Source: Opitutia bacterium
GTDB taxonomy: Bacteria > Verrucomicrobiota > Verrucomicrobiia > Opitutales > Opitutaceae
Reading direction: 5' to 3'
DNA: 64,000 nt
Assembly: GCA_016217545.1 (NCBI GenBank)
Contig: JACRHT010000017.1
Span: 124,001 to 188,000, forward strand
Shown in pieces: positions 1-64,000 of the stretch (the first letter of the stretch is position 1; each line of letters opens with the position of its first letter). The notes under the pieces were generated by a model. That model was not told the origin of the DNA. It worked only from the letters and a program-made list of their open reading frames with translations, and searched no databases. The translations under genes were made by a program, and so were the position numbers.

Positions 1-1
1 C

Positions 2-1942
2 AATTCCCCCAATGCCTTCAATGCCCTCGGCCTTCCGCCGGGGCTCACCGTCGACACGTCGACCGGCGTCGTCAGCGGCACGCCCAGCGCGAGTGGCGCC
101 TTCGCCATCGCGATTGCCGCCGCCAACACCACCGGCCGCGACTCCCGCATACTTACGCTCACGGTGGCCCCCGCCGTTCCTCCGGTGATCACTAACGGCG
201 CAACCGCGACCGGCTACTTGCGGTTCCCCTTCGAACTGGCGATCGCTGCAACCAACGGACCAACGTCTTTCAGCGCCTCGGGACTGCCCGCCGGTCTTGT
301 GGTTGATCCGGCCACCGGCGCGATTTCCGGCGCGCCCACCGTCATGGGCACGTTTGTCGTTCAGCTGCGCGCGGCAAACAGCGCGGGCTCCGCGATGCGC
401 GACATCACGATGACTGTCGCACGGGCTCCGCAGGATTCGCTCCTGAGCGGCAGCCAGACGGATCTCCTCTTGGAGAATCGAGTGAGCGGCGCACGCGTCA
501 TCTGGCGGATGAGCGGCACCTCGATCGTCGGCTCGGCCAACCTTCCGACTTTCACGAGTGGCTGGCATTTTGCGGGCGTCGGTGACTTCAACGCCGACGG
601 TCGCGCCGACATCGTGCTGCAAAACACGCTCTCCGGCGAGCATGTCATCTGGCTGATGAGCGGCGCAACCATCGTCTCCTCCGTTGCGCTTCCCACCCTG
701 CCGACCGTCTGGCAAATCGCATGTGTCGGCGATGCTGACGCGGACGACCAGCCTGATATCTTCCTCCAAAACAGCGCCACTGGTGAACGTGTAGTTTGGA
801 AGATGGCGGGCACGGCGATCCAGTCCTCGCTCGCACTGCCCGCCCTGCCTACCATGTGGTTGATCGGTGGCGCGACCGACTTTTCGGGCGACGGCCGGGC
901 GGATATCGTCCTCCAAAACACCGAAAGCGGCGAACGCGTCCTCTGGATCATGAATGCCGACTTCGCCATCGCCCAATCGGTGACTTTGCCGGCCGGATAC
1001 GATGGCTGGCGCATCGCGGGGGTTGGACACCTGACCTCCGACGGCCGCCCAAACATCCTCCTCCAAAATGCTCTTTCCGGTGAGCGCCGGCTCTGGTCCC
1101 TCGCGAGCGACTATACGGTGGCGGCAACCGTCACGCTGCCAACTCTGCCCGCTGAGTGGTCCTTCGCCGGCCCCGCCATCAACGCAGCGCGGGGGCCGAT
1201 TGCCAAGGATCTCGATCGGGACGGCTTCCCCGACATCCTCTTTTCCAATCCCACCGAGCGCTCTCGCTGGCTGGCGTCGCTCCGCGATCTCGAGTTCCAC
1301 ACAGTGTTCGAGTTGCCCGGCACTGCGGCGGAATGGCGAGTGTCGCACGGCGGCGACCTCAACGGTGACGGCTACAACGACCTGCTGTTCGAGAACACTG
1401 GCACGGGGGCGCGCGGGATCTGGCTGATGCGCGGCCCAACCCTTGTCAGCGCACTGAACCTGCCCACGCTTGCCCCAGGCTGGCGGTTCGAATCCACGAC
1501 CGATTTGAACCACGACCGCCGCACCGACATTCTGCTCCGCAATATCAACGACGGACAGCAAGTCGTCTGGATTCTCGATGGTTGGCGCGTCCACGCCTCC
1601 GTCCCGTTGCCCACGCTTTCGGCGGATTGGCACGTGGTCGGCAGCGGCACTTTCTCCGTCGATGGCCTCGCACAATTCGTCCTCGAGAACTCCAGCACAG
1701 GGGAGCATGTGATCTGGTCGGTCAATCCCGACGGCAGCGTTGCGCGGTCCTCTCCCCTTCCGACGCTCGACCGCAGCTGGCACATCGTCGCCGTCGCAGA
1801 CTACGACCAGGACGGCAACAGCGACCTCCTCGTGCATAACCCGCAGGCCGGCCACCTCATCATCTGGAGAATGAACGGCGCCTCCATCAGCCGCTCGGTG
1901 CAGCTCCCCTCAGTCTACGCGCCCAGCCAAATCGATGGCTGA
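2..1942 (+). CDS. Surface/secreted protein with Ig-like and VCBS-like repeats (5' partial)
   Basis: The frame is open from base 2, so the true start lies outside the window; about 646 residues are visible. The first part holds two putative-Ig (He_PIG-like) units, each with the signature G-L-P-x-G-L followed by T-G-x-(I/V)-S-G-x-P. After them come about eight or nine repeats of roughly 50 residues built as D-x-N-x-D-G-x-x-D-(I/L)-L-x-(Q/E)-N, then a 'GE-x-V-I/L-W-x-M' strand and an 'LPTLP..W' turn. This is the FG-GAP/VCBS beta-propeller pattern, and the Asp-rich loops suggest calcium binding. Some loops have lost acidic residues (for example near 1020-1060 and 1190). The likely role is an exported adhesin or carbohydrate-contacting protein. 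The ligand cannot be told from sequence. It ends 86 bp before a convergent gene. Confidence 0.8.
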   Translation, partial: NSPNAFNALGLPPGLTVDTSTGVVSGTPSASGAFAIAIAAANTTGRDSRILTLTVAPAVPPVITNGATATGYLRFPFELAIAATNGPTSFSASGLPAGLVVDPATGAISGAPTVMGTFVVQLRAANSAGSAMRDITMTVARAPQDSLLSGSQTDLLLENRVSGARVIWRMSGTSIVGSANLPTFTSGWHFAGVGDFNADGRADIVLQNTLSGEHVIWLMSGATIVSSVALPTLPTVWQIACVGDADADDQPDIFLQNSATGERVVWKMAGTAIQSSLALPALPTMWLIGGATDFSGDGRADIVLQNTESGERVLWIMNADFAIAQSVTLPAGYDGWRIAGVGHLTSDGRPNILLQNALSGERRLWSLASDYTVAATVTLPTLPAEWSFAGPAINAARGPIAKDLDRDGFPDILFSNPTERSRWLASLRDLEFHTVFELPGTAAEWRVSHGGDLNGDGYNDLLFENTGTGARGIWLMRGPTLVSALNLPTLAPGWRFESTTDLNHDRRTDILLRNINDGQQVVWILDGWRVHASVPLPTLSADWHVVGSGTFSVDGLAQFVLENSSTGEHVIWSVNPDGSVARSSPLPTLDRSWHIVAVADYDQDGNSDLLVHNPQAGHLIIWRMNGASISRSVQLPSVYAPSQIDG

Positions 1943-2028
1943 CCCACCTCGCGGTGAAGTTGAATGCGGCGGTCGAAACTGCCCGACCATACTGCCCGAA
2001 ACTGGTCGAGTTGTGGTCGGGGCCGCGC

Positions 2029-3459
2029 TCACTTCGCCGCCGGCGCGACCAGCGTCATGATCGAATGCGCGGGACTCGTGGTCGCGGCGACACCCTCGCG
2101 ACCGAGGCTCAGCACGAACGGCTGCGCTTTGTCACCGGTGTTGAGCACCACGATCGCCGTCGTGCCGTCGGGATTGACGAAGGCCGTGCTCTCGAGTTCG
2201 TCGGTCGTGGTCGAGGCGATTACGCGGCGCGCGCCGGGGCGGATGAATTTCGAGAAGTGTCCGATGTAGTAGAACGAATTCATCCAGAGCAGCTCGCCGG
2301 TGCGCGTGTCGCCGTGCACGGGCGCATAGCAGAAATTCTGCACGTGGTTCGGCCCGCCGGTTTCGTCGAGGAGGATGTTCCAATCGGTCCAGCCTTCGGC
2401 GCCGTTGTTCAGGTCACGCAGGATCGAGGTGCCGTAACGCTCGCCCCAGTGCCACTCGTTCATCTTCGCGCGATCCCACGGGTAAAGGCACGCCTCCGTC
2501 AGCATCAGGTGCGTGTTCGGAAACGCCTCCTGCACGCGCTTCACGTTCTCGAAGGCGTCGTTGACATACCAATGGAAGCCAACGCCCCAGACGAACTTCG
2601 CCGCCGCCGGATCCTCCAGCATCACGCGCGCGCGGTCATACATCAGCGTGCGGTTGTGGTCCCAGACGATCAGCTTGCGGTCGCCGAGGCCGCGTTGAGC
2701 GAGCGTGGGCCCGAGGTTATCGCGCACGAAATCGCGCTCGGCCTCCGCGGTGAAAATGCACGACTCCCACTTCTGCACCGCCATCGGCTCGTTTTGCACC
2801 GTGAGGCCCCACACCGGCACGCCGGCCGCCTCGTAGGCGTGCACGAATTTGGCCAGATACTCCGCCCACACCGCCGCAAACTCCGGCTTGAGCGTGCCGC
2901 CGTGCAGCATCTCGCCGTTGCTCTTCATCCAACCCGGCGGACTCCACGGGCTCGCATAGAGCGTGAGCTTGCCGCCGGCCGCCGCGATCGCGTCGCGAAT
3001 GAACGGCAGACGGTAGCGCTCGTCGTGCGCGAGGGAGAAGGTCTTCAGCTCGCGATCGCCATCAGCGACGTAGGTGTAGCTGCCACTCGAGAAATCGCAC
3101 GAATGGATGTTCGTTCGCGCCAGCGTGTAGCCGATGCCGTCGCGCGGATCGAAATACGCCCGCAGCAACTCGCGGCGCTTCGCCTCGGGCAGCTTCGCGT
3201 AGGTTTCCGCCGCGGCGTCGGTGAGCGCGCCGCCGATGCCGACCATCGTCTGGAATTGCTTCGAGCAATCGACGAACACGTAAGCCGTCTTCTCGGTCAT
3301 CTCCGGCGCGGCATGCAGCGCCAGCGGCTCCTGTCGGGCGAGCCGCGCCCCGCCCTCCTGCGCCGTGAGGTAGACTTCTACGTTCGAGCCGCTCGCGAAC
3401 GCGAACGGCGCGTGGCCAAGGGTGAGTGCGGCCGCGAGGCCGAGGAATGTGGAACGCAT
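2029..3459 (-). CDS. GH30-family glycoside hydrolase (glucosylceramidase-like), secreted
   Basis: A 476-residue protein with an N-terminal signal peptide (about residues 1-22, ending AFA). The body matches glycosyl hydrolase family 30: an N-terminal strand leading into 'GIGGALTDA' (about 74-82), the acid/base motif V-Q-N-E-P with Glu224, and the nucleophile motif L-T-E-A with Glu322, followed by a C-terminal beta domain. Family members hydrolyse beta-1,6-glucan, beta-glucosides or beta-xylosides; the exact substrate is not visible. It is the last gene of a four-gene minus-strand operon (GH2, GH1, DUF1501, GH30) and starts 3 bp after the DUF1501 stop, so it is probably co-transcribed and acts in the periplasm or outside the cell. 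Confidence 0.9.
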   Translation of the reverse strand: MRSTFLGLAAALTLGHAPFAFASGSNVEVYLTAQEGGARLARQEPLALHAAPEMTEKTAYVFVDCSKQFQTMVGIGGALTDAAAETYAKLPEAKRRELLRAYFDPRDGIGYTLARTNIHSCDFSSGSYTYVADGDRELKTFSLAHDERYRLPFIRDAIAAAGGKLTLYASPWSPPGWMKSNGEMLHGGTLKPEFAAVWAEYLAKFVHAYEAAGVPVWGLTVQNEPMAVQKWESCIFTAEAERDFVRDNLGPTLAQRGLGDRKLIVWDHNRTLMYDRARVMLEDPAAAKFVWGVGFHWYVNDAFENVKRVQEAFPNTHLMLTEACLYPWDRAKMNEWHWGERYGTSILRDLNNGAEGWTDWNILLDETGGPNHVQNFCYAPVHGDTRTGELLWMNSFYYIGHFSKFIRPGARRVIASTTTDELESTAFVNPDGTTAIVVLNTGDKAQPFVLSLGREGVAATTSPAHSIMTLVAPAAK

Positions 3460-3462
3460 AAA

Positions 3463-4380
3463 TCAGGTGAGCACCGGCAGCGATTTGAACGTGGCGCCAG
3501 CGCCTTCCGCCCAACCGAGCCAGCTTTCGCAGGTCGCAATCACGCGACGATGGTCGATGACCGGCGCGGCCACCGTCGGATCGAACCGGCCGAGCACGCC
3601 GCCACGCACGCCCGGGCCGATGAAGCAGCACGGACCGGCCGCCGCGTGGTCGGTGCCGGAGAATTCGTTCTCCGCCAGCGTGCGACCGAACTCCGAAAAC
3701 GCCACCGTCAGCACACGCTCCGCGACGCCACGCCGGGCAAGCGCGCGCTGGAGCTGCGCCACGCCGCGCGCGAACGCAGCGATGGCCGCATCGTGCGCGA
3801 CGCGCTGGTCGAAATGCGTGTCGAAGCCACCGAGCCGCACGAAAAACACCTCCGTCTCGTCGCGCGCTGCGGCCTCTGTGCCCACGCGGGCGAGAGATGC
3901 CGAAAAGTCGCCGCTCAGCTCCGTCACCGTCGCGTTGCCACGCGCGAACCACGGCGTTGTCTCGATTTCCTCGGGCGCGCCGCCGCTAAGCCATACCTGC
4001 GTCGCGCGGTAGTGGCTGAGGCTCGCCGGCGCCAAACCGACCTGCGGCACGATGCCCAACTCGCCGCGCTCGAACAGCGGCGCGAGGTCGCTCGCAGCAC
4101 GATTCAGCCAGAGCGATTCGCTAAGGCGCAACAGCTCCGGGCGGCGCAGCGCCAACGTGGGGCGCGCGCGATAGTAGTCGTCGGAGTCAGCCGGCACGAA
4201 CGTGCTCCAGCCATCGTGTCCGCCAGCGAGATGGATCAGCACGAGCGTGCGCGGGTCGCCCGCCGCGGCGCGAAAAACGCTCTCGTTGACGAGCGGCGCG
4301 GCCGCGACAGCGGCGCCGGCGAGGCCGAGCGTGCGCACGAAGGCGCGTCGGGAAAAGGGAGCGGCGTCAGACGAGGGCAT
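3463..4380 (-). CDS. DUF1501 family protein with Tat-type signal
   Basis: 305 residues. The N-terminus has a twin-arginine motif (SRRAFVRTLG, residues 10-19) and a hydrophobic Ala-rich stretch, so export by the Tat route is likely. The body carries DUF1501 hallmarks, a family related to sulfatase/alkaline phosphatase folds: 'HLAGGHDGW' near residue 50, 'GGFDTHFDQR' near 185, and 'SEFGRT' near 230. It is short for the family, which is often about 400 residues or more, but start and end look intact. DUF1501 genes usually sit beside DUF1800 genes; here it lies inside a glycoside hydrolase operon, overlapping the upstream GH1 gene by 14 bp. No biochemical role is established for the family. Confidence 0.85.
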   Translation of the reverse strand: MPSSDAAPFSRRAFVRTLGLAGAAVAAAPLVNESVFRAAAGDPRTLVLIHLAGGHDGWSTFVPADSDDYYRARPTLALRRPELLRLSESLWLNRAASDLAPLFERGELGIVPQVGLAPASLSHYRATQVWLSGGAPEEIETTPWFARGNATVTELSGDFSASLARVGTEAAARDETEVFFVRLGGFDTHFDQRVAHDAAIAAFARGVAQLQRALARRGVAERVLTVAFSEFGRTLAENEFSGTDHAAAGPCCFIGPGVRGGVLGRFDPTVAAPVIDHRRVIATCESWLGWAEGAGATFKSLPVLT

Positions 4381-5737
4381 TGGCGTTCATCACTTCGCGA
4401 TACCAGAGCGCGCTGGCCTTCGGCGTGCGCTGCTGCGTCGTGAAATCGTTATACACGAGCCCGAACCTCCGCGCGTAGCCATCGGCCCACTCGAAGTTGT
4501 CCATCAGCGACCACGCAAAGTAGCCGAGCGTCGGCACGCCGTCGCGGAGGCCGCGGTGCAGTTCGCCGAGGCAGGCGCGGATGTATTCGAGGCGGTGCAG
4601 GTCGTTCACCTGCCCGTGCACCGGCGGCGCCTCGTCGTAGCCGGCGCCGTTTTCGGTGATGACGACGGCCTTCGCGCCGAAGACTTCGACCGCGTGCCGC
4701 GGCCCCCAGTAGAGCGCGCGAGAATTCCAACGGAGCCACGGGCTGTCCGCGACCGGGTAGTGCTCGGGCACGCGCACGAACTCCGGCTCGCCGTTCGCAC
4801 CGGCGCGCACGAAATCGCCGGAGTAGATGTTCATGCCGAGAAAATCCGTCGGTGCGGCGATCAGTGCCATGTCGCCGGGCGCGATTTTCGGCAGCCAGCC
4901 TTTCGTGTGCTTCTGGTAGATCTCGCCATAGGCGCCGGTGAAAATCGGCTCGAGGATGCGGCAATTCTGCCGCGCGAACGCTACGCGCGCCGCGGCGATG
5001 TTTTCCGGTGTTTCGCTGACCGGCGTGATGGCGCGCGAGTTGTCGGTGAGGCCGACGAGCGCACCTTTGCCGCCATGCTCGCGCACGGCGCGGACGCCGT
5101 GGCCGTGGCAGAGCACGGCATGATGGAACGCCTGATGCACGGTCGCGAAATCCTCTTTGCGCCCCGGCGCGTGGCGTCCGACCGAGTAGCCGTTGTCCAC
5201 AAAGACGGCGATTTCGTTCAGCGTGATCCAATTCTTCACGCGATCGCCGTAGGTCTTGACCAGCGTGTCCGCGTAGTCGGCGAAGGCGTCGACCACCTGC
5301 CGCGTCGGCCAGCCGCCCTTCGCCTCGAGCGCCTGCGGCAGATCCCAGTGAAACATCGTCACCCACGGCGTGATGCCGCGCGCGAGCATCGCGTCGAGCA
5401 AGCGTGAGTAGAAATCGAGCCCACGACGGTTGAGCGTGCCGACGCCGTCCGGCATGATCCGCGGCCACGCAATCGACAGCCGGTAGTGCTTCACGCCGAG
5501 ATCGACCATCAGGTCGAGGTCCTCGCGCCACCGGTGATAGTGGTCGCACGCGACGGCGGGCGTGTCGCCGTTCTTCACCGCGCCGGGTCGGCGGGCGAAC
5601 ACGTCCCAGATCGACTCGCCCTTGCCGTCTTCCTGCGCGGCGCCCTCGACTTGGGCGGAAGCAGACGCGGCGCCCCACGCGAAATCGGCGGGAAACGGAC
5701 GGGCGGCAGAAGGCGCGGCGAGCGAGAGCTTAGTCAT
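4367..5737 (-). CDS. GH1-family beta-glucosidase
   Basis: 456 residues, the usual length for bacterial GH1. It begins with the conserved 'FPADFAWGAASASAQVEGA' block (residues 15-33), has the acid/base motif T-L-N-E (Glu175) and the nucleophile motif I-T-E-N-G (Glu362), and ends with the 'DNFEWADGY' sugar-binding block near residue 420. It has no signal peptide, so it is probably cytoplasmic and cleaves imported beta-linked di- or oligosaccharides. Its ATG overlaps the upstream GH2 stop (ATGA), and it overlaps the following DUF1501 gene by 14 bp, which indicates translational coupling in one operon. Confidence 0.95.
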   Translation of the reverse strand: MTKLSLAAPSAARPFPADFAWGAASASAQVEGAAQEDGKGESIWDVFARRPGAVKNGDTPAVACDHYHRWREDLDLMVDLGVKHYRLSIAWPRIMPDGVGTLNRRGLDFYSRLLDAMLARGITPWVTMFHWDLPQALEAKGGWPTRQVVDAFADYADTLVKTYGDRVKNWITLNEIAVFVDNGYSVGRHAPGRKEDFATVHQAFHHAVLCHGHGVRAVREHGGKGALVGLTDNSRAITPVSETPENIAAARVAFARQNCRILEPIFTGAYGEIYQKHTKGWLPKIAPGDMALIAAPTDFLGMNIYSGDFVRAGANGEPEFVRVPEHYPVADSPWLRWNSRALYWGPRHAVEVFGAKAVVITENGAGYDEAPPVHGQVNDLHRLEYIRACLGELHRGLRDGVPTLGYFAWSLMDNFEWADGYARRFGLVYNDFTTQQRTPKASALWYREVMNANALV

Positions 5738-7824
5738 GGGGTGGCGGGTTTCGGAGGAAGACAGGTGAAAGTGATCGCGTCGGACAGCGTGCCAGCGCGC
5801 ACGACGACGTGGTGCTCTCCGGGCGCGAGTTCGACCGGCCAGCGGAAGCGGTGTTCGTCGCTCTCGATGACGCCGAGCGACTTGCCATCGAGCCAGAGTT
5901 CGACGCGCGGCGCATTGGAGTAAGCCTTCAACTCCGCGCGGCCCGCCGGGCGCTCCGTCCAGCGGCGGCTCGTCAGGTAGAGCACCGGCTCGTCGCTCCA
6001 GTTGGCTTTATACCAGAAGAACGCGTCCTTCCTCATGCGACGATCGTAGGTGACGAGTCCCTTGTCGTTCATACCAGGATTGCTGCCCTCGTTGCGCGCA
6101 TCGACGGCGAAATCGAACATGTTCCAGATGAACTTGCACCAGAGAAACGGCCGCGCGTGAAACGCCAGCCAGTGCGTCTCGTGGTAATCGTTTTGATATT
6201 CCTCGGGATGCCACGGACCGGCGTGCGGCGGCTTGCGCGCGGGCCATTCGTGCTGTGCGGGATTGGCGCCCGCGCCGTATTCGCTGATGCCGAAGCGCAA
6301 CGCTGGATAACGCTGGTGCGCGTCGTCGAGCCAGCGGCCGATCTCGTCGGCGCGGCCGTGATACCAGCCGTAGTAGCGGTTGAAAGCGGTGACCTCCGTG
6401 AGGAAATTCCGCGCATCCTCGGCCTGATGATTCGACGCGTAGACCGACGGGCGGGTCGGATCCTCGGCCTTCGCCGTCTGAGCGAGCGCGGCGAGGACGC
6501 GGCCGGACTCGACGCCGTTGACGCGGATCGGGCCGGAGGATTTCTCGCCGTCCTCGCGCGTCTCGTTGCCGACGCCCCAGACGACGATCGCGGGCCGGTT
6601 GTAGTTTTGGCGGATCAACTCGCGGAGCTGCTGCCGGGCGTTCTCGAGGTAGTGCGCGCCCGCGGGCACCTCGTTGACGACGGGAATTTCCGCCCACGCC
6701 ACCAACCCGCTCTCGTCCGCCAGATCGAACCAGAGCGGCGACTGCTGGTAATGCGCGACACGCACCGCGGTCGCACCCATCTCGCGGATCAGCGCGAAGT
6801 CCTCGCGCTCGTCCGCCTCGCTGATGGCCCAGCCTTTGCCAATGCGATCCTGGTGACGGCTGACTCCGTGAAGATCGAGCGGATGACCGTTGAGGAAAAA
6901 TCCCTTGTCCGCATCGATGCGGAACGACCGCACGCCGAAGCGCTGCTCGAGCGCGTCGCGCGCGGCGCCGTCGGCGTGCACGATCACGCTGGCGCGGTAG
7001 AGGTGCGGGTCGCGCTGACCGTCCCACAGCCGCGGGTGCGCGAGCGTGAAATCGACACTGTTGTGCGCCGTCGCGCCCGCAGGGAAATCGGCGGCTTTGC
7101 GCGCGGTGCCGACCACGTTTCCGGCCGCGTCGCGGAGCACCACCTCGATCTCGCCGCGCGTGTCTTGCGTCGCATCGTTGCGCACGAGCACCACGACGCA
7201 GACGCCCGCGCTCTCGGCTGTCACATGCTGGCTGGTGATGTAGACGCCGGGCGAGGCGTGGTCCATCAGCTCGACGTGGAGATCGTCCACGCCGACGAGC
7301 CGCACGCCGCGATAGAGGCCGCCGAAGAACGTGAAGTCCGCACTGAACGGCGCGGTGCCGTCGGGCGCATTGCTCACGGCGACAGCGAGGACGTTTTCGC
7401 CGGCGCGGTTCAGCGCCGCCGTGGTGTCGAAGCGGAAACGCGCGAAGCCGCCGACGTGTTCGCCGAGAAGTTGGCCGTTGAGAAAGACCTTCGCGGCGCG
7501 GCTCGCGCCGTCGAATTCGAGAAATACGCGCTTCGCCGCCCATTCGGGCCCGAGCGTGAAGCGCCGCAGATACCAGCCGGTGCCGCGCGCGTAGTCGCCA
7601 CCACCGTCGGCGCCGTCGCGGGCGTTCCACGTATGCGGCAACGCGATCTCGGTCCACTGCGCCGTGTCCGCGAGCGTGGGCGTCGACGGGAGTTCGCCGA
7701 AGCGGAAGCGCCACGCGTCCGTCAGCTCTTGCGCGACGCGTGCCGGCGCAGCGGCACACGCGAGGGAAACGATGAAATAGGCCGCGCACGACCAGACGAA
7801 GCGGCGGATTGACCGAAGGGGCAT
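5734..7824 (-). CDS. GH2-family beta-galactosidase-like hydrolase, secreted
   Basis: 696 residues from the chosen ATG, which gives a good signal peptide (MPLRSIRRFVW then a hydrophobic stretch to about residue 25). An upstream in-frame ATG at 7911 would put charged residues before it and is less likely. Domains in order: sugar-binding jelly roll ('FDGASRAAKVFLNGQLLG'), Ig-like sandwich, TIM barrel, then an Ig-like C-terminal domain of the DUF4982 type. The catalytic motifs are V-G-N-E-T (acid/base Glu) and I-S-E-Y-G (nucleophile Glu). It likely removes terminal beta-linked sugars in the periplasm. It is the first gene of the minus-strand operon and is divergent from the TonB receptor at 8070. 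Confidence 0.9.
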   Translation of the reverse strand: MPLRSIRRFVWSCAAYFIVSLACAAAPARVAQELTDAWRFRFGELPSTPTLADTAQWTEIALPHTWNARDGADGGGDYARGTGWYLRRFTLGPEWAAKRVFLEFDGASRAAKVFLNGQLLGEHVGGFARFRFDTTAALNRAGENVLAVAVSNAPDGTAPFSADFTFFGGLYRGVRLVGVDDLHVELMDHASPGVYITSQHVTAESAGVCVVVLVRNDATQDTRGEIEVVLRDAAGNVVGTARKAADFPAGATAHNSVDFTLAHPRLWDGQRDPHLYRASVIVHADGAARDALEQRFGVRSFRIDADKGFFLNGHPLDLHGVSRHQDRIGKGWAISEADEREDFALIREMGATAVRVAHYQQSPLWFDLADESGLVAWAEIPVVNEVPAGAHYLENARQQLRELIRQNYNRPAIVVWGVGNETREDGEKSSGPIRVNGVESGRVLAALAQTAKAEDPTRPSVYASNHQAEDARNFLTEVTAFNRYYGWYHGRADEIGRWLDDAHQRYPALRFGISEYGAGANPAQHEWPARKPPHAGPWHPEEYQNDYHETHWLAFHARPFLWCKFIWNMFDFAVDARNEGSNPGMNDKGLVTYDRRMRKDAFFWYKANWSDEPVLYLTSRRWTERPAGRAELKAYSNAPRVELWLDGKSLGVIESDEHRFRWPVELAPGEHHVVVRAGTLSDAITFTCLPPKPATP

Positions 7825-7908
7825 GGGGAAAAGCACAGCAGCACGGCCCGCGCGCGGAAACCACTCCGCCCGCAGCCGACGCACTCTACCGCAGCGGACC
7901 GCGAACGC

Positions 7909-7961
7909 CATCCCTCATTGGAGGGGCGTCCGTATGCGCGCCCTCCCTCCAACGAGGGATG
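7909..7961. repeat. Imperfect palindrome between divergent GH2 and TonB-receptor genes
   Basis: Left arm 7909-7928 reads CATCCCTCATTGGAGGGGCG; right arm 7939-7961 is its near-exact reverse complement (one substitution and a small indel), separated by about 10 bp. It sits in the 245-bp gap between the two divergent starts. It could be a dispersed REP-like repeat or a control element. There is no U-tract, so it does not look like a terminator. Confidence 0.55.
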
Positions 7962-8069
7962 CGGCTCACCGCGCCGCGCGATAATCTCCCCGCGCTCGCA
8001 CGCACCCCAACGGCGCGTCCGCCACGTCGAGCACCGCTTCTACCCGCGGCCTCATCCCCTAGCACCTCC

Positions 8070-11000
8070 ATGAAACGATCCCTACCCATCCGGGCGCTTG
8101 CTGCGCTCGTCTCCCTCGCGTGCGCAGTCGTCGCGTTCGGCCAGAACGCCACCGGCACGATCGCCGGTCACGTCTACAACGTCGTGACCAAGGAATATCC
8201 CCGCGACGCCATCGTGCGCGTCGAAGGCACCGATCTCTCCACCGTCTCCGAGACGAGCGGCTACTTTTCGCTCGCCCGCGTGCCGGCCGGCGAGGTCACG
8301 CTCACCGTCACCTACCTCGGCCTGCCGCCGGTCTCGATGAAGATCACCGTCGTCGCCGGCGAGACCACGAATCAGGAAATCGAGGTCGGCACCGCCAACG
8401 CCGCGAAGAGCGAGACCGTCGTGCAGTTGCAGTCCTTCACCGTCACGGCCGAGAAGGACGGCAACGCCAAAGCGCTCTCGCGCCAGAAGAACTCGATGAA
8501 CATGAGCCGCTCCGTCGCCTCCGACGCGTTCGGCAACATCACCGAGGGCAACGTCGGCGAGTTCCTCAAGTTCCTCCCCGGCGTCGAACTCGAATACGTC
8601 GAGGCCGACACCCGCGGCCCGCGCATCGGCGGCATGAGCTCCGAATACGCCTCCGTCACGCTCGACGGCAAGAACATCGCCAGCGCCGACTCGTTCGGCC
8701 AATACGTCGGCTTCGAGAACTCCGCCTCCGGCACCGCGAACCGCTCCTTCGGTTTCGACAGCATCTCGATCAACAGCATCGAATCGATCGAGATCAACCG
8801 CGTCACCAGCGCCGCGATGGATGCCAACGCGCCCGCCGGCAACATCAACCTGAAGACGAAAAAGGCCTTCGACCGCAAAGGCCGCCACTTCGGCGCCACG
8901 CTCTCCACCGTGCTGAACTCGCAGGAATTCACGCTGGGCGCCACGCCCGGACCCGGTGACCGCGTCGGCCGCAAATGGCGCCCGAACTTCAACGGCTACT
9001 ACTCCGACATTTTCCTGAACAACCGCCTCGGCGTCATCCTCAACTTCCAGGAATCGAATCTCTACAACGAGCAATACCGCGTCGACCACACCTACAACCG
9101 CACACCGGTCGCTCCCGACACGCGCGCGCAGGTCCTCACGCAGGTGCTCCTGAAGGACGGCCCGAAGTGGACCAACCGCGGCAGCTACACCGCGACCTTC
9201 GACTTCCGCGCCACGCCGAACCTCACGCTCTCGCTCAACGCGCTCTTCAGCCGCTACCACGCGCAATTCTACAACCGCCAGGTCACCGCCATCGCCGGCG
9301 GCACCCGCGCGACCGTCCCCGGCGACGGCGTCCTCACCTACGGCTCCTCGCCCGCCAACGCCGGCAGCCTCCAGTTCGGCGGCGGCAACGGCGCCAAGTT
9401 CACCAACACGCTCACCTTCTCGCCCAGCTTCGAATACCGCCGCGAGAATCTCCGCCTCGACGGCTCGTTCACCACGTCGCATTCGCGCAACGACTACGAC
9501 AACCTCGCGCACAAGCTCGTCGCGAACACCACGGTGAACAACGTCACCGGCATCGGTTTCACCGCCACGCGCTCCGCGCCCGACGCGGCCGACTGGCAGA
9601 TCGTGCAGACCGGCGGCTCCGATTGGACCAACCTCGCGCTGCAGACCAACCCGCGCCTCTCCGACGACAACCGCCAGAACACGATCGACATCAAGTCCGG
9701 CGACGTGAACGCGCGCTACACGCTGCCGTTCCGCATCCCGTCCTTCCTCCAGTTCGGCGCCAAGCGCACCCGCAATTATCAGTGGGCGCGCAACTCGAAC
9801 GACTCCGACAAGTGGCTCTACGTCGGCCCCGGCGGCGGCACGACCGGCTCATTCGCCAACTTCCCCTCACCCTTCGTGCTCTTCCAAGGCGGCAATCAGC
9901 CCGGCGTCGTTTTCACGTCGATCAACGGCGGCGGCGCACCCGCATTCCCCGATCGCGACACGATCGGCCATCTCTTCTCGGAGCACCCGGAGTATTTCGT
10001 CCGCACGCTCCCGACCAGCGCGACCGGTTCGTCGACCTCCGGCGTGAGCCTCGCGAACTACGAGTCCGGCATGTATCTCAACCAGCCGACCTACGACGTG
10101 AAGGAAACCGTCACCGCCGGCTACCTCATGGGCAACACGCGCATCCAGAAACTCATTCTCCAAGGTGGCGTGCGCTACGAGCTCACCGAAATCGACTCCA
10201 CCGAGCTCGACCCGTATTCCAACCAGCAGGTCGCCGCGGCCGGTTATCCCGTCACCGCTGCGCTCGCGCCGAACAGCATCTCGGCGATCGACTACAAGTA
10301 TTCCCGCCCGCGCGTGCAGCGCCACGGCGACTACGCCGACTACTTCCCGAGCGCCACGGCGAAATACTCGATCCTCCCGAACCTCCTCGTCGATTTCGGC
10401 TGGGGCAAAACCATCCGCCGTCCCGACCTCGGCAAGATCAGCGGCACGCGCCAGATCAACGACGACGCGCTGCAGATCAACACGCCCAACCCGAACCTGC
10501 TCCCCGAGCGCTCCAAGAAAATGGCCGCCTCGCTCAGCTACTTCTTCGGCAGCACCGGCGTGAACAACATCCAAGTCGTCGCCAGCCGCAGCAAGGTCAC
10601 GAACAAGACGCTCCAAAAAACCCTCACCTCCGAGGAATACGGCAACACGGACCCCGACTACGACGGCTACGATTTCATCAGCTACACCAGCGCTCCGCTG
10701 CCCATCACCTACAGCTCGATGGAATACTCCTACCAGCAATACCTGAACTTCCTCCCGAAGTTCATGCAGGGCACGTCGCTGACCGCTTCCTACACGCGCA
10801 CCTACGTCGAGACCCCGCCCACGCAGGTCATCCTCGGCGTCATCCCGCACACGCTCAAGGGCACGCTCGCGCACCGCAACAAGTGGTTCAACCTGAGCTT
10901 CAGCGCCATCTGGCAGGACGATTCCGGGCCTTTCCAGGCCTCCAACCGCTACCAGAAGCGCAACACCAAGTGCGATCTCAGCGGCGCGTTCATCATCAAC

Positions 11001-11147
11001 GAGCGGCTCCAGTTCTTCTTCGCCGGCCGCAACATCTTCGAGACACCGCACCTCCTGATGGAAAAGAGCGCCGGCAACCCCGACGTGCTCTTCCGCTACG
11101 AGAACTACGGCACGAACTGGACGTTCGGCATCCGCGGCAACTTCTAA
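8070..11147 (+). CDS. TonB-dependent outer-membrane receptor, carbohydrate type
   Basis: 1025 residues from the ATG at 8070, which opens a clear signal peptide (basic start, hydrophobic core, cut near 'AFG-QN'). It continues with a carboxypeptidase-regulatory-like beta domain ('GTIAGHVYN', about residues 28-110), then a plug ('LKFLPGVELEYVEADTRGPRIGG', here split over residues about 165-190) and a long beta barrel ending in Phe (IRGNF), as outer-membrane proteins do. The plug resembles the TonB receptors of Xanthomonas and Caulobacter that take up plant-derived oligosaccharides. Divergent orientation from the GH2-GH1-GH30 operon suggests they form one glycan-use locus; the receptor would import the oligosaccharide that the hydrolases finish. 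Confidence 0.92.
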   Translation: MKRSLPIRALAALVSLACAVVAFGQNATGTIAGHVYNVVTKEYPRDAIVRVEGTDLSTVSETSGYFSLARVPAGEVTLTVTYLGLPPVSMKITVVAGETTNQEIEVGTANAAKSETVVQLQSFTVTAEKDGNAKALSRQKNSMNMSRSVASDAFGNITEGNVGEFLKFLPGVELEYVEADTRGPRIGGMSSEYASVTLDGKNIASADSFGQYVGFENSASGTANRSFGFDSISINSIESIEINRVTSAAMDANAPAGNINLKTKKAFDRKGRHFGATLSTVLNSQEFTLGATPGPGDRVGRKWRPNFNGYYSDIFLNNRLGVILNFQESNLYNEQYRVDHTYNRTPVAPDTRAQVLTQVLLKDGPKWTNRGSYTATFDFRATPNLTLSLNALFSRYHAQFYNRQVTAIAGGTRATVPGDGVLTYGSSPANAGSLQFGGGNGAKFTNTLTFSPSFEYRRENLRLDGSFTTSHSRNDYDNLAHKLVANTTVNNVTGIGFTATRSAPDAADWQIVQTGGSDWTNLALQTNPRLSDDNRQNTIDIKSGDVNARYTLPFRIPSFLQFGAKRTRNYQWARNSNDSDKWLYVGPGGGTTGSFANFPSPFVLFQGGNQPGVVFTSINGGGAPAFPDRDTIGHLFSEHPEYFVRTLPTSATGSSTSGVSLANYESGMYLNQPTYDVKETVTAGYLMGNTRIQKLILQGGVRYELTEIDSTELDPYSNQQVAAAGYPVTAALAPNSISAIDYKYSRPRVQRHGDYADYFPSATAKYSILPNLLVDFGWGKTIRRPDLGKISGTRQINDDALQINTPNPNLLPERSKKMAASLSYFFGSTGVNNIQVVASRSKVTNKTLQKTLTSEEYGNTDPDYDGYDFISYTSAPLPITYSSMEYSYQQYLNFLPKFMQGTSLTASYTRTYVETPPTQVILGVIPHTLKGTLAHRNKWFNLSFSAIWQDDSGPFQASNRYQKRNTKCDLSGAFIINERLQFFFAGRNIFETPHLLMEKSAGNPDVLFRYENYGTNWTFGIRGNF

Positions 11148-11162
11148 CCCTTCGGGTCCAAC

Positions 11163-11191
11163 CTGCCGCGACGGAGCAGTCGGCGGCAGGC
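11163..11191. repeat. Short inverted repeat after the TonB receptor gene
   Basis: CCTGCCGC at 11163-11170 pairs perfectly with GCGGCAGG at 11184-11191. It lies 15 bp after the receptor stop. It may be part of a composite dispersed repeat that continues to about 11230. Confidence 0.45.
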
Positions 11192-11226
11192 GTGGAAGGC
11201 GAGCGGGGGCTCGCCATCCCTCCCGC

Positions 11227-11256
11227 GGGCCGGCAGCAATGCCGGCCCGTTTTCTT
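11227..11256 (+). terminator. Rho-independent terminator of the TonB receptor gene
   Basis: An 8-bp perfect GC stem, GGGCCGGC (11227-11234) with GCCGGCCC (11241-11248), a 6-base loop, then G-TTTT-C-TTT. It stands about 80 bp past the receptor stop on the plus strand. Confidence 0.8.
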
Positions 11257-11341
11257 TGGCCCGCCCGAGAGCCGAACTCGCCTCCCCAAAAACGACCGGC
11301 CGCCGAACGAAAGTCGGCGGCCGGATGCGTTTTAGGAAATT

Positions 11342-11417
11342 TGGTGGAGCAGATCGGGATCAAACCGACGACCTCGTCGTTGCGAACGACGCGCTCTATC
11401 AACTGAGCTACTGCCCC
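11342..11417 (-). tRNA. tRNA-Ala(CGC), CCA encoded
   Basis: The minus strand folds as a full cloverleaf: acceptor GGGGCAG (11411-11417) with CTGCTCC (11346-11352), including the G3:U70 pair that marks alanine tRNAs; D-stem GCTC/GAGC; anticodon stem CGTCG/CGACG around loop TTCGCAA, so anticodon CGC, reading codon GCG; T-stem GTCGG/CCGAT. A73 is at 11345 and CCA at 11342-11344. GCG is a very common Ala codon in this GC-rich window. Confidence 0.93.
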
Positions 11418-11600
11418 GGAGGGAGGTGTTTGTTTGCAGGCCGATTTCGCCGGAGTAAATCAAAATTTTTCGGTCACCACGCAGATGTTGCCGTAAATCT
11501 TCCGACGGCCCGCCGCGTCTGGCCCTGAATTTGCTGTTGCACCGCCCAACCAGCGGCGGGAAACAGACCCTCCGCCAGTCGAACCCATTCAATTTAAACC

Positions 11601-12002
11601 ATGAAGAAGACCACCAAGAAGGCAGCCGCCCCCGCGGCCGCCGCTCCGAAAGCCACCAAAGCGCCCGCCAAAGCCCCGGCCAAGAAAGCCGCGACTCCCA
11701 CCGCCGCCGCGCCCGCCGCTCGCCGCAAGTCCGAGCCGCCCGCCCCGCCGGCCACGGTCATTTCCGCGCGCCTCGACATCGGCTTTGGCAACCACCTCTA
11801 CCTCCGCGGCGAAGGCCCGGGCCTCAGCTGGGACCACGGCGTCGCGATGGACTGCATCGCCGCCGACGGCTGGGCCGCCACGCTCAAGGGCGCGACCGCT
11901 CCCGTCGTGTTCAAGGTCCTGATCAACGACGTCACCTGGTGCACCGGCAACGACTACGTCGTCGAACCCGGCCAGAGCGTCACCGTCACGCCCACCTTCT
12001 GA
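11601..12002 (+). CDS. Small protein: Lys/Ala/Pro-rich tail plus carbohydrate-binding-like domain
   Basis: 133 residues. Residues 1-50 are almost only Lys, Ala, Pro and Thr (MKKTTKKAAAPAAAAPKATK and onward), like histone-H1-type tails in some bacterial DNA-binding proteins. Residues about 53-133 form a compact domain with 'LYLRGEGPGLSWDHGVAMDC' and 'FKVLINDVTWCTGNDYVVEPG', which resembles the starch-binding (CBM20-like) or E-set fold used to hold glucans. No signal peptide or enzyme motif is seen. Such a join of a basic tail and a glucan-binding-like domain is odd. The domain call comes from pattern only; function is unknown. It lies alone, 184 bp downstream of the tRNA-Ala and convergent with the DUF374 gene. 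Confidence 0.75.
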   Translation: MKKTTKKAAAPAAAAPKATKAPAKAPAKKAATPTAAAPAARRKSEPPAPPATVISARLDIGFGNHLYLRGEGPGLSWDHGVAMDCIAADGWAATLKGATAPVVFKVLINDVTWCTGNDYVVEPGQSVTVTPTF

Positions 12003-12029
12003 GCGAACGCTCAGTCGCCACCACCGCGA

Positions 12030-12668
12030 TCAGTCCGTATCCGGATTGATCGCGCACAACGCAGCGCGGACATCGTCCGCGCTGATTTTTTCTCCGTCCG
12101 CGCGCACCGGCTCCAGCACCGTGCAACGCAATTTCACCCGCGAGAACGGCCACGGGACATAGAGCCGGTCCCAGCTCCGCAGGCGCTTCGCGCGCGTGAA
12201 CTCCGCCCCGAGCAGCACCATCGGCGCATTCAACCGCCGCGTCACCACCAGCACGCCCGGCTCGACCACATACATCGGACCGCGCGGACCATCCGGGGTG
12301 ATGCCGATGTCGTGTCCCTCGCGCATCCGCTCGATGAGCAGGCGCGCCGCCTCGCGTCCGAGATTGCTGCTCGAGCCGCGCACCGGATGGATGCCGATCA
12401 TCCGATAAAACGCCGCGAGCCACGCGCCGTCCTTGCTCGCGCTCACGAGACCGTAGACGCGCCGCTGCGTGCGAAACCGGCGAAAGAACTCCGGCGAGAG
12501 GAACAGCCGGTTGTGCCAGAGCACGATCGCCGCCGGCACGTCGGACTTCGCGAGGCGCTTCGCCGTCTCGGCATCGACCTCGTAGCGCAATGTGCGCACC
12601 CAGATGCGCAGCAGCGCGGCCACGCACCACAACGCCGCGCGACGCCAGCCGCGCACTTCGTTGATCAA
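12030..12668 (-). CDS. DUF374 lysophospholipid acyltransferase-like protein
   Basis: 212 residues; the family is usually 200-230. It has an N-terminal hydrophobic helix (about 10-24), 'VLWHNRLFLSPEFF' near residue 50, 'VSASKDGAWLAAFYRMIGI' near 78 and 'GITPDGPRGPMYVVEPG' near 125. These are the DUF374 blocks, related to the LPLAT acyltransferases that add acyl chains to lipid A or phospholipids. The first possible start is TTG at 12668, because no ATG comes before the conserved part. It acts at the inner membrane; the substrate is unknown. It stands as a single gene, divergent from the gene at 12890. Confidence 0.85.
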   Translation of the reverse strand: MINEVRGWRRAALWCVAALLRIWVRTLRYEVDAETAKRLAKSDVPAAIVLWHNRLFLSPEFFRRFRTQRRVYGLVSASKDGAWLAAFYRMIGIHPVRGSSSNLGREAARLLIERMREGHDIGITPDGPRGPMYVVEPGVLVVTRRLNAPMVLLGAEFTRAKRLRSWDRLYVPWPFSRVKLRCTVLEPVRADGEKISADDVRAALCAINPDTD

Positions 12669-12751
12669 ATCTGAGGTCTGCTCTTCCAGAGCCCCCGTTA
12701 TGCGCGGAGCCGGGCCCGCCCGCCAAGCTCAACTTCGCCCGCCCCGCCTCC

Positions 12752-12839
12752 AAATCGTTCTCGTTCTCATTCTCTTTCTCGTTCTCTCTGCCTCCGCCCG
12801 ACCCGAGAGAACGAGAACGACCACGAGAAAGAGAACGAG
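12752..12839. repeat. TTCTCG-rich imperfect inverted repeat
   Basis: The left arm (12756-12788) is a pyrimidine-rich run of CGTTCT/TCTTTCTC units. The right arm (12805-12839) is made of the complementary GAGAAC/GAGAAAGAG units. The inner 11 bp, CTCGTTCTCTC (12778-12788) and GAGAGAACGAG (12805-12815), pair perfectly. It lies between the divergent starts at 12668 and 12890. Confidence 0.65.
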
Positions 12840-12889
12840 TGCACCACTCCCTCCCGCCCTGCCCCCACCTGCCCGCACCGCCCGCGGCC

Positions 12890-13372
12890 ATGGACGCCGG
12901 CGCGCTCACGGCTCACGGCGAAGCACGCGATGCGGCGTTCTACCTCACTGCGCTGACCTACGGCCATTATCTCTGGCGACGCGGCCTCGCCGCGCGCGCC
13001 ACACTCTGCCTCGACCGTGCGCTCGGCGCGGATTTGCGCGGCGATGAACCGATCCTGCGCAACTGGCCGCTGCCCTACGCCGCGATGCGCTGGTTTCTCG
13101 CCCACACGCCGGCGGACATCTTCATCGGCAACCCGCGCGTGCATTTTCAACACCTCGCCGACCGCATGAACGAGCCGCGCCGCGACCAGCGCCGCTGGCG
13201 CGCTTGGGCGTGCTGGGCCATTGCCCGCGCCGCTCGACCCGAGTGGCCCGCCGATCCGAAGCACCGCGTCGTCGAACCGACCCTCGACGAAATCGCCGCG
13301 CGCCTCGCGGCTCACGGCATCGACGGCGAAGTCGCACTGTGGCGCGGCGTCCTCGAGTCGCGCGCCCTATAA
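12890..13372 (+). CDS. Hypothetical protein, Trp/Arg-rich
   Basis: 160 residues from the ATG at 12890 (MDAGALTAHG). An in-frame ATG at 12839 would add 17 residues encoded partly by the repeat and is less likely. The protein is alpha-helical in character, with several Trp and Arg residues and no signal peptide, membrane span or cofactor motif. Blocks such as 'TYGHYLWRRGLAARATLCLDR' (residues about 27-47) and 'NWPLPYAAMRWFL' look like a conserved fold, but I do not recognise the family. Codon use and GC content match the surroundings. It is convergent with the ferredoxin gene, with a hairpin between the stops. Confidence 0.7.
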   Translation: MDAGALTAHGEARDAAFYLTALTYGHYLWRRGLAARATLCLDRALGADLRGDEPILRNWPLPYAAMRWFLAHTPADIFIGNPRVHFQHLADRMNEPRRDQRRWRAWACWAIARAARPEWPADPKHRVVEPTLDEIAARLAAHGIDGEVALWRGVLESRAL

Positions 13373-13378
13373 AGCGTA

Positions 13379-13410
13379 AACCGGCCCGGCGCTAAGCGCC
13401 GCGGCCGGTT
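13379..13410. terminator. Hairpin between convergent genes
   Basis: Outer stem AACCGGCC (13379-13386) with GGCCGGTT (13403-13410), inner stem GGCGC (13388-13392) with GCGCC (13396-13400), loop TAA. It stands just after the stop of the gene at 12890 and 28 bp beyond the ferredoxin stop at 13438. It is placed to end both transcripts, although neither side has a strong T-tract. Confidence 0.6.
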
Positions 13411-13437
13411 GAACACACGAACTAACACACAAATTGG

Positions 13438-13671
13438 TTACTCGCCGTCGTCGCCGATCGAGGCGGTGGCGCAAGCGTCGATCGCTTCCTTGCACTTGGC
13501 GACTTCCTCGTCGCTGACCGGCTGCTTCACCACGAACGACGTGCCGGTGTCTTCGTTGCGACCGAAGTGATCCGGCGCGATGACGCGGCATTGGTCGCAG
13601 TCGATGCAGCTCGAGTCGACGTAGAAGCGACCCGCGACGTTGTAGGAGAGACGATCAGTGAGAGTGGCCAT
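13438..13671 (-). CDS. Small ferredoxin (single Fe-S cluster type)
   Basis: 77 residues. Cys22, Cys25 and Cys28 (S-C-I-D-C-D-Q-C) plus the distal Cys67 (D-A-C-A-T-A) match a one-cluster [4Fe-4S] ferredoxin of the Fer4_15 kind; Cys60 is an extra cysteine. The acidic C-terminus (IGDDGE) is usual for an electron carrier. The start at 13671 (MATLTDRLSY) was chosen over the ATG at 13698, which would add nine residues with no family match. It lies divergent from and 220 bp before the complex I operon that lacks the NADH-input subunits, so it may feed that complex. That link is inference. Confidence 0.88.
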   Translation of the reverse strand: MATLTDRLSYNVAGRFYVDSSCIDCDQCRVIAPDHFGRNEDTGTSFVVKQPVSDEEVAKCKEAIDACATASIGDDGE

Positions 13672-13891
13672 GGTGGAGGAGTGGAGTGACGCGCTCACTT
13701 TAGCGTGTCATCGCGCACCCCGCTCACCACGCTTTGCCGGGCACTTCGCGTTTCTTGGCGGAGTGATATTAGTTGCACCGGCCCTAATCGCGCGGCCCAG
13801 CCAACGGATGATTAGCTTCTGACAATTAACGGAACGGTTCCGGCGTTGAATAGAAGTTGGCAGATTCCGAAGCTGCCCTTACCAAAAAAAC
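13672..13891. promoter_or_regulatory. Divergent intergenic region, ferredoxin / complex I operon, with an 11-bp palindrome
   Basis: This 220-bp gap must hold the promoters of both the ferredoxin gene and the nuo operon. A perfect palindrome, GGAACGGTTCC, lies at 13831-13841, about 50 bp before nuoA, in a locally AT-richer stretch. I cannot assign confident -35/-10 boxes or name a regulator. Confidence 0.3.
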
Positions 13892-14263
13892 ATGAACGGC
13901 CATCCCCACGCATTCCTGGCCCTCTTCCTTGGCGTAGCTGTCGCCTTCCCGTTGATCCTTTTGGGTGTCGCCCGGCTTTGGGTGCTGTTTTTCCAACCGG
14001 CCAAGCCCAACGCCCTCAAGAACGCTGTCTACGAGTGCGGCCTCCCGCCGCAGGGCGAGTCGTGGATCCAGTTCAAGGCGCACTACTATCTCTACGCGAT
14101 TCTGTTCCTGATCTTCGACGTCGAAGTGCTGTTCCTTCTGCCCTTCGCCGTCGCCTTCACCGGCCTGCCCGCGGGCGCGTTGTTCGCGATGCTGGTGTTC
14201 ATCCTTCTTCTCGCCGAAGGCCTCGTGTGGGCCTGGGCACGCGGCCACCTCAACTGGAAATGA
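13892..14263 (+). CDS. nuoA: NADH-quinone oxidoreductase subunit A
   Basis: 123 residues with three membrane helices (about 8-32, 65-87 and 93-116), the normal size for NuoA. The conserved loop 'YECGLPPQG' (about 48-56) that borders the quinone channel and '[12 protein letters not shown]' (about 74-85) are both present. It is the first gene of the complex I operon and overlaps nuoB by ATGA. It is a membrane-arm subunit of proton-pumping complex I. Confidence 0.96.
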
Positions 14264-14988
14264 GCGACGCTCCCTCCACGCCTTCTCCTGCGGCGCAGCC
14301 GCTGGACGAATCTCGCCGTAGCTCACCGAGCGAAGGCGGAAACGCTCCGACGCCGTTCCCCGCCGCCGGAAACATCTCCGACGCGGAGCGCGAAGAGCTC
14401 CGCCGCAACGGCATCCTGCTCACCTCGCTCGAGGAGCTCTACAACTGGGGTCGCGCCAACTCCATCTGGCCGCTCCAGTTCGGCCTCGCCTGCTGCGCCA
14501 TCGAGATGATCGCCGCCGCCACCGCGCGCTTCGACATCGCCCGTTTCGGCGCCGAGATCTTCCGCCCGTCCCCGCGCCAGGCCGACCTCATGATCGTCTC
14601 CGGCACCGTCACCAAGAAGATGGCGCCGAACGTCGTCCGCCTCTGGAACCAGATGCCCGAGCCGAAATACTGCATCGCGATGGGCGCGTGCGCGATTTCC
14701 GGCGGCCCGTTCAAGCAGGGCTACAACGTCCTCAAAGGCATCGACCGCTTCATCCCTGTCGACATCTACATCCCCGGCTGCCCGCCGCGCCCGGAGGCGT
14801 TGCTCAACGGCCTGATCGAACTACAGAAGAAGATCCAGACCGAGAAGGTCGCTGGCCCGCAGGCCGCCAAGCACCTCCGCTCCGACGTGCAAAGCGAGTT
14901 CCCCGTCCCGACCTACGGCGAGCACGACATCATCCCGACCAAGAACCCCGACGTGTGGTCGCCGCCGTCGCTCCCGCGCAAAGCCTGA
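14260..14988 (+). CDS. nuoB: NADH-quinone oxidoreductase subunit B
   Basis: 242 residues. The core has the N2 [4Fe-4S] ligands in 'LACCAIEM', '[10 protein letters not shown]' and '[10 protein letters not shown]'. N2 hands electrons to quinone. The start is ATG at 14260 inside the nuoA stop (ATGA). Residues about 5-35 are a Ser/Pro/Ala linker not needed by the family and are encoded by a dispersed repeat (14279-14338) that also occurs in nuoI. The C-terminal tail of about 60 residues is also longer than in minimal NuoB. Confidence 0.96.
14279..14338. repeat. Dispersed repeat in frame inside nuoB (copy 1; copy 2 in nuoI)
   Basis: The stretch ends in CGAAGGCG (14331-14338) and holds a core, CTCGCCGTAGCTC (14322-14334 region), shared with 17589-17642. 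Both copies are read in the same frame, giving the matching peptides [15 protein letters not shown] here and [15 protein letters not shown] in nuoI. The match covers about 45 bp with few changes, too close for chance, and the genes are unrelated. Confidence 0.75.
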
Positions 14989-14991
14989 GCC

Positions 14992-15708
14992 ATGGAAACG
15001 CTCGAACAAATCCGCGATCGCATCGCCACGCGCTTCCCCGGCGCCCAAGTCTCGATCCAGCTCAACCCCGGCGCCGCGGCCGAGCACTCGCTGCTCATCG
15101 ACTCGAAGCTCGGCCGCGAGATCGCGCTCTTTCTCCGCGACGACGAGGCGCTCCAATTCGACTACTGCTCCAACGCCACCGGCGTCGACTGGCTCGACAA
15201 GGAAATCGTCGACGTGAAGAAGACCACCGTGCCTGACGCCGCCGGCGGCCCGGCCAAGGTCGTTGAAGAGAAGACCAAGCGCACCGAGCCCGGCTACCTC
15301 GAGGCTGTCTATCACCTTTACTCGATGGCCTTGAAGCACGGCCCGGTCGTCATCCGCATGCGCACCGGCAACCGCAGCGACAACGTGACGCTCCCCTCGC
15401 TCACGCCCGTCTGGCGCTCCTGCGATTTCCAAGAGCGCGAAATCTTCGATCTCTACGGCATCGTCTTCGAAGGCCACCCGGACCTCCGCCGCCTGCTCAT
15501 GTGGGACGAGTTCAAGGACCACCCGATGCGCAAGGACTACGTCTCGCCGGACGACTTCGAATACGAACCGACCCCGCACGACGCCGTCCTCGCCCGCGCC
15601 AAGGCGCATTATCCGGCACCCGCTCCTGTAGCCGGGGTCGCCGACCCCGGCCCGGGCTCCACGAGCCCGGCTACAAAACCCGCGGCCCAACCGGAGGTGA
15701 AGCCATGA
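14992..15708 (+). CDS. nuoC: NADH-quinone oxidoreductase subunit C
   Basis: 238 residues. The conserved core includes 'FDYCSNATGVDW' (about 55-66), 'PVWRSCDFQEREIFDLYGI' (about 139-157) and 'HPDLRRLLMWDEFKDHPMRKDY' (split across 163-184), the signature of the 30-kDa subunit in the peripheral arm. It starts 3 bp after nuoB and overlaps nuoD by ATGA. The last 35 residues (from about 205) are a Pro/Ala/Gly tail; part of it (PVAGVADPGPGSTSPAT) is encoded by a palindromic repeat at 15627-15675. NuoC is separate from NuoD here, unlike the fused E. coli form. Confidence 0.95.
   Translation: METLEQIRDRIATRFPGAQVSIQLNPGAAAEHSLLIDSKLGREIALFLRDDEALQFDYCSNATGVDWLDKEIVDVKKTTVPDAAGGPAKVVEEKTKRTEPGYLEAVYHLYSMALKHGPVVIRMRTGNRSDNVTLPSLTPVWRSCDFQEREIFDLYGIVFEGHPDLRRLLMWDEFKDHPMRKDYVSPDDFEYEPTPHDAVLARAKAHYPAPAPVAGVADPGPGSTSPATKPAAQPEVKP
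15627..15675. repeat. Palindromic repeat in frame at the 3' end of nuoC (copy 1; copy 2 in second nuoM)
   Basis: TGTAGCCGGG (15627-15636) is the exact reverse complement of CCCGGCTACA (15666-15675), with GC-rich inner arms between. Nearly the same element lies at 24847-24898. Both are translated in the same frame, giving PVAGVA(D/E)PG...GSTSPAT, and the frame used avoids the TAG held in the arm. Confidence 0.85.
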
Positions 15709-16907
15709 GTTTCTCCGATCTCTCAGCTCTCAACTCTCAGCTCTCAGCTCCCGCCGGTCTCGGCGGGCTCCGAGGTCCGACCGTCCGCGCCGTGAAAGAC
15801 CCGTTCCACGGCGACCTGCTCGAGGTCTCGATGGGACCGCAACACCCGTCCACCCACGGCGTGTTCCGCATGGTTGCGACGCTCGACGGCGAGCAGATCG
15901 TGAAGCTGAAGCCCGTCTTCGGCTACCTGCACCGCAACCACGAAAAGATCGCCGAAGGCACGAGCTACCTCGGCTCGATGCCCTACACGGACCGACTCGA
16001 CTACCTCTGCTCGATGTCGACCAACTGGGCCTACGCGATGGCGGTCGAGAAACTCGCCGGCCAAGCCGTGCCCGACCGCGCGCAATACCTCCGCGTCATC
16101 CTCGCGGAAATGACGCGCTTGGTGAACCACACCTGCCTCGTCGGCTTCCTCTTCAACGACCTCGGCACCTCGTTCACGCCACTCCTCTACGGCTTCCGCG
16201 AGCGCGAGAAGTTCCTCGACCTCTTCGAGGCGCTCAGCGGCTCGCGCATGATGTGCAACTTCCAGCGCTTCGGCGGCTGCCGCGTCGATCCCTCGCCCGA
16301 GTGGCTCGCCGCCGCGCAGAAGCTCGTGGCCGATTACCCGCGCTTCCTCGACGAGTGGGAGCAGATGCTCACCGGCAACGAGATCATGCTGGCCCGCACG
16401 CAGGGCGTCGGCGTCCTCGACGCGAAGAAAGCGATCAACGCCGGCATCACCGGCCCGTGCCTCCGTGCCTCCGGCTACAACTACGACCTCCGCAAGGTTG
16501 ACGGCTACGGCTTCTACCCGCGCTTCGACTTCCGCGTCCCGCTCGGCGCGCACGGCGACACCTACGACCGCTACATGCTCCGCATTCTCGAAATGCGCGA
16601 GTCGGTCAAAATCCTCGAGCAAGCCTTCCGCGATCTCCCCGCCGGCCCGGTCATGGACCCGAAAGCGAAGATCCGCGGCTTCCGCCCGAAGGCCGGCGAA
16701 GCCTACGGCCGCATCGAAGGCCCGAAGGGCGAACTCGGTTTCTATCTCATCAGCGACGGCACGCCCAATCCGTATCGTTACCGCGTCCGTCCGCCCACGC
16801 TCATCAACCTGACGCTGCTCGAGGAAATGTGCCTCGGCCACACCATCGCCGACTCCGTCGTCATCCTCGGCAGCATCGACATCGTCCTGGGCGAGGTCGA
16901 TCGCTGA
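15705..16907 (+). CDS. nuoD: NADH-quinone oxidoreductase subunit D
   Basis: 400 residues. It carries 'GPQHPSTHGVFRM' (about 45-57), 'YLHRNHEKIAEG' (about 77-88), 'SMPYTDRLDYL' and 'LSGSRMMCNFQRFGG', the 49-kDa subunit blocks that form the quinone pocket with NuoB. The ATG at 15705 overlaps the nuoC stop and has a strong Shine-Dalgarno (GGAGGTGA, 15692-15699). Residues about 4-17 (SDLSALNSQLSAP) come from a CTCTCAGCTCTCAAC-type repeat and are not part of the family core. Confidence 0.96.
   Translation: MSFSDLSALNSQLSAPAGLGGLRGPTVRAVKDPFHGDLLEVSMGPQHPSTHGVFRMVATLDGEQIVKLKPVFGYLHRNHEKIAEGTSYLGSMPYTDRLDYLCSMSTNWAYAMAVEKLAGQAVPDRAQYLRVILAEMTRLVNHTCLVGFLFNDLGTSFTPLLYGFREREKFLDLFEALSGSRMMCNFQRFGGCRVDPSPEWLAAAQKLVADYPRFLDEWEQMLTGNEIMLARTQGVGVLDAKKAINAGITGPCLRASGYNYDLRKVDGYGFYPRFDFRVPLGAHGDTYDRYMLRILEMRESVKILEQAFRDLPAGPVMDPKAKIRGFRPKAGEAYGRIEGPKGELGFYLISDGTPNPYRYRVRPPTLINLTLLEEMCLGHTIADSVVILGSIDIVLGEVDR
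15721..15750. repeat. CTCTCAGC/CTCTCAAC tandem repeat in the 5' end of nuoD
   Basis: Four units of 6-8 bp (CTCAGCT, CTCAACT, CTCAGCT, CTCAGCT). A second run with the same units lies at 16914-16940, between nuoD and nuoI. In nuoD it is in frame and codes the N-terminal Ser/Leu stretch. Confidence 0.6.
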
Positions 16908-16913
16908 CCGGCC

Positions 16914-16940
16914 CTCAACTCTCAACCCTCAGCTCTCAAC
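16914..16940. repeat. CTCTCAAC tandem repeat between nuoD and nuoI
   Basis: CTCAACT, CTCAACC, CTCAGCT and CTCAAC units follow the nuoD stop directly. It is the same repeat family as at 15721-15750, here outside coding sequence. Confidence 0.6.
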
Positions 16941-16957
16941 CGCGCGCAGCGCCCACC

Positions 16958-17719
16958 ATGCTCGGCACCGGACTCCTCAAAGGCCTCGCCGTCACCGCGA
17001 AGAACTTCGTCGGCAGCTACACCACGCCCGAGCGCATGGTGACTGTCTCCTACCCCGAAGAGAAGGCGCCCATCGGCGAGAATTACCGCTCGTTTCCCTT
17101 CCTCGTCTGCGAAACACCCGACGACCCGATGGGCACGCTGCGCTGCGTCGCCTGCCAGATCTGCGAGAAGGAATGCCCGCCGCAGTGCATCTACATCGAG
17201 AAATCGAAGGACAAGAAGCCCGACGCCACCGGCAAGCAGCAGTTCTATCCCGCGATCTTCGACATCGACACGTCCGTGTGCATGAGCTGCGGCATCTGCG
17301 CCGAAGTCTGCCCGTTCGACTCGATCAAGATGGACAAGGTTTTTGAGGTCGCGCCCTCGAACCGCTTCGAAGGCCTCCTGCTCAAGCGCGAACAGCTCGC
17401 CAAGTCGAACGACTACTACAACCAGATCCGGCCGGCCGAGGCCGCCGAAGTCGACACCCGCCTCGCCGCCGACCGCAAAGCCGCCGAGGAAAAAGCCAAG
17501 GCCGCCGCTGCGGCCGCCGCCGCCAAAGCCGCCGCCGCGAAGGCCGCGCCCGCGGCTCCGACCGCCGCTCCCGCTTCCTCCCCCGCTTCGCCTTCGGCGC
17601 AGCCGAAGGACGAACCTCGCCGTAGCTCTCCGAGCGAAGGCGGGCCCGCCACTGCTGTTAAACCTCAACCCGCCCCCGCGCCCAGCGCGTCGGCTCCTCA
17701 GCCGCCCGCCGCCTCATGA
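16958..17719 (+). CDS. nuoI: NADH-quinone oxidoreductase subunit I, with long C-terminal extension
   Basis: 253 residues. The first 150 hold the two [4Fe-4S] motifs, 'CVACQICEKECPPQC' (about 68-82) and 'CMSCGICAEVCPFDS' (about 108-122), which carry clusters N6a and N6b between the peripheral arm and N2. The remaining 100 residues are an Ala/Lys then Pro/Ser tail that normal NuoI lacks; part ([15 protein letters not shown]) is encoded by the same dispersed repeat as in nuoB. The ATG at 16958 was chosen because the match begins there. The gene follows nuoD directly, where nuoE, F and G stand in many bacteria. Its stop overlaps nuoH (ATGA). Confidence 0.95.
   Translation: MLGTGLLKGLAVTAKNFVGSYTTPERMVTVSYPEEKAPIGENYRSFPFLVCETPDDPMGTLRCVACQICEKECPPQCIYIEKSKDKKPDATGKQQFYPAIFDIDTSVCMSCGICAEVCPFDSIKMDKVFEVAPSNRFEGLLLKREQLAKSNDYYNQIRPAEAAEVDTRLAADRKAAEEKAKAAAAAAAAKAAAAKAAPAAPTAAPASSPASPSAQPKDEPRRSSPSEGGPATAVKPQPAPAPSASAPQPPAAS
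17589..17642. repeat. Dispersed repeat in frame inside nuoI (copy 2; copy 1 in nuoB)
   Basis: CGCCTTCG (17589-17596) pairs with CGAAGGCG (17635-17642). The inner part contains CTCGCCGTAGCTCTCCGAG, nearly the same as in nuoB at 14322-14340. It encodes a Ser/Pro/Arg linker in the disordered tail. Confidence 0.75.
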
Positions 17720-19044
17720 GCGCCGACCTCTTTTGTAGGAGCCTGCTTGCAGGCGATTCACTCGCGCAAACCGTTATCGGGCTGTCCGGTCGCCTGCAAG
17801 CAGGCTCCTACAGCTCGATATCCTCCGCCGACGGCGCTTTCCTCGAAGTCCTGCCGCTCATCGTGCGCGACGAAATCGTCGGCTGGTTCCCCGATTCGCT
17901 GCAGTGGCTCGTTAGCTCGCTGATCACGATCGTCGCGATCCTCGCGGTCTTCGGCCTCTTCTTCGCGTTCACGACCATCGCCGAACGCAAACTCCTCTCG
18001 CGCGTCCAAAACCGCCTCGGCCCGAACCGCGCCGGCCTGCCCTTCTGGAAAAACGGCCCGCGCCTCTGGGGCCTCACGCAGCCTTTCGCCGACGCCGTCA
18101 AGGCGCTCACGAAGGAAGACATCGTGCCCGCCACCGCCGACAAGCTCCTGCACTTCCTCGCCCCGGTCACCGTCGTCGCCTTCTCGCTCCTCGGCTACGC
18201 CGTGCTGCCCTACGGTCGCCACATGATCCCGGTCGATCTCGACGCCGCGGTGCTCTACTTCTTCGCCGCCGGCGCTGCCACCGAACTCGCGATCTTCATG
18301 GCCGGCTGGTCGAGCCGGAACAAATACTCGCTCCTCGCCGCCATGCGCGCGCTCGCGCAGCTCATCAGCTACGAGCTCCCGCTGATCCTCTCCGTCGTCC
18401 CCGTCATCCTCATCGTCGGCACGCTCTCGACGCAGCAGATCGTCGAAGCGCAGGGCGGCTGGTTCCTCGGGTTCCTGCCGCAATGGCACGTCTTCACGCC
18501 GTGGGGCTTCGCGGGCTTCCTCATCTTCCTCGTCGCCGCGCTGGCCGAGAGCAACCGCTCGCCGTTCGACTTGCCCGAAGCCGAATCCGAGCTCATCGCC
18601 GGCCACCTCACCGAATACTCCGGCTTCAAATACGCGCTCTTCTTCATGGCCGAATACTTCGGGCTCTTCGCCCTCAGCGGGCTCGGCATCACGATCTTCC
18701 TCGGCGGCTGGCAAGCGCCGTTCCCCTTCCTCGAGTTCATCCCGTCCTACCTCTGGTTCATGGGAAAACTCATCCTGATGGTCGTCTTCTTCATCTGGAT
18801 CCGCGGCACGCTGCTGCGCCTCCGCATCGACCAGCTCACGCGCCTCGCCTGGCAGCTCCTCGTGCCGCTCGCGCTGATCAACGTCGCCAACGCCGCGTTC
18901 TGGACTCTGACCGCACACGTCTCGCCGGTGATGGACATCGCCCGTTGGCCGATCTCCGCCGCGATCATCTTCGTGCCCTTCCTCGTGATCGCCCGCCGCC
19001 TCAACAAGGGCCGCGCGCCCCGCACTTACCGCTACGCGTCATGA
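17716..19044 (+). CDS. nuoH: NADH-quinone oxidoreductase subunit H
   Basis: 442 residues; eight or more membrane helices. 'ERKLLSRVQNRLGPNRAG' (about 92-109), 'GLTQPFADAVKALTKEDI' (about 118-135), 'AESNRSPFDLPEAESELI' and 'GYHTEYSG'-like 'GHLTEYSGFKYALFF' are family blocks next to the quinone channel. The ATG overlaps the nuoI stop. The first 32 residues are encoded by a perfect inverted repeat (17734-17812), and no other in-frame start lies between it and the first helix, so the repeat appears to be translated as a non-native N-terminal extension. Confidence 0.95.
   Translation: MSADLFCRSLLAGDSLAQTVIGLSGRLQAGSYSSISSADGAFLEVLPLIVRDEIVGWFPDSLQWLVSSLITIVAILAVFGLFFAFTTIAERKLLSRVQNRLGPNRAGLPFWKNGPRLWGLTQPFADAVKALTKEDIVPATADKLLHFLAPVTVVAFSLLGYAVLPYGRHMIPVDLDAAVLYFFAAGAATELAIFMAGWSSRNKYSLLAAMRALAQLISYELPLILSVVPVILIVGTLSTQQIVEAQGGWFLGFLPQWHVFTPWGFAGFLIFLVAALAESNRSPFDLPEAESELIAGHLTEYSGFKYALFFMAEYFGLFALSGLGITIFLGGWQAPFPFLEFIPSYLWFMGKLILMVVFFIWIRGTLLRLRIDQLTRLAWQLLVPLALINVANAAFWTLTAHVSPVMDIARWPISAAIIFVPFLVIARRLNKGRAPRTYRYAS
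17734..17812. repeat. Perfect 22-bp inverted repeat inside the 5' end of nuoH
   Basis: The left arm 17734-17755 (starting TGTAGGAGCCTGCTTGCAGG) and the right arm 17791-17812 (ending CCTGCAAGCAGGCTCCTACA) are exact reverse complements, spaced by 35 bp. Each arm also holds an inner palindrome (GCCTGCTTGCAGGC). The layout is typical of a REP/BIME-like mobile palindrome. It is in frame. Confidence 0.85.
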
Positions 19045-19544
19045 CACCCGCGCTGCTCCTCATCGCCTTCGTCACGCTCGCCGCCGCCGCGGTGGCGATG
19101 TCGTTGCGCAACCTGATCCACAGCGCGCTGCTGCTCATCGCCAGCTGGGCCGGCCTCGCTGCGCTCTACCTCTGGTCCGGCGCGCAGTTCGTGGCCTTCG
19201 CGCAAATTCTCGTCTACGTCGGCGCGATCTCGATGGTCGTGCTCTTCGCCGTGCTGCTCACCAAGCAGGGCGGCGACCTCGGCCCGATCGAGCCCGCCTC
19301 GCTCTCGCGCGCGATGCTCGCGATCATCGCCGCCGGCGGCGTCGCCGGCGTGCTCATCGGCGCCATCCTCGGCTCGCCGCTCGCCGCCGACACGGCAGCA
19401 CCGGCGAGCGTCAGCGTCCGCCAGTTGGGCGAACAACTCATGGGCAAGCACGCCGTCTCGCTCCTCATCACCGGCCTCATCCTCACCGTCGCGCTCCTCG
19501 GCGCCGTGGTGATCGCCGCGCAGGACAAGGAGGACGCATCATGA
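19041..19544 (+). CDS. nuoJ: NADH-quinone oxidoreductase subunit J
   Basis: 167 residues with five membrane helices. 'ALYLWSGAQFVAFAQILVYVGAISMVVLFAV', seen across residues about 41-71, is the NuoJ core that includes the TM3 pi-bulge region (IVYVGAI type), tied to coupling of quinone reduction to pumping. The ATG overlaps the nuoH stop (ATGA). A dispersed repeat separates it from nuoK. Confidence 0.95.
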   Translation: MTPALLLIAFVTLAAAAVAMSLRNLIHSALLLIASWAGLAALYLWSGAQFVAFAQILVYVGAISMVVLFAVLLTKQGGDLGPIEPASLSRAMLAIIAAGGVAGVLIGAILGSPLAADTAAPASVSVRQLGEQLMGKHAVSLLITGLILTVALLGAVVIAAQDKEDAS

Positions 19545-19563
19545 GCTTCGTCCCAATCCAGCA

Positions 19564-19642
19564 AACACAGAGGACGCAGAGAGCACAGAGATTGGACTCT
19601 GCCGCTCTGCCCTTCCTCTGTGTCCTCTGCGACCTCTGTGTT
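19564..19642. repeat. CACAGAGG-type inverted repeat between nuoJ and nuoK
   Basis: The left half (19564-19590) is built of ACACAGAGGACGCAGAGAGC units. The right half (19613-19642) is the reverse complement type, CCTCTGTGTCCTCTGCGACC onward, ending TGTGTT. The two could pair over about 25 bp with mismatches. It is the only sizeable gap inside the nuo operon. Confidence 0.7.
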
Positions 19643-19653
19643 GAAAAAAACCT

Positions 19654-19659
19654 AGGAGG
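19654..19659 (+). promoter_or_regulatory. Strong ribosome binding site of nuoK
   Basis: AGGAGG lies 6 bp before the GTG start of nuoK at 19666. It decides the start, because nuoK is not coupled to nuoJ and uses GTG. Confidence 0.75.
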
Positions 19660-19665
19660 CGCCTC

Positions 19666-19977
19666 GTGAGCCCGCTCCAAATCTGCCTAGTCGTCTCGAC
19701 GCTCCTCTTCTGCATCGGGCTCATCGGCGCCCTCTCGCGCAGCAACAGCATCCTCGTGCTCCTCGGCATCGAGCTGATGCTGAACGCCGCGAACCTCAAC
19801 TTCATCGCCTTCTGGCGCTACGGTCCGCATCCGGAACTGGGCACCGGCGTGATCTTCGTCCTCTTCTCCATCGCCGTCGCCGCCGCCGAGGCCGCCGTCG
19901 GCCTCGCCCTGGTCATCGCGATTTATCGCCACCAGAAGAGCATCCGGCTCCAGGAAGCCGTTCAACTCAAAGGCTGA
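19666..19977 (+). CDS. nuoK: NADH-quinone oxidoreductase subunit K
   Basis: 103 residues, three membrane helices, standard NuoK length. The conserved Glu of TM2 lies in 'LLGIELMLNAANLNF' (about 32-46), and a second acidic site is in 'AAAEAAVGLALVIAIYR' (about 69-85). These two Glu residues form part of the proton path next to NuoN. Starts with GTG behind a strong AGGAGG. Three bases separate it from nuoL. Confidence 0.96.
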   Translation: MSPLQICLVVSTLLFCIGLIGALSRSNSILVLLGIELMLNAANLNFIAFWRYGPHPELGTGVIFVLFSIAVAAAEAAVGLALVIAIYRHQKSIRLQEAVQLKG

Positions 19978-19980
19978 GCC

Positions 19981-22008
19981 ATGACTCTCTCCGCCCACTC
20001 TCTCTGGCTCATCCCGGCGTTGCCGCTCGCGTCCGCCGCCATCGGTGCGCTGACACCCCGCAAAGGCCGCGCGCTCGCCGCCGGCGCCGCCATCCTGTCG
20101 ATGGCCGCCGCGTTCGTCGTTTCGTGCTTCGCCCTGAAGGGCGCTCTCGCTCATCCGGCCGCGCACCAAGTCTACAACTTCGAATGGTTCGACCTCGGCA
20201 CCGGCGCGCTGCGGCTCGGCTTCCTGCTCGATCCGCTGACCGCGTTCATGTGCACGATGGTCACGTTCGTCGGCCTGCTGATCTTCATCTTCAGCACGGG
20301 CTACATGAAGGAAGACGCGAACTTCAAACAGTTCTTCTGCTTCCTCAGCCTGTTCGCCGCCGCGATGCTCGGCTTGCTCGTCGCCAACAGCCTCCTGCTC
20401 CTCTTCATCTGCTGGGAGCTCGTCGGCCTCGCCTCGTATCTGCTCATCGGCTTCTGGTTCCACAAACCGTCCGCTGCCGCCGCCGCGAAAAAAGCCTTCA
20501 TCACGACGCGCATCGGCGACCTCGGCTTCCTGCTCGGCATCCTCTGGCTGCAACACGCCGGCGGCACGCTGCTGTTCTACGATGCCGGCAAGGGCGCGCT
20601 CGAGTCCTCCGTGCTGCAAACGCTCCTCGGTCAGCAGGTCTGCGGCGGCCTCGCGCTTTCGACCGCCATCGGCCTCCTCATCTTCTGCGGCGCCGTCGGC
20701 AAGTCCGGCCAGTTCCCGCTGCACGTCTGGCTCCCGGACGCGATGGAAGGTCCGACGCCCGTCTCCGCGCTGATCCACGCCGCGACGATGGTCGCCGCCG
20801 GCGTGTTCCTCATCGCCCGCGTTTATCCGCTGATGGCGATCGACCAGATGCTGGCCAACGTCCCGGTGCACGCGCTGACCGTGGTCGCCTTCATCGGCGC
20901 CATCACCGCGCTCATGGGCGCCGTCATCGCCGTCGCGCAAAACGACATCAAGCGCATCCTCGCCTTCTCCACCGTCTCGCAGCTCGGCTACATGATGCTC
21001 GCGATCGGCGTCGGCTCGTGGACCGCCGCGATCTTCCACCTGCTCACGCACGCCTTCTTCAAGGCCCTGCTCTTCCTCGGCGCCGGTTCGGTCATCCACG
21101 CCGCGCACCACGAACAGGACATCCGCGCGCTCGGCGGCCTGCGCGGCCACATGAAGGTCACGTTCGCCACCTTCGCCGTCGGCATGATGGCGCTCGCCGG
21201 CGTGCCGTTTCTCTTCTCCGGATTCTGGTCCAAGGAATCCATCCTCCACGCCGCGCACGCGTGGGACACCTCGCACATTCCCTTCTACGCCGCGATCGTC
21301 GCGGTCGTCCTCACCGCCTTCTATAACACCCGCCTGATGGCCGAGGTGTTCTTCGGCAAGGCCCGCTCGCACGGTTCCGAGCACGCGCACGAAAACGGCC
21401 CAGCGATGACGGTCCCGCTGATCATCCTCGCCACGTTCGCCGTCACGCTCGGTTTCCTCGGCACGCCCGCCTATCCGTGGCTTCAAGCGATGCTGCAAGG
21501 CCAGCACGCCGTCCACGGCCACTCGCTGCTCGAGGGCGCAGGCCTGATGGTCACCTCGATCGTTCTCGTCGCCATCGGCATCGGCGCCGGCTGGGCGATC
21601 TACGGTCGCCGCCCGCGCGCCGACGCCGCTGCCCGCGACCCGCTCGAACAACGTTTCCCGAGCGTCTTCGCCGCGCTCGCCGCCCGCCTCGGCTTCGACG
21701 AACTCTACGCCGCCACCGCTTTCAAGGCCAACGCCGCCCTCGCCGCGTTCTCCGACTGGTCCGACCGCTACGTTTGGGACGGCGCCGTGCGCCTCCTCGC
21801 CGGACTCGGCGAGTTCACCGGCGTCGTCAATCGCGACACCGATGAACAGGGCCTCAACGGCGGCTTCAACTCCGCGGCGGAATCGCTCCGCGCCACCGGC
21901 CAAGCCTACTCGAAGGCTCAAACCGGCAGCGCGCACGGCTACCTCCGCACGCTGGTCCTCGGTTTCGTGATCGTCCTTCTCGTCGTCATCTTCGGAGGTG
22001 CGCGATGA
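19981..22008 (+). CDS. nuoL: NADH-quinone oxidoreductase subunit L (antiporter-like)
   Basis: 675 residues, the largest membrane subunit. It has the TM5 Glu motif 'LLFICWELVGLASYLLIGFW' (about 140-159), the TM7/8 Lys region 'GAVGKSGQFPLHVWLPDAME', and 'LTHAFFKALLFLGAGSVIH'. A C-terminal amphipathic lateral helix and a final anchoring TM (LVLGFVIVLLVVIFGG) are present. It pumps a proton at the distal end of the membrane arm. A His-rich loop (HGSEHAHENG) lies near residue 465. Its stop overlaps the first nuoM (ATGA). Confidence 0.96.
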   Translation: MTLSAHSLWLIPALPLASAAIGALTPRKGRALAAGAAILSMAAAFVVSCFALKGALAHPAAHQVYNFEWFDLGTGALRLGFLLDPLTAFMCTMVTFVGLLIFIFSTGYMKEDANFKQFFCFLSLFAAAMLGLLVANSLLLLFICWELVGLASYLLIGFWFHKPSAAAAAKKAFITTRIGDLGFLLGILWLQHAGGTLLFYDAGKGALESSVLQTLLGQQVCGGLALSTAIGLLIFCGAVGKSGQFPLHVWLPDAMEGPTPVSALIHAATMVAAGVFLIARVYPLMAIDQMLANVPVHALTVVAFIGAITALMGAVIAVAQNDIKRILAFSTVSQLGYMMLAIGVGSWTAAIFHLLTHAFFKALLFLGAGSVIHAAHHEQDIRALGGLRGHMKVTFATFAVGMMALAGVPFLFSGFWSKESILHAAHAWDTSHIPFYAAIVAVVLTAFYNTRLMAEVFFGKARSHGSEHAHENGPAMTVPLIILATFAVTLGFLGTPAYPWLQAMLQGQHAVHGHSLLEGAGLMVTSIVLVAIGIGAGWAIYGRRPRADAAARDPLEQRFPSVFAALAARLGFDELYAATAFKANAALAAFSDWSDRYVWDGAVRLLAGLGEFTGVVNRDTDEQGLNGGFNSAAESLRATGQAYSKAQTGSAHGYLRTLVLGFVIVLLVVIFGGAR

Positions 22009-23522
22009 ACAGTCTCCCGCTCCTCTCGCTCATCATCTTCGTGCCGTGGGCCGGCGCGCTCCTGCTCGCGCTGCTGCCCAAGCTCCCCGCCGGCCCGACG
22101 CGCCTGATCGCGCTGTTCGTCAGCCTCTCGACGCTCGCGCTCGGCACGACCGTCCTCTCAGGCTTCGACCCGGCGGCCGGCCTGCAATTCGTCGAGAAGC
22201 ACGCGTGGATTTCCGCGCTCGGCGTGAACTACCACCTCGGCGTCGACGGCCTGAGCCTCGTGCTCGTGCTGCTCACCGGCATCATCGCTCCCGTCGCGCT
22301 CTTCGGCACCATCCGCACCGTGAAGCAGCCGTCGCTCTACGCCGCGCTGTTCCTCTTCCTCCAAGGCGCGGCGCTCGGCGTGTTCCTCGCGCTGGATTTC
22401 TTCCCGTGGTTCATCTTCTGGGAACTGAGCCTCGTGCCGGCGTTCTTCCTGATCAAACTCTGGGGCGGCCCCGGCGCGACGCGCGCGGCCTACCAGTTCG
22501 TCATCTACACCATCGGCGGCAGCGCGTTCATGCTGATGGCGTTCGCGGCGCTCTTCGCCGCTGCGGGCACCTTCGACTTCGTGCAACTCGCCGCGTTCGC
22601 GAAATCCGGCGGGCTCGCCACGCAACTCGGCGCCATCGGCGGCTACTGGCCGCACCTCGTTTTCCTCGGCGTTTTCCTCGGCCTCGCGGTCAAGGTCCCG
22701 CTCTTCCCCTTCCACACCTGGCTGCCTCCGGCCTACGCCGAGGCGCCGACCGGCGCGTCGATGTTCCTCACCGGCGTGATGTCTAAGATGGGCGTCTACG
22801 GCTTCCTCCGCATCCTCTGGCCGATCTTCCCGGCTGACCTCCACGCCGCCGCCCCGTGCCTGATCTGGCTCGCCGTCGCGGGTGTCGTGCTCGGCGCCTA
22901 CGCCGCCATCAAGCAGACCGATCTCAAGCGCATGGTCGCCTACTCGTCGGTCAACCACTTGAGCTACTGCCTGCTCGCGCTCTTCGCCGTCGCCCTCGCG
23001 GGCAAACCCGGCGAAGCCTCCGCCTCGGCGCTGAGCGGCGCGATCCTGCAAATGTTCAACCACGGCCTCTCCGCCGCGGCGCTGTTCTTCTGCGTCGGTC
23101 TGCTCGCGGAACGCGCCGGCGGTCGCCGCGGCCTCGACGATTTCGGCGGCGTGCGCACCGCCGCCCCGCTCTTCGCGGCGCTGTGCGGCATCTCGATGTT
23201 CTCCTCGCTCGGTCTACCCGGCCTGAACGGCTTCGTGGGCGAGTTCCTGATCTTCCGCGGCGTCTTCGGCCTCGCGCCCGCCACGGCCGCGGTCTCGACG
23301 CTCGGCCTGCTCGCCACCGCGCTCTTCCTGCTCACGTTCTGGCAACGCGTCTTCCATGGCCCGGCCAAGGGCGCCGGAGTCAATTTCCGTGAACTCGACA
23401 CCACCGAGAAGCTCACGCTGCTGCCGCTGATCGCGTTGATGTTCGTGCTCGGCCTGCTCCCGCAGCTCCTCGCCGGCCTGGTCAACCCGCTCGTCACCTC
23501 GTGGGTCTCCCACCTTCCGTAA
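22005..23522 (+). CDS. nuoM: NADH-quinone oxidoreductase subunit M, first copy
   Basis: 505 residues, 13-14 predicted helices. 'FPWFIFWELSLVPAFFLIKLWGG' (around residue 130-152; the key TM5 Glu is in F-W-E-L), 'KVPLFPFHTWLPPAYAEAPT' and 'DLKRMVAYSSVNHLSYCLL' define the NuoM/MrpD-type antiporter subunit. The stop TAA overlaps the ATG of the second nuoM (TAATG). Two NuoM-type genes in a row are unusual. Confidence 0.95.
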   Translation: MNSLPLLSLIIFVPWAGALLLALLPKLPAGPTRLIALFVSLSTLALGTTVLSGFDPAAGLQFVEKHAWISALGVNYHLGVDGLSLVLVLLTGIIAPVALFGTIRTVKQPSLYAALFLFLQGAALGVFLALDFFPWFIFWELSLVPAFFLIKLWGGPGATRAAYQFVIYTIGGSAFMLMAFAALFAAAGTFDFVQLAAFAKSGGLATQLGAIGGYWPHLVFLGVFLGLAVKVPLFPFHTWLPPAYAEAPTGASMFLTGVMSKMGVYGFLRILWPIFPADLHAAAPCLIWLAVAGVVLGAYAAIKQTDLKRMVAYSSVNHLSYCLLALFAVALAGKPGEASASALSGAILQMFNHGLSAAALFFCVGLLAERAGGRRGLDDFGGVRTAAPLFAALCGISMFSSLGLPGLNGFVGEFLIFRGVFGLAPATAAVSTLGLLATALFLLTFWQRVFHGPAKGAGVNFRELDTTEKLTLLPLIALMFVLGLLPQLLAGLVNPLVTSWVSHLP

Positions 23523-25069
23523 TGAACGCGCTTCCCTGCACCATCTACGTGTCCTTCGCCGGCGCCGCGCTCGCGCTGCTGGCCGGCGCGCGCTCGGCGC
23601 AACTAGCGCGCATCGTGGCCCTCGTCACCGCGCTGACGTCCCTCGGGCTCGCGCTCTGGGCGGGCGCACACTTCACGCCGACCAACAATCTCCAGACGCT
23701 CGTCGACGCACCGTGGATCGCCGAACTCGGCGTCCGCTACCATCTCGCGGCCGACGGCATCAGCATGACGCTCATGGTGCTCACCGGCCTCGCCGCCACC
23801 GTCGGCGTGCTGTTCTCCTGGAACATCGAGGAGCGCACCGGTGAGTTCTTCGCGTTCTACCTCACGCTCATCGGCGGCGTGTTCGGCGTGTTCCTCAGCG
23901 TGGATGCGTTCCTGTTCTTCGTCTTCTACGAGATCGCGATCGTCCCGAAGTATTTCCTCATCGCGAACTGGGGCTCCACCAACCGCGAATACGGCGCGAT
24001 GAAGCTCGTGCTCTACTCGTTCGCGGGCAGCGCGCTCGTCATGGCCGGCCTGCTCTGGGCCTACGCCGCTTCGGGCGGCTCGAGCTTCGCGCTCTCCGAT
24101 CTCGCGCTCGCCGCCACGCAATTCTCCCGCTTCGAACAGCTCGGCATGTTCGCCCTCGTGTTCACCGGCTTCGCGGTCCTCGCGGGCATGTTCCCCTTCC
24201 ATACGTGGGCGCCCACCGGCCACGTCGCCGCGCCGACCGCCGCCTCGATGCTGCTCGCCGGCGTCGTCATGAAGCTCGGCGCCTACGGCTGCCTGCGCGT
24301 CGCGATGGCGACGTTCCCGACCGGCTTGGCCTATTTCGCGCCGGTCATCGCGTGGCTCGCCATCATCGGCATCGTCTACGCCGGCCTCGTCGCGCTGGTG
24401 CAGGAGGACTTCAAATTCGTCATCGGCTACTCGAGCGTCAGCCACATGGGCTTCGTGCTCCTGGGCCTCGCCGCGGCCAACTCCGTCGCGGTCAGCGGCG
24501 CGGTGCTACAGATGTTCTCGCACGGCATCATCGCCGGGCTGCTCTTCGCCGTCGTCGGCCGCATGGTTTACGAGCGCACGCACACGCGGAAGCTCGCCGA
24601 CCTGCGCGCGATGCCGCTGCACAAGCTCCTGCCGTTCGCCGCCGTCGTCTTCGTCATCGCCGGCCTCGCTTCGATGGGCATGCCCGGCTTCAGCGGCTTC
24701 CCGGCCGAGCTGACGATCCTCGTCGGCACGTGGAAGACCAAGCCGCTCTGGGCGCTAGTTGCCGCGACCGGCGTCCTCATCGCCGCCGCCTTCACGCTGC
24801 GCGCGATCCAAGTCTCCTTCTTCGGCAAGACTGACGCCGGCACACCTGTAGCCGGGGTCGCCGAGCCCGGCCGGCCGGGCTCAACGAGCCCGGCTACACC
24901 GCACGCCCATGAATTCCCGCCCATCACCTGGCCCGAGAAGGCCGGCGCGATCCTCCTGATCGCCGCGATGGTCTACCTCGGCCTGAATCCCGACGCGTTG
25001 CTCGACTGGATCCGGCCCGCGCTCGAATCGCCGCTCTTCCGCGCGGCGCTGACGGGAGGTGCGTCATGA
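23522..25069 (+). CDS. nuoM: NADH-quinone oxidoreductase subunit M, second copy
   Basis: 515 residues. It is a separate NuoM-type protein and not a recent duplicate: 'FLFFVFYEIAIVPKYFLIANWG' (TM5 Glu), 'FPFHTWAPTGHVAAPTAASMLL', 'DFKFVIGYSSVSHMGFVLLG'. The start at 23522 overlaps the first nuoM stop; an earlier GTG-type start at 23501 is less likely. Residues about 441-463 (PVAGVAEPGRPGSTSPAT) are encoded by the palindromic repeat at 24847-24898, inside the loop before the last helix. It adds a fourth antiporter-like subunit (L, M, M, N) to the operon. Confidence 0.94.
   Translation: MNALPCTIYVSFAGAALALLAGARSAQLARIVALVTALTSLGLALWAGAHFTPTNNLQTLVDAPWIAELGVRYHLAADGISMTLMVLTGLAATVGVLFSWNIEERTGEFFAFYLTLIGGVFGVFLSVDAFLFFVFYEIAIVPKYFLIANWGSTNREYGAMKLVLYSFAGSALVMAGLLWAYAASGGSSFALSDLALAATQFSRFEQLGMFALVFTGFAVLAGMFPFHTWAPTGHVAAPTAASMLLAGVVMKLGAYGCLRVAMATFPTGLAYFAPVIAWLAIIGIVYAGLVALVQEDFKFVIGYSSVSHMGFVLLGLAAANSVAVSGAVLQMFSHGIIAGLLFAVVGRMVYERTHTRKLADLRAMPLHKLLPFAAVVFVIAGLASMGMPGFSGFPAELTILVGTWKTKPLWALVAATGVLIAAAFTLRAIQVSFFGKTDAGTPVAGVAEPGRPGSTSPATPHAHEFPPITWPEKAGAILLIAAMVYLGLNPDALLDWIRPALESPLFRAALTGGAS
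24847..24898. repeat. Palindromic repeat in frame inside the second nuoM (copy 2 of the nuoC element)
   Basis: TGTAGCCGGG (24847-24856) pairs with CCCGGCTACA (24889-24898); the inner palindrome GCCCGGCCGGCCGGGC lies between. It shares reading frame and most bases with 15627-15675. Confidence 0.85.
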
Positions 25070-26541
25070 ACGGCTTGAGCTACGCTGAACTCTTCCGGGC
25101 CTTCCTGCCCGAAACCGCCCTCACGCTCGGCGCGCTAGTCGTGCTCGGCTTCGATCTCGCCACCGGCCGCGGCAAAGACACCGCCGCCCGCCTGCGCCCC
25201 GCCGTCTTCATCGGCATGCTGGCGATCGTCGCGGCACTCTACGGCTCCCTGCAGGCCGGCATCGACACCACCGCTTTCGGCGGCGTCTTTTCGCTCGACC
25301 GCCTCACGCTTGCCACCCGCCTCGGCGTCCTCCTGCTCGCCTGGCTCACGCTCGGCCTGCTCAACGACGTCGTCACGCTGCGCCACCCGGCCGAATACGT
25401 CGCGGTCCTCCTGCTCGCCACCGCCGGCTTCACGCTCATGGCGGGCGCGCAACAACTCCTCGTCGCCTTCCTCGCCCTCGAACTCGCCAGCATCTCGCTC
25501 TACGTCCTCGCCGGCTGGGACAAGACCTCGCCCCAATCCGCCGAGGCCGCGCTGAAATATTTCCTCTTCGGCGCCATGTCGGCAGCGTTCCTCCTTTTCG
25601 GGTTCAGCCTGCTCTACGGCGCCACCGGCTCGATCGACCTGCCGGTGATCGCGATTCACATTTCGCTCCAAGGCATGACGCCGCTCGTCGTCGTCGCCCT
25701 CGCGATGATCATCGTCGGCTTCGGCTACAAGGCCGCCGCTGCGCCGTTCCACCTCTGGGCGCCCGACGCGTATCAAGGCGCGCCCGCCTCGTCCGCCGCG
25801 CTCATCGCCTCCGCCTCGAAACTCGCGGGCTTCGTGCTCTTCTACCGGCTCCTCTGGCCGAACCTCGGCTTCACCGCCGGGCGCATCAGCGAGTTGCCGC
25901 TCGTCGTCGGCTGGACGCCCATGGTTGCGCTGCTCGCCCTGGCCTCGCTGTTCGTCGGCAACTTCGGCGCTCTCGCCCAATCCAACGTCCGCCGCCTGCT
26001 CGCCTACTCGGCCATCGCGCACGCCGGCGCAATGCTCCTTGGCGTCGTGGCCGCCGGCCGCGCCGGCCCGGGCCCCGTTTTCTATTACGCCGCCACCTAC
26101 GGCCTCGCGACCGTCGGCTGCTTCGGCGTCATCGCCGTCGTCGAACGCGCCGGCCGCTGCCAGGACCTCACGGACCTCGCCGGCCTCTACAAGCGCTCGC
26201 CGCTGCTCGCGGGCTGTCTCGCGGTCTTCGTGCTCTCTCTCGCGGGCGTGCCCCCGCTGGCGGGCTTCTTCGGCAAATTCTCCGTCTTCGCCTCGGCGCT
26301 GAAACTCTCCGGCCTGAACGGCCCCGTCGGCTGGCTCACGTTCGCCGCCATCGCCCTCAGCGCCGTCGGCCTCTACTACTACCTGCTCATCCTGAAGCAG
26401 GCGCTCGTGGCCGGCCCGAAGGAAGGCGCTACCGCGAAGATCAACGTCCCGGTGCAAGCCGGCCTCGCGCTTCTCATCGCGAGCGCGCTGATCGTCCTCT
26501 TCGGCCTCTTCCCCTCGAAAATCCTGCAGCTCTTCGGCTGA
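25066..26541 (+). CDS. nuoN: NADH-quinone oxidoreductase subunit N (antiporter-like)
   Basis: 491 residues, about 14 helices. Family blocks: 'FLALELASISLYVLAGWDK' (TM5 Glu, about 141-159), 'GFGYKAAAAPFHLWAPDAYQGAP' (split over 224-246; Lys then HLWAPD) and 'SNVRRLLAYSAIAHAGAMLLG'. The ATG overlaps the stop of the second nuoM. It is the last gene of the operon; the next gene is on the other strand, with the two stops 10 bp apart. Confidence 0.95.
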   Translation: MNGLSYAELFRAFLPETALTLGALVVLGFDLATGRGKDTAARLRPAVFIGMLAIVAALYGSLQAGIDTTAFGGVFSLDRLTLATRLGVLLLAWLTLGLLNDVVTLRHPAEYVAVLLLATAGFTLMAGAQQLLVAFLALELASISLYVLAGWDKTSPQSAEAALKYFLFGAMSAAFLLFGFSLLYGATGSIDLPVIAIHISLQGMTPLVVVALAMIIVGFGYKAAAAPFHLWAPDAYQGAPASSAALIASASKLAGFVLFYRLLWPNLGFTAGRISELPLVVGWTPMVALLALASLFVGNFGALAQSNVRRLLAYSAIAHAGAMLLGVVAAGRAGPGPVFYYAATYGLATVGCFGVIAVVERAGRCQDLTDLAGLYKRSPLLAGCLAVFVLSLAGVPPLAGFFGKFSVFASALKLSGLNGPVGWLTFAAIALSAVGLYYYLLILKQALVAGPKEGATAKINVPVQAGLALLIASALIVLFGLFPSKILQLFG

Positions 26542-26551
26542 GCCGGGACGC

Positions 26552-28090
26552 CTAGCGCGTCACCGGCAGCAGGAACAGAATCGCGGTGAGCAAGTGGCAC
26601 GTGCTGCCGCCGAGCACGAGCGCGTGCCAGGTGGCGCGGTGGAAGCGCAGCCGTTGCCAGAAATAGAAGACCGCGCCGACTCCGTAGCACGCGGCGCCCG
26701 CAACGAGCAGCCACAGTGCCGCCGGCGGCAGCGTCGCGATCACGCCGCCCATCGCGACCAGGATCGTCCAGCTCACAAACAGCCCGGCCACGATCGTGAC
26801 GAGCCGATGCCGCGCACCGAACACCAAGCTGTAAACCGCCGCCGCGCCGCAGAGTCCCCAAATCGCACCGACGAACAACCAGCCGGTTCCGCCGCGCAAA
26901 TTCGAGAAAAGGAACGGCGTGTAGGTGCCAGCGATGAACACGAAGATCGCGGGCTGGTCTAGGCGGCGGAACAGCTCCTTGGCCCGTCCGTTCCGGAACG
27001 CCTGCCGCAACACCGCCACGGTGCTCAGCCCGAGCAGCGTCAGGCCGAAGATCGTGAAGCTGACCACTTCCCAAGCGCTGCCGCGCAGGCTCGAGAAAAC
27101 GATGAGCAGCGTCAGCGCTGCGACGCTCACCGCGAGCCCGATTCCGTGGGTCACCCAGTGCGCAATTTCCTCGCCGCGCGTATAGACGCGCGAGTCGGCG
27201 CTCTCCGCCGTCGCACCGTCCGAGGCATCGGCGCGCCGGCGCTGGATGGACGTTTGGGCCCACGCGTCGAGCGCCCGGATGGGTCGGCACGGCTGCGGGC
27301 TGGCGAATTTTTCCGGCGTCGCCTCCTCGCCCTCCGCGTAGACGGTCTGCGGAATCACGCACGTCCCGAACACCCAATCCGCCACCGGCAGGCCGAAAAA
27401 TCCCGAGACGGACTCGTTGCAATCCGTCACCGCGTGGTGCCGCAAGTGAAACGCATACACCGGCTGCCAGAACCAGCCCCAGCGCCGATGCGTGATGAGC
27501 GGCGCCCACGTCTCGAACGGCCAGTGGTTGATCGCGTGCAACACCTCGTAGAGCACGAGCGAGGAAGCGATCGCCGCGTAGCCGCCCGCAAACCACGGAA
27601 ACGACGGCGCGAGCCATTGCAGCAGCGCGAAGAGCGGCGAGAGCAGCGCCGCGAACACGGTCAGCGAATACCAGGGGAAAAACGACGCCTCGGTCTGCTC
27701 GGGCTCTGTGATCGGAAATTTGTTTTCGATGAAGAGAATTCCGCGCCCGTCGCGCGCGGGCCGGCGTGTGATTCGCGTCAACGCATGATGCAGCGTGTGC
27801 TGACGATAGAGGCGGCTCAGAAACGGGATCGCCGGCAGGTGCAGCACGTAGCGATGGAAGAAAAACTCCATGAAGCAGTTCACGAGACTGATGAGCGCGA
27901 ACGCCGCGCCGAACTTCCACGCGGGCGCGAGCCACTGGAGGTCCCACACCGCGGGAGCGGCGAGCCACAGAATCGCACCGAACGCGCCCAGCGTCGCCAA
28001 AACGGTGAACGCGAACAAGGGCAGCGAAAGCTCTTCGTGATCGTGGACATGGCCGGATTCGGCCGCGGTGGATTCGGACTCGGGATGCAT
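26552..28090 (-). CDS. Fusion: fatty-acid-hydroxylase-like domain + hemolysin III (PAQR-like) domain
   Basis: 512 residues from the ATG at 28090. Residues about 25-265 look like the sterol desaturase/fatty acid hydroxylase superfamily, with membrane helices and His clusters 'FFHRYVLH', 'RQHTLHH', 'LHAINHW' and 'HLRHH' able to hold a di-iron site. Residues about 305-512 look like the hemolysin III family: 'EEIAHWVTHGIGLAVS', 'DQPAIFVFIAGTYTPF' and 'RATWHALVLGGSTCHLL' with the conserved Ser/Asp/His metal site. Each half is about full length for its family (HlyIII about 210), so this looks like a true gene fusion joined by a 40-residue soluble linker. The substrate is unknown; lipid is likely for both halves. 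Confidence 0.82.
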   Translation of the reverse strand: MHPESESTAAESGHVHDHEELSLPLFAFTVLATLGAFGAILWLAAPAVWDLQWLAPAWKFGAAFALISLVNCFMEFFFHRYVLHLPAIPFLSRLYRQHTLHHALTRITRRPARDGRGILFIENKFPITEPEQTEASFFPWYSLTVFAALLSPLFALLQWLAPSFPWFAGGYAAIASSLVLYEVLHAINHWPFETWAPLITHRRWGWFWQPVYAFHLRHHAVTDCNESVSGFFGLPVADWVFGTCVIPQTVYAEGEEATPEKFASPQPCRPIRALDAWAQTSIQRRRADASDGATAESADSRVYTRGEEIAHWVTHGIGLAVSVAALTLLIVFSSLRGSAWEVVSFTIFGLTLLGLSTVAVLRQAFRNGRAKELFRRLDQPAIFVFIAGTYTPFLFSNLRGGTGWLFVGAIWGLCGAAAVYSLVFGARHRLVTIVAGLFVSWTILVAMGGVIATLPPAALWLLVAGAACYGVGAVFYFWQRLRFHRATWHALVLGGSTCHLLTAILFLLPVTR

Positions 28091-28436
28091 GGAAATTCGT
28101 GGGAGCGTGGATTGCCATCCCCGCGACGCACCGCAAGGAGGGCGCGCCCAGAAAGGCATCGCCCGACGAAATAGCCAGCGCGCGTTGCGACTATTTTTTG
28201 CCGCGTCGCCGTGGTTACGGAACACCCGCTCGACCCGGCACCCGATTTCGACGCTGACCGGTCGCACTTCGCCACGGCGAATCAGGGGGCGTCGAGTCGC
28301 GCAACGCGATGAGTTGCAAGCCTGCGAACGCTCATCTTGTTGCGCAGGCGCGTGCGTTTCCCATCGGACTTTCCCGTAAAGGTGTAGGTTTCGGTTGTCA
28401 GGCGTCGCGGGACTGGTTCCGTTGGTCGCCTACCCC
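28091..28436. other. 346-bp divergent intergenic region
   Basis: It separates the hydroxylase/HlyIII fusion gene from the sugar ABC operon and must carry promoters for both. I see no RNA gene, no convincing small gene and no clear repeat. No LacI- or ROK-type operator palindrome could be picked out by eye. Confidence 0.5.
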
Positions 28437-29555
28437 ATGCTTGCCCGCCTGCGCCAAGCTCTGTTCATCCCCGAAAGCGGCCTGCTGCTCGTCGTGTTCG
28501 TGCTCGGCGCCGCATTGTGGTTCTTCAGCGGCACCGTCCGCACGCCGCTCTTCGAGATTGGCCCTGACGGCACGCGGCAACGCGTCTTCACCACCAACGA
28601 CGCCGGCGAGCGCGTCCCCGCCTTCATCGAGCGCAACAAATTCCTCAACGCCCAGAACCTCGCGCAACTCGCCAAGGACACCAGCTTCATCGCCATCATG
28701 GCGGTGGGCATGTCGGTCGTGATCATCGCCGGCGGCATCGACCTGTCCGTCGGCTCGATCTACGCGCTCGCCTCGGTGCTCGGCGCTCTGGCGTTCCAGC
28801 AATTCGGCCCGGATGGCGCGCACGCCGGCTCGTCGCCTTTCGCCAGCGTGCTGCTCGGCTCGCTCGCGTGCGTCGGCACCGCCGCGTTGTGCGGACTCGC
28901 CAACGGCGGACTGATCGTCGCGCTGCGCGTGCATCCGTTCATCATCACGCTGGGCGCGATGGCGATCCTGCGCGGCATCGCGTTCGTCGTGACGCGCGGG
29001 CAATCCGTCGGCGGATTTCCACCGGCTTTCCGCGACCTCGTGCGCTTCGAAATCGGCAACGGCCTGAGCATCGTGCCGCTCGCGGTGATGGTGCTGGTGC
29101 TCGTCGCCGGCTGGATTTTCCTCGGCCGCCTCGCCGCCGGCCGTCGCGTCTACGCCGTCGGCGGCAACGAGCTCGCGGCACGGTTCTCCGGCATCCGCGT
29201 CGAGCGCGTGAAGATCGGCGTCTACCTGCTCTCGGGCCTGTGCGCCGGCATCGCCGCGCTGCTCTCCATCGGCTACTACGGCGCCGCCACCTCGGGCGAC
29301 GGCCAAGGCTACGAATTGAACGTCATTGCCGCCGCCGTCGTCGGCGGCGCCAGCCTCACCGGCGGCAAGGGCACCGCGCTCGGCGCCGTGCTCGGCGCGC
29401 TCGTCATCCAGATGATTTCCTCCGGCATCGTCATCCTCGGCATCGACCAGAACTACAGCCAGATCATCATCGGCGTGGTCGTGGTCGCCGCCGTGGTGCT
29501 CGACAACGTCAACAACTGGCTCGCGCGCCGCCGGCAGGCGCGGGCGGCTGCCTGA
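28437..29555 (+). CDS. Sugar ABC transporter permease (RbsC-like)
   Basis: 372 residues with about ten helices. It carries 'VIIAGGIDLSVGSIYALASV' (about 99-118) and 'NVIAAAVVGGASLTGGKGT' (about 297-315), the marks of the BPD_transp_2 permeases of ribose/xylose/allose type. There is an unusual 45-residue hydrophilic loop after the first helix (about 33-75). The ATG at 28437 was chosen; earlier codons lack family match. First gene of a plus-strand operon, 7 bp before the binding-protein gene. Confidence 0.92.
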   Translation: MLARLRQALFIPESGLLLVVFVLGAALWFFSGTVRTPLFEIGPDGTRQRVFTTNDAGERVPAFIERNKFLNAQNLAQLAKDTSFIAIMAVGMSVVIIAGGIDLSVGSIYALASVLGALAFQQFGPDGAHAGSSPFASVLLGSLACVGTAALCGLANGGLIVALRVHPFIITLGAMAILRGIAFVVTRGQSVGGFPPAFRDLVRFEIGNGLSIVPLAVMVLVLVAGWIFLGRLAAGRRVYAVGGNELAARFSGIRVERVKIGVYLLSGLCAGIAALLSIGYYGAATSGDGQGYELNVIAAAVVGGASLTGGKGTALGAVLGALVIQMISSGIVILGIDQNYSQIIIGVVVVAAVVLDNVNNWLARRRQARAAA

Positions 29556-29562
29556 TTTTCCC

Positions 29563-30513
29563 ATGAAGCTACCCTCCACGTTCCTGTTCGCCTCATTGCT
29601 CGCCGTCGCCGCGAGCGCTGCCCCGCGCACCATCACCCTCGGCCTCGTCGCCAAATCGCAGGGCAACCCTGTCTTCCAAGCCGCCCGCGTCGGCGCGGAG
29701 GACGCCGCCGTTGATCTCGGCAAAAAGCTCGGCCTGACCATCAAAATCGACTGGCGCACGCCCAACGAAGAGGACGCCCAGAAGCAGGCCGAAGCCATCG
29801 AGCAGCTCGTCCTCGCTGGCGCCGAAGGCATCGCGGTTTCCTGCTCCGACGCCAACAAGCTCACCGACGCCATCAACTCCGCCGTGAGCAACGGCGTGCC
29901 GATCGTCACCTTCGACTCCGACGCGCCGAACTCGAAGCGCTTCGCCACCTACGGCGTCGACGACCTCGATTGCGGCAAACAGACGATGGAGGAACTCGCG
30001 CGCGTTCTCGGCGGCAAGGGCATCGTCGCCGTCCTCGCCGGCAACCAGAACGCCCCGAACCTCCAGCGCCGCGTCGCCGGCGTCCGCGAAGCCGCAAAGA
30101 AGTATCCGGGCATCACGATCCGCGACGTCTATTACCACAAGGAAACCCCGCAGGACGCCGCCGCCAAGGTCGAGCAGGTCATGCAAGCCAACCCCGACAT
30201 CACCGGCTGGGCGATGATCGGCGGCTGGGCGCTGTTCACCGAGAACGCCCTCAAGTGGCAGCCCGGCACCGTGCAATGCGTCTCGGTCGACGCGCTCCCC
30301 GCGCAGCTCAATTACATCCGCTCCGGCCACGTCCCGGTGCTCCTCGGCCAGCAATGCTACCAGTGGGGCTACCGCTCCGTCGCGCTGCTAATCGACAAGA
30401 TCGTCCTCAAGAAGGACCCGCCCGCGGTGAAGGAAGTGAGCGCGCTGGTCCCGGTGTCGAAGGACAACCTCGACGACTACGCGAAGAACTGGGCGAAGTG
30501 GCTCCGGAAGTGA
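29563..30513 (+). CDS. Sugar ABC transporter substrate-binding protein
   Basis: 316 residues with a signal peptide (MKLPSTFLFASLLAVAASAA). The mature part is a Peripla_BP_4 (RbsB/LacI-like) fold: 'ITLGLVAKSQGNPVFQAARVG', seen over residues about 23-43, 'AIEQLVLAGAEGIAVSCSDA' and 'TFDSDAPNSKRFATYGVDD'. It captures a sugar in the periplasm for the permease at 28437. The order permease, binding protein, ATPase differs from the usual ATPase-permease-binding protein order. The exact sugar is unknown. Confidence 0.93.
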   Translation: MKLPSTFLFASLLAVAASAAPRTITLGLVAKSQGNPVFQAARVGAEDAAVDLGKKLGLTIKIDWRTPNEEDAQKQAEAIEQLVLAGAEGIAVSCSDANKLTDAINSAVSNGVPIVTFDSDAPNSKRFATYGVDDLDCGKQTMEELARVLGGKGIVAVLAGNQNAPNLQRRVAGVREAAKKYPGITIRDVYYHKETPQDAAAKVEQVMQANPDITGWAMIGGWALFTENALKWQPGTVQCVSVDALPAQLNYIRSGHVPVLLGQQCYQWGYRSVALLIDKIVLKKDPPAVKEVSALVPVSKDNLDDYAKNWAKWLRK

Positions 30514-30589
30514 TTTTCCGGGCAACGATCCACGGCTGACAGGTAGCGCGCCGCGCCTTCTCGCGTTACCCTTCCGCCGCTTCACCCCC

Positions 30590-32083
30590 GTGGCCTACCT
30601 CGAGTTCCAAGGCATCACGAAACGCTTCCCCGGCGTCCGCGCGCTTGACGGCGTCAGTCTCGCGATCGAACGCGGCACGTGCCACGCGCTCATCGGCGAG
30701 AACGGCGCCGGCAAAAGCACGCTCGGGAAGATCCTCGCCGGCGTCTACACCGCCGACGAAGGCGAAATTCACCTCGAGGGCCGCGTCATCGCTCCCGACT
30801 CGCCGCTCGCCGCGCGCGCGCTCGGCATCGCGATGGTCCACCAGGAACTCGCGTTCTGCCCGAACCTTTCCATCGCCGAAAATCTCTGCCTCGGCGACCT
30901 GCCGCGCAACCGCCTCGGCTGGGTCGACCGCGCCGCCCTCCGCGCCCGCGCGCGCACGATGCTCGAGTCGATTCACGCCGACCTCGATCCCGACCGCCTG
31001 ATCGGCACACTCTCCACCGGGCAGGAGCAACTCGTGCAGATCGCCGCCGCCGTCGGCACCGGCGCGCAGATCATCGTCATGGACGAGCCGACCAGCTCGC
31101 TCTCCGCCGGCGAAACGAAGGAGCTCTTTGCCCTCGTGCGAAAGCTGAAGGCGCGCGGCCTCACGCTGATCTACGTCTCGCACCGCATGGAGGAGCTGTT
31201 CGCGCTGTGCGACAACATCTCCGTCCTCCGCGACGGCCGTCACGTCGCCACCGGACGCATCGCCGACACGACGCCGCAGCAAGTCGTCACGCAGATGATC
31301 GGCCGCGAATTGCTCGTGCAGGAGCCGAAACACCTTCACAAAGCCCGCGGTCCGCGCCGCCTCGCCGTCGAGCGGCTCGCGCATCCGTCGCGCTTTCGCG
31401 ACGTCAGTTTCGAGCTCCACGCCGGCGAAATCGTCGGCCTCGCCGGGCTCGTCGGCGCCGGTCGCAGCGAAGTTGCCCAGGCGCTGCTCGGCCTCGATCC
31501 CGACGCCACCGGCCGCCTGCGCATAGGCGAAAACGAAATCGAAGTCGGTTCGATCGATGCCTCGCTCCGCGCCGGGCTCGGACTGCTGCCCGAAGACCGC
31601 AAGCGCCAGGGCCTCGTGCTCGGCCTGAATTGCCGCGAGAACAACTCGCTCGCTTCCCTGCCCGCCCTCAGCCGCGCCGGCTGGATGCGCGCCAGCGAGG
31701 AACGCAGCGTCGCCCAGCGTTTCGCGAAACGGCTCAATCTGAAGGCGCCGTCGATCGAGACCGGCGTCGGCACGCTCAGCGGCGGCAACCAGCAGAAGGT
31801 CGCGCTCGCGAAGTGGCTCACGCGCGATTGCTCCGTGTTGATCGTCGACGAGCCGACGCGCGGCATCGACGTGGGCGCCAAGGCCGAGATTTACCAGCTG
31901 CTCGACGCGCTCGCGAGCGAGGGCAAAGCGATCCTGATGATCTCCTCGGAACTGCCGGAACTGATCGGCCTCTGCGGACGTATCCTCGTGATGCGCGGCG
32001 GCCAGCTCGTCGGCGAAGTGCCGCGCGCGGAGTTCAGCGAGGCGCGGCTGATGCAGCTCATGGCCGGCGTCGCCGCCGCCTGA
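30590..32083 (+). CDS. Sugar ABC transporter ATP-binding protein (RbsA-like, two nucleotide domains)
   Basis: 497 residues, GTG start. It has two ABC domains: the first with Walker A 'GENGAGKST' (about 35-43), signature 'LSTGQEQ' and Walker B 'IIVMDEPTSSL'; the second with a degenerate Walker A 'GLVGAGRSE' and signature 'LSGGNQQKVALAKWL', 'VLIVDEPTRGID'. This is the typical RbsA/MglA/XylG layout, in which the second site is weak. It powers uptake through the permease at 28437 and lies 76 bp after the binding-protein gene. Confidence 0.94.
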   Translation: MAYLEFQGITKRFPGVRALDGVSLAIERGTCHALIGENGAGKSTLGKILAGVYTADEGEIHLEGRVIAPDSPLAARALGIAMVHQELAFCPNLSIAENLCLGDLPRNRLGWVDRAALRARARTMLESIHADLDPDRLIGTLSTGQEQLVQIAAAVGTGAQIIVMDEPTSSLSAGETKELFALVRKLKARGLTLIYVSHRMEELFALCDNISVLRDGRHVATGRIADTTPQQVVTQMIGRELLVQEPKHLHKARGPRRLAVERLAHPSRFRDVSFELHAGEIVGLAGLVGAGRSEVAQALLGLDPDATGRLRIGENEIEVGSIDASLRAGLGLLPEDRKRQGLVLGLNCRENNSLASLPALSRAGWMRASEERSVAQRFAKRLNLKAPSIETGVGTLSGGNQQKVALAKWLTRDCSVLIVDEPTRGIDVGAKAEIYQLLDALASEGKAILMISSELPELIGLCGRILVMRGGQLVGEVPRAEFSEARLMQLMAGVAAA

Positions 32084-32093
32084 TTCTTCTTCC

Positions 32094-33179
32094 ATGAAAA
32101 AACTCGGACTCGGTGTTCTCGGCCTCGGTGAAGGTCGCAGCATCATTTCGGCGGGCCTGCACAGCGAACTGTGGGACGTCGTCGCGCTGTGCGATCTGAA
32201 CGACGCGCTCGGCCGCGAGCGTTGCGCCGAGTTTCAGCTGCCGCTCGATAAATACACGCACGACTACGCGGCGCTGTTGGGGAATCCCGCCGTCGACGTG
32301 GTCGGCATCTACACGCCGGATCACCTGCACGCCGACCACGTCATCGCCGCGCTGCGCACCGGCAAACACGTGGTCTGCACGAAGCCGTTCCTCCACGACC
32401 TGAGTCGCGCCCCCGAAGTGCGCGCCGCGGCCGCCGCTTCCGGCAAGCGCGTGATGGTCGGCCAGAGTTCGCGCTTCTTCGCGCCGTTCACGCGCCAGCG
32501 CGAGCACTTCGAGGCGGGAAAATTCGGCCCGCTCAACTCCGTCGAAGCCTACTACAACGCGGACCACCGCTGGTTTCTCGCCAAGGGCTGGGCCAAGACC
32601 GACGCCTTCAAGTGGCTCTACGGCGGCCTGAGTCATCCGGTGGATTTCATCCGCTGGTATCTGCCGGATATCGAGGAAGTCATGGGCTACTCGCGCCTGA
32701 GCGAAAACGGCGCGAAGCTCGGGCTCGTCCACGCGGACACGTTCCACTTCATCTACAAGGCCCGCTCCGGTCCGATCGCGCGCGTCAGCGGCACCTACAC
32801 GAGCCCGGTCACGCCGAACTCACGCGACAGCAACATGAGCTGCGTGCTGCGCGGCGCGCTCGGCGCCGGCCAGGCCGACTACTACGAGTTGCGCTACGCG
32901 TGGAAGACCGACACGCAGTCCGTCGTCGAAACGTTCGAGGACAAGGACGACTACTATTTCCGCTTCGGCGGCCACTCGCACCACGCCGGCGAATACCAGA
33001 ACTACATCGAGTATTTCGCGCGCTCCCTCGCCGACGGCCGCAAGCCCACGCCCGACGTCGACGAAGGCATCGTCACCGTCGCGCTGATGCAGGCCATGGA
33101 GGAATCCTGCGCGAGCGGCCGGCCGGTGAAGCTGCGCGACGTGCTCGCGCGCCATGGCCTCGAAGCGCTGACGCCGTAG
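32094..33179 (+). CDS. Gfo/Idh/MocA-family oxidoreductase
   Basis: 361 residues. The N-terminal Rossmann fold starts 'KLGLGVLGLGEGRSIISAG' (G-x-G-x-x-x-S variant), then 'VDVVGIYTPDHLHADHVIAAL' and the signature 'GKHVVCTKPF' with the conserved Lys-Pro (about 95-96). The C-terminal part is the substrate-binding alpha/beta domain, with 'GGLSHPVDFIRWY' including a likely catalytic His. It probably oxidises or reduces a sugar or inositol with NAD(P). It sits 10 bp after the ABC ATPase, so it most likely handles the imported sugar. Confidence 0.9.
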   Translation: MKKLGLGVLGLGEGRSIISAGLHSELWDVVALCDLNDALGRERCAEFQLPLDKYTHDYAALLGNPAVDVVGIYTPDHLHADHVIAALRTGKHVVCTKPFLHDLSRAPEVRAAAAASGKRVMVGQSSRFFAPFTRQREHFEAGKFGPLNSVEAYYNADHRWFLAKGWAKTDAFKWLYGGLSHPVDFIRWYLPDIEEVMGYSRLSENGAKLGLVHADTFHFIYKARSGPIARVSGTYTSPVTPNSRDSNMSCVLRGALGAGQADYYELRYAWKTDTQSVVETFEDKDDYYFRFGGHSHHAGEYQNYIEYFARSLADGRKPTPDVDEGIVTVALMQAMEESCASGRPVKLRDVLARHGLEALTP

Positions 33180-33217
33180 CAGACCGCGGCTGCTTTCCTA
33201 CCCCACCCCACCACCCC

Positions 33218-34567
33218 TTGAGCACGACCTCCGCCTCCACGCGGTTCAGCTACGCCGCCAGCGACGTCGCCGGACAGCTGCTGTTCTGTTGGATCATGTG
33301 GTATCTGCCGTATTTCTATACGGACACCTACGGCATTCCGGCGGCGACCGTCGGCACGATCCTGCTCGTCGCGCGCTGGGTCGACGCGATCGACGCGCCG
33401 ATCTGGGGAATCATCTTCGATCGCACGAACAGCCGCTGGGGCAAAAGCCGCCCGTGGTTCCTGTGGCTGTCGGGACCGTTCGCGGTGTTCGGCGTGCTGA
33501 CGTTCCTCACGCCCGAACTGAGCTACGGCGCCAAGGTCGCCTACGCCGCGATCACCTACATCGTGAGCAACGTCCTCTACACCGGCATCAACACGCCCGT
33601 GACGTCGATTCTCTCCGCGCTGACGCCCGATCCGCACGAGCGCGTCACGCTGACGATGTTCCGCATGGTTGGCTCCAAGCTCGGCGTGCTCATCGTCAAT
33701 CTCACGGGGCTCGAACTCGTGCGCGTGCTCGGCGGTGGCGACGATCGCCGTGGCTACATGCTGGCCGTGCCGATTTTCGCCGCGGTATCGCTGGCGCTGT
33801 TTCTCACGGCATTTCGCAATCTTCGGGAAACGGTGCCGGTCGAATCGACGCCGGTGCCGTTGCGCGGCACCTTCGGCGCGCTGCGCGGGAACTGGCCGTG
33901 GTTCATCATTTTCGCCAGCAGCTTCCTCTTCTGGATCGGCTTCATCTCGCGCGTCACGGTCGCGCCGCACTTTCTAGAATACGTGCTGCATCGTCCGGAC
34001 CTGCTGAAACTCGCCAACGGCTTGGACTTCGCCTCGCTCGGCACCGCGTTGCTGTTGCCGTGGTTTTGCCGGCGCGTTTCCAAGACCACGGTGTGGGCGC
34101 TCGGGTTAGCCGGCATGATCGTCGGCCAACTCGTCGTCTACGCCGGTCTGCGCAGCGGCGCATCGATCTCGCTCGTGCTGACCGGCTGGACGATCGGTTT
34201 CGTCGCCAGCGGCGCCGCGATGGCGATGCCGTTTTCCGTCCTCTCGGACAGCGTCGACTACGGCGAATGGAAAACCGGCATCCGCGCCGCGGGACTCCTC
34301 ACCGCGGTCGGTGCCGCATTCTGCCTGAAAGCGGGTGCGGGCCTCGGCGGCGCGCTCCCGATGTGGCTGCTCGACGCGGCGGGTTATGTGCCGAAAGCCG
34401 CACAAACCTCCGCCGCCCTTCACGCGATCACGTTCGGCGTCGTCTGGCTGCCCACGCTCGCCTTCGCCCTCGCGCTCGTGCCGGTGCTGTTCTACGGCCG
34501 CTTCGAACGCCTCGAACCGCAGATCGCGGCCGATCTCGCGCGTCGCCGCACCGCAGGCTCACGCTGA
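33218..34567 (+). CDS. GPH-type sugar:cation symporter (MFS)
   Basis: 449 residues from a TTG start at 33218 (M/LSTTSASTRFSYAASDVAG); no ATG or GTG fits the start of the family match. Twelve helices; 'DRTNSRWGKSRPWFLW' (about 68-83) is the cytoplasmic loop motif of glycoside-pentoside-hexuronide symporters, and 'SDSVDYGEWKTGIRAAG' (about 344-360) is the second. It moves a glycoside or pentoside with H+ or Na+. It follows the oxidoreductase by 38 bp as the last gene of the operon. Confidence 0.88.
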   Translation: MSTTSASTRFSYAASDVAGQLLFCWIMWYLPYFYTDTYGIPAATVGTILLVARWVDAIDAPIWGIIFDRTNSRWGKSRPWFLWLSGPFAVFGVLTFLTPELSYGAKVAYAAITYIVSNVLYTGINTPVTSILSALTPDPHERVTLTMFRMVGSKLGVLIVNLTGLELVRVLGGGDDRRGYMLAVPIFAAVSLALFLTAFRNLRETVPVESTPVPLRGTFGALRGNWPWFIIFASSFLFWIGFISRVTVAPHFLEYVLHRPDLLKLANGLDFASLGTALLLPWFCRRVSKTTVWALGLAGMIVGQLVVYAGLRSGASISLVLTGWTIGFVASGAAMAMPFSVLSDSVDYGEWKTGIRAAGLLTAVGAAFCLKAGAGLGGALPMWLLDAAGYVPKAAQTSAALHAITFGVVWLPTLAFALALVPVLFYGRFERLEPQIAADLARRRTAGSR

Positions 34568-34651
34568 GGCGCGACCGCTGATCCGGCGAAAAACTTGCTG
34601 ACGTGGCGCGACGTCGGACCGCACAATGACGGTCACTTCGCTCCGTCCACG

Positions 34652-35104
34652 ATGAATTCCCTGGCCAAACTCCTCCGCCGCGACCGCCACGACTGGCTGC
34701 TCGCGTTCGAGGCGTTCGCCTTTCTGTGTGCCGCGAAGATTGTCGTGCTCCTCGTGCCGTTTCGCCGCTACGCGGCGCGACTGGGCCGCAGCGAGCACGA
34801 GACGACGCCCACGATTTCCCCGGCTGATCGCCGCGTGGCAGTCAAAATTTCGTGGGCGGTGCAGGCTGTGGCGCGGCACGTGCCGCTCGGTTTCGTCTGC
34901 CTGCCGCAGGCTCTCGCGGCGCAACGCATGCTCCGCCGCCGGCGTTTGTCGAACACGCTCTACTTCGGCGTGGCGCTGCTCGCCGAGAAGCGCGACGACA
35001 TGATGGCACATGCGTGGATCCGCACCGGCGACAAGATCGTCACCGGCGAACGCGAGGCCGCCGCCCACGTCGTGGTCGCAAGGTTCGCCGACGAAGCGCG
35101 CTAA
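34652..35104 (+). CDS. Lasso-peptide B2-like transglutaminase-like leader peptidase
   Basis: 150 residues, matching the usual B2 length. It has a membrane-like N-terminal segment (about 16-36), then the Transglut_core3 pattern: nucleophile Cys in 'PLGFVCLPQALAAQRMLRRRR' (Cys near 81), 'TLYFGVALL', and the His of 'AHAWIRTGDKIVTGE'. In lasso systems this Cys/His protease, guided by the PqqD-like B1, removes the leader before ring closure. The ATG at 34652 was chosen; an in-frame ATG at 34595 would add 19 residues. It is on the plus strand, convergent with the JmjC/PqqD genes, and starts the accessory cluster. It could instead follow the MFS gene transcript, 84 bp upstream. Confidence 0.8.
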   Translation: MNSLAKLLRRDRHDWLLAFEAFAFLCAAKIVVLLVPFRRYAARLGRSEHETTPTISPADRRVAVKISWAVQAVARHVPLGFVCLPQALAAQRMLRRRRLSNTLYFGVALLAEKRDDMMAHAWIRTGDKIVTGEREAAAHVVVARFADEAR

Positions 35105-35116
35105 ACGCCCACGCGA

Positions 35117-36229
35117 CTACGGCGCGGCGTATTCCAGCACGCCCAAGCCTGCGAGGAACCGGCACAGCAGCACCGCATCCGCCACGTTGGCGGTCGGCAG
35201 CTGCGCGGGGGTGAACTCGCCGGTCCGCTGCATCCACGCGACGGGCTCGGCCCAATCGTGGGCCAGTTGCAACGGATGCCGACGGTAGCCGCGCATGAGT
35301 TCGGGCAGGCCGTTGACGGGCCGCGCGAACTCGGTGCCGCTCGACCAGCGCAGGCGACTCGCTTCGGTCAGCCGCTCCAATTCCTGCCTCGTGATCGCTT
35401 CGCTGGTGGGCACCGCCACGCTCAACTGGGAAAAATCGCGGTAGTAGTCCGCAGCGCACTGGGCCAGATCAACGAACGGCAGCAGCGCGCCCAACCGCTC
35501 GCGCACCTGGTCGGGAGTTGCCTGTAGGTTTGCGCCGACGATCAGTCGTTCATTGAGGGTCGGGTTGTCGACGCGCGCCTGTTGCAACGCGCGCTGAAAA
35601 ACCTCGCCCCACGTCAGCGGATGGAAACCGATCGTGAAGTGCACCGACGTTTCGACGCCGCGATTGCGCACCTCGTGACGCGTGCCCTTCGGCACGAAGA
35701 GCCAGCCGCCGGTTTGCAGCGTCATCTCGCTCTTCACGCCGGCGGCGTCGTAGATATCCCAGTCTTTCTGCCCTTGGATTTGCAGGATCAGCACGTCGTG
35801 CGGATCCACGTGCACGCCGAGTCCCTGATTCCCGCCGGGCGTGATGTAGACGTTGATCTGCACCGGGAGATGGAACTCCGCCTCGAGCGTCCGCGTCAGC
35901 GCGAGCGCGATGTTCGAGAAATTCTCAAAATGACTGAACGCGACCGAAGCGCCGGCGGCGCGAATCTGCCGGAAGGCCTCCTCGCGGAACGCGCCCATGC
36001 GATCCGTGAAGGCCGCCACCGGCACCTGCTTGCCGCGGCTCAACGCCCGGAAGTGCGGGTGTCGCGTGACGGAGGTGAAGCGGCACGAGGCGTCGAGATC
36101 CCAGTCGGCCCAGAGTCCTTGGAATCGACGCGGCGCGTCGGTCGCGATGTGCGTGACGGTCGCGCGGCGCTCGAACGCCGTGCGAAATTCGTTCCACTCC
36201 GCCGGGCCAATGAGGGAAACCAGGTCCAT
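35117..36229 (-). CDS. JmjC/cupin-4-type 2-oxoglutarate oxygenase, copy 2
   Basis: 370 residues. It matches the JmjC group that includes bacterial ribosomal oxygenases: 'GLGVHVDPHDVLILQIQGQK' (about 148-167) with the iron-binding H-x-D, 'DWDIYDA', and 'LFVPKGTRHEVRN' with the distal His (about 190-202). The C-terminal half resembles the winged-helix part of those enzymes. It shares many blocks with the protein at 36906 (R-F-x-x-x, 'GKQVP', 'HFTIGFHPL.W'), so the two are paralogs. It follows a PqqD-like gene by 20 bp. A likely role is hydroxylation of a peptide side chain; the target is unknown. Confidence 0.82.
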   Translation of the reverse strand: MDLVSLIGPAEWNEFRTAFERRATVTHIATDAPRRFQGLWADWDLDASCRFTSVTRHPHFRALSRGKQVPVAAFTDRMGAFREEAFRQIRAAGASVAFSHFENFSNIALALTRTLEAEFHLPVQINVYITPGGNQGLGVHVDPHDVLILQIQGQKDWDIYDAAGVKSEMTLQTGGWLFVPKGTRHEVRNRGVETSVHFTIGFHPLTWGEVFQRALQQARVDNPTLNERLIVGANLQATPDQVRERLGALLPFVDLAQCAADYYRDFSQLSVAVPTSEAITRQELERLTEASRLRWSSGTEFARPVNGLPELMRGYRRHPLQLAHDWAEPVAWMQRTGEFTPAQLPTANVADAVLLCRFLAGLGVLEYAAP

Positions 36230-36249
36230 GTGATTGGGGCGCCCCGCGC

Positions 36250-36528
36250 TCAGGGGCTGCGTTCGATGAGTTGACGCGCGAGCAGCTGGCGCAGGAACGC
36301 CTCGGTCGCCTCGCGACACGCCGCGTCGTCGATGGCGAACTCGCGAGTGAGAATGCGGACGAGATCCGGCACGCTGCGCGGCTCCTCCAGAAGGGCCCAG
36401 ATGCGTGCGCCCACGGCGTTGACGCCGAAGTAGGCCTGCTCGCCGCGATTCACCAGCACCGCCGCGCGATCGACTTGCATGCGCTCGATCGCCCGCGCGC
36501 GCTGGAACACCGCGGTGTCCTCGAGCAT
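36250..36528 (-). CDS. PqqD-like RiPP recognition protein, copy 2
   Basis: 92 residues from the ATG at 36528, which lies 4 bp past the first PqqD stop; a TTG at 36546 could start it earlier and overlap. The pattern 'AAVLVNRGEQAYFGVNAVGARIWALLEEPRSV' (seen across about 21-52) followed by 'CREATEAFLRQLLARQLIE' is the PqqD winged-helix fold (RRE), as in lasso B1. RREs bind the leader of a precursor peptide and bring it to the enzymes. It shares weak identity with the neighbour at 36533. Confidence 0.83.
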   Translation of the reverse strand: MLEDTAVFQRARAIERMQVDRAAVLVNRGEQAYFGVNAVGARIWALLEEPRSVPDLVRILTREFAIDDAACREATEAFLRQLLARQLIERSP

Positions 36529-36532
36529 GGAA

Positions 36533-36823
36533 TCAGGTCGAGGCAACGGGATCCTTCACCGAGGCGAGTTGCGCTTCGACGAGCTTGCCGACGAAGGTCA
36601 TCACGTCCGCCTGGCATTGCTCGGCCGTGACGTTGTAAGCCTTGATCAACTCCGCCACCACGGCGGCCACGGTCCGCGGCTGCTCGATCAGCGCCCAGAT
36701 CGCGCTGCCGCGCTTGTCGAGGCCGAAGGTTCGGCCGGTGGTCAGACTCATCAGCACCACTTCACCGTCGATCTCGGTGGCGATGGTTTCGGGATTCCGG
36801 GAGAGCACGGTTTGGGGCGACAT
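36533..36823 (-). CDS. PqqD-like RiPP recognition protein, copy 1 (B1-like)
   Basis: 96 residues. 'GEVVLMSLTTGRTFGLDKRG' (about 19-38) followed by 'SAIWALIEQPRTVAAVV' and 'CQADVMTFVGKLVEAQLASV' is a very typical PqqD/lasso-B1 sequence. It lies directly after the JmjC gene at 36906 (82-bp gap) and directly before the second PqqD gene. It is the more canonical of the two and the better candidate for the partner of the B2 protease at 34652. Confidence 0.88.
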   Translation of the reverse strand: MSPQTVLSRNPETIATEIDGEVVLMSLTTGRTFGLDKRGSAIWALIEQPRTVAAVVAELIKAYNVTAEQCQADVMTFVGKLVEAQLASVKDPVAST

Positions 36824-36905
36824 GATGAACGAGCGAGTAGAGATCAGGCGTTCGCTCGGTCAAGTATCAACCTGAACAACCGGAGGCTCCGAGCGGCATC
36901 CGGTG

Positions 36906-38033
36906 TCAGCGTTTCGCGGCAAATTGCACCACGCCGACGTGGGCAAGAAATCGGCACAGCAGGACGCTCTCCGCCTCCGGCAGCGCCAACTCGCCGGGCG
37001 TAAAGCCACTCGCCGCTCCCATCCGCCGCAGAACGTCGGCCAGCTCCGGGCGCAGCCGCAACGGCACGCTGCGGTAGGCCAGCGACAAATCGCAGCGATC
37101 GGGGCGCGCGTCGCACGTCACCGCATCGCCGCGCCAAGCCAATCGCGTGTCGCGATCGATGCTCTCCAAGCGTTCACGTGCGACCACCTCGCCGTCGGGC
37201 AGCGGCACGCCGTAGCGCTCCACCGCCATCGCCTCGGCGAGGAAGGCCGGCAACATTTCCAGGCGGCGGGCAACCTCCGCCGCGGCCGGCGCGCCGCCGA
37301 GCACCGAAAGCGGTTCACGCCACGCCGGTGAGGCCTGCCGCGCGCGCTGCACCGCAGACTCGATGCCGGCCGCCCAACTCAGCGGATGAAACCCGATCGT
37401 GAAATGCGTCGACGGCTCGTCGCCGCGATTGCGCACCTCGTGATAGACGCCCGCCGGCACGAACAACCAGCTGCCGGTCTCCAACGTGAATGTGTCCGGC
37501 GGTTCGCTCTTCAACTTCGCCGGCACCTCGGCGGCCGGCCAGCGATCGGAGCCATGGTAGACATCCCACGTTTTGCTGCCCTGCACTTGGAGGATCAGCG
37601 CGTCGCCGTGATCGGCATGCAACCCGAGTCCCTGCGCGCGCGGCGGCGTGGAGAAAAAGTGCACCCGCACATGACAATCGAACGCGCGCTCGATCTCGCG
37701 CACCAGCGCGAGAACGGTGTTCGAATAGGCCTCGACCCGCGGGAAATTCACCGTCGCGCCCGACTGCCGGAATTGTTGCACCGCCGCATGCAGCGCGGCG
37801 GCCGGCCTTCCGCGATAGGTCGGCGGCGGCACCTGTTTCCCGTGCGTCACGAGTCGGAAGGTGTCCGACTCGGGCAGCACCGTGAAGCGGCAGATCGCCT
37901 CCAGCTCCCACTCGGCCCACAGCGCGGCGAAACGCTCCGCCACGCGCTCGGGACGGGCGATCGCATAGCGCCCGCGATAGGCCGCGAGCAGTTCACTCGA
38001 TCCCGTTTCCCCAATGAACGATGACAAGCGCAT
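36906..38033 (-). CDS. JmjC/cupin-4-type 2-oxoglutarate oxygenase, copy 1
   Basis: 375 residues from the ATG at 38033 (MRLSSFIGE); an ATG at 38054 would add seven residues. Iron motif 'GLGLHADHGDALILQVQGSK' (H-x-D, about 144-163) and distal His in 'LFVPAGVYHEVRN' (about 197-209). It has the same domain plan as the protein at 35117-36229, and each is paired with a PqqD-like gene, which suggests a duplicated oxygenase-plus-RRE module. It follows the HTTM gene at 38079 by 45 bp in the same direction. Confidence 0.82.
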   Translation of the reverse strand: MRLSSFIGETGSSELLAAYRGRYAIARPERVAERFAALWAEWELEAICRFTVLPESDTFRLVTHGKQVPPPTYRGRPAAALHAAVQQFRQSGATVNFPRVEAYSNTVLALVREIERAFDCHVRVHFFSTPPRAQGLGLHADHGDALILQVQGSKTWDVYHGSDRWPAAEVPAKLKSEPPDTFTLETGSWLFVPAGVYHEVRNRGDEPSTHFTIGFHPLSWAAGIESAVQRARQASPAWREPLSVLGGAPAAAEVARRLEMLPAFLAEAMAVERYGVPLPDGEVVARERLESIDRDTRLAWRGDAVTCDARPDRCDLSLAYRSVPLRLRPELADVLRRMGAASGFTPGELALPEAESVLLCRFLAHVGVVQFAAKR

Positions 38034-38078
38034 GACAGTTATTCGATAGGTCACCGCGAGCGGCGGCGAGGCCAGATT

Positions 38079-38885
38079 CTACGCGCCGCCGCCTCCGAGG
38101 ATTTTCCCGTGCACGTAGATCAAGCCGGGATACGCCGCCATGAACGACCACCAAAAGCCGTGCAGGCCCATCACGACCGCCACGAGGCCGTGGAAAACCA
38201 CGCCGCCGACCAGCATCGCCTCGAAATACGGCGAAGGCAGCAAGAGCGCCGCCGGCATCGCCAGCTCCCAGCCGATGATCCACCACGACGAAAGGCGCGC
38301 CAGATTGCCGCGCGCCAGCGGCAGCGCGAAAGACGGCCACAGATACGGTCCGTCGGCCGCGATTTGCCGCAGCCGCTGCCCGTCGCTCCACGCCCGCGAC
38401 CGCAGCTTGTGCAAACCCGCCACGAAATAAGCCAGCACCACCTGCGCCGCCATGAACGCGAGCGCGACTCCGCGCACCCACGTGTCCACCTGCGGCAGCG
38501 CCCCGGCGCCCGCGGCCACGAGCGCAATGAGGAAGACGGTCTCGCAGTTTCCGGCCAGGATGACGAAACGGCGATTGTAGTAGAGCTGGATGGCCACCAG
38601 CGCGGCCGCCACGACGAAGGCCATCATGGACGGGTAAGGCAAAAAAAACGCCGTCGCCGCCAAGGCGGCCCGCATCGCCAGAATCCACGCGCAGCCCGGA
38701 AAATCGTCGGCCACGCGAATCAAGTTGCGCCACCAACTCGTGCGACGATCGATCCGGCCGAACAATCGTCCGGCACGCAGTTCGTGCCCGTGCGACAGAA
38801 CTTCGCAGGATTGGATGCACACACCGATCGCACTCAGGCGAAGCGTGAGCGCCAGCAGCGCAACCGCATCAGACGCGTCGATCAT
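38079..38885 (-). CDS. HTTM-type membrane protein, module copy 2
   Basis: 268 residues with about six or seven helices. Blocks such as 'AIQLYYNRRFVILAGNCETV', 'VLAYFVAGLHKLRSRAWSDG' and 'ELAMPAALLLP' with 'VVFHGLVAVVMGL' follow the HTTM domain found in vitamin-K-dependent gamma-carboxylase relatives. The spaced His residues are kept (GLHKL, FHGL). The ATG overlaps the stop of the companion gene at 38882 (ATGA). A function beyond the membrane is not known; in RiPP clusters an epoxidase/carboxylase-like modifying role is possible but unproven. Confidence 0.75.
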   Translation of the reverse strand: MIDASDAVALLALTLRLSAIGVCIQSCEVLSHGHELRAGRLFGRIDRRTSWWRNLIRVADDFPGCAWILAMRAALAATAFFLPYPSMMAFVVAAALVAIQLYYNRRFVILAGNCETVFLIALVAAGAGALPQVDTWVRGVALAFMAAQVVLAYFVAGLHKLRSRAWSDGQRLRQIAADGPYLWPSFALPLARGNLARLSSWWIIGWELAMPAALLLPSPYFEAMLVGGVVFHGLVAVVMGLHGFWWSFMAAYPGLIYVHGKILGGGGA

Positions 38886-39451
38886 CGCGCCGCCTCCGTT
38901 CGCTCAAGGACGACCTCTTCTGCGATCAGCGCGACCGGCGCCTCCGCTCCCGTGTCGCTCGGATACCGCAGCCGCGAACTCCTCCGCGTCAGGCGGATTT
39001 CGCGCTGCGTGCCCGGCGGCCGCGGGCACGTGTCCTCGAGGTGCCGGGCAATCAGCTTGCCGTGACGTTCCGCAATCCGTTCCGCGCCCTCGACCGCGGC
39101 ATCGCGAACATAGCCCAAATCCCGCCCGAGTCGGTGCAGACGATCCGCCACGCGCCGCTCCGGTTGCCACAGGCAAGCATGCCATCTCCACGGCCGGCCT
39201 TGCATCGCTATCCGCCAAGCCGCCTCTTGCCCCGGAGCCCGATCCCGAAATTCCAACGTGAAACGCACGATCCCGCTGTCCTCGCGCCCGGTGCCAAAGA
39301 CCGTCCAGTCGGCGAACCACAGTCCGTGATTGAACGCGCTCAACCACCCGCGCCCCCAACGCCGCGGCACCGCGAAAAGAATACTGCCGAGCGTCCACAC
39401 CGCCGCGAGGACCACGAAACCGTATTCGACGATGAGGAGAAACGTGCGCAC
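38882..39451 (-). CDS. HTTM companion protein, module copy 2
   Basis: 189 residues from a GTG start at 39451 (VRTFLLIVEYGFVVLAAVW). One N-terminal membrane helix (about 4-25) is followed by a soluble domain with 'AFNHGLWFADWTVFGTGRED', 'VRFTLEFRDR' and a His-containing Trp-rich block 'WRWHACLWQPERR'. It matches the layout of the proteins at 40264 and 50176: one TM, a 'W/Y-x-x-F' block, then 'F-x-x-x-x-R-D'. No family name is recognised. It lies 10 bp after the HTTM gene at 39462 and overlaps the next HTTM gene by ATGA. Confidence 0.72.
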   Translation of the reverse strand: MRTFLLIVEYGFVVLAAVWTLGSILFAVPRRWGRGWLSAFNHGLWFADWTVFGTGREDSGIVRFTLEFRDRAPGQEAAWRIAMQGRPWRWHACLWQPERRVADRLHRLGRDLGYVRDAAVEGAERIAERHGKLIARHLEDTCPRPPGTQREIRLTRRSSRLRYPSDTGAEAPVALIAEEVVLERTEAAR

Positions 39452-39461
39452 CGGAGGAAGC

Positions 39462-40280
39462 TCAGTTCGGCGCCGCGCGCCACCAAGCGGCCAGCCACTC
39501 GTGCACGAAATACATCGCGGGATAGGTCGCGCCGAACGCCCAAAGAAACATCGGCAGCCCCATCGCGACACCGATGATTGCGTGAAACAGAATCCCCGCC
39601 GCGAGGAAGGTCCAGAGACCGCTCGGCGGCAGCACGAGGCATAAGGGGAAAAACACCTCGAGCAAAATCGTGCCCCACGCCAGCAGCGCCCCGATCGGCG
39701 GGCGACTCGCCAACTTCGCCAGCGCCGGCACGCGATACGAGCTGTCCTGAAACACGGCGACCAACCGCACGCCCGTGCGCCAATTGCCCGCGAGCAGCTT
39801 GTCGACGCCCGCCGCGACGTAGCCGAACAACCCGTGAAACGCGATGAACCCGAGCGCCAAGGCGCGCAGACCGAAAGACGCACCCGGCCAGCCCGCGGCC
39901 GCGAGCGCGCCCAGGCACAACAAATTCAGGTGATCCGCATTGGTCAGGACGATCGCGAAACGCCGGTTGAAATACAGCTGCCCCACGAACAGTCCGACCA
40001 ACACGCCCGCGCTGGCCGCGGTCCCGAACGGGAGAAACCAACAAGCCGCCCCCGCCAGCGCCCGCACGAGCAGAAAGAGGCGATCGGACGACCAATCCCC
40101 TTCTGAGACGGACGCCACCGACGCGCCTGCCAGCGCGCGCGCCGACTCGCGCCCCAACACGTGCCCGTCACGCAATTCCCGCCCCAGCCACGCCAGCTCC
40201 AGCGACTGCCACACGAGCCCCACGGAGCAAATGCGCGCGCTCCACGCCAGACACGCGGCAGCTTCAGCGTCCAGCGCCAT
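39462..40280 (-). CDS. HTTM-type membrane protein, module copy 1
   Basis: 272 residues from the ATG at 40280 (MALDAEAAACLAWSARICSV). 'VGQLYFNRRFAIVLTNADHL', 'GFIAFHGLFGYVAAGVDKLL' and 'GTILLEVFFPLCLVLP' with 'GILFHAIIGVAMGL' are HTTM-like and align by eye with copy 2 at 38079. About seven helices. It overlaps the end of the companion gene at 40264 by 17 bp. The strict pairing with a companion gene suggests the two proteins form one membrane complex. Confidence 0.77.
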   Translation of the reverse strand: MALDAEAAACLAWSARICSVGLVWQSLELAWLGRELRDGHVLGRESARALAGASVASVSEGDWSSDRLFLLVRALAGAACWFLPFGTAASAGVLVGLFVGQLYFNRRFAIVLTNADHLNLLCLGALAAAGWPGASFGLRALALGFIAFHGLFGYVAAGVDKLLAGNWRTGVRLVAVFQDSSYRVPALAKLASRPPIGALLAWGTILLEVFFPLCLVLPPSGLWTFLAAGILFHAIIGVAMGLPMFLWAFGATYPAMYFVHEWLAAWWRAAPN

Positions 40281-40791
40281 GGGATCTCCCGGGAAATTCG
40301 AGCACTTTCTCCATCGTGCCGTCGCTCGCGAACCGCCGCACCACGCGAAACTCGCGCGGCGCCGTGCCGACACGCGGATGGCGGCGCTCGATCAACGCCT
40401 CCAGCACTCGCGCGCGCTCCATTCCCAGCGCGGTGAGCGGCGGGCGTTGCCCAAAACACGAGCGGATTTCGCGCCCGAGGTTTTGCACCGCCGCCGCAAC
40501 GAATCGCTCCGGCAGCCAGAAAAACGCGCGCCACGCCCAACAGGAACCGCACGCGCCGAGCTGCCAATCAGGATCCGTCGCCTTCCCGACGCGGTCGCGG
40601 AAATGGACTTCGAAGATGCCGGGCCTGATCGTCGCATTGGCGGGAGAAAACAACGACCAGCGGGAGAAGAGGCGGCTCCCGTTCATCTTGTCCAGCGGCC
40701 GATTCAGACCGCGCAGCGGCAGGTTGAAGAACAGCACGCCGAGGGTCCACAGGACCAACAACGAAGCGAGAATGGTATCAAGCCAGGGCAT
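40264..40791 (-). CDS. HTTM companion protein, module copy 1
   Basis: 175 residues. The N-terminal helix (about 6-24) is followed by 'FNLPLRGLNRPLDKMNGSRL' and 'FSRWSLFSPANATIRPGIFE', then 'VHFRDRVGK' and a Cys/Trp block 'LGACGSCWAWRAFFWLPERF'. The C-terminal part is soluble. It shares the layout of the other two companions but has a Cys pair (ACGSC) that they lack. It is the first gene of a minus-strand run that continues to 35117 and is divergent from the sulfotransferase at 40917. Confidence 0.74.
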   Translation of the reverse strand: MPWLDTILASLLVLWTLGVLFFNLPLRGLNRPLDKMNGSRLFSRWSLFSPANATIRPGIFEVHFRDRVGKATDPDWQLGACGSCWAWRAFFWLPERFVAAAVQNLGREIRSCFGQRPPLTALGMERARVLEALIERRHPRVGTAPREFRVVRRFASDGTMEKVLEFPGRSHGAGR

Positions 40792-40916
40792 GCCGCCGGA
40801 GGGAGAGATCGCCGAAGCTACGCCACCAGACGCCCGAGTGTCGAGGCAGCCGGTGCCGCACCGCGCGTTTTTTTAGCGCGCTGCGCCTCGGGCCGCGCCA
40901 ACCTGCCCGCGACTCC

Positions 40917-41855
40917 ATGGCCAGCGCACCCTCCGCTTCCCACCGTGCCGATCCGAGCTACCTCAGCGCCGGCTTGGAGCATTGCCCATTCCCGCGCGGC
41001 TACGTCACCGCCGGTCACCGCTCGTTCGTGCCGCTCCGCGCCCTCGCACCGGCCGCCGCGTCGTCGCTCGACGTTGTTTCGCTGTCCGGATTGGTGGCAA
41101 GGACTGAGTCTGAACCCACGCTCCCGGTGGCGGCCCTGATTTTTCACTGCAGCCGCTGCGGCTCGACGCTGCTGGCCCGCCTGCTCGCACTCGATCCGGC
41201 GAACCGGGTATTCGCCGAACCGGATGTGCTGGCGAAATTCGCGTGGCGACATCACGCCGAGCTGTCGGCGGGCAGCTTCGCGCGAGAATTGCGGGCGTTC
41301 ATCCGCGCCTTCGGCTTGGGACCGCGAACGCATGAGCAACGGCTGGTGCTGAAGCTGAGCTCGCACGCGCTCGTTCATCTTCCGGCGTTCCGCGCGGCGT
41401 TTCCGGGCGTGCCTTTTTTCTACCTCTTTCGCGAACCGTCCGAAGTGGTCGCGTCGCTCACCGCCAGCGAACCCCACTTCCTCCGCGAGAAATCACGGGC
41501 GCGGCTGGCCGAAATCTGGGGTCTGAAGCCCGGCGAGGAAAGACCGCAGAACCTCGCGGCGTGGGCAGCGTGGTATATCGAACGGAACCTCTCTCTCGGG
41601 CTCGCCCACCGCTCGGAATTTGCCGCCGCAATCGACTATCGCGACCACGTCGCCCACTACCTGAAAATAGCCGGCGAATTCTCCGAACACGCCCTATCGC
41701 CTGATAATTCCGAGGTGGTGCGCACCCTCGGCAGCTATTCCAAGGACCAGCGACGCGGGTTTCATCCCGGAGCGATACACACCGTAAACACTTTTGCGTC
41801 CCGCGCCGCTACTCCCGCGAGCACACAAGCCTACCATGACCTGTGTGCGTCCTGA
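40917..41855 (+). CDS. Sulfotransferase-family protein, copy 2
   Basis: 312 residues. The PAPS 5'-phosphosulfate-binding motif is seen as 'LIFHCSRCGSTLLARLLALD' (about 74-93), and a 3'-phosphate-binding-like block as 'GVPFFYLFREPSEVVASLTA' (about 163-182; R-x-P-x-x-V-x-x-S). Both suit the Sulfotransfer family. It is the only plus-strand gene in the middle of the cluster and is convergent with the candidate precursor gene, the two stops lying 28 bp apart. A likely role is sulfation of Tyr, Ser or Thr in the peptide product, or of a sugar on it. Confidence 0.78.
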   Translation: MASAPSASHRADPSYLSAGLEHCPFPRGYVTAGHRSFVPLRALAPAAASSLDVVSLSGLVARTESEPTLPVAALIFHCSRCGSTLLARLLALDPANRVFAEPDVLAKFAWRHHAELSAGSFARELRAFIRAFGLGPRTHEQRLVLKLSSHALVHLPAFRAAFPGVPFFYLFREPSEVVASLTASEPHFLREKSRARLAEIWGLKPGEERPQNLAAWAAWYIERNLSLGLAHRSEFAAAIDYRDHVAHYLKIAGEFSEHALSPDNSEVVRTLGSYSKDQRRGFHPGAIHTVNTFASRAATPASTQAYHDLCAS

Positions 41856-41890
41856 CGGGCCCTCCCAGCCGGAATCAGCCTGATCAGGAC
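41849..41890. repeat. Short inverted repeat spanning the convergent stops of sulfotransferase and precursor genes
   Basis: GTCCTGA (41849-41855) is the reverse complement of TCAGGAC (41884-41890), and each arm holds one gene's stop codon. With no T-tract it is at best a weak bidirectional terminator. Confidence 0.35.
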
Positions 41891-42075
41891 GGGGAAATCG
41901 GGCTTCCGCTGCAGTATTGCGCCGGATTTTGCGGATTAATGGAGGTCGAGGGGAGCGGACCATTGTCGGGACCACCCTCACTGCCAAACTGGCAATATTT
42001 CGCCTGAGCCGAGCCTAAATCGAGAGCAATGAGTTGCGGAGTATCCCAAGCAGCGCGCGTGTCACCGGTGTTCAT
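41884..42075 (-). CDS. Candidate lasso-type RiPP precursor peptide
   Basis: 63 residues from the ATG at 42075, lying 32 bp past the cyclase stop; an in-frame start at 42111 would add 12 residues and overlap the cyclase. The leader has W-D-T-P-Q-L (residues 10-15), which fits the (Y/W)xxPxL motif bound by lasso B1 proteins, then DLG (19-21). The rest is rich in Gly, Pro, Ser and Asn, with two Tyr-Cys pairs (27-28 and 54-55) and no Lys after residue 26. Acidic residues that could close a ring are Glu33 and Asp37; Gly31-Asp37 would give a 7-residue ring and Ala25-Glu33 a 9-residue ring. The usual Thr at -2 is absent. The gene is lower in GC than its neighbours. Confidence 0.68.
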   Translation of the reverse strand: MNTGDTRAAWDTPQLIALDLGSAQAKYCQFGSEGGPDNGPLPSTSINPQNPAQYCSGSPISPS

Positions 42076-42107
42076 GGTTACGTTAGACGCTGAACGTCGT
42101 CCCCGGG

Positions 42108-44066
42108 TCAAGCTAAAGATGGGGTATTCCCTTCACGTGACGCGCTATCTTGAGCCAGAAAACTGCCGAGCAACAATCCCCGGCATAATGGCAACACCGG
42201 CGACCAGTCGGCGGGGCGCGTCTCCGTCGCCTTGACCACCCAAGCGAGATCTGCGCGCAGCAAGTCGACATCCAGCATGTCTAGGACTGCCGGGCTGGAT
42301 CGCCACGCCTCGATGCGCCGCGTCAGGTCCGGCGCCAGCGCGCAGAGACTGCGGGCCATATCCGGCATCGTCGGCGATTTATCGCGCCGTCGGGCAATTT
42401 CCGGCGGCACCCAGCGCTGCGCCACCCGCCGCAACAACCGTCGACTGACCCCTCGGTAACGGTGCTGCCGCACCGGCATCGCGACCGCAAACTCCACCAC
42501 GCGCCGATCCTGATAGGGACACCGGCATTCGATGCCGAAGCTCGCGGCATAGTCCCAGACACCCACCTGGTCGCTGATCACGTGCGATTGATTCAACGTG
42601 TAAATCTGCTCCGCCCTCAGCGGCCGCCGCCAGGCCCCCGCGATCCGCGGCCGCATCACGTCGCGCACGTAGTCGACCAAACCCACCTCGCGCGCCACGT
42701 GACTCGCGATCGGAATCGCGCGGTCCGACAAATCCGCGACCCGCTCGCACCAGCGACGATAGGCCCATTGATAGTAGAACGGAGTGCGCCACTCGCCGCG
42801 CTCCCGCCAAGACTCCAGCAATCGCGGCAGCGCCTGCAGGCGATTGATTCCGTTCTCCGCCGCCAGCGCCTTGGCCTCCCAATGTAGCGCCGACCAATCG
42901 CCGGCGAGCACACAAGCCAGCGCGAAATCGCGCGCCGCGTAACTCACCGCTTCGTCGCCGCCGGCCCCGTGCAGCAGCACGCGCACGCCTCGGCGTCTCG
43001 CCTCGATGAAAGTGGGAATGAACTGGCAGTGATCGATGCGCGATTCCGGCTCGTCCCGATGCCGCTTCATTTCCAGCGGAAAATCCAGCAGCCACTTCGG
43101 CTCGGACAGGAGATACGCGTGATCCACCGGATCGCGCCGCAAGTAGGCCTCGATATACGGCCGCTCGTCGCGCACCGCCCAATCGTCGCCTTCCGCCAAC
43201 GCCCACGAAAAGGCGCTGATCTGGCCCGGCGCCGTGCTCTGCCGCGCCAGCGCGAGGCAGGTCGTCGCGTCGAGACCGCCGCTGAGCAACGCCCCCACGC
43301 GGCCCGTGCTGCGCACCCGCGACCGGATCGAGCGGCGGAGAATCTCCTCGAACGCATCCACGTAATCCTCATCCCGCGCCAGCGTGATCTCGCGCTCCGG
43401 GTCGAGCCGCCAGTATTTCCAGCGACGCTCCCCCTCCGCATCCACCGTGAGCGCTGAGGCCGGTTCCAGCACCTTCACCGCGCGAAAGGCGGTCTGATCG
43501 TCGAACGAAGGCAGCCCCGCCAGCGCCACCGCCATCTGCAACCGGTTCAGATCCCGCGGCACCTCCGGCCGCGTGAACAGCGCCTTGATCTCCGAGCCGA
43601 AGATGAAACGCCGGGCGTCGAGGAAATAGAACATCCGCTTCACGCCCATCGGATCGCGCGCGCAAAAAAAACGCCGCCGCCGCACATCCCAGATCGCGAA
43701 CGCGAAATCGCCGACGATCCGGTCAAGGCAACCTTCCGCCCACTTACGGTAGGCCAAAGCAAGCAACTCGACGTCGCCCACCACGCGCCCCGCGGCGGGC
43801 GCGAGCTCCGGCAACAATTCGTCGCGGTTGTCGATCCGCACGTCCGCCGTGACCACACTGCCCGTCTCGGGATCGACGAACGGACACGCCTCACCCACCG
43901 CCTCGGGCGTCACCCACAGCGCCGCGTGCCCGACGCCGGTCGGACCGCCGTGCCACGCGCCGGTCGCGTCCGGTCCCCAATGCGCCAGCACGTCCACCAT
44001 CCGGCGCACCGCGCCGGCATCGACAGGAGCGCCATCGCGCTGAAAAAGTCCGCAGATCGCGCTCAT
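42108..44066 (-). CDS. Asparagine-synthetase-like lasso cyclase (C protein)
   Basis: 652 residues. The N-terminal Ntn/GATase-like domain (1-215) starts MSAICGLF: residue 2 is Ser, so the catalytic Cys2 of true asparagine synthetases (MCGI) is missing, as in lasso cyclases. The C-terminal adenylating domain has the pyrophosphate loop S-G-G-L-D (262-266, followed by Ala rather than the usual Ser) and 'LLHGAGGDE' (about 359-367). By family, it would activate an Asp or Glu side chain with ATP and join it to the N-terminal amine to close the ring. It lies just upstream of the candidate precursor on the same strand. Confidence 0.85.
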   Translation of the reverse strand: MSAICGLFQRDGAPVDAGAVRRMVDVLAHWGPDATGAWHGGPTGVGHAALWVTPEAVGEACPFVDPETGSVVTADVRIDNRDELLPELAPAAGRVVGDVELLALAYRKWAEGCLDRIVGDFAFAIWDVRRRRFFCARDPMGVKRMFYFLDARRFIFGSEIKALFTRPEVPRDLNRLQMAVALAGLPSFDDQTAFRAVKVLEPASALTVDAEGERRWKYWRLDPEREITLARDEDYVDAFEEILRRSIRSRVRSTGRVGALLSGGLDATTCLALARQSTAPGQISAFSWALAEGDDWAVRDERPYIEAYLRRDPVDHAYLLSEPKWLLDFPLEMKRHRDEPESRIDHCQFIPTFIEARRRGVRVLLHGAGGDEAVSYAARDFALACVLAGDWSALHWEAKALAAENGINRLQALPRLLESWRERGEWRTPFYYQWAYRRWCERVADLSDRAIPIASHVAREVGLVDYVRDVMRPRIAGAWRRPLRAEQIYTLNQSHVISDQVGVWDYAASFGIECRCPYQDRRVVEFAVAMPVRQHRYRGVSRRLLRRVAQRWVPPEIARRRDKSPTMPDMARSLCALAPDLTRRIEAWRSSPAVLDMLDVDLLRADLAWVVKATETRPADWSPVLPLCRGLLLGSFLAQDSASREGNTPSLA

Positions 44067-44120
44067 GTCACGGTGGCCACCGCTCCCCCGCCCGTGCGGT
44101 CCGGAACAGCGCTCGTCGGG

Positions 44121-45149
44121 TCAGGCCGTTCCCTTCACCGAAGCGACGACCATTTCACGCCATTTCGCTGGAAGCTGATGATAGTTCTCTCCGTAGCTCG
44201 AGCGCAGCACCGCGTCGCGTTCGACGGGATCGGGCAGAAATTCGGCCAGCGCGACCTGCAGTTCGCCGTGTGCGCCGGGCATGTTGCGCGCCCCGGCCCA
44301 CAGGGCTTTCCCGCGGAGGATTTCGCGGATTCCCGCCAGCACTTCCCCCCGCGTCTCGCCGAATCGCGCCTCGACGAACGGCAGCAGTTCGTCGCGATAC
44401 ATCGGCGCCGGCAGCGAACGCATCAGCACCTCCAACACGCCGTAGAACGTGTGCACATTGGCGTGGCGCAGGAAACGCTCGAGCGTCGGCAGAAAATCCG
44501 CCGGCGCCGCACGACGCACCGCCAGCAACACCGCCGCCTGCCGCGGAATCTCGTTCTTGTTCAAGTTCGAACAGGTCGCCAGGCCGCAACGGTGATAACG
44601 ATATTGCCGGTGCACGCGGCTGCCGTAGGTCCGCACGACCAGCGTGATCGAGGGATTGCCCATATGGGCGACCGCATGCACGTAACTGTCCGCCCCGAGG
44701 ATCGAACAGACCTTGCCCGGGCCGATGAACTCGACTTCGCGCGGCACGAGCCGCCCCTGCAGCACGCCGTCCTCGATCTCCCGCTCCGAGTGGAAGAGGT
44801 AGCGCGTCTCGATCGAAAAACCATCGAGCACGACGAACGCGCCCGTGAACGCGTGACCGTGGATCGCCGTCGAACTCGGGAACCAGAACAGCGCCTCGAT
44901 ATAGAATTTCGGCGTCGAGTAGACGACCAGCGGCGGGTCGCCGAAGCTCGAATAGTAATTCACCTGCGGCGGCACCTTGCCTTCCTCGATCACCCACTCG
45001 GCGATCTCCGCCGCCGTCATGCGAGGCGCCGGGAGCGCCGTCAGAGCCTCGGTCGCAATGCCGGAAAAATCCTCGATCGTATCCATGCCCGCGGTGGCCG
45101 CCTCCAGCCGTTGGCCGAGCGTATTCCAGTATTCCCCGATTCGGTTCAT
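44121..45149 (-). CDS. Cupin-domain protein resembling cysteine dioxygenase
   Basis: 342 residues from the ATG at 45149 (MNRIGEYWNTLGQRLEA). The middle part has 'PSSTAIHGHAFTGAFVVLDG' (about 93-112; H-x-H) and, further on, 'ADSYVHAVAHMGNPSITLVV' (about 152-171) with the third His. This is the metal site of cysteine- and thiol-dioxygenase cupins. The C-terminal 140 residues look helical, with no family that I recognise. If active, it could oxidise a thiol; the candidate precursor has two Cys. It ends 54 bp before the cyclase start on the same strand. Confidence 0.68.
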   Translation of the reverse strand: MNRIGEYWNTLGQRLEAATAGMDTIEDFSGIATEALTALPAPRMTAAEIAEWVIEEGKVPPQVNYYSSFGDPPLVVYSTPKFYIEALFWFPSSTAIHGHAFTGAFVVLDGFSIETRYLFHSEREIEDGVLQGRLVPREVEFIGPGKVCSILGADSYVHAVAHMGNPSITLVVRTYGSRVHRQYRYHRCGLATCSNLNKNEIPRQAAVLLAVRRAAPADFLPTLERFLRHANVHTFYGVLEVLMRSLPAPMYRDELLPFVEARFGETRGEVLAGIREILRGKALWAGARNMPGAHGELQVALAEFLPDPVERDAVLRSSYGENYHQLPAKWREMVVASVKGTA

Positions 45150-45166
45150 AAAAATGAATCTCCCCT

Positions 45167-45733
45167 TCAGGCGCGCAGACGCAGCCCCTCGCGCTTGTCG
45201 AAACGCCACTCGGTGCACGGACCGTTTTGATCCACGTAATGCAGGAAAACCTGCACCGCCGACTCGCCCTCGAACGGCTCGCGCCAGTGCGTCATCTCGA
45301 TGCCCTTGTAGAGCACGCCGTCGCCCGGCGCCAGCGAGGCGGCCTCCGGACCGTCCACCGTCTGCAGCCGCAACGGCCAGTCGGTCGCACCGGTGTAGCC
45401 GAGACACAGCGAGAAACTGATTTCGCACGACGGCCGATCCTTGTGCGGCGGCAGCACGTCGCCGCGACGGTAAACGCGAAAATAGGAATAAGTCGGGAAC
45501 ACTTTGCGCCCCGACCCTGCTTCGATCGTCGGCACCAGCTGCAACAGCACCCGCTCCATGCACGGATGCGCGTAGCCCGCCGGCGTGCCCGGCACCAGGC
45601 GATCCGTGATCACATTGCCTTCCTTGGCATAGTGCGTGGCGTAGGCCTGCAACATCGCCAGCTGCCCCGCCGGCAACACGCCGCGCAGGACGGTATAGCC
45701 GCGACGATCGAACACTTCAGGATGGGAGGTCAT
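45167..45733 (-). CDS. 2OG-Fe(II) oxygenase (prolyl-hydroxylase-like)
   Basis: 188 residues from the ATG at 45733 (MTSHPEVFDRRGYTVLRGVL). 'RGDVLPPHKDRPSCEISFSL' (about 103-122) carries the H-x-D iron ligands and 'EMTHWREPFEG' (about 155-165) the distal His; 'SAVQVFLHYVDQNG' is the last strand. It resembles small P4H-like enzymes that hydroxylate proline. The candidate precursor is Pro-rich in its second half, which makes it a reasonable substrate. It overlaps the sulfotransferase gene upstream by 17 bp and lies 17 bp before the cupin gene. Confidence 0.8.
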   Translation of the reverse strand: MTSHPEVFDRRGYTVLRGVLPAGQLAMLQAYATHYAKEGNVITDRLVPGTPAGYAHPCMERVLLQLVPTIEAGSGRKVFPTYSYFRVYRRGDVLPPHKDRPSCEISFSLCLGYTGATDWPLRLQTVDGPEAASLAPGDGVLYKGIEMTHWREPFEGESAVQVFLHYVDQNGPCTEWRFDKREGLRLRA

Positions 45734-46565
45734 GGAGATTTTCGAGGTAACCGAATCGACGCATTGTCGACTCGTGACGTGCGATAATCGCCGCCACTTG
45801 GCGAGCCCCGAGTTTACCGCGCCACGCACCGCTGCGGCCTTCGCGAAAGAAACTCCGCGCCGCCGCGCGCTCCTGAAAACCCTTCGTCGCTTCCTGCTTT
45901 TGCAGATTCTCGAACCGCGAGTGCCCGATCGCCCGCTCGATCGCCTCCGCCGAGGCCTCGATCCCGGCCGCGCGCGCCGCGCGTCCGAACGTCTCCACCG
46001 GTCGCTCCAGCATGTCCTCGTAACGCAGCACCGTGACCGGCACCGCGGTGGCGCCCGCCCAACTCGCGACATGCGTGCTCCAGTCCGCCAACACCTGTGG
46101 CAGCAGCCACTCAGGCGGCCCCGACGCAAGCCGCGCCTCCGCGTCGTTCAGCACGGCGATCGCCCGCTCGAGATCGACGCCCCAATGGTGACTGAGCGAA
46201 ACCACCACATCGAGCGGGTTGCGCACGATGTAGATCGCCGCCCGCGTCGCCTCCGCGCAAAACCGCGGCCGCCCGCCCGACGGCAACGCGAAGACCTCGT
46301 GTGTCTTGATCGGCGGCAACTCCGTCGTCGAACGCGCCAGCGCGCGCTGCACCGGCCCACGCAACGCCTCGAGTTCCTCCGCCGAGAATTCCGACGATTC
46401 CCAACCGAGCTGCCGATCGACCACCTCGCGCGCCGACAGCTGCAGCGTGCCAAGGGCGTTGATGTCCGCCTCGACCGCCCCACCCGCCCGTAAGTTCGCG
46501 AGGAAGACGCGCAACCACGTGTTGCCCGACTTCGGATAACTCGCCAGCCACGTGATTCCGCTCAT
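45717..46565 (-). CDS. Sulfotransferase-domain protein, copy 1
   Basis: 282 residues. It opens 'GITWLASYPKSGNTWLRVFL' (3-22), the classical PAPS 5'-phosphosulfate loop with Lys and Thr-Trp; 'IYIVRNPLDVVVSLSHHWG' (about 110-128) is the 3'-phosphate-binding block. It therefore looks like a full, active-type sulfotransferase, clearer than the one at 40917. Its ATG overlaps the stop of the HprK-like gene at 46562 (ATGA), so sulfation and phosphorylation functions are translationally coupled. Confidence 0.87.
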   Translation of the reverse strand: MSGITWLASYPKSGNTWLRVFLANLRAGGAVEADINALGTLQLSAREVVDRQLGWESSEFSAEELEALRGPVQRALARSTTELPPIKTHEVFALPSGGRPRFCAEATRAAIYIVRNPLDVVVSLSHHWGVDLERAIAVLNDAEARLASGPPEWLLPQVLADWSTHVASWAGATAVPVTVLRYEDMLERPVETFGRAARAAGIEASAEAIERAIGHSRFENLQKQEATKGFQERAAARSFFREGRSGAWRGKLGARQVAAIIARHESTMRRFGYLENLHDLPS

Positions 46566-47473
46566 GAAGCGAGGTCCTCCACCACGCGCGCGACGAGATC
46601 GCGCGGATCACCGCCGTCCGGCACCACGAGGCGCCGCACCCGCGCGGACTTAGCCAACGCGGCAGCCTGAGCCAGCACCTGCCGCTCGAGGCCCAGCCCG
46701 CGCACGAACGCCGGCCGATACACGCCATCGACCAACGCCGCGATTGCCTCCGGCCCCGCAAGACGAGCCGGCGCCCGCGCTGCGCCGCGATCGAGCACGT
46801 AGATCGCCGCCAACGGCACCGCCGACGTCGGCGCGTGCGCCGAGCAATCGAGCACGCCACGCGCCTCGCCGTTCGTCGCCGGCCACCGCTGCACGCGCGG
46901 CAAACCCGGCGCGACCATCGCGCGGCCGGCGTCGACGCGCAGCACCGTGAGATCGTCCGCCAGCACACCGAAGCCTCGCGCGTGACTCGCCGCTGCGATC
47001 TCCGATTTGCCCGCGCTCGCTCCACCAAGAAAAACCACGGCGCCCTCGCGCATTGCCACCGCGCTCGCATGCAACGGCAGCAATCCCGCCAGCAACGATC
47101 GCGCCGCCCACGGCGCCGAGAGCAGCAGCGCCACGAATTTCTCCGCGCTCGCCCCCGCGTCCGCCTCGATCGCGATCGCGTTGCCTCCGCGCACGTGAAA
47201 CCGCGCCACGCCCTCGCGCCAGATGAGAAACTCGCCGGGCGCCGCCTGAAAACACGCACCCTCCATCTTCGCCTCCGCCAACTGCTCCGGCACCTTTTCC
47301 CAATGCAGTGTGACGTCGACCGGCTCCGCCATGTCGTCCACACGCGGCAATCCCGGCAGTTCGCGCCGTGACGCGATCGTCTGGCCGTAGATGCGGTAGC
47401 GCCGAACCACGCCGCCCACTGCGCTCGTTTCCGCGAGAATGGACTTGTTGGCGTCTGCGCTTGGGTGGAGCAT
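46562..47473 (-). CDS. HprK-like kinase, copy 1
   Basis: 303 residues from the ATG at 47473. 'LPLHASAVAMREGAVVFLGG' (about 160-179) leads into the Walker A 'GGASAGKSEIAAA' (about 178-190), and 'GFGVLADDLTVLRV' (about 195-208) is the HprK-type Asp-Asp block. It is the HprK C-terminal catalytic fold without the Hpr-binding N-terminus, as in the kinases of lasso clusters (paeninodin type) that phosphorylate a C-terminal Ser. The candidate precursor ends in Ser (SPISPS). It is the first gene of the minus-strand run 47473-41884 and is divergent from the PhyH gene, 19 bp apart. Confidence 0.8.
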   Translation of the reverse strand: MLHPSADANKSILAETSAVGGVVRRYRIYGQTIASRRELPGLPRVDDMAEPVDVTLHWEKVPEQLAEAKMEGACFQAAPGEFLIWREGVARFHVRGGNAIAIEADAGASAEKFVALLLSAPWAARSLLAGLLPLHASAVAMREGAVVFLGGASAGKSEIAAASHARGFGVLADDLTVLRVDAGRAMVAPGLPRVQRWPATNGEARGVLDCSAHAPTSAVPLAAIYVLDRGAARAPARLAGPEAIAALVDGVYRPAFVRGLGLERQVLAQAAALAKSARVRRLVVPDGGDPRDLVARVVEDLAS

Positions 47474-47492
47474 CCGGCGTCCACGAGAAACG

Positions 47493-48437
47493 ATGCCCGC
47501 GCCCAACGCAAAGCTACTTACGCCGACCGAAGCGAGCGACGTCGCCTTTTGGCGCGGCCTGTGTCCCGCCCTCTCCGTGGAAACCGCGACGCCGCCACCG
47601 AGCGTGGCCATCGATCGCGCCGAACTCGACCGCTGCGTCGAGCTGCTCCGCGTCGAAGGCTACATCAATCTTCCCGGTATTCTGCCCGACGCCGAACTCG
47701 CGCCGCTGCGCGACGCGCTGGCCGCGCTGCACGCCCGCAACATCCCCGTCGCGTTCATTTTCGTCTACGACGAGGCGTGGCGAGTTTTTCAGCGCTTGCA
47801 GCCGTTTCTCGCCCACGTGCTCGGCGCCGATTATCGCGTGCGGGCGGATTTCTGGGCGTGGTTCGTGCCGCCGTCCAACGACGCCGCCGGCTGGGTGCCG
47901 CACCGCGACTACACCGGCGTCTCCTGCAACGCCGACGGCTCCCCTCGCCGCCTGACGGTCTGGCTGCCGCTGACCGACACCACGCCGCTCAACGGCTGCA
48001 TGTATCTTTTGCCGGCGCACCTCGATCCCGGCATGCGGCCGGGCGACGCTCCGGTGGTGCCGTCCGACCATCGCTTCGAAATCCCCGGCGATGCGCTGCA
48101 AAACATCCGCGCCCTGCCCGCCACCGCCGGCAGCCTGCTCGCGTGGAACCAGTCCGTGCTGCACTGGGGCAGCCGCGCGAGCGACCGCGGCGGCAATCCG
48201 CGCTGCAGTGTCGCGGCGCAATTCATCCGCGCCGACGCCGTGGCGGCAGGCTCGCCGGTCTTCGCACCGGAAACCGTGCCGCCGTTCGCGGAGCGCCTCG
48301 GCCTGATCGGCCACCTGATCTGCACCTTCTCCGGCTTCCTCACTTTCCCGCCGGAAATCCGCATGCTCGGACACGTGCTCGATTGGAAATTCCGCCAAAA
48401 TGCCGGCGGCGCCAAGCAGGCCGCGCCTCCGGCCTGA
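47493..48437 (+). CDS. Phytanoyl-CoA dioxygenase family oxygenase, copy 1
   Basis: 314 residues from the ATG at 47493 (MPAPNAKLL); an in-frame ATG at 47439 would overlap the divergent kinase start. 'GWVPHRDYTGVSC' (about 132-144) holds the H-x-D iron pair, 'LLAWNQSVLHWGSRAS' (about 214-229) the distal His, and 'CSVAAQFIRAD' (about 236-246) the Arg that binds 2-oxoglutarate. The PhyH family hydroxylates very varied small molecules and amino acids. Its stop is 6 bp from the convergent HprK-like gene stop. Confidence 0.85.
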   Translation: MPAPNAKLLTPTEASDVAFWRGLCPALSVETATPPPSVAIDRAELDRCVELLRVEGYINLPGILPDAELAPLRDALAALHARNIPVAFIFVYDEAWRVFQRLQPFLAHVLGADYRVRADFWAWFVPPSNDAAGWVPHRDYTGVSCNADGSPRRLTVWLPLTDTTPLNGCMYLLPAHLDPGMRPGDAPVVPSDHRFEIPGDALQNIRALPATAGSLLAWNQSVLHWGSRASDRGGNPRCSVAAQFIRADAVAAGSPVFAPETVPPFAERLGLIGHLICTFSGFLTFPPEIRMLGHVLDWKFRQNAGGAKQAAPPA

Positions 48438-48443
48438 CGCCGC

Positions 48444-49340
48444 TCACTCCAGCACCAGCTGGCAAAGCTCGTCCAACGCGAAGCCGTCCACCGGGCGCGA
48501 CAGACGCACGACATCGACCGCCTGCGCGAGTGCGATGCTCACGGTCGCCAGCCGCACCGGATCGGTCACGATCTTCGCCATGCGCCGCCGGAAGAAACTC
48601 CGCTGCAATGCGCTCACGCGCTCGTGGCCGGTCAGCGGGGTCCGGCGTGGGAGGCGCAGGGTCTCGTCGCGCTCGAGGAAACAGATGCGCGCGATCGGCA
48701 CTGGCCGCGTCGCCACGGCACCACCGTAGTTCAACCGAAACTTGTCGTCGGACGCATCGAAGACGCGCGTCGCGTCCAGTTCGTCGCCCAGCTCATCATG
48801 CGAGTCTTCCCGCAAGCGCATCGCCGGAAAACTCGCCGTCGCGAAGAACTCGCCGTTTGCGCCCGCAGTCACGACCGTGATGTCGTCCGAGATGAATTCG
48901 CAGCCGCGAGCCAGCAGCGCCGACGCCGTGGTCGATTTCCCCGCGCCCGATGGCCCCATGACAAGGTAGGCGCGTCCTTGCCAGCTCACCGCGCTCGCGT
49001 GCAGACAAAGTCCGCCGCGCTGATAGAGCAACGCCGACGACACCGTTCCAGCCAGCGCGTTCGTAAGCCAAGCCGGATTCGCGTCGGGCGCCGGCTCGAC
49101 GACGATGCGTTCTCCCGCTTCCACGATGACCCGCATCACGCCCGGAAAATTAAACCATCCTCTGCCCACACCGCCGCGAAAAACTCCGTGCCACAGGTCC
49201 TCGCCCGCGGGTGGCTCCGCCGGCACGATCCCGCGCACGATACGCGCATCCCAGGGCGCCGAGCCTGGCCCCCAGAATGGAACTTCAAAGTCCGAGAGGA
49301 CGTTGAGGCCGAAAGCCCGATAGTGATACGGCGATTCCAT
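48444..49340 (-). CDS. HprK-like kinase, copy 2
   Basis: 298 residues from the ATG at 49340 (MESPYHYRAFGLNVLSDFEV). 'LCLHASAVSWQGRAYLVMGP' (about 112-131) runs into the Walker A 'GPSGAGKSTTASALL' (about 130-144), and 'GCEFISDDITVV' (about 148-159) is the Asp-Asp block. Same fold as the protein at 46562, but with a canonical P-loop. Two HprK-like kinases in one cluster suggest two phosphorylation sites or one kinase with another role. It follows the HTTM gene at 49415 by 74 bp in the same direction. Confidence 0.82.
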   Translation of the reverse strand: MESPYHYRAFGLNVLSDFEVPFWGPGSAPWDARIVRGIVPAEPPAGEDLWHGVFRGGVGRGWFNFPGVMRVIVEAGERIVVEPAPDANPAWLTNALAGTVSSALLYQRGGLCLHASAVSWQGRAYLVMGPSGAGKSTTASALLARGCEFISDDITVVTAGANGEFFATASFPAMRLREDSHDELGDELDATRVFDASDDKFRLNYGGAVATRPVPIARICFLERDETLRLPRRTPLTGHERVSALQRSFFRRRMAKIVTDPVRLATVSIALAQAVDVVRLSRPVDGFALDELCQLVLE

Positions 49341-49414
49341 GAACAGCGCGAATTGTTCCGACCTGCACTGGCAACGCCACCGCAAATTTCCGCCGCGCCG
49401 CTTGGTGCCGCCGC

Positions 49415-50179
49415 TCAACTCACGCAGAAGATCAAGTAGGCCGGACCGAGATAAATCCAGTAGTGGATCCGCATCAGCACCGCCGTTCCGACGTGGAACG
49501 CCACGCCCGCCGGCACGAAAACCCACGCCAGCACGGGAAACGGAATCACCAGCCAGAACAGCAGCTCGAACAGCAGCACGAACGTCGCCGCCGCGCGACA
49601 CATCACCGGCCGCCGCGCCAGCCACTCGGCCAAGCGATTGCCGTCGCGCAGCCGATAACGCAGCAGCGCCATGCGAAACGTCGTGCCGCGCATCCATTCC
49701 GCGCCGCCGCGACTGAGCTTCACCAAGGCCGACGAAAAATAGATCTGCGCCAGCAGCAGCTTGATCATCAGTGGACAGAGCCACGCCCGCGCGTCGGCGG
49801 CTCCGGCGGGCAACAACGCCGCCGCGCCGAGCAACGCCAGGATCACGGGCACGGTATTCGGCTTCCGTCGCACCGCCGGCAACTCGATCACCTGTGCAAA
49901 ATACACCAACGCCGCGACCCCGGCCGCGACGAGCGCCGGCACCACCGCCACGCCGGAGGCCGCCAGCGCCAGGCACGTCACAAAGACCCCCGCAACGCTA
50001 GCAAAACTCCCGGCGCCGAGTCGCGGCATCGGCATCCAACTGAGCAAGCGCGGCAGCTCCCGTCGCTCACCCCGCTCCCGCACCCAACGCCAGTGCGCCG
50101 GAAACTGCACCGCGACGGCGAAGGCGATTGAGCCCGCGTAAACCGCCCGGAAAAAATCGAGGTTCGCCGTCGCGTTCAT
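49415..50179 (-). CDS. HTTM-type membrane protein, module copy 3
   Basis: 254 residues, about six or seven helices. 'LLLAQIYFSSALVKLSRGGA' (about 139-158) with 'WMRGTTFRMALLRYRLRD' and 'FVLLFELLFWLVIPFPVLAW' (about 191-210), 'GVAFHVGTAVLMRIHYW' match the HTTM pattern. It is more diverged than copies 1 and 2. The ATG overlaps the companion stop (ATGA). It is well apart from the other two copies, on the far side of the kinase and sulfotransferase genes. Confidence 0.75.
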   Translation of the reverse strand: MNATANLDFFRAVYAGSIAFAVAVQFPAHWRWVRERGERRELPRLLSWMPMPRLGAGSFASVAGVFVTCLALAASGVAVVPALVAAGVAALVYFAQVIELPAVRRKPNTVPVILALLGAAALLPAGAADARAWLCPLMIKLLLAQIYFSSALVKLSRGGAEWMRGTTFRMALLRYRLRDGNRLAEWLARRPVMCRAAATFVLLFELLFWLVIPFPVLAWVFVPAGVAFHVGTAVLMRIHYWIYLGPAYLIFCVS

Positions 50180-50778
50180 GCGCCCACCGCGCGCCCAACC
50201 GGCGCTGATTCATGCACAATCTTCTCCCCCACGACGACCTTGTCGCCGGGGAGCGTGCGCGCGACACGCATCACGATCGCCACCTTCTCCGCCCCGGCGA
50301 GCGCCGGTTCGAGCCGGCACGCCTCGCGCCAGCCGCGGAACATCAGCTCATCCAGCAACTCCGCGGACGGTTGCCCCGCGCTCGCCCACAGCCGCTCGCA
50401 CTCGCGGTGGAATGGATCGACCAACGCATCCGCGACTCCGCTCGCGCCCACCACACGTCCATCGGGTAGCCGCACTTGCAGCCGGAAAAACCGCACCGAC
50501 CCCGCATCGAGTTTCTCCGCGAACATCGGATAATGCGAAAACGGCCAAAGATCGCGCCGCGCCACGGTTGCCCACACCAGCAGCATGCCCACGGCTGCAC
50601 CGACGAAATGCAGCACGCTCAACGCGCCTGAATCCACTGCGGCCACGAAAAACGGGGAAAGCACGGAGCCAGACTGACGCTCCGTCCGCGTCAGGCGATA
50701 GCGGAATCGCCTGCACACCCGCATCGCCGCTCGCGTTGCCCGGCGGCAATGGGATTGAAGCGCGGCCGAAGACCCCAT
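50176..50778 (-). CDS. HTTM companion protein, module copy 3
   Basis: 200 residues. After a basic start there is one membrane helix (about 54-72), then 'DLWPFSHYPMFAEKLDAGSV' (about 76-95) and 'RFFRLQVRLPDGRVVG', the pattern of a soluble domain that follows HTTM genes. The start is uncertain: ATG at 50778 or 50724 (MRVCRRF). It has the same arrangement as 40264 and 38882 (companion first, HTTM second, overlapping). It is divergent from the gene at 50841, with about 60 bp between. Confidence 0.7.
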   Translation of the reverse strand: MGSSAALQSHCRRATRAAMRVCRRFRYRLTRTERQSGSVLSPFFVAAVDSGALSVLHFVGAAVGMLLVWATVARRDLWPFSHYPMFAEKLDAGSVRFFRLQVRLPDGRVVGASGVADALVDPFHRECERLWASAGQPSAELLDELMFRGWREACRLEPALAGAEKVAIVMRVARTLPGDKVVVGEKIVHESAPVGRAVGA

Positions 50779-50840
50779 GGACTGAGCGCCTCCGGTCCAT
50801 GCCCGTCCGTCGTCTGCGCCGTGGGCCGCGCCACCTTCCC

Positions 50841-52115
50841 ATGTCGTCGAACTTCCCGGAAATGCTCTGGCTCCGCGCTGCGGCCCGCGCGTGCTTACCG
50901 CCCGAGATCTCGGCGACGGATACGTCGGAACCGGGAATCGTCGCGCCAGACTGGACTCGATTGCTCTGGCTCGCCCGCGTCCACCGCGGGCTGCTCTTCC
51001 TCGCCCACGGACTCGCCGGCGGACAATTGCGCCTCGCCTGTCCCGCCGAGATTCGCACCTCGCTCGACGAACTTCGCGCGGTCGCTCATCTGCAAGCTCT
51101 CGCCCGCGCCAGCGAAATCGCCCACCTCGGCGACGTGCTGCAGCAACACGGCGTCGCGTGGGCCGTGGCCGATGACTGGATGTTCACTCAATGCTTCGCC
51201 CCGGACCGGCCGCTCGCGGAAACCACGGAGGCGATTCAACTGCTCGTCCGGGAAGGCGACTTGCCGCAAGCGCGCGCCGCGCTCGCCATCGCCGGACACC
51301 GCGAGGTGAATCGGAGCTTCGAAGTGGCGGCGCTCGGCCACACGCCGGTGAAACTGGTTGCGACGGCGGCAGCACCGCAGTCCGTGCGCGGTCCCTCGAT
51401 CGCCGGCCGCGTGCTGCCCCGGCTGCCCGATGAGGAATGGTTGCACTTTCTTGCGCACGATCACTCGCCGCCCCTGCGTTTCGATCTGCTCCGCGCCTGG
51501 CAAACGGTCTATCTCGCTCATGCGGTCGTGGGGTCCGCCACGGCCGCGCCGGCGGTCGCGGGAGCACTGAACCACAGCCGTCGCATCCTCGGATTGCCCG
51601 CGCCAACGGAAACCTCGGCTCCGCTCCCCGCCGGAGCGGGCGGCGCGTTGCCTATCCCCCCGTTCGTGCCGACGCCGGAAATCGTGGTGGAGCGCATGCT
51701 GGCTCTCGCCGAAACCACCGCCGCCGACACGGTGATGGATCTCGGCTCGGGCGACGGGCGCGTCGTGCTCGCGGCGGCGCGGGACTTTGGCGCCTGCGCG
51801 TGCGGCATTGACCGCGATCCGGCGCTGATCGCCCGCGCGCAAGAGCAAGCGGAGCAAGCCGGGCTCGGCGCGCGAGCGCGCTTTCTCTGCGCCGATCTCT
51901 TTGCCGCCGACGTCAACGGCGCGAGCGTGATCTGCCTGTATTTGCTGCCGGCACTTTATGCACCGGTGCGCGAGCGGCTGTTGCGGCACGCGCGACCGGG
52001 CACGCGCGTCGTGTCGCACGATTATTTCTTCCCGGATTGGCCGCCGGAAAAAACCGCATTGGTGCGCACATCACCCGCGCGGATGGCCCAGATTTATCTC
52101 TGGCGCATCCCCTGA
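50841..52115 (+). CDS. Degenerate nucleotidyltransferase domain fused to a SAM methyltransferase
   Basis: 424 residues from the ATG at 50841 (MSSNFPEMLWLRAAARACLP); ATG 50799 is possible. Residues about 1-260 have the helical pattern of NTP_transf_5 proteins seen in lasso clusters ('LLWLARVHRGLLFLAHGL', 'LGDVLQQHGVAWAVADDWMF'), but where that family has K-G and D-x-D residues this protein has A-D-D and T-T-E-A-I, so the nucleotidyl transfer site looks lost. Residues about 275-424 are a class I methyltransferase: 'DTVMDLGSGDGRVVLAAARD' (motif I) and 'CGIDRDPALI'. The fusion suggests that the first half now only binds the peptide for methylation. This is inference. Confidence 0.72.
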   Translation: MSSNFPEMLWLRAAARACLPPEISATDTSEPGIVAPDWTRLLWLARVHRGLLFLAHGLAGGQLRLACPAEIRTSLDELRAVAHLQALARASEIAHLGDVLQQHGVAWAVADDWMFTQCFAPDRPLAETTEAIQLLVREGDLPQARAALAIAGHREVNRSFEVAALGHTPVKLVATAAAPQSVRGPSIAGRVLPRLPDEEWLHFLAHDHSPPLRFDLLRAWQTVYLAHAVVGSATAAPAVAGALNHSRRILGLPAPTETSAPLPAGAGGALPIPPFVPTPEIVVERMLALAETTAADTVMDLGSGDGRVVLAAARDFGACACGIDRDPALIARAQEQAEQAGLGARARFLCADLFAADVNGASVICLYLLPALYAPVRERLLRHARPGTRVVSHDYFFPDWPPEKTALVRTSPARMAQIYLWRIP

Positions 52116-52136
52116 GTTTTGGCTGGATGGAGCGAG

Positions 52137-52943
52137 ATGCTGATCTCCGTCGCAATCACTCCCGCCGAACAAACCGCTCGCGCGCTCTCCGCGGAAAATC
52201 TGGCGGAAGCTTCGCGCGCGCTGCGAACGCACGGCTGCGTCATGCTGCGCGACGTCCTTGCTCCGGAGCACATCGCGGCGATGCGCGAGGAGGTGTTGGC
52301 CCGCAACCCGCCACTCCAACGCGCTGAACGGCCTGAAATCTCCGGGCGAGTCGGTAACCGGCGCTTCATGGCGGCGCTCGAACTCTCCGGACCGTTCGGC
52401 TCGCCGGACTTCTTCGCCAATCCGTTCGCGCTCCCGGTGCTGCGCGCCGTCGTGGGACCGGAAATGATCATCGGCGCGTTCGGCGCGGTGACCTCGTTGC
52501 CCGGGGCGCAGGATCAGCATGTCCATTTCGACGGTCCGCCGCTGTTCAACAAAGCCATCAATCGTCTCGCCCCGGCCCACGCGGTGAACTTCTTCGTGCC
52601 GCTGGTCGAGTTCAACGCCTCCACCGGCACCACGCGGCTGTTTCCGGGCACGCACCTCGATGTGGATCGCGATGTCACCAGCGCGCCCTTCGTGGATCCG
52701 ATTATTCCCGTCGGTTCGTGCCTGCTGATGGACTATCGGCTCAAGCACCAGGGGCTCGCGAATCGCTCCGAGCTGGTCCGCCCGCTCCTCTACACCGTGT
52801 TTCAACAACCGTGGTTCAAGGACTACAAGAATCACGGCCGCGTGCCCTTCCTGCGACTCTCCGACGCCGACTACGCGCGCATGGCGGAGGAGCATCGCGC
52901 CCTGTTCTCGTGGACGGAACACTATCGTAACGGTCTCTACTGA
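52137..52943 (+). CDS. Phytanoyl-CoA dioxygenase family oxygenase, copy 2
   Basis: 268 residues from the ATG at 52137 (MLISVAITPAEQTARALSAE). 'DQHVHFDGPPLF' (about 129-140) gives the H-x-D pair, 'LLMDYRLKHQGLANRS' (about 196-211) the distal His, and 'RPLLYTVFQQPWF' carries the Arg for 2-oxoglutarate. It resembles the PhyH group but shares little with copy 1 at 47493, so it probably has its own target. It lies 21 bp after the methyltransferase fusion and is followed after 100 bp by the exporter. Confidence 0.85.
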   Translation: MLISVAITPAEQTARALSAENLAEASRALRTHGCVMLRDVLAPEHIAAMREEVLARNPPLQRAERPEISGRVGNRRFMAALELSGPFGSPDFFANPFALPVLRAVVGPEMIIGAFGAVTSLPGAQDQHVHFDGPPLFNKAINRLAPAHAVNFFVPLVEFNASTGTTRLFPGTHLDVDRDVTSAPFVDPIIPVGSCLLMDYRLKHQGLANRSELVRPLLYTVFQQPWFKDYKNHGRVPFLRLSDADYARMAEEHRALFSWTEHYRNGLY

Positions 52944-53043
52944 GGCGCGCCGCGCACCGCCGACGCACCGGACGGCGGACGGAGATTTCAGGTGACTCGC
53001 CCGACCGCGAACGCACACTCGGCCCATCGTCGTCCGTTGCCCT

Positions 53044-54861
53044 GTGTCCGACTCCGCCCCGCACCCTCGCTCCTTTGAACTGTTCCGCGCATTCTGGCAG
53101 TCGTTCGCGGGCTACGCGCGCGGACGTCTGTGGGGCGCGCTGGCGCTGATCGTGCTCATCGGCGGCGGTGAGGCCGCGGGTCTGTTGCTGCTTCTGCCGC
53201 TGCTGCACAGTGTCGGCTTGGGCGAAATCCAACCGCTGAGCGGCTGGGCCGCCGTGCCGCTGCATGCGCTCGACTGGCTCGGCCTGCCGCGGACGTTGGC
53301 GGTATTGATTGCGGTTTTCGTGGCGCTCAAGGTCGCCCAAGCGCTGCTGCGCGCCTACTCGGGCTTCGTCGGGCTCAACATCCAGACCGGCTACACGGAC
53401 TACTTGCGCAACCGCCTCTACCGCGCGCTGGTGCAGGCGAACTGGCTGTTCGTCGCCCGCCAACGCAGTTCGGACATCAGCCACGCGCTGGTGCACGAAA
53501 TTCCGTCCGCCGGCGGGGCCGGCCAGCAAATGCTGAATCTGCTGGGCAACGGCTTGATGGCCCTCGCGCAAATCGGCGTGGCGTTCGCGCTCTCCCCTTC
53601 GATGACCGCGATGGCGCTCGCCTCGGGTGCCGTCTTCGCGCTCGGACTGCGCCGCCTGCGCCGGGCGGCCTTTGAACAAGGCAAGCTCGGCTTCGGCGCC
53701 CGCGCCGAACTGACGCACACGGTCAACGAACACCTCGCCGGCATCAAAATCGCCAAGAGCCAGGGGCGCGAGGAGCTGCATCTCCGGAAATTCCAGCAAG
53801 CGACCGCGGCCATCGTGGCGCATACGCTGCGCCTCTACCGCTTCAACGCATTCACGCGCATCTGGCTCGAACTCGGCGCCGTGGTCGCGATCGGCGCGTT
53901 CGTTTGGTTCGCCGTCACGATCGGCCAAGTCGAACCGGCGCGGCTGATCGTGCTGGCGTTCGCATTCTCGCGGCTCCTCGCCTACGCCAACTCGCTGCAG
54001 GACACGTGGCACCAGCTCACGTTGTCATTGGCCCCTTTCGCCATCACCGAGCGGCTCCGCTCGGATTTGGAAACCGCCGCCGAGCCGCCGCCTCCCGCGG
54101 TGACCGAGCGCCTCGCGCTGCAGCACGAGCTGCGCATCGAAAACCTGTCGTTCTCCTATGCGCCCTCCGCCGGCGACGCGAAGGTCGCGCTGCACGACAT
54201 CAATCTCGTCATGCCCGCGCGCCGCGTCACGGCGCTCTGCGGACCTTCCGGCGCTGGAAAAAGCACGCTCGCCGATCTCGCACTCGGCCTGCTCGTGCCG
54301 ACGCGGGGCCGAATCCTGATCGACGGACATTCCCTCGCCGGCCCGCGCCTTCACGACTGGCGGCAATCGATCGCCTACGTGCCGCAGGAGACGTTCCTGT
54401 TTCACGACACGGTCCGGCAAAATCTCCTTTGGGCGCAGCCCTCGGCGTCGGAGGCGGATCTGCGCGCGGCCCTGTGCGCCGCCGCCGCGGAAGAATTCGT
54501 GCAGCGGCTCCCGCAGGGGCTCGACACCCTCGTCGGCGACCGCGGCCTGCGCTTGTCCGGCGGCGAGCGCCAGCGCATCGCGCTCGCCCGCGCGCTCCTG
54601 CGCCGGCCGACGTTGCTCGTGCTCGACGAAGCCACCAGCGCACTCGACACCCACAACGAGCGCCTCGTGCAGGACGCGATCGAGAAACTCGCCGGCGAGC
54701 TCACGCTCCTCCTGATCGCCCACCGCCTTTCCACGGTGCGGATGGCCGACAACATCGTCGTGCTCGACCGCGGATCGATCGTCGAGACGGGTTCCTGGGA
54801 GGCCTTGAGCCAGCGCGACGGTGGAGCATTCCGCCAGTTGATCGCCGCCGATAAAGGCTGA
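53044..54861 (+). CDS. ABC exporter (lasso D-like), fused membrane and ATP-binding domains
   Basis: 605 residues, GTG start (MSDSAPHPRSFELFRAFWQS). Residues about 20-330 form a type I exporter membrane domain with six helices. The C-terminal nucleotide domain has Walker A 'GPSGAGKSTLADLALGLL' (about 399-416), signature 'RLSGGERQRIALARALL' (about 502-518), Walker B 'LLVLDEATSALD' and the switch His in 'LLIAHRLSTV'. No C39 peptidase is fused, so leader removal must be done elsewhere, in keeping with the B2 protease. It closes the plus-strand run methyltransferase, PhyH, exporter and would secrete the mature peptide. Confidence 0.87.
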   Translation: MSDSAPHPRSFELFRAFWQSFAGYARGRLWGALALIVLIGGGEAAGLLLLLPLLHSVGLGEIQPLSGWAAVPLHALDWLGLPRTLAVLIAVFVALKVAQALLRAYSGFVGLNIQTGYTDYLRNRLYRALVQANWLFVARQRSSDISHALVHEIPSAGGAGQQMLNLLGNGLMALAQIGVAFALSPSMTAMALASGAVFALGLRRLRRAAFEQGKLGFGARAELTHTVNEHLAGIKIAKSQGREELHLRKFQQATAAIVAHTLRLYRFNAFTRIWLELGAVVAIGAFVWFAVTIGQVEPARLIVLAFAFSRLLAYANSLQDTWHQLTLSLAPFAITERLRSDLETAAEPPPPAVTERLALQHELRIENLSFSYAPSAGDAKVALHDINLVMPARRVTALCGPSGAGKSTLADLALGLLVPTRGRILIDGHSLAGPRLHDWRQSIAYVPQETFLFHDTVRQNLLWAQPSASEADLRAALCAAAAEEFVQRLPQGLDTLVGDRGLRLSGGERQRIALARALLRRPTLLVLDEATSALDTHNERLVQDAIEKLAGELTLLLIAHRLSTVRMADNIVVLDRGSIVETGSWEALSQRDGGAFRQLIAADKG

Positions 54862-54877
54862 GTTCCGCGCAAGAAAA

Positions 54878-54900
54878 AGGCCCCGAGGAAATCGGGGCCT
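54878..54900. terminator. Bidirectional terminator between exporter and tRNA-Asp
   Basis: A 9-bp perfect stem, AGGCCCCGA (54878-54886) with TCGGGGCCT (54892-54900), and a 5-base loop. On the minus strand it is followed by TTTTTCTT, so it is a good terminator of the tRNA transcript. On the plus strand only AAATT follows, so it is weaker for the exporter gene. Confidence 0.8.
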
Positions 54901-54904
54901 AAAT

Positions 54905-54981
54905 TGGCGGGATGGACGGGACTCGAACCCGCGGCCTTCTGCGTGACAGGCAGACGCTCTAACCAGCTGAGCTACCACCCC
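54905..54981 (-). tRNA. tRNA-Asp(GTC), CCA encoded
   Basis: Acceptor GGGGTGG (54975-54981) pairs with CCATCCC (54909-54915); D-stem GCTC/GAGC; anticodon stem TCTGC/GCAGA with loop CTGTCAC, so anticodon GTC; T-arm GCGGGTTCGAGTCCCGT. Discriminator G73 (54908) is the normal Asp identity base, and CCA is encoded at 54905-54907. Confidence 0.95.
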
Positions 54982-55026
54982 GTGAGGGACGAAAGAGGCC
55001 GAAAAGTAGAATCGGCCCCACCCTAG

Positions 55027-55998
55027 TCAAGCGCCGTTTGGAGTTTCTTCGGCAGAAAATTCAAGGAGCGCCGCCAAGGCCGCCTGACGATCGGTTTCAA
55101 TCTGCTTCCGCAGCTCGTCGACCCCGGAAAACTTCTTCTCCGGCCGCAAGAAGCGCAGCCAGCGCACCGTCACGCGGTCGCCATAAGTCAGCGACGTCGG
55201 AGCCAACACATGCACTTCCAAACGCGGGGCCGTCGCGCCGGCTTCCACCGTCGGTCTCAGGCCGTAGTTCGCCACCCCGGGTTGCATCCTCCCATCCGCG
55301 CCGCAGACGGTGACGAGATAGACGCCATAGCGCGGGGCGAGGCCGGGTTGCCACGCGAGGTTCAGCGTCGGAAAGCCCAAGGTGCGGCCGAGTCGCTTGC
55401 CCTCCGTGACGATGCCGTCGGCGAAGTAGGAGTAACCGAGCAACGCGTTCGCCTCCTCGATCTCGCCACTGGCGATCAGCTCTCGGATGCGACTGCTGCT
55501 GATCGGGGCGCCGTTGTGGTTGAGGCGCGGCGCGCTGTAGACGGCGAAGCCCGCCTCACGCGCCGCGGCGATCAACGTCGCCGTGTCGCCTTCGCGGCCG
55601 CGGCCGAAGCGGAAGTTCTCGCCGACGTAAACAGCCTCGAGCCCCGGAAAAGCGCGTTTGAGCAAGGTCACGAAACCGCTCGCCGTGGTCGCCGCGAACT
55701 CGAGCGAGAACGGATGTTCGACCAGGAAATCCAAGCCGAGTCGGCCGAGCTGCGCGCGCTTGATCTCGGGCGCGAGGATCAGCGGCGTGGGCTTCTCGGG
55801 GCGCAGGACTGCGCTCGGGTGCGGCCAGAAGGTGAGCACGCCCGCGAGTCCGCGGCTGCGATGAGCGGAGTGCACGGCGACTTCGATCACCGATTGGTGC
55901 CCGAGGTGCACGCCGTCGAACATGCCGATGGCGAGATGAACCGGCCCGGCGGGCAGCGTCACCCGCTCGAGCGAGTCGAACTGCCGCGGCGCGTTCAC
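55027..55998 (-). CDS. ribF: Bifunctional riboflavin kinase / FAD synthetase
   Basis: 323 residues. The N-terminal adenylyltransferase part has '[18 protein letters not shown]' (about 23-40) and '[20 protein letters not shown]'; the C-terminal kinase part has 'GFPTLNLAW' and 'YGVYLVTV'. It makes FMN and then FAD from riboflavin in the cytoplasm. The start is GTG at 55998, which overlaps the truB stop (GTGA) and sits two residues before the family match; no ATG is near. The truB-ribF order is common in bacterial translation operons. Confidence 0.94.
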
Positions 55999-56726
55999 GT
56001 GTAGGCGATGCGCGGCGCGGCCTCGTGGATCGGAATGAGGCGCTTCTCGAGTTCGGCCATCTCCATCGTCTCGATCTCCGCCAGCGGCGTGCACTGCGCG
56101 ATCGTGAACTTGCCGCTGCCCGTGCGGCGCAAGCCGGAGAGGTGCGCGCCGCAGCCGATCTTCTCGCCGAGATCGCCCGCGATCACGCGGACGTAGGTGC
56201 CTTTCGTGCAAGCGAGGCGGAAGGCGATCTTGGGCGAGGTGAAACCGAGCAGGTCGAACGCCGCGACGCGGATGAAACGCGGCTCGCGCTCCACTTCCTC
56301 GCCTTCGCGCGCCTTCTTGTAGAGCGGCACGCCGCCGATCTTCACGGCGGAGAACATCGGGGGCGTCTGGTATTGGTCGCCAAGAAAACCCTTCATCGCC
56401 TCCAGCACCTGCTCCTCAGTGAGCGGCGGCACGGGGCGCGTCTCCATCACTTCGCCCTCGGCGTCGAGCGTGTTGGTTTTGGCGCCGAGCGTGATCTCGC
56501 CCTCGTAAACCTTGTCCTCGCTAATGAGGTATTGGGAAATCTTCGTGGCCTTGCCGACCAGCATGACAAGCAGGCCGGTCGCGAGCGGGTCGAGCGTGCC
56601 GGCGTGGCCGATGCGCTGGATCTGGAATTTCCGGCGGAGGCGGTAGACGACGTCGTGGGACGTCATGCCGGTGGGCTTGTCGACGAGCAGCACGCCCTCG
56701 ACTTCTTTGGGAGGACGGATGCTCAT
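55995..56726 (-). CDS. truB: tRNA pseudouridine-55 synthase
   Basis: 243 residues from the ATG at 56726 ([20 protein letters not shown]). '[18 protein letters not shown]' (about 37-54) contains the catalytic Asp, and '[14 protein letters not shown]' (about 112-125) and '[15 protein letters not shown]' (about 175-189) are the other family motifs. It converts U55 of tRNAs to pseudouridine. The C-terminal PUA-type extension is short. ATGA overlap with the upstream phosphoesterase and GTGA overlap with ribF show tight coupling. Confidence 0.95.
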
Positions 56727-57721
56727 TTCTTGAGGGCGTCGACTTCCTGCAGGCGCTGCGCGAACGCAGCGACGAGTTTCGGATAGAACGAGGAAAGCGT
56801 GTCGGGGAAATTCAGGCCGGCCGCGCTGGCGTGGCCGCCGCCGTTGAATTTCGCCGCAATGGAATCCATGCGGTAGATTGCGTCCTGCGCGCGCAGGCTG
56901 GCTTTCATGACGCCCGGACGCTCTTCGATCAACGCGCCGATGGCGACTCCGTCGAGCGAGCGCGCGTAGTCCACGAGACCTTCGGTGTCTTCGACGCTGG
57001 CGCCGGTCTGCTCGAAAATGCCTTGCGGCAACACGCCGATGCACACGCGGCCGCCGCACTCGAGTTTCAGCGAACCGATGAAGTGTTGGAGGAGCTTCAG
57101 CTTCCCGAGCGACTCGCGCTCATAGAGTTCCTGCCCGGCCTGGGCGGGATTCGCGCCGCGCGCGAGCAGTTCGCCGGCGAGCGTGAACACGCGCTTCGAA
57201 GTCGAGGCGAAGCGGAACTGGCCGGTGTCGGTCATGATGCCGGTGTAGAGCGCCTGAGCGGACACGGCGTCGATCGGCACGCCCGCATCGAGGAAGAGGC
57301 CCGCGAGCACCTCGGCCGTGGCGGCGCTCTTCGTGTCGACGAAGTTGTGGCGCGCGAAGCCGACGTTGGAAAGATGGTGGTCGAAGCAGCCGAAGGCCTC
57401 CGCGTAGAGCGCGCGGGTCTTGTCGCCGGCGCGGTTGTGATCGGCGCAGTCGGTGAAGACCGCGAGGCGGCCGTCGTGCTCGATGTGGTCGCGCTGGAAA
57501 AACGGCGTGTCGCCGAGCAGGAACTTGATGCGGCGCGGGACGGGATCGGGATTGATCGCGATGGCGTCGATGCCGCGCGCGCGAAGGGCGCGGGTCAGAG
57601 CGACCTGGGAGCCGATGCAGTCGCCGTCGGGGCGCTGGTGACCGATGACCGCCACGCGCTGGCCCTGCAACGAGGCGAGGAACGCGGTGAACGACGCCTG
57701 AAACTCGGGATAGTGGCTCAT
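56723..57721 (-). CDS. nrnA: DHH-family phosphoesterase (oligoribonuclease / pAp phosphatase type)
   Basis: 332 residues. '[20 protein letters not shown]' (about 25-44), '[11 protein letters not shown]' (about 90-100) and '[14 protein letters not shown]' (about 111-124) are the metal-binding DHH motifs; '[10 protein letters not shown]' (about 293-302) is the DHHA1 glycine motif. Such NrnA enzymes degrade nano-RNAs and 3'-phosphoadenosine 5'-phosphate (pAp). pAp is the by-product of sulfotransferases, of which this window has two. The location between rbfA and truB is the common one. ATGA overlap on both sides. Confidence 0.92.
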
Positions 57722-58074
57722 TCCGGTTTCTTCCCTTGTTTGTCGATCTCGTCGAGGAGCGTCTCGATGCGCACGGCACGTTCGCCGGAAGCATCGTGGT
57801 GGAACGTCAGCGTCGGCACGTGGCGCATCACGACGTTTTTCGCGACGATGCCGCGGATTTCGGTGACCTTCGAGCGGAGCCAGCGGCCCATCTTGGCGAT
57901 CTCGTCCGGATCGGAGCCGACGACCGAGTAATAGATTTTCGCTTCGCGGAGGTCGCCGGTGACGTCAGCGCCGGAGATGGTCAGGCGCGTGGCTTCGCTC
58001 GTGTAGCGCTTGCGCAGGTAGGCGCTGACCTCGCGCTGGAGCAGCTCGTTGACGCGGAGAAGTCGGTTGCTCAT
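57718..58074 (-). CDS. rbfA: Ribosome-binding factor A
   Basis: 118 residues, one KH-like domain: '[20 protein letters not shown]' at the start, '[12 protein letters not shown]' (about 42-53) and '[20 protein letters not shown]' (about 84-103) are RbfA blocks. It helps maturation of the 30S subunit near the 5' end of 16S rRNA. It follows infB with 49 bp between and overlaps the phosphoesterase by ATGA. Confidence 0.93.
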
Positions 58075-58123
58075 GGCAGGCTGGCGGGATGGGACCGAGA
58101 GCCGAGAAATGTGCGGCGTGCGC

Positions 58124-60709
58124 TCAGAGCGACGCGCGCACCTTCTGGATTTCGAAGCACTCGATCTTGTCGCCGGGCTGGTAGCCGTCGTAGCCGTCGA
58201 GGCGGATACCGCACTCGAGACCGGCGCGGACTTCGTTCGCGTCGTCCTTGAAACGACGGAGCGTGCCGACCTTGCCTTCGAAGACCGACTCCTTGCCGCG
58301 GCGGACGCGGGCGGAGATGTTGCGGTTGATCTTGCCCTCGGTGACGAGGCAGCCGGCGACGAAGCCGTGCGAGATGGGGAACACCTGGCGAACCTCGGCG
58401 ACGCCGAGCTTGTTCTCCTTGAGGTCGGGCTCGAGCAGGTCGGCCATCATCTCCTTCACCCGGTCGCCGAGTTCGTAGATGATGTTGAAGTGCTCGATGG
58501 TGACGCCGTGGTGCTTGGCGAGCGGCGTGACGCCGTTCTCCTGCTTGGTGTTGAAACCGATGATGACGGCCTTGGCGGCGCTGGCCATGAGCACGTCGTT
58601 CTTGGTGACGATGCCCACGTCGGAAGCGACGATGTCGAGCTTCACCTTGGCGCTCTTGATGCCTTCGAGGACGTTGCGGACCGCTTCGACGGAGCCGTAG
58701 ACGTCCGATTTGAGGACGACCTTGAGCACCTTTTCCTGCGTCGCAGCGATGTTGGCGAAGAGGGCGTCGAGCGACGTGTCCTTCGGGACGGCGGCGGCGG
58801 TAACGGCTTCCTTCTTCAGGAGGTGCTCCGCGTCCTCGGCCATCTTCTCAGCTTCGCGGGCGTTCTTCACCGCGGTGAACTTCGTGCCGGAATCCGGCGT
58901 GCCGGACCAGCCGATGACGCGCACGGGCGCGGACGGCGGGGCTTCCTTCACGTTGGCGCCGGCGTCGTCGAACATCGCGCGGACCTTGCACCAATGCGGG
59001 CCGCACACGATGGCGTCGCCGATGCGGAGGGTGCCGCGCTGGACGATGACGGTGGCAACGGGGCCGCGGCCGACTTCGACTTCGGACTCGATGATGACGC
59101 CGCTGGCTTCCGCCTTCGGGTTCGCCTTGAGATCGAGAACTTCAGTTTGGAGGAGGATGTAGTCGAGCAGCTCGGTGATGCCCTGATTCTTGATCGCCGC
59201 GACGGGCACGGTGATGATGTCGCCGCCCCAGTCTTCGGGCGCGATGTTGCGCTCCTGCATCTGGCCCTTCACGCGGTCGAGGTTCGCGCCCTTCATGTCC
59301 ATCTTGTTGACGGCGACCATGAGGGAAACCTTGGCGTTCTGGGCGTGCTTCAGCGCCTCGTCGGTCTGCGGCATGAAGCCGTCATCCGCCGCAACGACGA
59401 GCACCGCGATGTCGGTGACGTTGGCGCCGCGAGCGCGCATGGCCGAGAAGGCCGCGTGGCCGGGCGTGTCGAGGAAGGTGATCTTCTTGCCGTTGTGCTC
59501 GATCTGGTAGGCGCCGATGTGCTGCGTGATACCGCCGAACTCGCCGGCGGCGACGTTGGCCTTGCGGATGGCGTCGAGCAGCGAGGTCTTGCCGTGGTCG
59601 ACGTGGCCCATGATGACCACGACTGGCGGACGCGGCGCGAGATTCTTGACGTCCTCTTCACGCGCCTTTTCTTCGCGCGACTTTTTCTCCTCTTCCTTCT
59701 TAACGGCCGGGCTGACGGGCTGCTGTTCGCCGCGGTGCTTGATGTCGAGGAGGAAGCCGTGTTTTTCGGCGAGCTTGTTGGCCACCGCTTCGTCGATCGA
59801 CTGGTTCATCGACGCGAAGATGCTCATCTCCATGAGCTCGGAGATCAGCTTGAAAGGCTTGAGGCCGAGCGCGACGGCGAAGTCGCGAACGACGATCGGC
59901 GGCTTGAGATGGATGATCTTCACGCCGCCCTCCTCGGTCACAGTGACGGAGGAGACGGCCGGCGTTGACGGCGGAGCGGGCGGAGCCTTGTAAGTCGGCG
60001 GCGGAGGCGGCTGCGTCGGCGAGGAGCCGGGACGCGCGGCGGGAGCCGGCGGGGGCGGCGGCATGCTCGGAGCTTTCGCAACTGGCGCAGGCGGCGGCAG
60101 CGGCGCGGCTTTCGCAATCGGGGCCGGAGCGACCGGAGCAGGCGCGACAGGAGCCGGAGCAACAGGCGCCGGGGCGGGCGCGGGCTTGGGAGCGGAGAAG
60201 TGCGCGGGCGGCGTGTAAGGACGCGGAGCGATCGGCGGCGGAGTCGGCGCGGCCTTGAAAGTCGGCGGCGCGACCACCGCGGGCGGAGCCTTGGGCGCGG
60301 GCGCCGCGGGGGCCACCGGAGCGGCGGGAGCCGGCACGGGCGCAACCGGCGCGGGCGGATTCGCGGCAGCAGCGGCGGCGGCCTTGGCGGCGGCAGCGGC
60401 TTTGGCGGCTTCCTCCTTTTCGCGCACGACGTCCTGTGCGGACTTCACGAAGACGCCGGCAGGCAGCTTCACGTGGCCCGGAGCATCGGGAGCAGGCGCA
60501 GCGACTTCCGCCGGAGCGGCGGGAGCGGCCTCGGCGGCGGCTTTGTGACCGCCCCACTTCTTCTCGATCTCGTCGTAGTAGATTTTGCTGACGGTGCTGG
60601 AAACCGACTTGGTGTCCGCCGAGACGAAGGCCTGCTCCTTGAGCCAGGAAAGCATCTCCTTGGGCTCAACTCCGTATTGCTTGGCGATCTCGTGAATGCG
60701 GGCGCTCAT
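58124..60709 (-). CDS. infB: Translation initiation factor IF-2
   Basis: 861 residues. The N-terminus has an IF2_N domain (about 1-55), then a Pro/Ala/Lys-rich disordered stretch (about 60-250) that is typical but of variable length. The GTPase has G1 '[14 protein letters not shown]' (about 368-381), G3 'DTPGHAAF' (about 414-421) and G4 'NKMD' (about 468-471). Beta-barrel and C1/C2 domains follow. It places initiator tRNA on the 30S subunit. Lies 49 bp downstream of the nusA stop. Confidence 0.96.
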
Positions 60710-60758
60710 TAAGTCAGTATGTCAGTAAGAGAGTAACGTTGCGTGGCGTGGATGAAAA

Positions 60759-61991
60759 TCAGGCTTGGGCCCCGGAAACCTTGGCGATGACGCCTTGCGC
60801 TTCTTCGTCGGTAAAGCCCATGCCGGCCAAGTCGCTCGCCTCGACGCCCTCGAAGGCGGCGGGGGAATTGATGCCGTTGGCGACGAGGCGCTCGGCGATG
60901 GAATTGTCGAAACCGAACGCGCCGACGAGCGCGTTGATGGCCTGCGCACGCGGATCGGAGGCGGTGGCCTTCCACTCCTCGATGTCGAGCCGCCAGCCCA
61001 CGAGGCGCGAGGTGAGGCGCGCGTTCTGGCCCTTGCGGCCGATGGCGACGGCGAGGTCCTCGTTCGCAACGCGCACGAGCATGCGCTTGTTCTTCTCGTC
61101 GAGAATCGTTTCGCGCGGCACGGCGGGCTTGAGGGCCTCGACGAGCATTTCCTTCGGATCGGCGTGATACGGGATGATGTCGATCTTCTCGCCGCCGAGC
61201 TCGCGAACGATGCTCTTCACGCGGGCGCCGCGGGCGCCGACACAGGCGCCGACCGGGTCGACTTTCGGGTCGGTGCTGGTGACGGCGATCTTCGTGCGGT
61301 AACCCGGCTCGCGGGCGAACGCCTCGATCTTCACGGTGCCATCGGCGATCTCGGTGACTTCGAGCTCGAAAAGACGGCGGACAAATTTCGGCGTCGCACG
61401 GCTGAGGATGACCTCGGGGCCGCGGCTGGAGTTCTCAATCTCGAGCAGGAAGCAGCGGATGCGCTCGCCCGGGGCGTATTCCTCGCCGGGGACCTGTTCC
61501 TTGCCGGGCATGATGGCCTCGGCCTTGCCCAGATCGATGTAGAGATCGTTGCGTTCGCGACGGCGCACGGTGCCGCTGACGATGTCGCCGACGGAATCCT
61601 TGAAGTCGTCGTAGATGCGCTCCTTCTCGAATTGGCGGAGACGCTGCATGATCGCCTGACGCGCGGTCTGCGCCGCGATGCGGCCGAGGTAAGAGGGATC
61701 GATTTCCTTTTCGATCGTGTCGCCGACCAGGGCGCCGGCTTTGAACACCTGGGCCTTCTCGATATGGATCTGCGTCTTCGGATCCGAAACGGAATCCGTC
61801 ACCTTCATGATCGCCCACGCCTTCAGCTTTCCGTCCTTGGGATTGATCTCGATCTTGAGCTCCTGGCCCGAATTCACGCCCTTCAGCGCCGCCGTTTTAA
61901 TGGCGTTCACAATGGCGGAGATCATATCGGCACGGGGAATGCCTTTCTCCTTCTCCATGTATTCGAGGACGGACAGGATTTCGCTGCTCAT
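60759..61991 (-). CDS. nusA: Transcription termination/antitermination factor NusA
   Basis: 410 residues from the ATG at 61991 ([20 protein letters not shown]). Domains: N-terminal RNAP-binding (1-130), S1 (about 135-200, '[20 protein letters not shown]'), KH1 and KH2 ('[20 protein letters not shown]', '[27 protein letters not shown]', here abbreviated around 235-345), and one helix-hairpin-helix repeat at the C-terminus. It acts on RNA polymerase pausing and termination. The usual rimP gene upstream is absent; the preceding gene is a DUF2851 gene, about 138 bp away. Confidence 0.95.
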
Positions 61992-62129
61992 GATGTTGGT
62001 GTGGTGGGAAAAAAAAGGCGGGACCCGTAGGCCCGCCCACTTGTGGAAAGTGAACTTGAGTGAGCGCGCAAGGTAGCCGCCGCGAGCGCGCGTTGTCAAG
62101 CGCGCCGCCTGTAGCGAGCTGACAGGCAC

Positions 62130-63341
62130 TTACGCGCGATATTCCCGATCGATCAACCACCCCAGCAACCCTTGCGCCGCTCCATGGGAGAGCGGCCAAT
62201 CGCGAGTGCCCGTCACGGCCAGCCGTTTGAGCCCACGGCGAACCGCGTCCGGCAGATCGCCCGCGAACCAGTGAAACCAGAATTCGTCCAAGCCCGGACG
62301 CTCATCGCTCGCGGCGAGGAGCGGCAAAAATCCATCGCAGACCAACGTGTCGAAGCGCGGCCCGCTCACCGCGTCCGCCATGACGTCGCGGCTGAGTTGC
62401 TCGTGCAACACGCGAAACACCCCCGCGCGGCGCGCATGCGCCGTCGTCACGTCCGGACCAAAGGCGAGCACCGGCAACGCCCCGCCCCACTCCGCGAGTC
62501 GTCGCGGCCAGTCCGGCACGCGCGCCACCCACTCCCGATATTGCGCGAGCCGCGTGCGCGGGTGATTTGCCGGGCGCACTCCGTGCGTTTGCCAACCGTG
62601 CACCGACGCCAACGCCGCCACGACGCGATCATCTTCCCCGGCGCGCCAGTCGTCGATACCCCAACGCTCCGCCGTCGCGAGCATCGGGACGCGATTGTGC
62701 CGGTAGCCGAGAATCTCGAGCGCGGTGTGATGCGCAGCGGCATCGAAACCGAGTCGCGCGATCCGCTGACGCGCCGTCGCGACCTTCGCATTCCAGCGCT
62801 GGTGCGCGAGCTCCGCGAGGCGCGCGCGCAGCACGTCGGGCGGCAGATTCGCCAGCTCCTCCAGCCGCCGCCACTCGTCCCGCGCCGTCAACGCCTCGAG
62901 CGCGTCGTCCGCGGCGTATTCCTCGAGGTCGCGATGCAGCAGCGGCAGCAACACCAGCGCCGGAATCCCGGTCCCGTCCGCCCGCCGCTGCGGCGGCTCG
63001 CCGGATTCGGGCGGGAACAAGAGCACATGCAGAACCACCTCCGCATACGCCGCGTTCTCCGCGTGTCCATGCGCGCGCCAGTCACGCGCGTGGAAATGCA
63101 CTTCCACGTCTCCGACGATTTCGTGGCCGTCGATGCGCAGTTGGGCGGTTCGAAAATCCGGCCCGCCGAGCAAATTCCAGCGGCCGGGAAAAACGATATC
63201 GAGCGCGCGACCGTCGACGAGTTTCGCGCGCGCGGCCGCGAAATCCTGCTGCAGCCAGATTTTTTGCACGACGCGCTCGTGCATGGTAAAAGGCCCGTAG
63301 AGGCCTTGCATTTCCGCAACGGACGAATGGAGGGGAGCCAT
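62130..63341 (-). CDS. DUF2851 family protein
   Basis: 403 residues from the ATG at 63341 (MAPLHSSVAEMQGLYGPFTM). The blocks 'IWLQQDFAAARAKLVDGRAL' (about 28-47), 'VFPGRWNLLGGPDFRTAQLR' (about 50-69), 'GDVEVHFHARDWRAHGH' (about 76-92) and 'VVLHVLLF' are the DUF2851 pattern, which looks like a PD-(D/E)XK nuclease-like core (E-V-H plus D-W). This family occurs in Bacteroidetes and Verrucomicrobia and has no settled function. It precedes nusA in the same direction and is divergent from the tRNA-Ser. Confidence 0.83.
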   Translation of the reverse strand: MAPLHSSVAEMQGLYGPFTMHERVVQKIWLQQDFAAARAKLVDGRALDIVFPGRWNLLGGPDFRTAQLRIDGHEIVGDVEVHFHARDWRAHGHAENAAYAEVVLHVLLFPPESGEPPQRRADGTGIPALVLLPLLHRDLEEYAADDALEALTARDEWRRLEELANLPPDVLRARLAELAHQRWNAKVATARQRIARLGFDAAAHHTALEILGYRHNRVPMLATAERWGIDDWRAGEDDRVVAALASVHGWQTHGVRPANHPRTRLAQYREWVARVPDWPRRLAEWGGALPVLAFGPDVTTAHARRAGVFRVLHEQLSRDVMADAVSGPRFDTLVCDGFLPLLAASDERPGLDEFWFHWFAGDLPDAVRRGLKRLAVTGTRDWPLSHGAAQGLLGWLIDREYRA

Positions 63342-63435
63342 GGCGATGAAGGACGCCGCGTGGCCCCGTCGGCGAGTTGCGGGCTGGACACTGCGGAAAT
63401 TCCGCCAACGCTGCCAGCGATTTCCTCGCTCCCAC

Positions 63436-63523
63436 GGAAGGGTGGCAGAGTGGTCTATTGCGGCGGTCTTGAAAACCGCTGAGGCGAAAGCCTCCGGGGG
63501 TTCGAATCCCTCCCCTTCCGCCA
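63436..63523 (+). tRNA. tRNA-Ser(TGA), CCA encoded
   Basis: Acceptor GGAAGGG (63436-63442) pairs with CCCTTCC (63513-63519); anticodon stem GCGGT/ACCGC with loop CTTGAAA, so anticodon TGA; a long variable arm (GAGGCGAAAGCCTC) marks a class II tRNA. G73 at 63520 and CCA at 63521-63523 are encoded. An integrase-like gene starts 100 bp after its 3' end. Confidence 0.95.
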
Positions 63524-63623
63524 CTTGGTGATTAGTGAGTTATGAAACTAATAACTCACAAATAACACGCGAAACGGGTGGCGGATTTTTACAATGTGGC
63601 CAAATTGTGGCCACAATTCGACC

Positions 63624-64000
63624 ATGAAACGCCCCAAGAATCCGAAATTTCCAAGAGGCGAACCTCGCTGGAGGTGGCATCCCAACCGTGGCCCCGACGG
63701 AAAAATTTGCTCCTTTAGCTGCCGCGTCGAGTGGCTCGAAAACGGTGTGAGACAACGCAAGAACGTGCCGACCGCAGAAGAGGCTGACGCGTTGATCGCC
63801 GCGATTAAGAAGCGCACCGTGCAAGCCGACGCCGGGCTCACCACTCAAGTCACGCAACTCACCAAAGCGCAGATCGAGTTCGCCGAACTGGCGTTCACCC
63901 GCCTTCGCGACGCCGGTTACTACGTCCCGGAAGAAATTGAGTCGGCGAGTTCGATTTTGAAGGCGGTGCAGTGGTTCGCCGATAATTACAACCCTGATCA
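63624..64000 (+). CDS. Probable site-specific integrase, N-terminal part (3' partial)
   Basis: The frame is open from the ATG at 63624 to the window end, giving 125 residues without a stop. The visible part has a basic N-terminus (MKRPKNPKFPRGEPRWRWHP) and then 'RVEWLENGVRQRKNVPTAEE' (about 35-54) followed by 'ADALIAAIKKRTVQAD'. This resembles the arm-type DNA-binding domain of tyrosine recombinases (short beta hairpin, then 'T-x-x-E-A-x-x' helix). The catalytic domain would lie beyond 64000. GC content is lower than in most of the window. Position right behind a tRNA-Ser gene supports an integrase, but the catalytic residues are not seen. Confidence 0.55.
   Translation, partial: MKRPKNPKFPRGEPRWRWHPNRGPDGKICSFSCRVEWLENGVRQRKNVPTAEEADALIAAIKKRTVQADAGLTTQVTQLTKAQIEFAELAFTRLRDAGYYVPEEIESASSILKAVQWFADNYNPD

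What the first reader, a model, noticed from the sequence alone, without database searches (positions are those of the whole stretch)
34652..54861. A 20-kb, heavily decorated lasso-peptide-like biosynthetic cluster
One region holds a B2-type protease, two PqqD-like RREs, a glutaminase-dead asparagine-synthetase-like cyclase, a small peptide with a WxxPxL leader and an ABC exporter, which is the full lasso A-B1-B2-C-D set. Mixed in with short gaps and overlaps are two HprK-like kinases, two sulfotransferases, six putative non-heme-iron oxygenases, a methyltransferase fusion and three membrane modules. Known lasso clusters have one or two tailoring genes. This many different modifying enzymes for one visible precursor would be new. 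The alternative is that several independent systems lie side by side.
Basis: partly seen in the sequence, partly recalled or inferred. Interest (0 to 1): 0.92.

Follow-up and report, generated by a model that had tools for sequence, protein, structure and literature searches.

The report
Lasso peptide cluster with many tailoring genes
One block of 22 genes plus a small peptide gene, missing from a closely related genome at that spot, holds a complete lasso-peptide pathway surrounded by an unusually large set of peptide-modifying enzymes, so it may make an unusually heavily decorated knotted peptide.

Summary
The region is a 20.3-kb block (34,540-54,873) that a same-genus genome lacks; 745 bp stand there instead. 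It carries all lasso genes: precursor, two PqqD-type RREs, B2, glutaminase-dead cyclase, ABC exporter. Its two ends are lasso genes, and RREs, cyclase and exporter each share a same-strand run with tailoring genes.

The cyclase falls in a supported clade (97/93) with six other loci; RREs (98/94) and kinase 1 (SH-aLRT 89) fall with overlapping sets. Five of the six have WxxP precursors ending in Ser; four have a sulfotransferase by kinase and cyclase. So kinase, sulfotransferase and precursor have real precedents; JmjC genes sit in two cyanobacterial lasso loci. The PhyH enzymes, cupin, small 2OG enzyme, second sulfotransferase and three SdpA/HTTM pairs gave no homologue in 84 loci and are tied in only by position. 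HTTM protein 2 resembles the vitamin K carboxylase fold (E not significant).

Verdict: a new variant of the phosphorylated (paeninodin-type) lasso cluster. That all enzymes act on one peptide is likely, not shown.

The parts
34540..54873 (.). the inserted block (absent in same-genus genome G196, where 745 bp lie instead); edges are where alignment stops, not exact junctions
   Evidence: blastn of window against G196 region: flanks 90.8% and 91.8% identical, nothing aligned between
34595..35104 (+). B2 leader peptidase (likely start 34652)
   Evidence: NF033537 88.4 bits; PF13471 80.1 bits
35117..36319 (-). JmjC_2 oxygenase b (start uncertain; nearest solved: MINA53/NO66 histidyl hydroxylases)
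   Evidence: PF08007 65.4 bits; profile of both JmjC hits MINA at E 4.6e-16; HxD...H kept
36250..36546 (-). PqqD-like RRE 1 (B1)
   Evidence: PF05402 60.5 bits; tree
36533..36823 (-). PqqD-like RRE 2 (B1)
   Evidence: PF05402 62 bits; NF033536 73.3 bits, cutoff 80; tree
36906..38054 (-). JmjC_2 oxygenase a, 41% identical to b
   Evidence: PF08007 59.9 bits; alignment
38079..38885 (-). SdpB/HTTM-like membrane protein 2; vitamin K carboxylase-like predicted fold
   Evidence: TIGR04033 20.3 bits, cutoff 178.4; Foldseek top four are GGCX, prob 1.00, TM 0.56-0.60, rmsd 7.4-7.8, E 0.07-0.1
38882..39457 (-). SdpA-like protein 2 (start uncertain)
   Evidence: 33% identity with SdpA-like 1; overlaps the next HTTM gene by 4 bp
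39462..40280 (-). SdpB/HTTM-like membrane protein 1 (ORF open to 40373)
   Evidence: TIGR04033 22.2 bits, cutoff 178.4; alignment
40264..40791 (-). SdpA-like protein 1
   Evidence: alignments
40917..41855 (+). sulfotransferase-like protein b (weak)
   Evidence: PF13469 21.8 bits, cutoff 27
41884..42075 (-). precursor A, 63 aa; leader motif WDTPQL; proposed core AKYCQFGSE... ending in Ser
   Evidence: sequence; motif scan and simulation; relatives
42108..44066 (-). lasso macrolactam cyclase C, Ser2 (no glutaminase Cys)
   Evidence: NF033535 410.6 bits, cutoff 525; clade 97/93
44121..45041 (-). cupin protein with HxH...H (ORF start uncertain)
   Evidence: motif; E 0.16 to a 3-mercaptopropionate dioxygenase; no Pfam hit
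45167..45712 (-). small HxD...H 2OG-oxygenase-like protein (ORF start uncertain)
   Evidence: motif; codon-position GC frame; no Pfam hit
45717..46565 (-). sulfotransferase a
   Evidence: PF00685 82.1 bits; 46% identical to the one in a Sporomusa lasso locus
46562..47530 (-). HprK-like kinase 1 (groups with the L009 paeninodin-type kinase; start uncertain)
   Evidence: alignment; tree
47439..48437 (+). PhyH-family oxygenase 1
   Evidence: PF05721 46.3 bits; SnoN E 5e-6
48444..49355 (-). HprK-like kinase 2, perhaps a different kinase lineage (start uncertain)
   Evidence: TIGR04355 38.2 bits, cutoff 200
49415..50179 (-). HTTM-like membrane protein 3
   Evidence: PF05090 19.4 bits, cutoff 27.7; alignment
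50176..50778 (-). SdpA-like protein 3 (weakest)
   Evidence: 19% identity with SdpA-like 2
50841..52115 (+). degenerate NTP_transf_5 domain fused to SAM methyltransferase
   Evidence: motif loss
52119..52943 (+). PhyH-family oxygenase 2
   Evidence: PF05721 44.6 bits
53044..54861 (+). ABC exporter D
   Evidence: PF00005 111.2 bits; homologues in 61 of 84 loci with a cyclase relative

Best explanation
The block is one patchily distributed lasso-peptide gene cluster of the WxxP, HprK-kinase type (paeninodin-like) in which a kinase-sulfotransferase-cyclase-precursor core has been enlarged by further tailoring genes. Proposed working: the 63-aa precursor is held by its WDTPQL leader on the PqqD RREs; while still linear, HprK kinase 1 phosphorylates the C-terminal Ser and sulfotransferase a sulfates a hydroxyl (Ser/Thr is likelier than Tyr, since two of the clade's precursors have no Tyr in the core); JmjC, PhyH and small 2OG enzymes hydroxylate side chains and the cupin may oxidise Cys; B2 then cuts the leader (most likely after Ala-Gln, giving Ala1) and the cyclase joins residue 1 to Glu9 (Lys1-Glu8 is the alternative register); the ABC protein exports. 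The SdpA/HTTM pairs act at the membrane on the product or protect the producer. Shown: gene content, island, clade membership, precedents for kinase, sulfotransferase and JmjC. Inferred: every chemical step, and that all enzymes serve one peptide.
For: Empty site in G196 and block ends that are lasso genes. RREs lie in one same-strand run with SdpA/HTTM/JmjC, cyclase and precursor in the kinase/ST/2OG/cupin run, exporter in the NTP-MT/PhyH run, with gaps of -110 to 125 bp on the coordinates used; B2, ST b and PhyH 1 stand alone. Cyclase clade of 8 rows 97/93 (also SH-aLRT 95 among 89 rows); RRE clade of 7 rows 98/94; kinase 1 in 8 rows, SH-aLRT 89. K-ST-C order in Mucilaginibacter L088 (twice), K-ST-ST-C in Desulforapulum L076, K-ST-B1-C in Pleionea L069, K-C-ST in Sporomusa L091. 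In that clade 5 of 5 precursors found (6 loci) have W, C-terminal Ser and an acid at the ring position, against 11, 19 and 24 of 56 others. JmjC between kinase and cyclase in L026 and L084. No second hit for the cyclase, HTTM or JmjC among the sampled genomes of genus and family.
Against: No Thr at leader position -2 in either register. The leader motif alone is expected 2.3 times per simulated island. No clear ribosome-binding site before the precursor (by eye). No homologues of PhyH 1/2, cupin, small 2OG, ST b or SdpA/HTTM in the 84 loci. Kinase 2 groups with other kinases (support only 72). The clade's members are long branches (RRE 1: 5.46), the RRE bootstrap had not settled and the kinase tree is a quick one without a starred branch around the window rows, so joins may be partly artefact. 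The NTP domain looks inactive. G+C of the block (0.67) is like that of its flanks.
Confidence: 0.72

Rival explanations
1. Two RiPP systems lie interleaved: a WxxP kinase/ST lasso pathway, and a second pathway with its own RRE, kinase 2, JmjC and SdpA/HTTM genes, like the LPP systems that neighbour paeninodin loci in Bacillota.
For: Two RREs only 30% identical; kinases in different parts of the tree (support 72 and 89); LPP systems (RRE, HprK, NTP transferase, transporter) often co-localise with lasso loci (PMC13381572, passages); HTTM genes occur near non-lasso RiPP genes.
Against: Only one precursor candidate outside known genes; both RREs fall in the same clade; no signal peptidase family among the Pfam hits; the two RRE ORFs overlap; a single leader peptidase. 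A precursor without the motif would be missed.
Confidence: 0.2
2. The SdpA/HTTM pairs (and perhaps the lone PhyH 1 and ST b genes) are immunity, transport or unrelated passengers, and only kinase, ST a, JmjC and methyltransferase modify the peptide.
For: No homologue of these genes in the 84 loci; ST b and SdpA 3 are weak matches.
Against: Two HTTM/SdpA pairs sit in one run with both RREs; three copies would be unusual for a passenger; SdpA and SdpB are needed to process SdpC in Bacillus (PMC6818787, passages), though membership of that family was not met here.
Confidence: 0.35
3. The block is a decaying or non-producing cluster: precursor and NTP domain have degenerated.
For: No Thr(-2); degenerate NTP motifs.
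Against: The oxygenases, cyclase, sulfotransferases, methyltransferase and exporter keep the motifs looked for, the kinases theirs, and the B2 Cys, His and Asp are present by eye (my pattern for B2 was too narrow and found nothing). Frames are open.
Confidence: 0.1

Closest known systems
Paeninodin-type lasso clusters (reviews; L009 Priestia locus annotated 'paeninodin family')
   Same: cyclase directly followed by precursor, WxxP leader, discrete RRE, B2, exporter, HprK kinase, C-terminal Ser
   Different: ST, oxygenases, methyltransferase, HTTM pairs, second RRE and kinase; Thr(-2) absent
Pseudomycoidin (PsmK + PsmN phosphoglycosylation; seen only through the reviews)
   Same: kinase plus a nucleotidyltransferase-family gene
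   Different: here the NTP domain has lost its motifs and is fused to a methyltransferase
Bsf lasso system of Bradymonas (PMC10368454, passages)
   Same: A-B1-B2-C-D-K-N set; residue -2 is not Thr
   Different: Ile(-2), YxxPxL; phosphorylation of Ser3
K-ST-C lasso loci of Mucilaginibacter, Desulforapulum, Pleionea, Sporomusa (read here, no annotation at hand)
   Same: cyclase clade, kinase, sulfotransferase (Sporomusa's 46% identical), WxxP precursor found in three of the four
   Different: no homologue of the window's oxygenases or HTTM pairs found; one other 2OG gene in L088
Vitamin K-dependent gamma-carboxylase (GGCX) / SdpB / HTTM
   Same: predicted fold of one protein; invariant Lys aligns with GGCX chain position 218
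   Different: short, membrane part only; sequence match not significant (E 7.2); rmsd 7.4-7.8

Membership tests
Lasso peptide gene cluster | B2 transglutaminase-like leader peptidase | tested here: met
   NF033537 above cutoff
Lasso peptide gene cluster | discrete RRE (B1) | tested here: met
   PF05402 x2 above cutoff; the lasso-specific NF033536 is below cutoff
Lasso peptide gene cluster | Asn-synthetase-like cyclase without glutaminase Cys | tested here: met
   NF033535 best hit but under its cutoff; clade with cyclases of B1/B2 loci
Lasso peptide gene cluster | precursor with Y/WxxPx(L) leader | tested here: met
   WDTPQL
Lasso peptide gene cluster | Thr at leader position -2 | tested here: not met
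   Ala or Gln by register; Ile(-2) is proven and Ala(-2) predicted elsewhere (PMC10368454, passages), so not strictly defining
Lasso peptide gene cluster | Asp/Glu at core 7-9 | tested here: met
   Glu at 9 (or 8 in the other register); cleavage site itself inferred
Lasso peptide gene cluster | threaded product | not testable with these tools
   needs expression and MS/NMR
Phosphorylated (paeninodin-type) lasso | HprK kinase with His-Lys-Asp-Asp and C-terminal Ser | tested here: met
Pseudomycoidin-type (PsmN) | intact NTP_transf_5 enzyme | tested here: not met
   26.0 bits, cutoff 31.2; motifs lost
LPP (linear polyphosphorylated peptides) | signal-peptidase-like leader peptidase, no cyclase | tested here: not met
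   none; cyclase present
GGCX/HTTM carboxylase | fold | tested here: inconclusive
   prob 1.00, TM 0.56-0.60, but E 0.07-0.1 and rmsd 7.4-7.8; model pLDDT 79.7
GGCX/HTTM carboxylase | catalytic Lys218 (role recalled, not from a call) | tested here: inconclusive
   aligned Lys invariant in 7 of 7 rows; alignment not significant
SdpA/SdpB | TIGR04033 above cutoff | tested here: not met
   20.3 and 22.2 bits, cutoff 178.4

The most novel reading that the evidence does not exclude
The three SdpA/HTTM pairs are a RiPP tailoring module: membrane enzymes of the vitamin K carboxylase fold that use a reduced quinone to modify a lasso peptide (for example carboxylating or otherwise activating Glu), together with the JmjC, PhyH, sulfate and phosphate chemistry, giving a heavily decorated lasso and a bacterial peptide use of this fold. 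The genome has a VKOR homologue.
Probability: 0.15. Interest if true: 0.88.

Novelty: new variant of a known kind. Interest (0 to 1): 0.62.

Why it matters
Lasso peptides with several kinds of side-chain chemistry on one scaffold would widen what this class can make. The comparison also outlines a lasso cyclase clade with sulfotransferases in five phyla (window included), where sulfated lasso peptides could be sought directly, and points to HTTM/SdpA membrane pairs as neighbours of several RiPP loci whose role is open. In the library I found a putative sulfotransferase gene mentioned for Firmicutes lasso clusters (PMC8498205, passages) and JmjC homologues in RiPP-like contexts (PMC12710340, passages). 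The listings showed no paper on sulfated lasso peptides or on HTTM proteins in lasso clusters; few of the listed papers were opened, and preprints and most subscription journals are not held.

Tried and rejected
JmjC C-terminal part as a built-in RRE: profile comparison with PqqD proteins gave probability 0.2%, rejected. Cupin fold: single-sequence model pLDDT 45.1, not searched further; no relatives in plasmids at E 1e-4. Tyr as the conserved sulfation site: not supported, since the Sporomusa and first Mucilaginibacter core peptides have no Tyr. Integration at the tRNA-Asp with direct repeats: the repeat scan covered only 34,300-35,100, so it was not properly tested. PhyH, 2OG, cupin, ST b and SdpA/HTTM relatives in the 84 loci: none below E 0.1 in a single-sequence search without filters; distant members of the same Pfam families can be missed this way, as L088's 2OG gene was. 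One search's second-round column is void for queries with no first-round hit, because the script reused the previous query's model; I used first-round counts. One search's patterns for B2, for the kinase P-loop and for the NTP domain found nothing; the first two were written too narrowly, and I rely for those. The neighbour census covers 136 ORFs of 140-900 aa chosen by strand and gap from 49 of 78 loci and lists only 25 of 132 families. Loci L001-L005, L012 and L013 (own genome, or the short form of L011) were left out of the counts.
Full report
OBSERVATION. Refinements: the three membrane modules are three gene pairs, an SdpA-like protein followed by an SdpB/HTTM-like membrane protein; the methyltransferase fusion is a degenerate NTP_transf_5 domain plus a SAM methyltransferase; two of the six oxygenases are supported by metal-binding motifs alone; one of the two sulfotransferases is sub-threshold.

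THE BLOCK IS ABSENT IN A SISTER GENOME. The flanking sugar transporter and riboflavin kinase genes are 95% and 89% identical in the same-genus genome G196 and lie 0.9 kb apart there. DNA alignment stops at window 34,539 and resumes at 54,874; G196 has 745 bp between, with a different small ORF. The first gene of the block is B2 and the last is the exporter, followed by a tRNA-Asp. Insertion as one event is the simplest reading, but stepwise growth at one spot is not excluded. The cyclase was found in 2 of 387 sampled genomes of the phylum at E 1e-50 (own and G546) and, at E 1e-60, in 1 of 273 of the order (own). HTTM (E 1e-6) and JmjC (E 1e-10) profiles hit 1 of 194 genomes each (own). The two JmjC_2 genes are the only matches of PF08007 in the genome. 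Base composition does not mark the block as foreign.

RELATED LOCI. The sample is biased to the most similar cyclases and many contigs are short, so counts are lower bounds. First-round hits: RRE in 77 of 84, kinase in 73 (query 1) or 75 (query 2), B2 in 68, ABC in 61, sulfotransferase a in 4, JmjC in 2, the other window tailoring proteins in 0; without filters the NTP-MT fusion has weak hits (E 0.001-0.008) in three. PF14907 nucleotidyltransferases are common neighbours (27 of 136 ORFs); 2OG-FeII_Oxy_3 (4 of 136) and methyltransferase domains (up to 6 of 136 for one family) also occur. One 2OG gene lies between RRE and kinase in Mucilaginibacter L088, and Scytonematopsis L026 has JmjC, two methyltransferases and a nucleotidyltransferase.

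THE CLADE. A careful tree of 35 cyclases (the clade rows and every third of the others) puts the window's with L088 (two), L076, L069, L091, L009 and L011 at 97/93; a quick tree of 89 gave the same 8 rows at SH-aLRT 95. Both window RREs fall with L091, L076, L088 (two) and L009 at 98/94 in a tree of 80, whose bootstrap had not settled; L069's RRE falls elsewhere on a long branch. Kinase 1 falls with L076, L091 (two), L009, L088 (two) and L069 at SH-aLRT 89; kinase 2 falls with L006, L089, L073, L090, L079, L063 and L087 at only 72; neither branch is starred. Clade rows are long, so caution is due. Four of the six clade loci (L069, L076, L088, L091) carry homologues of sulfotransferase a; L091's is 46% identical to the window's, while the best cyclase segments are at most 40%. 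L011 has sulfotransferase-like proteins by eye only (not tested) and an Asp/Asn hydroxylase. Precursor candidates were found in 61 of 83 cyclase loci by a motif that requires Thr at the leader end; in the clade 5 of 5 begin the motif with Trp, end in Ser and have an acid at the expected place, against 11, 19 and 24 of 56 others. L069 gave none. The window precursor shares Trp, acid and C-terminal Ser but has no Thr, so it would itself have been missed by that search.

PRECURSOR AND CHEMISTRY. MNTGDTRAAWDTPQLIALDLGSAQ / AKYCQFGSEGGPDNGPLPSTSINPQNPAQYCSGSPISPS. In the register of L009 this gives Ala(-2), Gln(-1), Ala1 and Glu9; the register of L091 and L088 gives Gln(-2), Lys1 and Glu8. Ile(-2) has been shown and Ala(-2) predicted for lasso peptides (PMC10368454, passages). 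PadeK-type kinases act on the C-terminal Ser of the linear precursor (PMC8498205, PMC9266682, passages). WxxP leaders are typical of paeninodin precursors (PMC13381572, passages). Motif alone is expected by chance 2.3 times per island, so the identification leans on position behind the cyclase, acid, C-terminal Ser and the kin. The core has two Tyr-Cys pairs, suggestive for the cupin and oxygenases but nothing more.

MEMBRANE PAIRS. A model of HTTM protein 2 from three window rows has pLDDT 79.7; its four best PDB matches are GGCX complexes (prob 1.00, TM 0.56-0.60, rmsd 7.4-7.8, E 0.07-0.1). A seven-row profile has GGCX as its only PDB matches, not significantly (E 7.2 and 9.8), and aligns the invariant Lys with GGCX chain position 218. 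That this residue is the catalytic base is recalled. Of ten plasmid records with HTTM matches I read the surroundings of seven: an HTTM gene stands beside LanB/LanC genes in two Streptomyces, about 4 kb from YcaO genes in Haloplanus, and near a methyltransferase and ABC transporter in Embleya and GBA 94-10; Rhodococcus and Paroceanicella show no RiPP gene names. SdpA-like partners were aligned for Haloplanus, S. atratus and Embleya only, at 18-21% identity. SdpA and SdpB are required to process SdpC (PMC6818787, passages). APS kinase and VKOR homologues are present in the genome.

VERDICT. A real lasso cluster, kin to a WxxP kinase/sulfotransferase clade, with a larger tailoring set than I saw in any other locus. 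That rests on window-protein queries and partial Pfam scans, not on a full annotation of the 84 loci. The single-system reading is favoured, not proven.

Noticed in passing
L088:4725-6505 and L069:5327-5878: Phage tail collar domain (PF07484) proteins sit beside the kinase/sulfotransferase lasso genes in both Mucilaginibacter and Pleionea.
   Followed up: no
L098, L099, L100, L117: HTTM genes, some with an SdpA-like partner, near YcaO, LanB/LanC or methyltransferase/ABC genes in an archaeon and actinobacteria.
   Followed up: partly
G000:C16:551904-553697 and 578311-580044: Other asparagine-synthetase-like genes in the same genome, 26-30% identical to the cyclase.
   Followed up: no
50841-51700: NTP_transf_5 domain that has lost the KG and DxD motifs but is kept in a fusion with a methyltransferase.
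   Followed up: partly
L114:4203-4947: At the empty site the sister genome has a different small ORF that resembles an exported protein by eye.
   Followed up: no
neighbour ORFs of the lasso loci: APS kinase (3 of 136) and ATP sulfurylase (2 of 136) families appear among neighbours, possibly sulfate-donor supply; which loci was not resolved.
   Followed up: no
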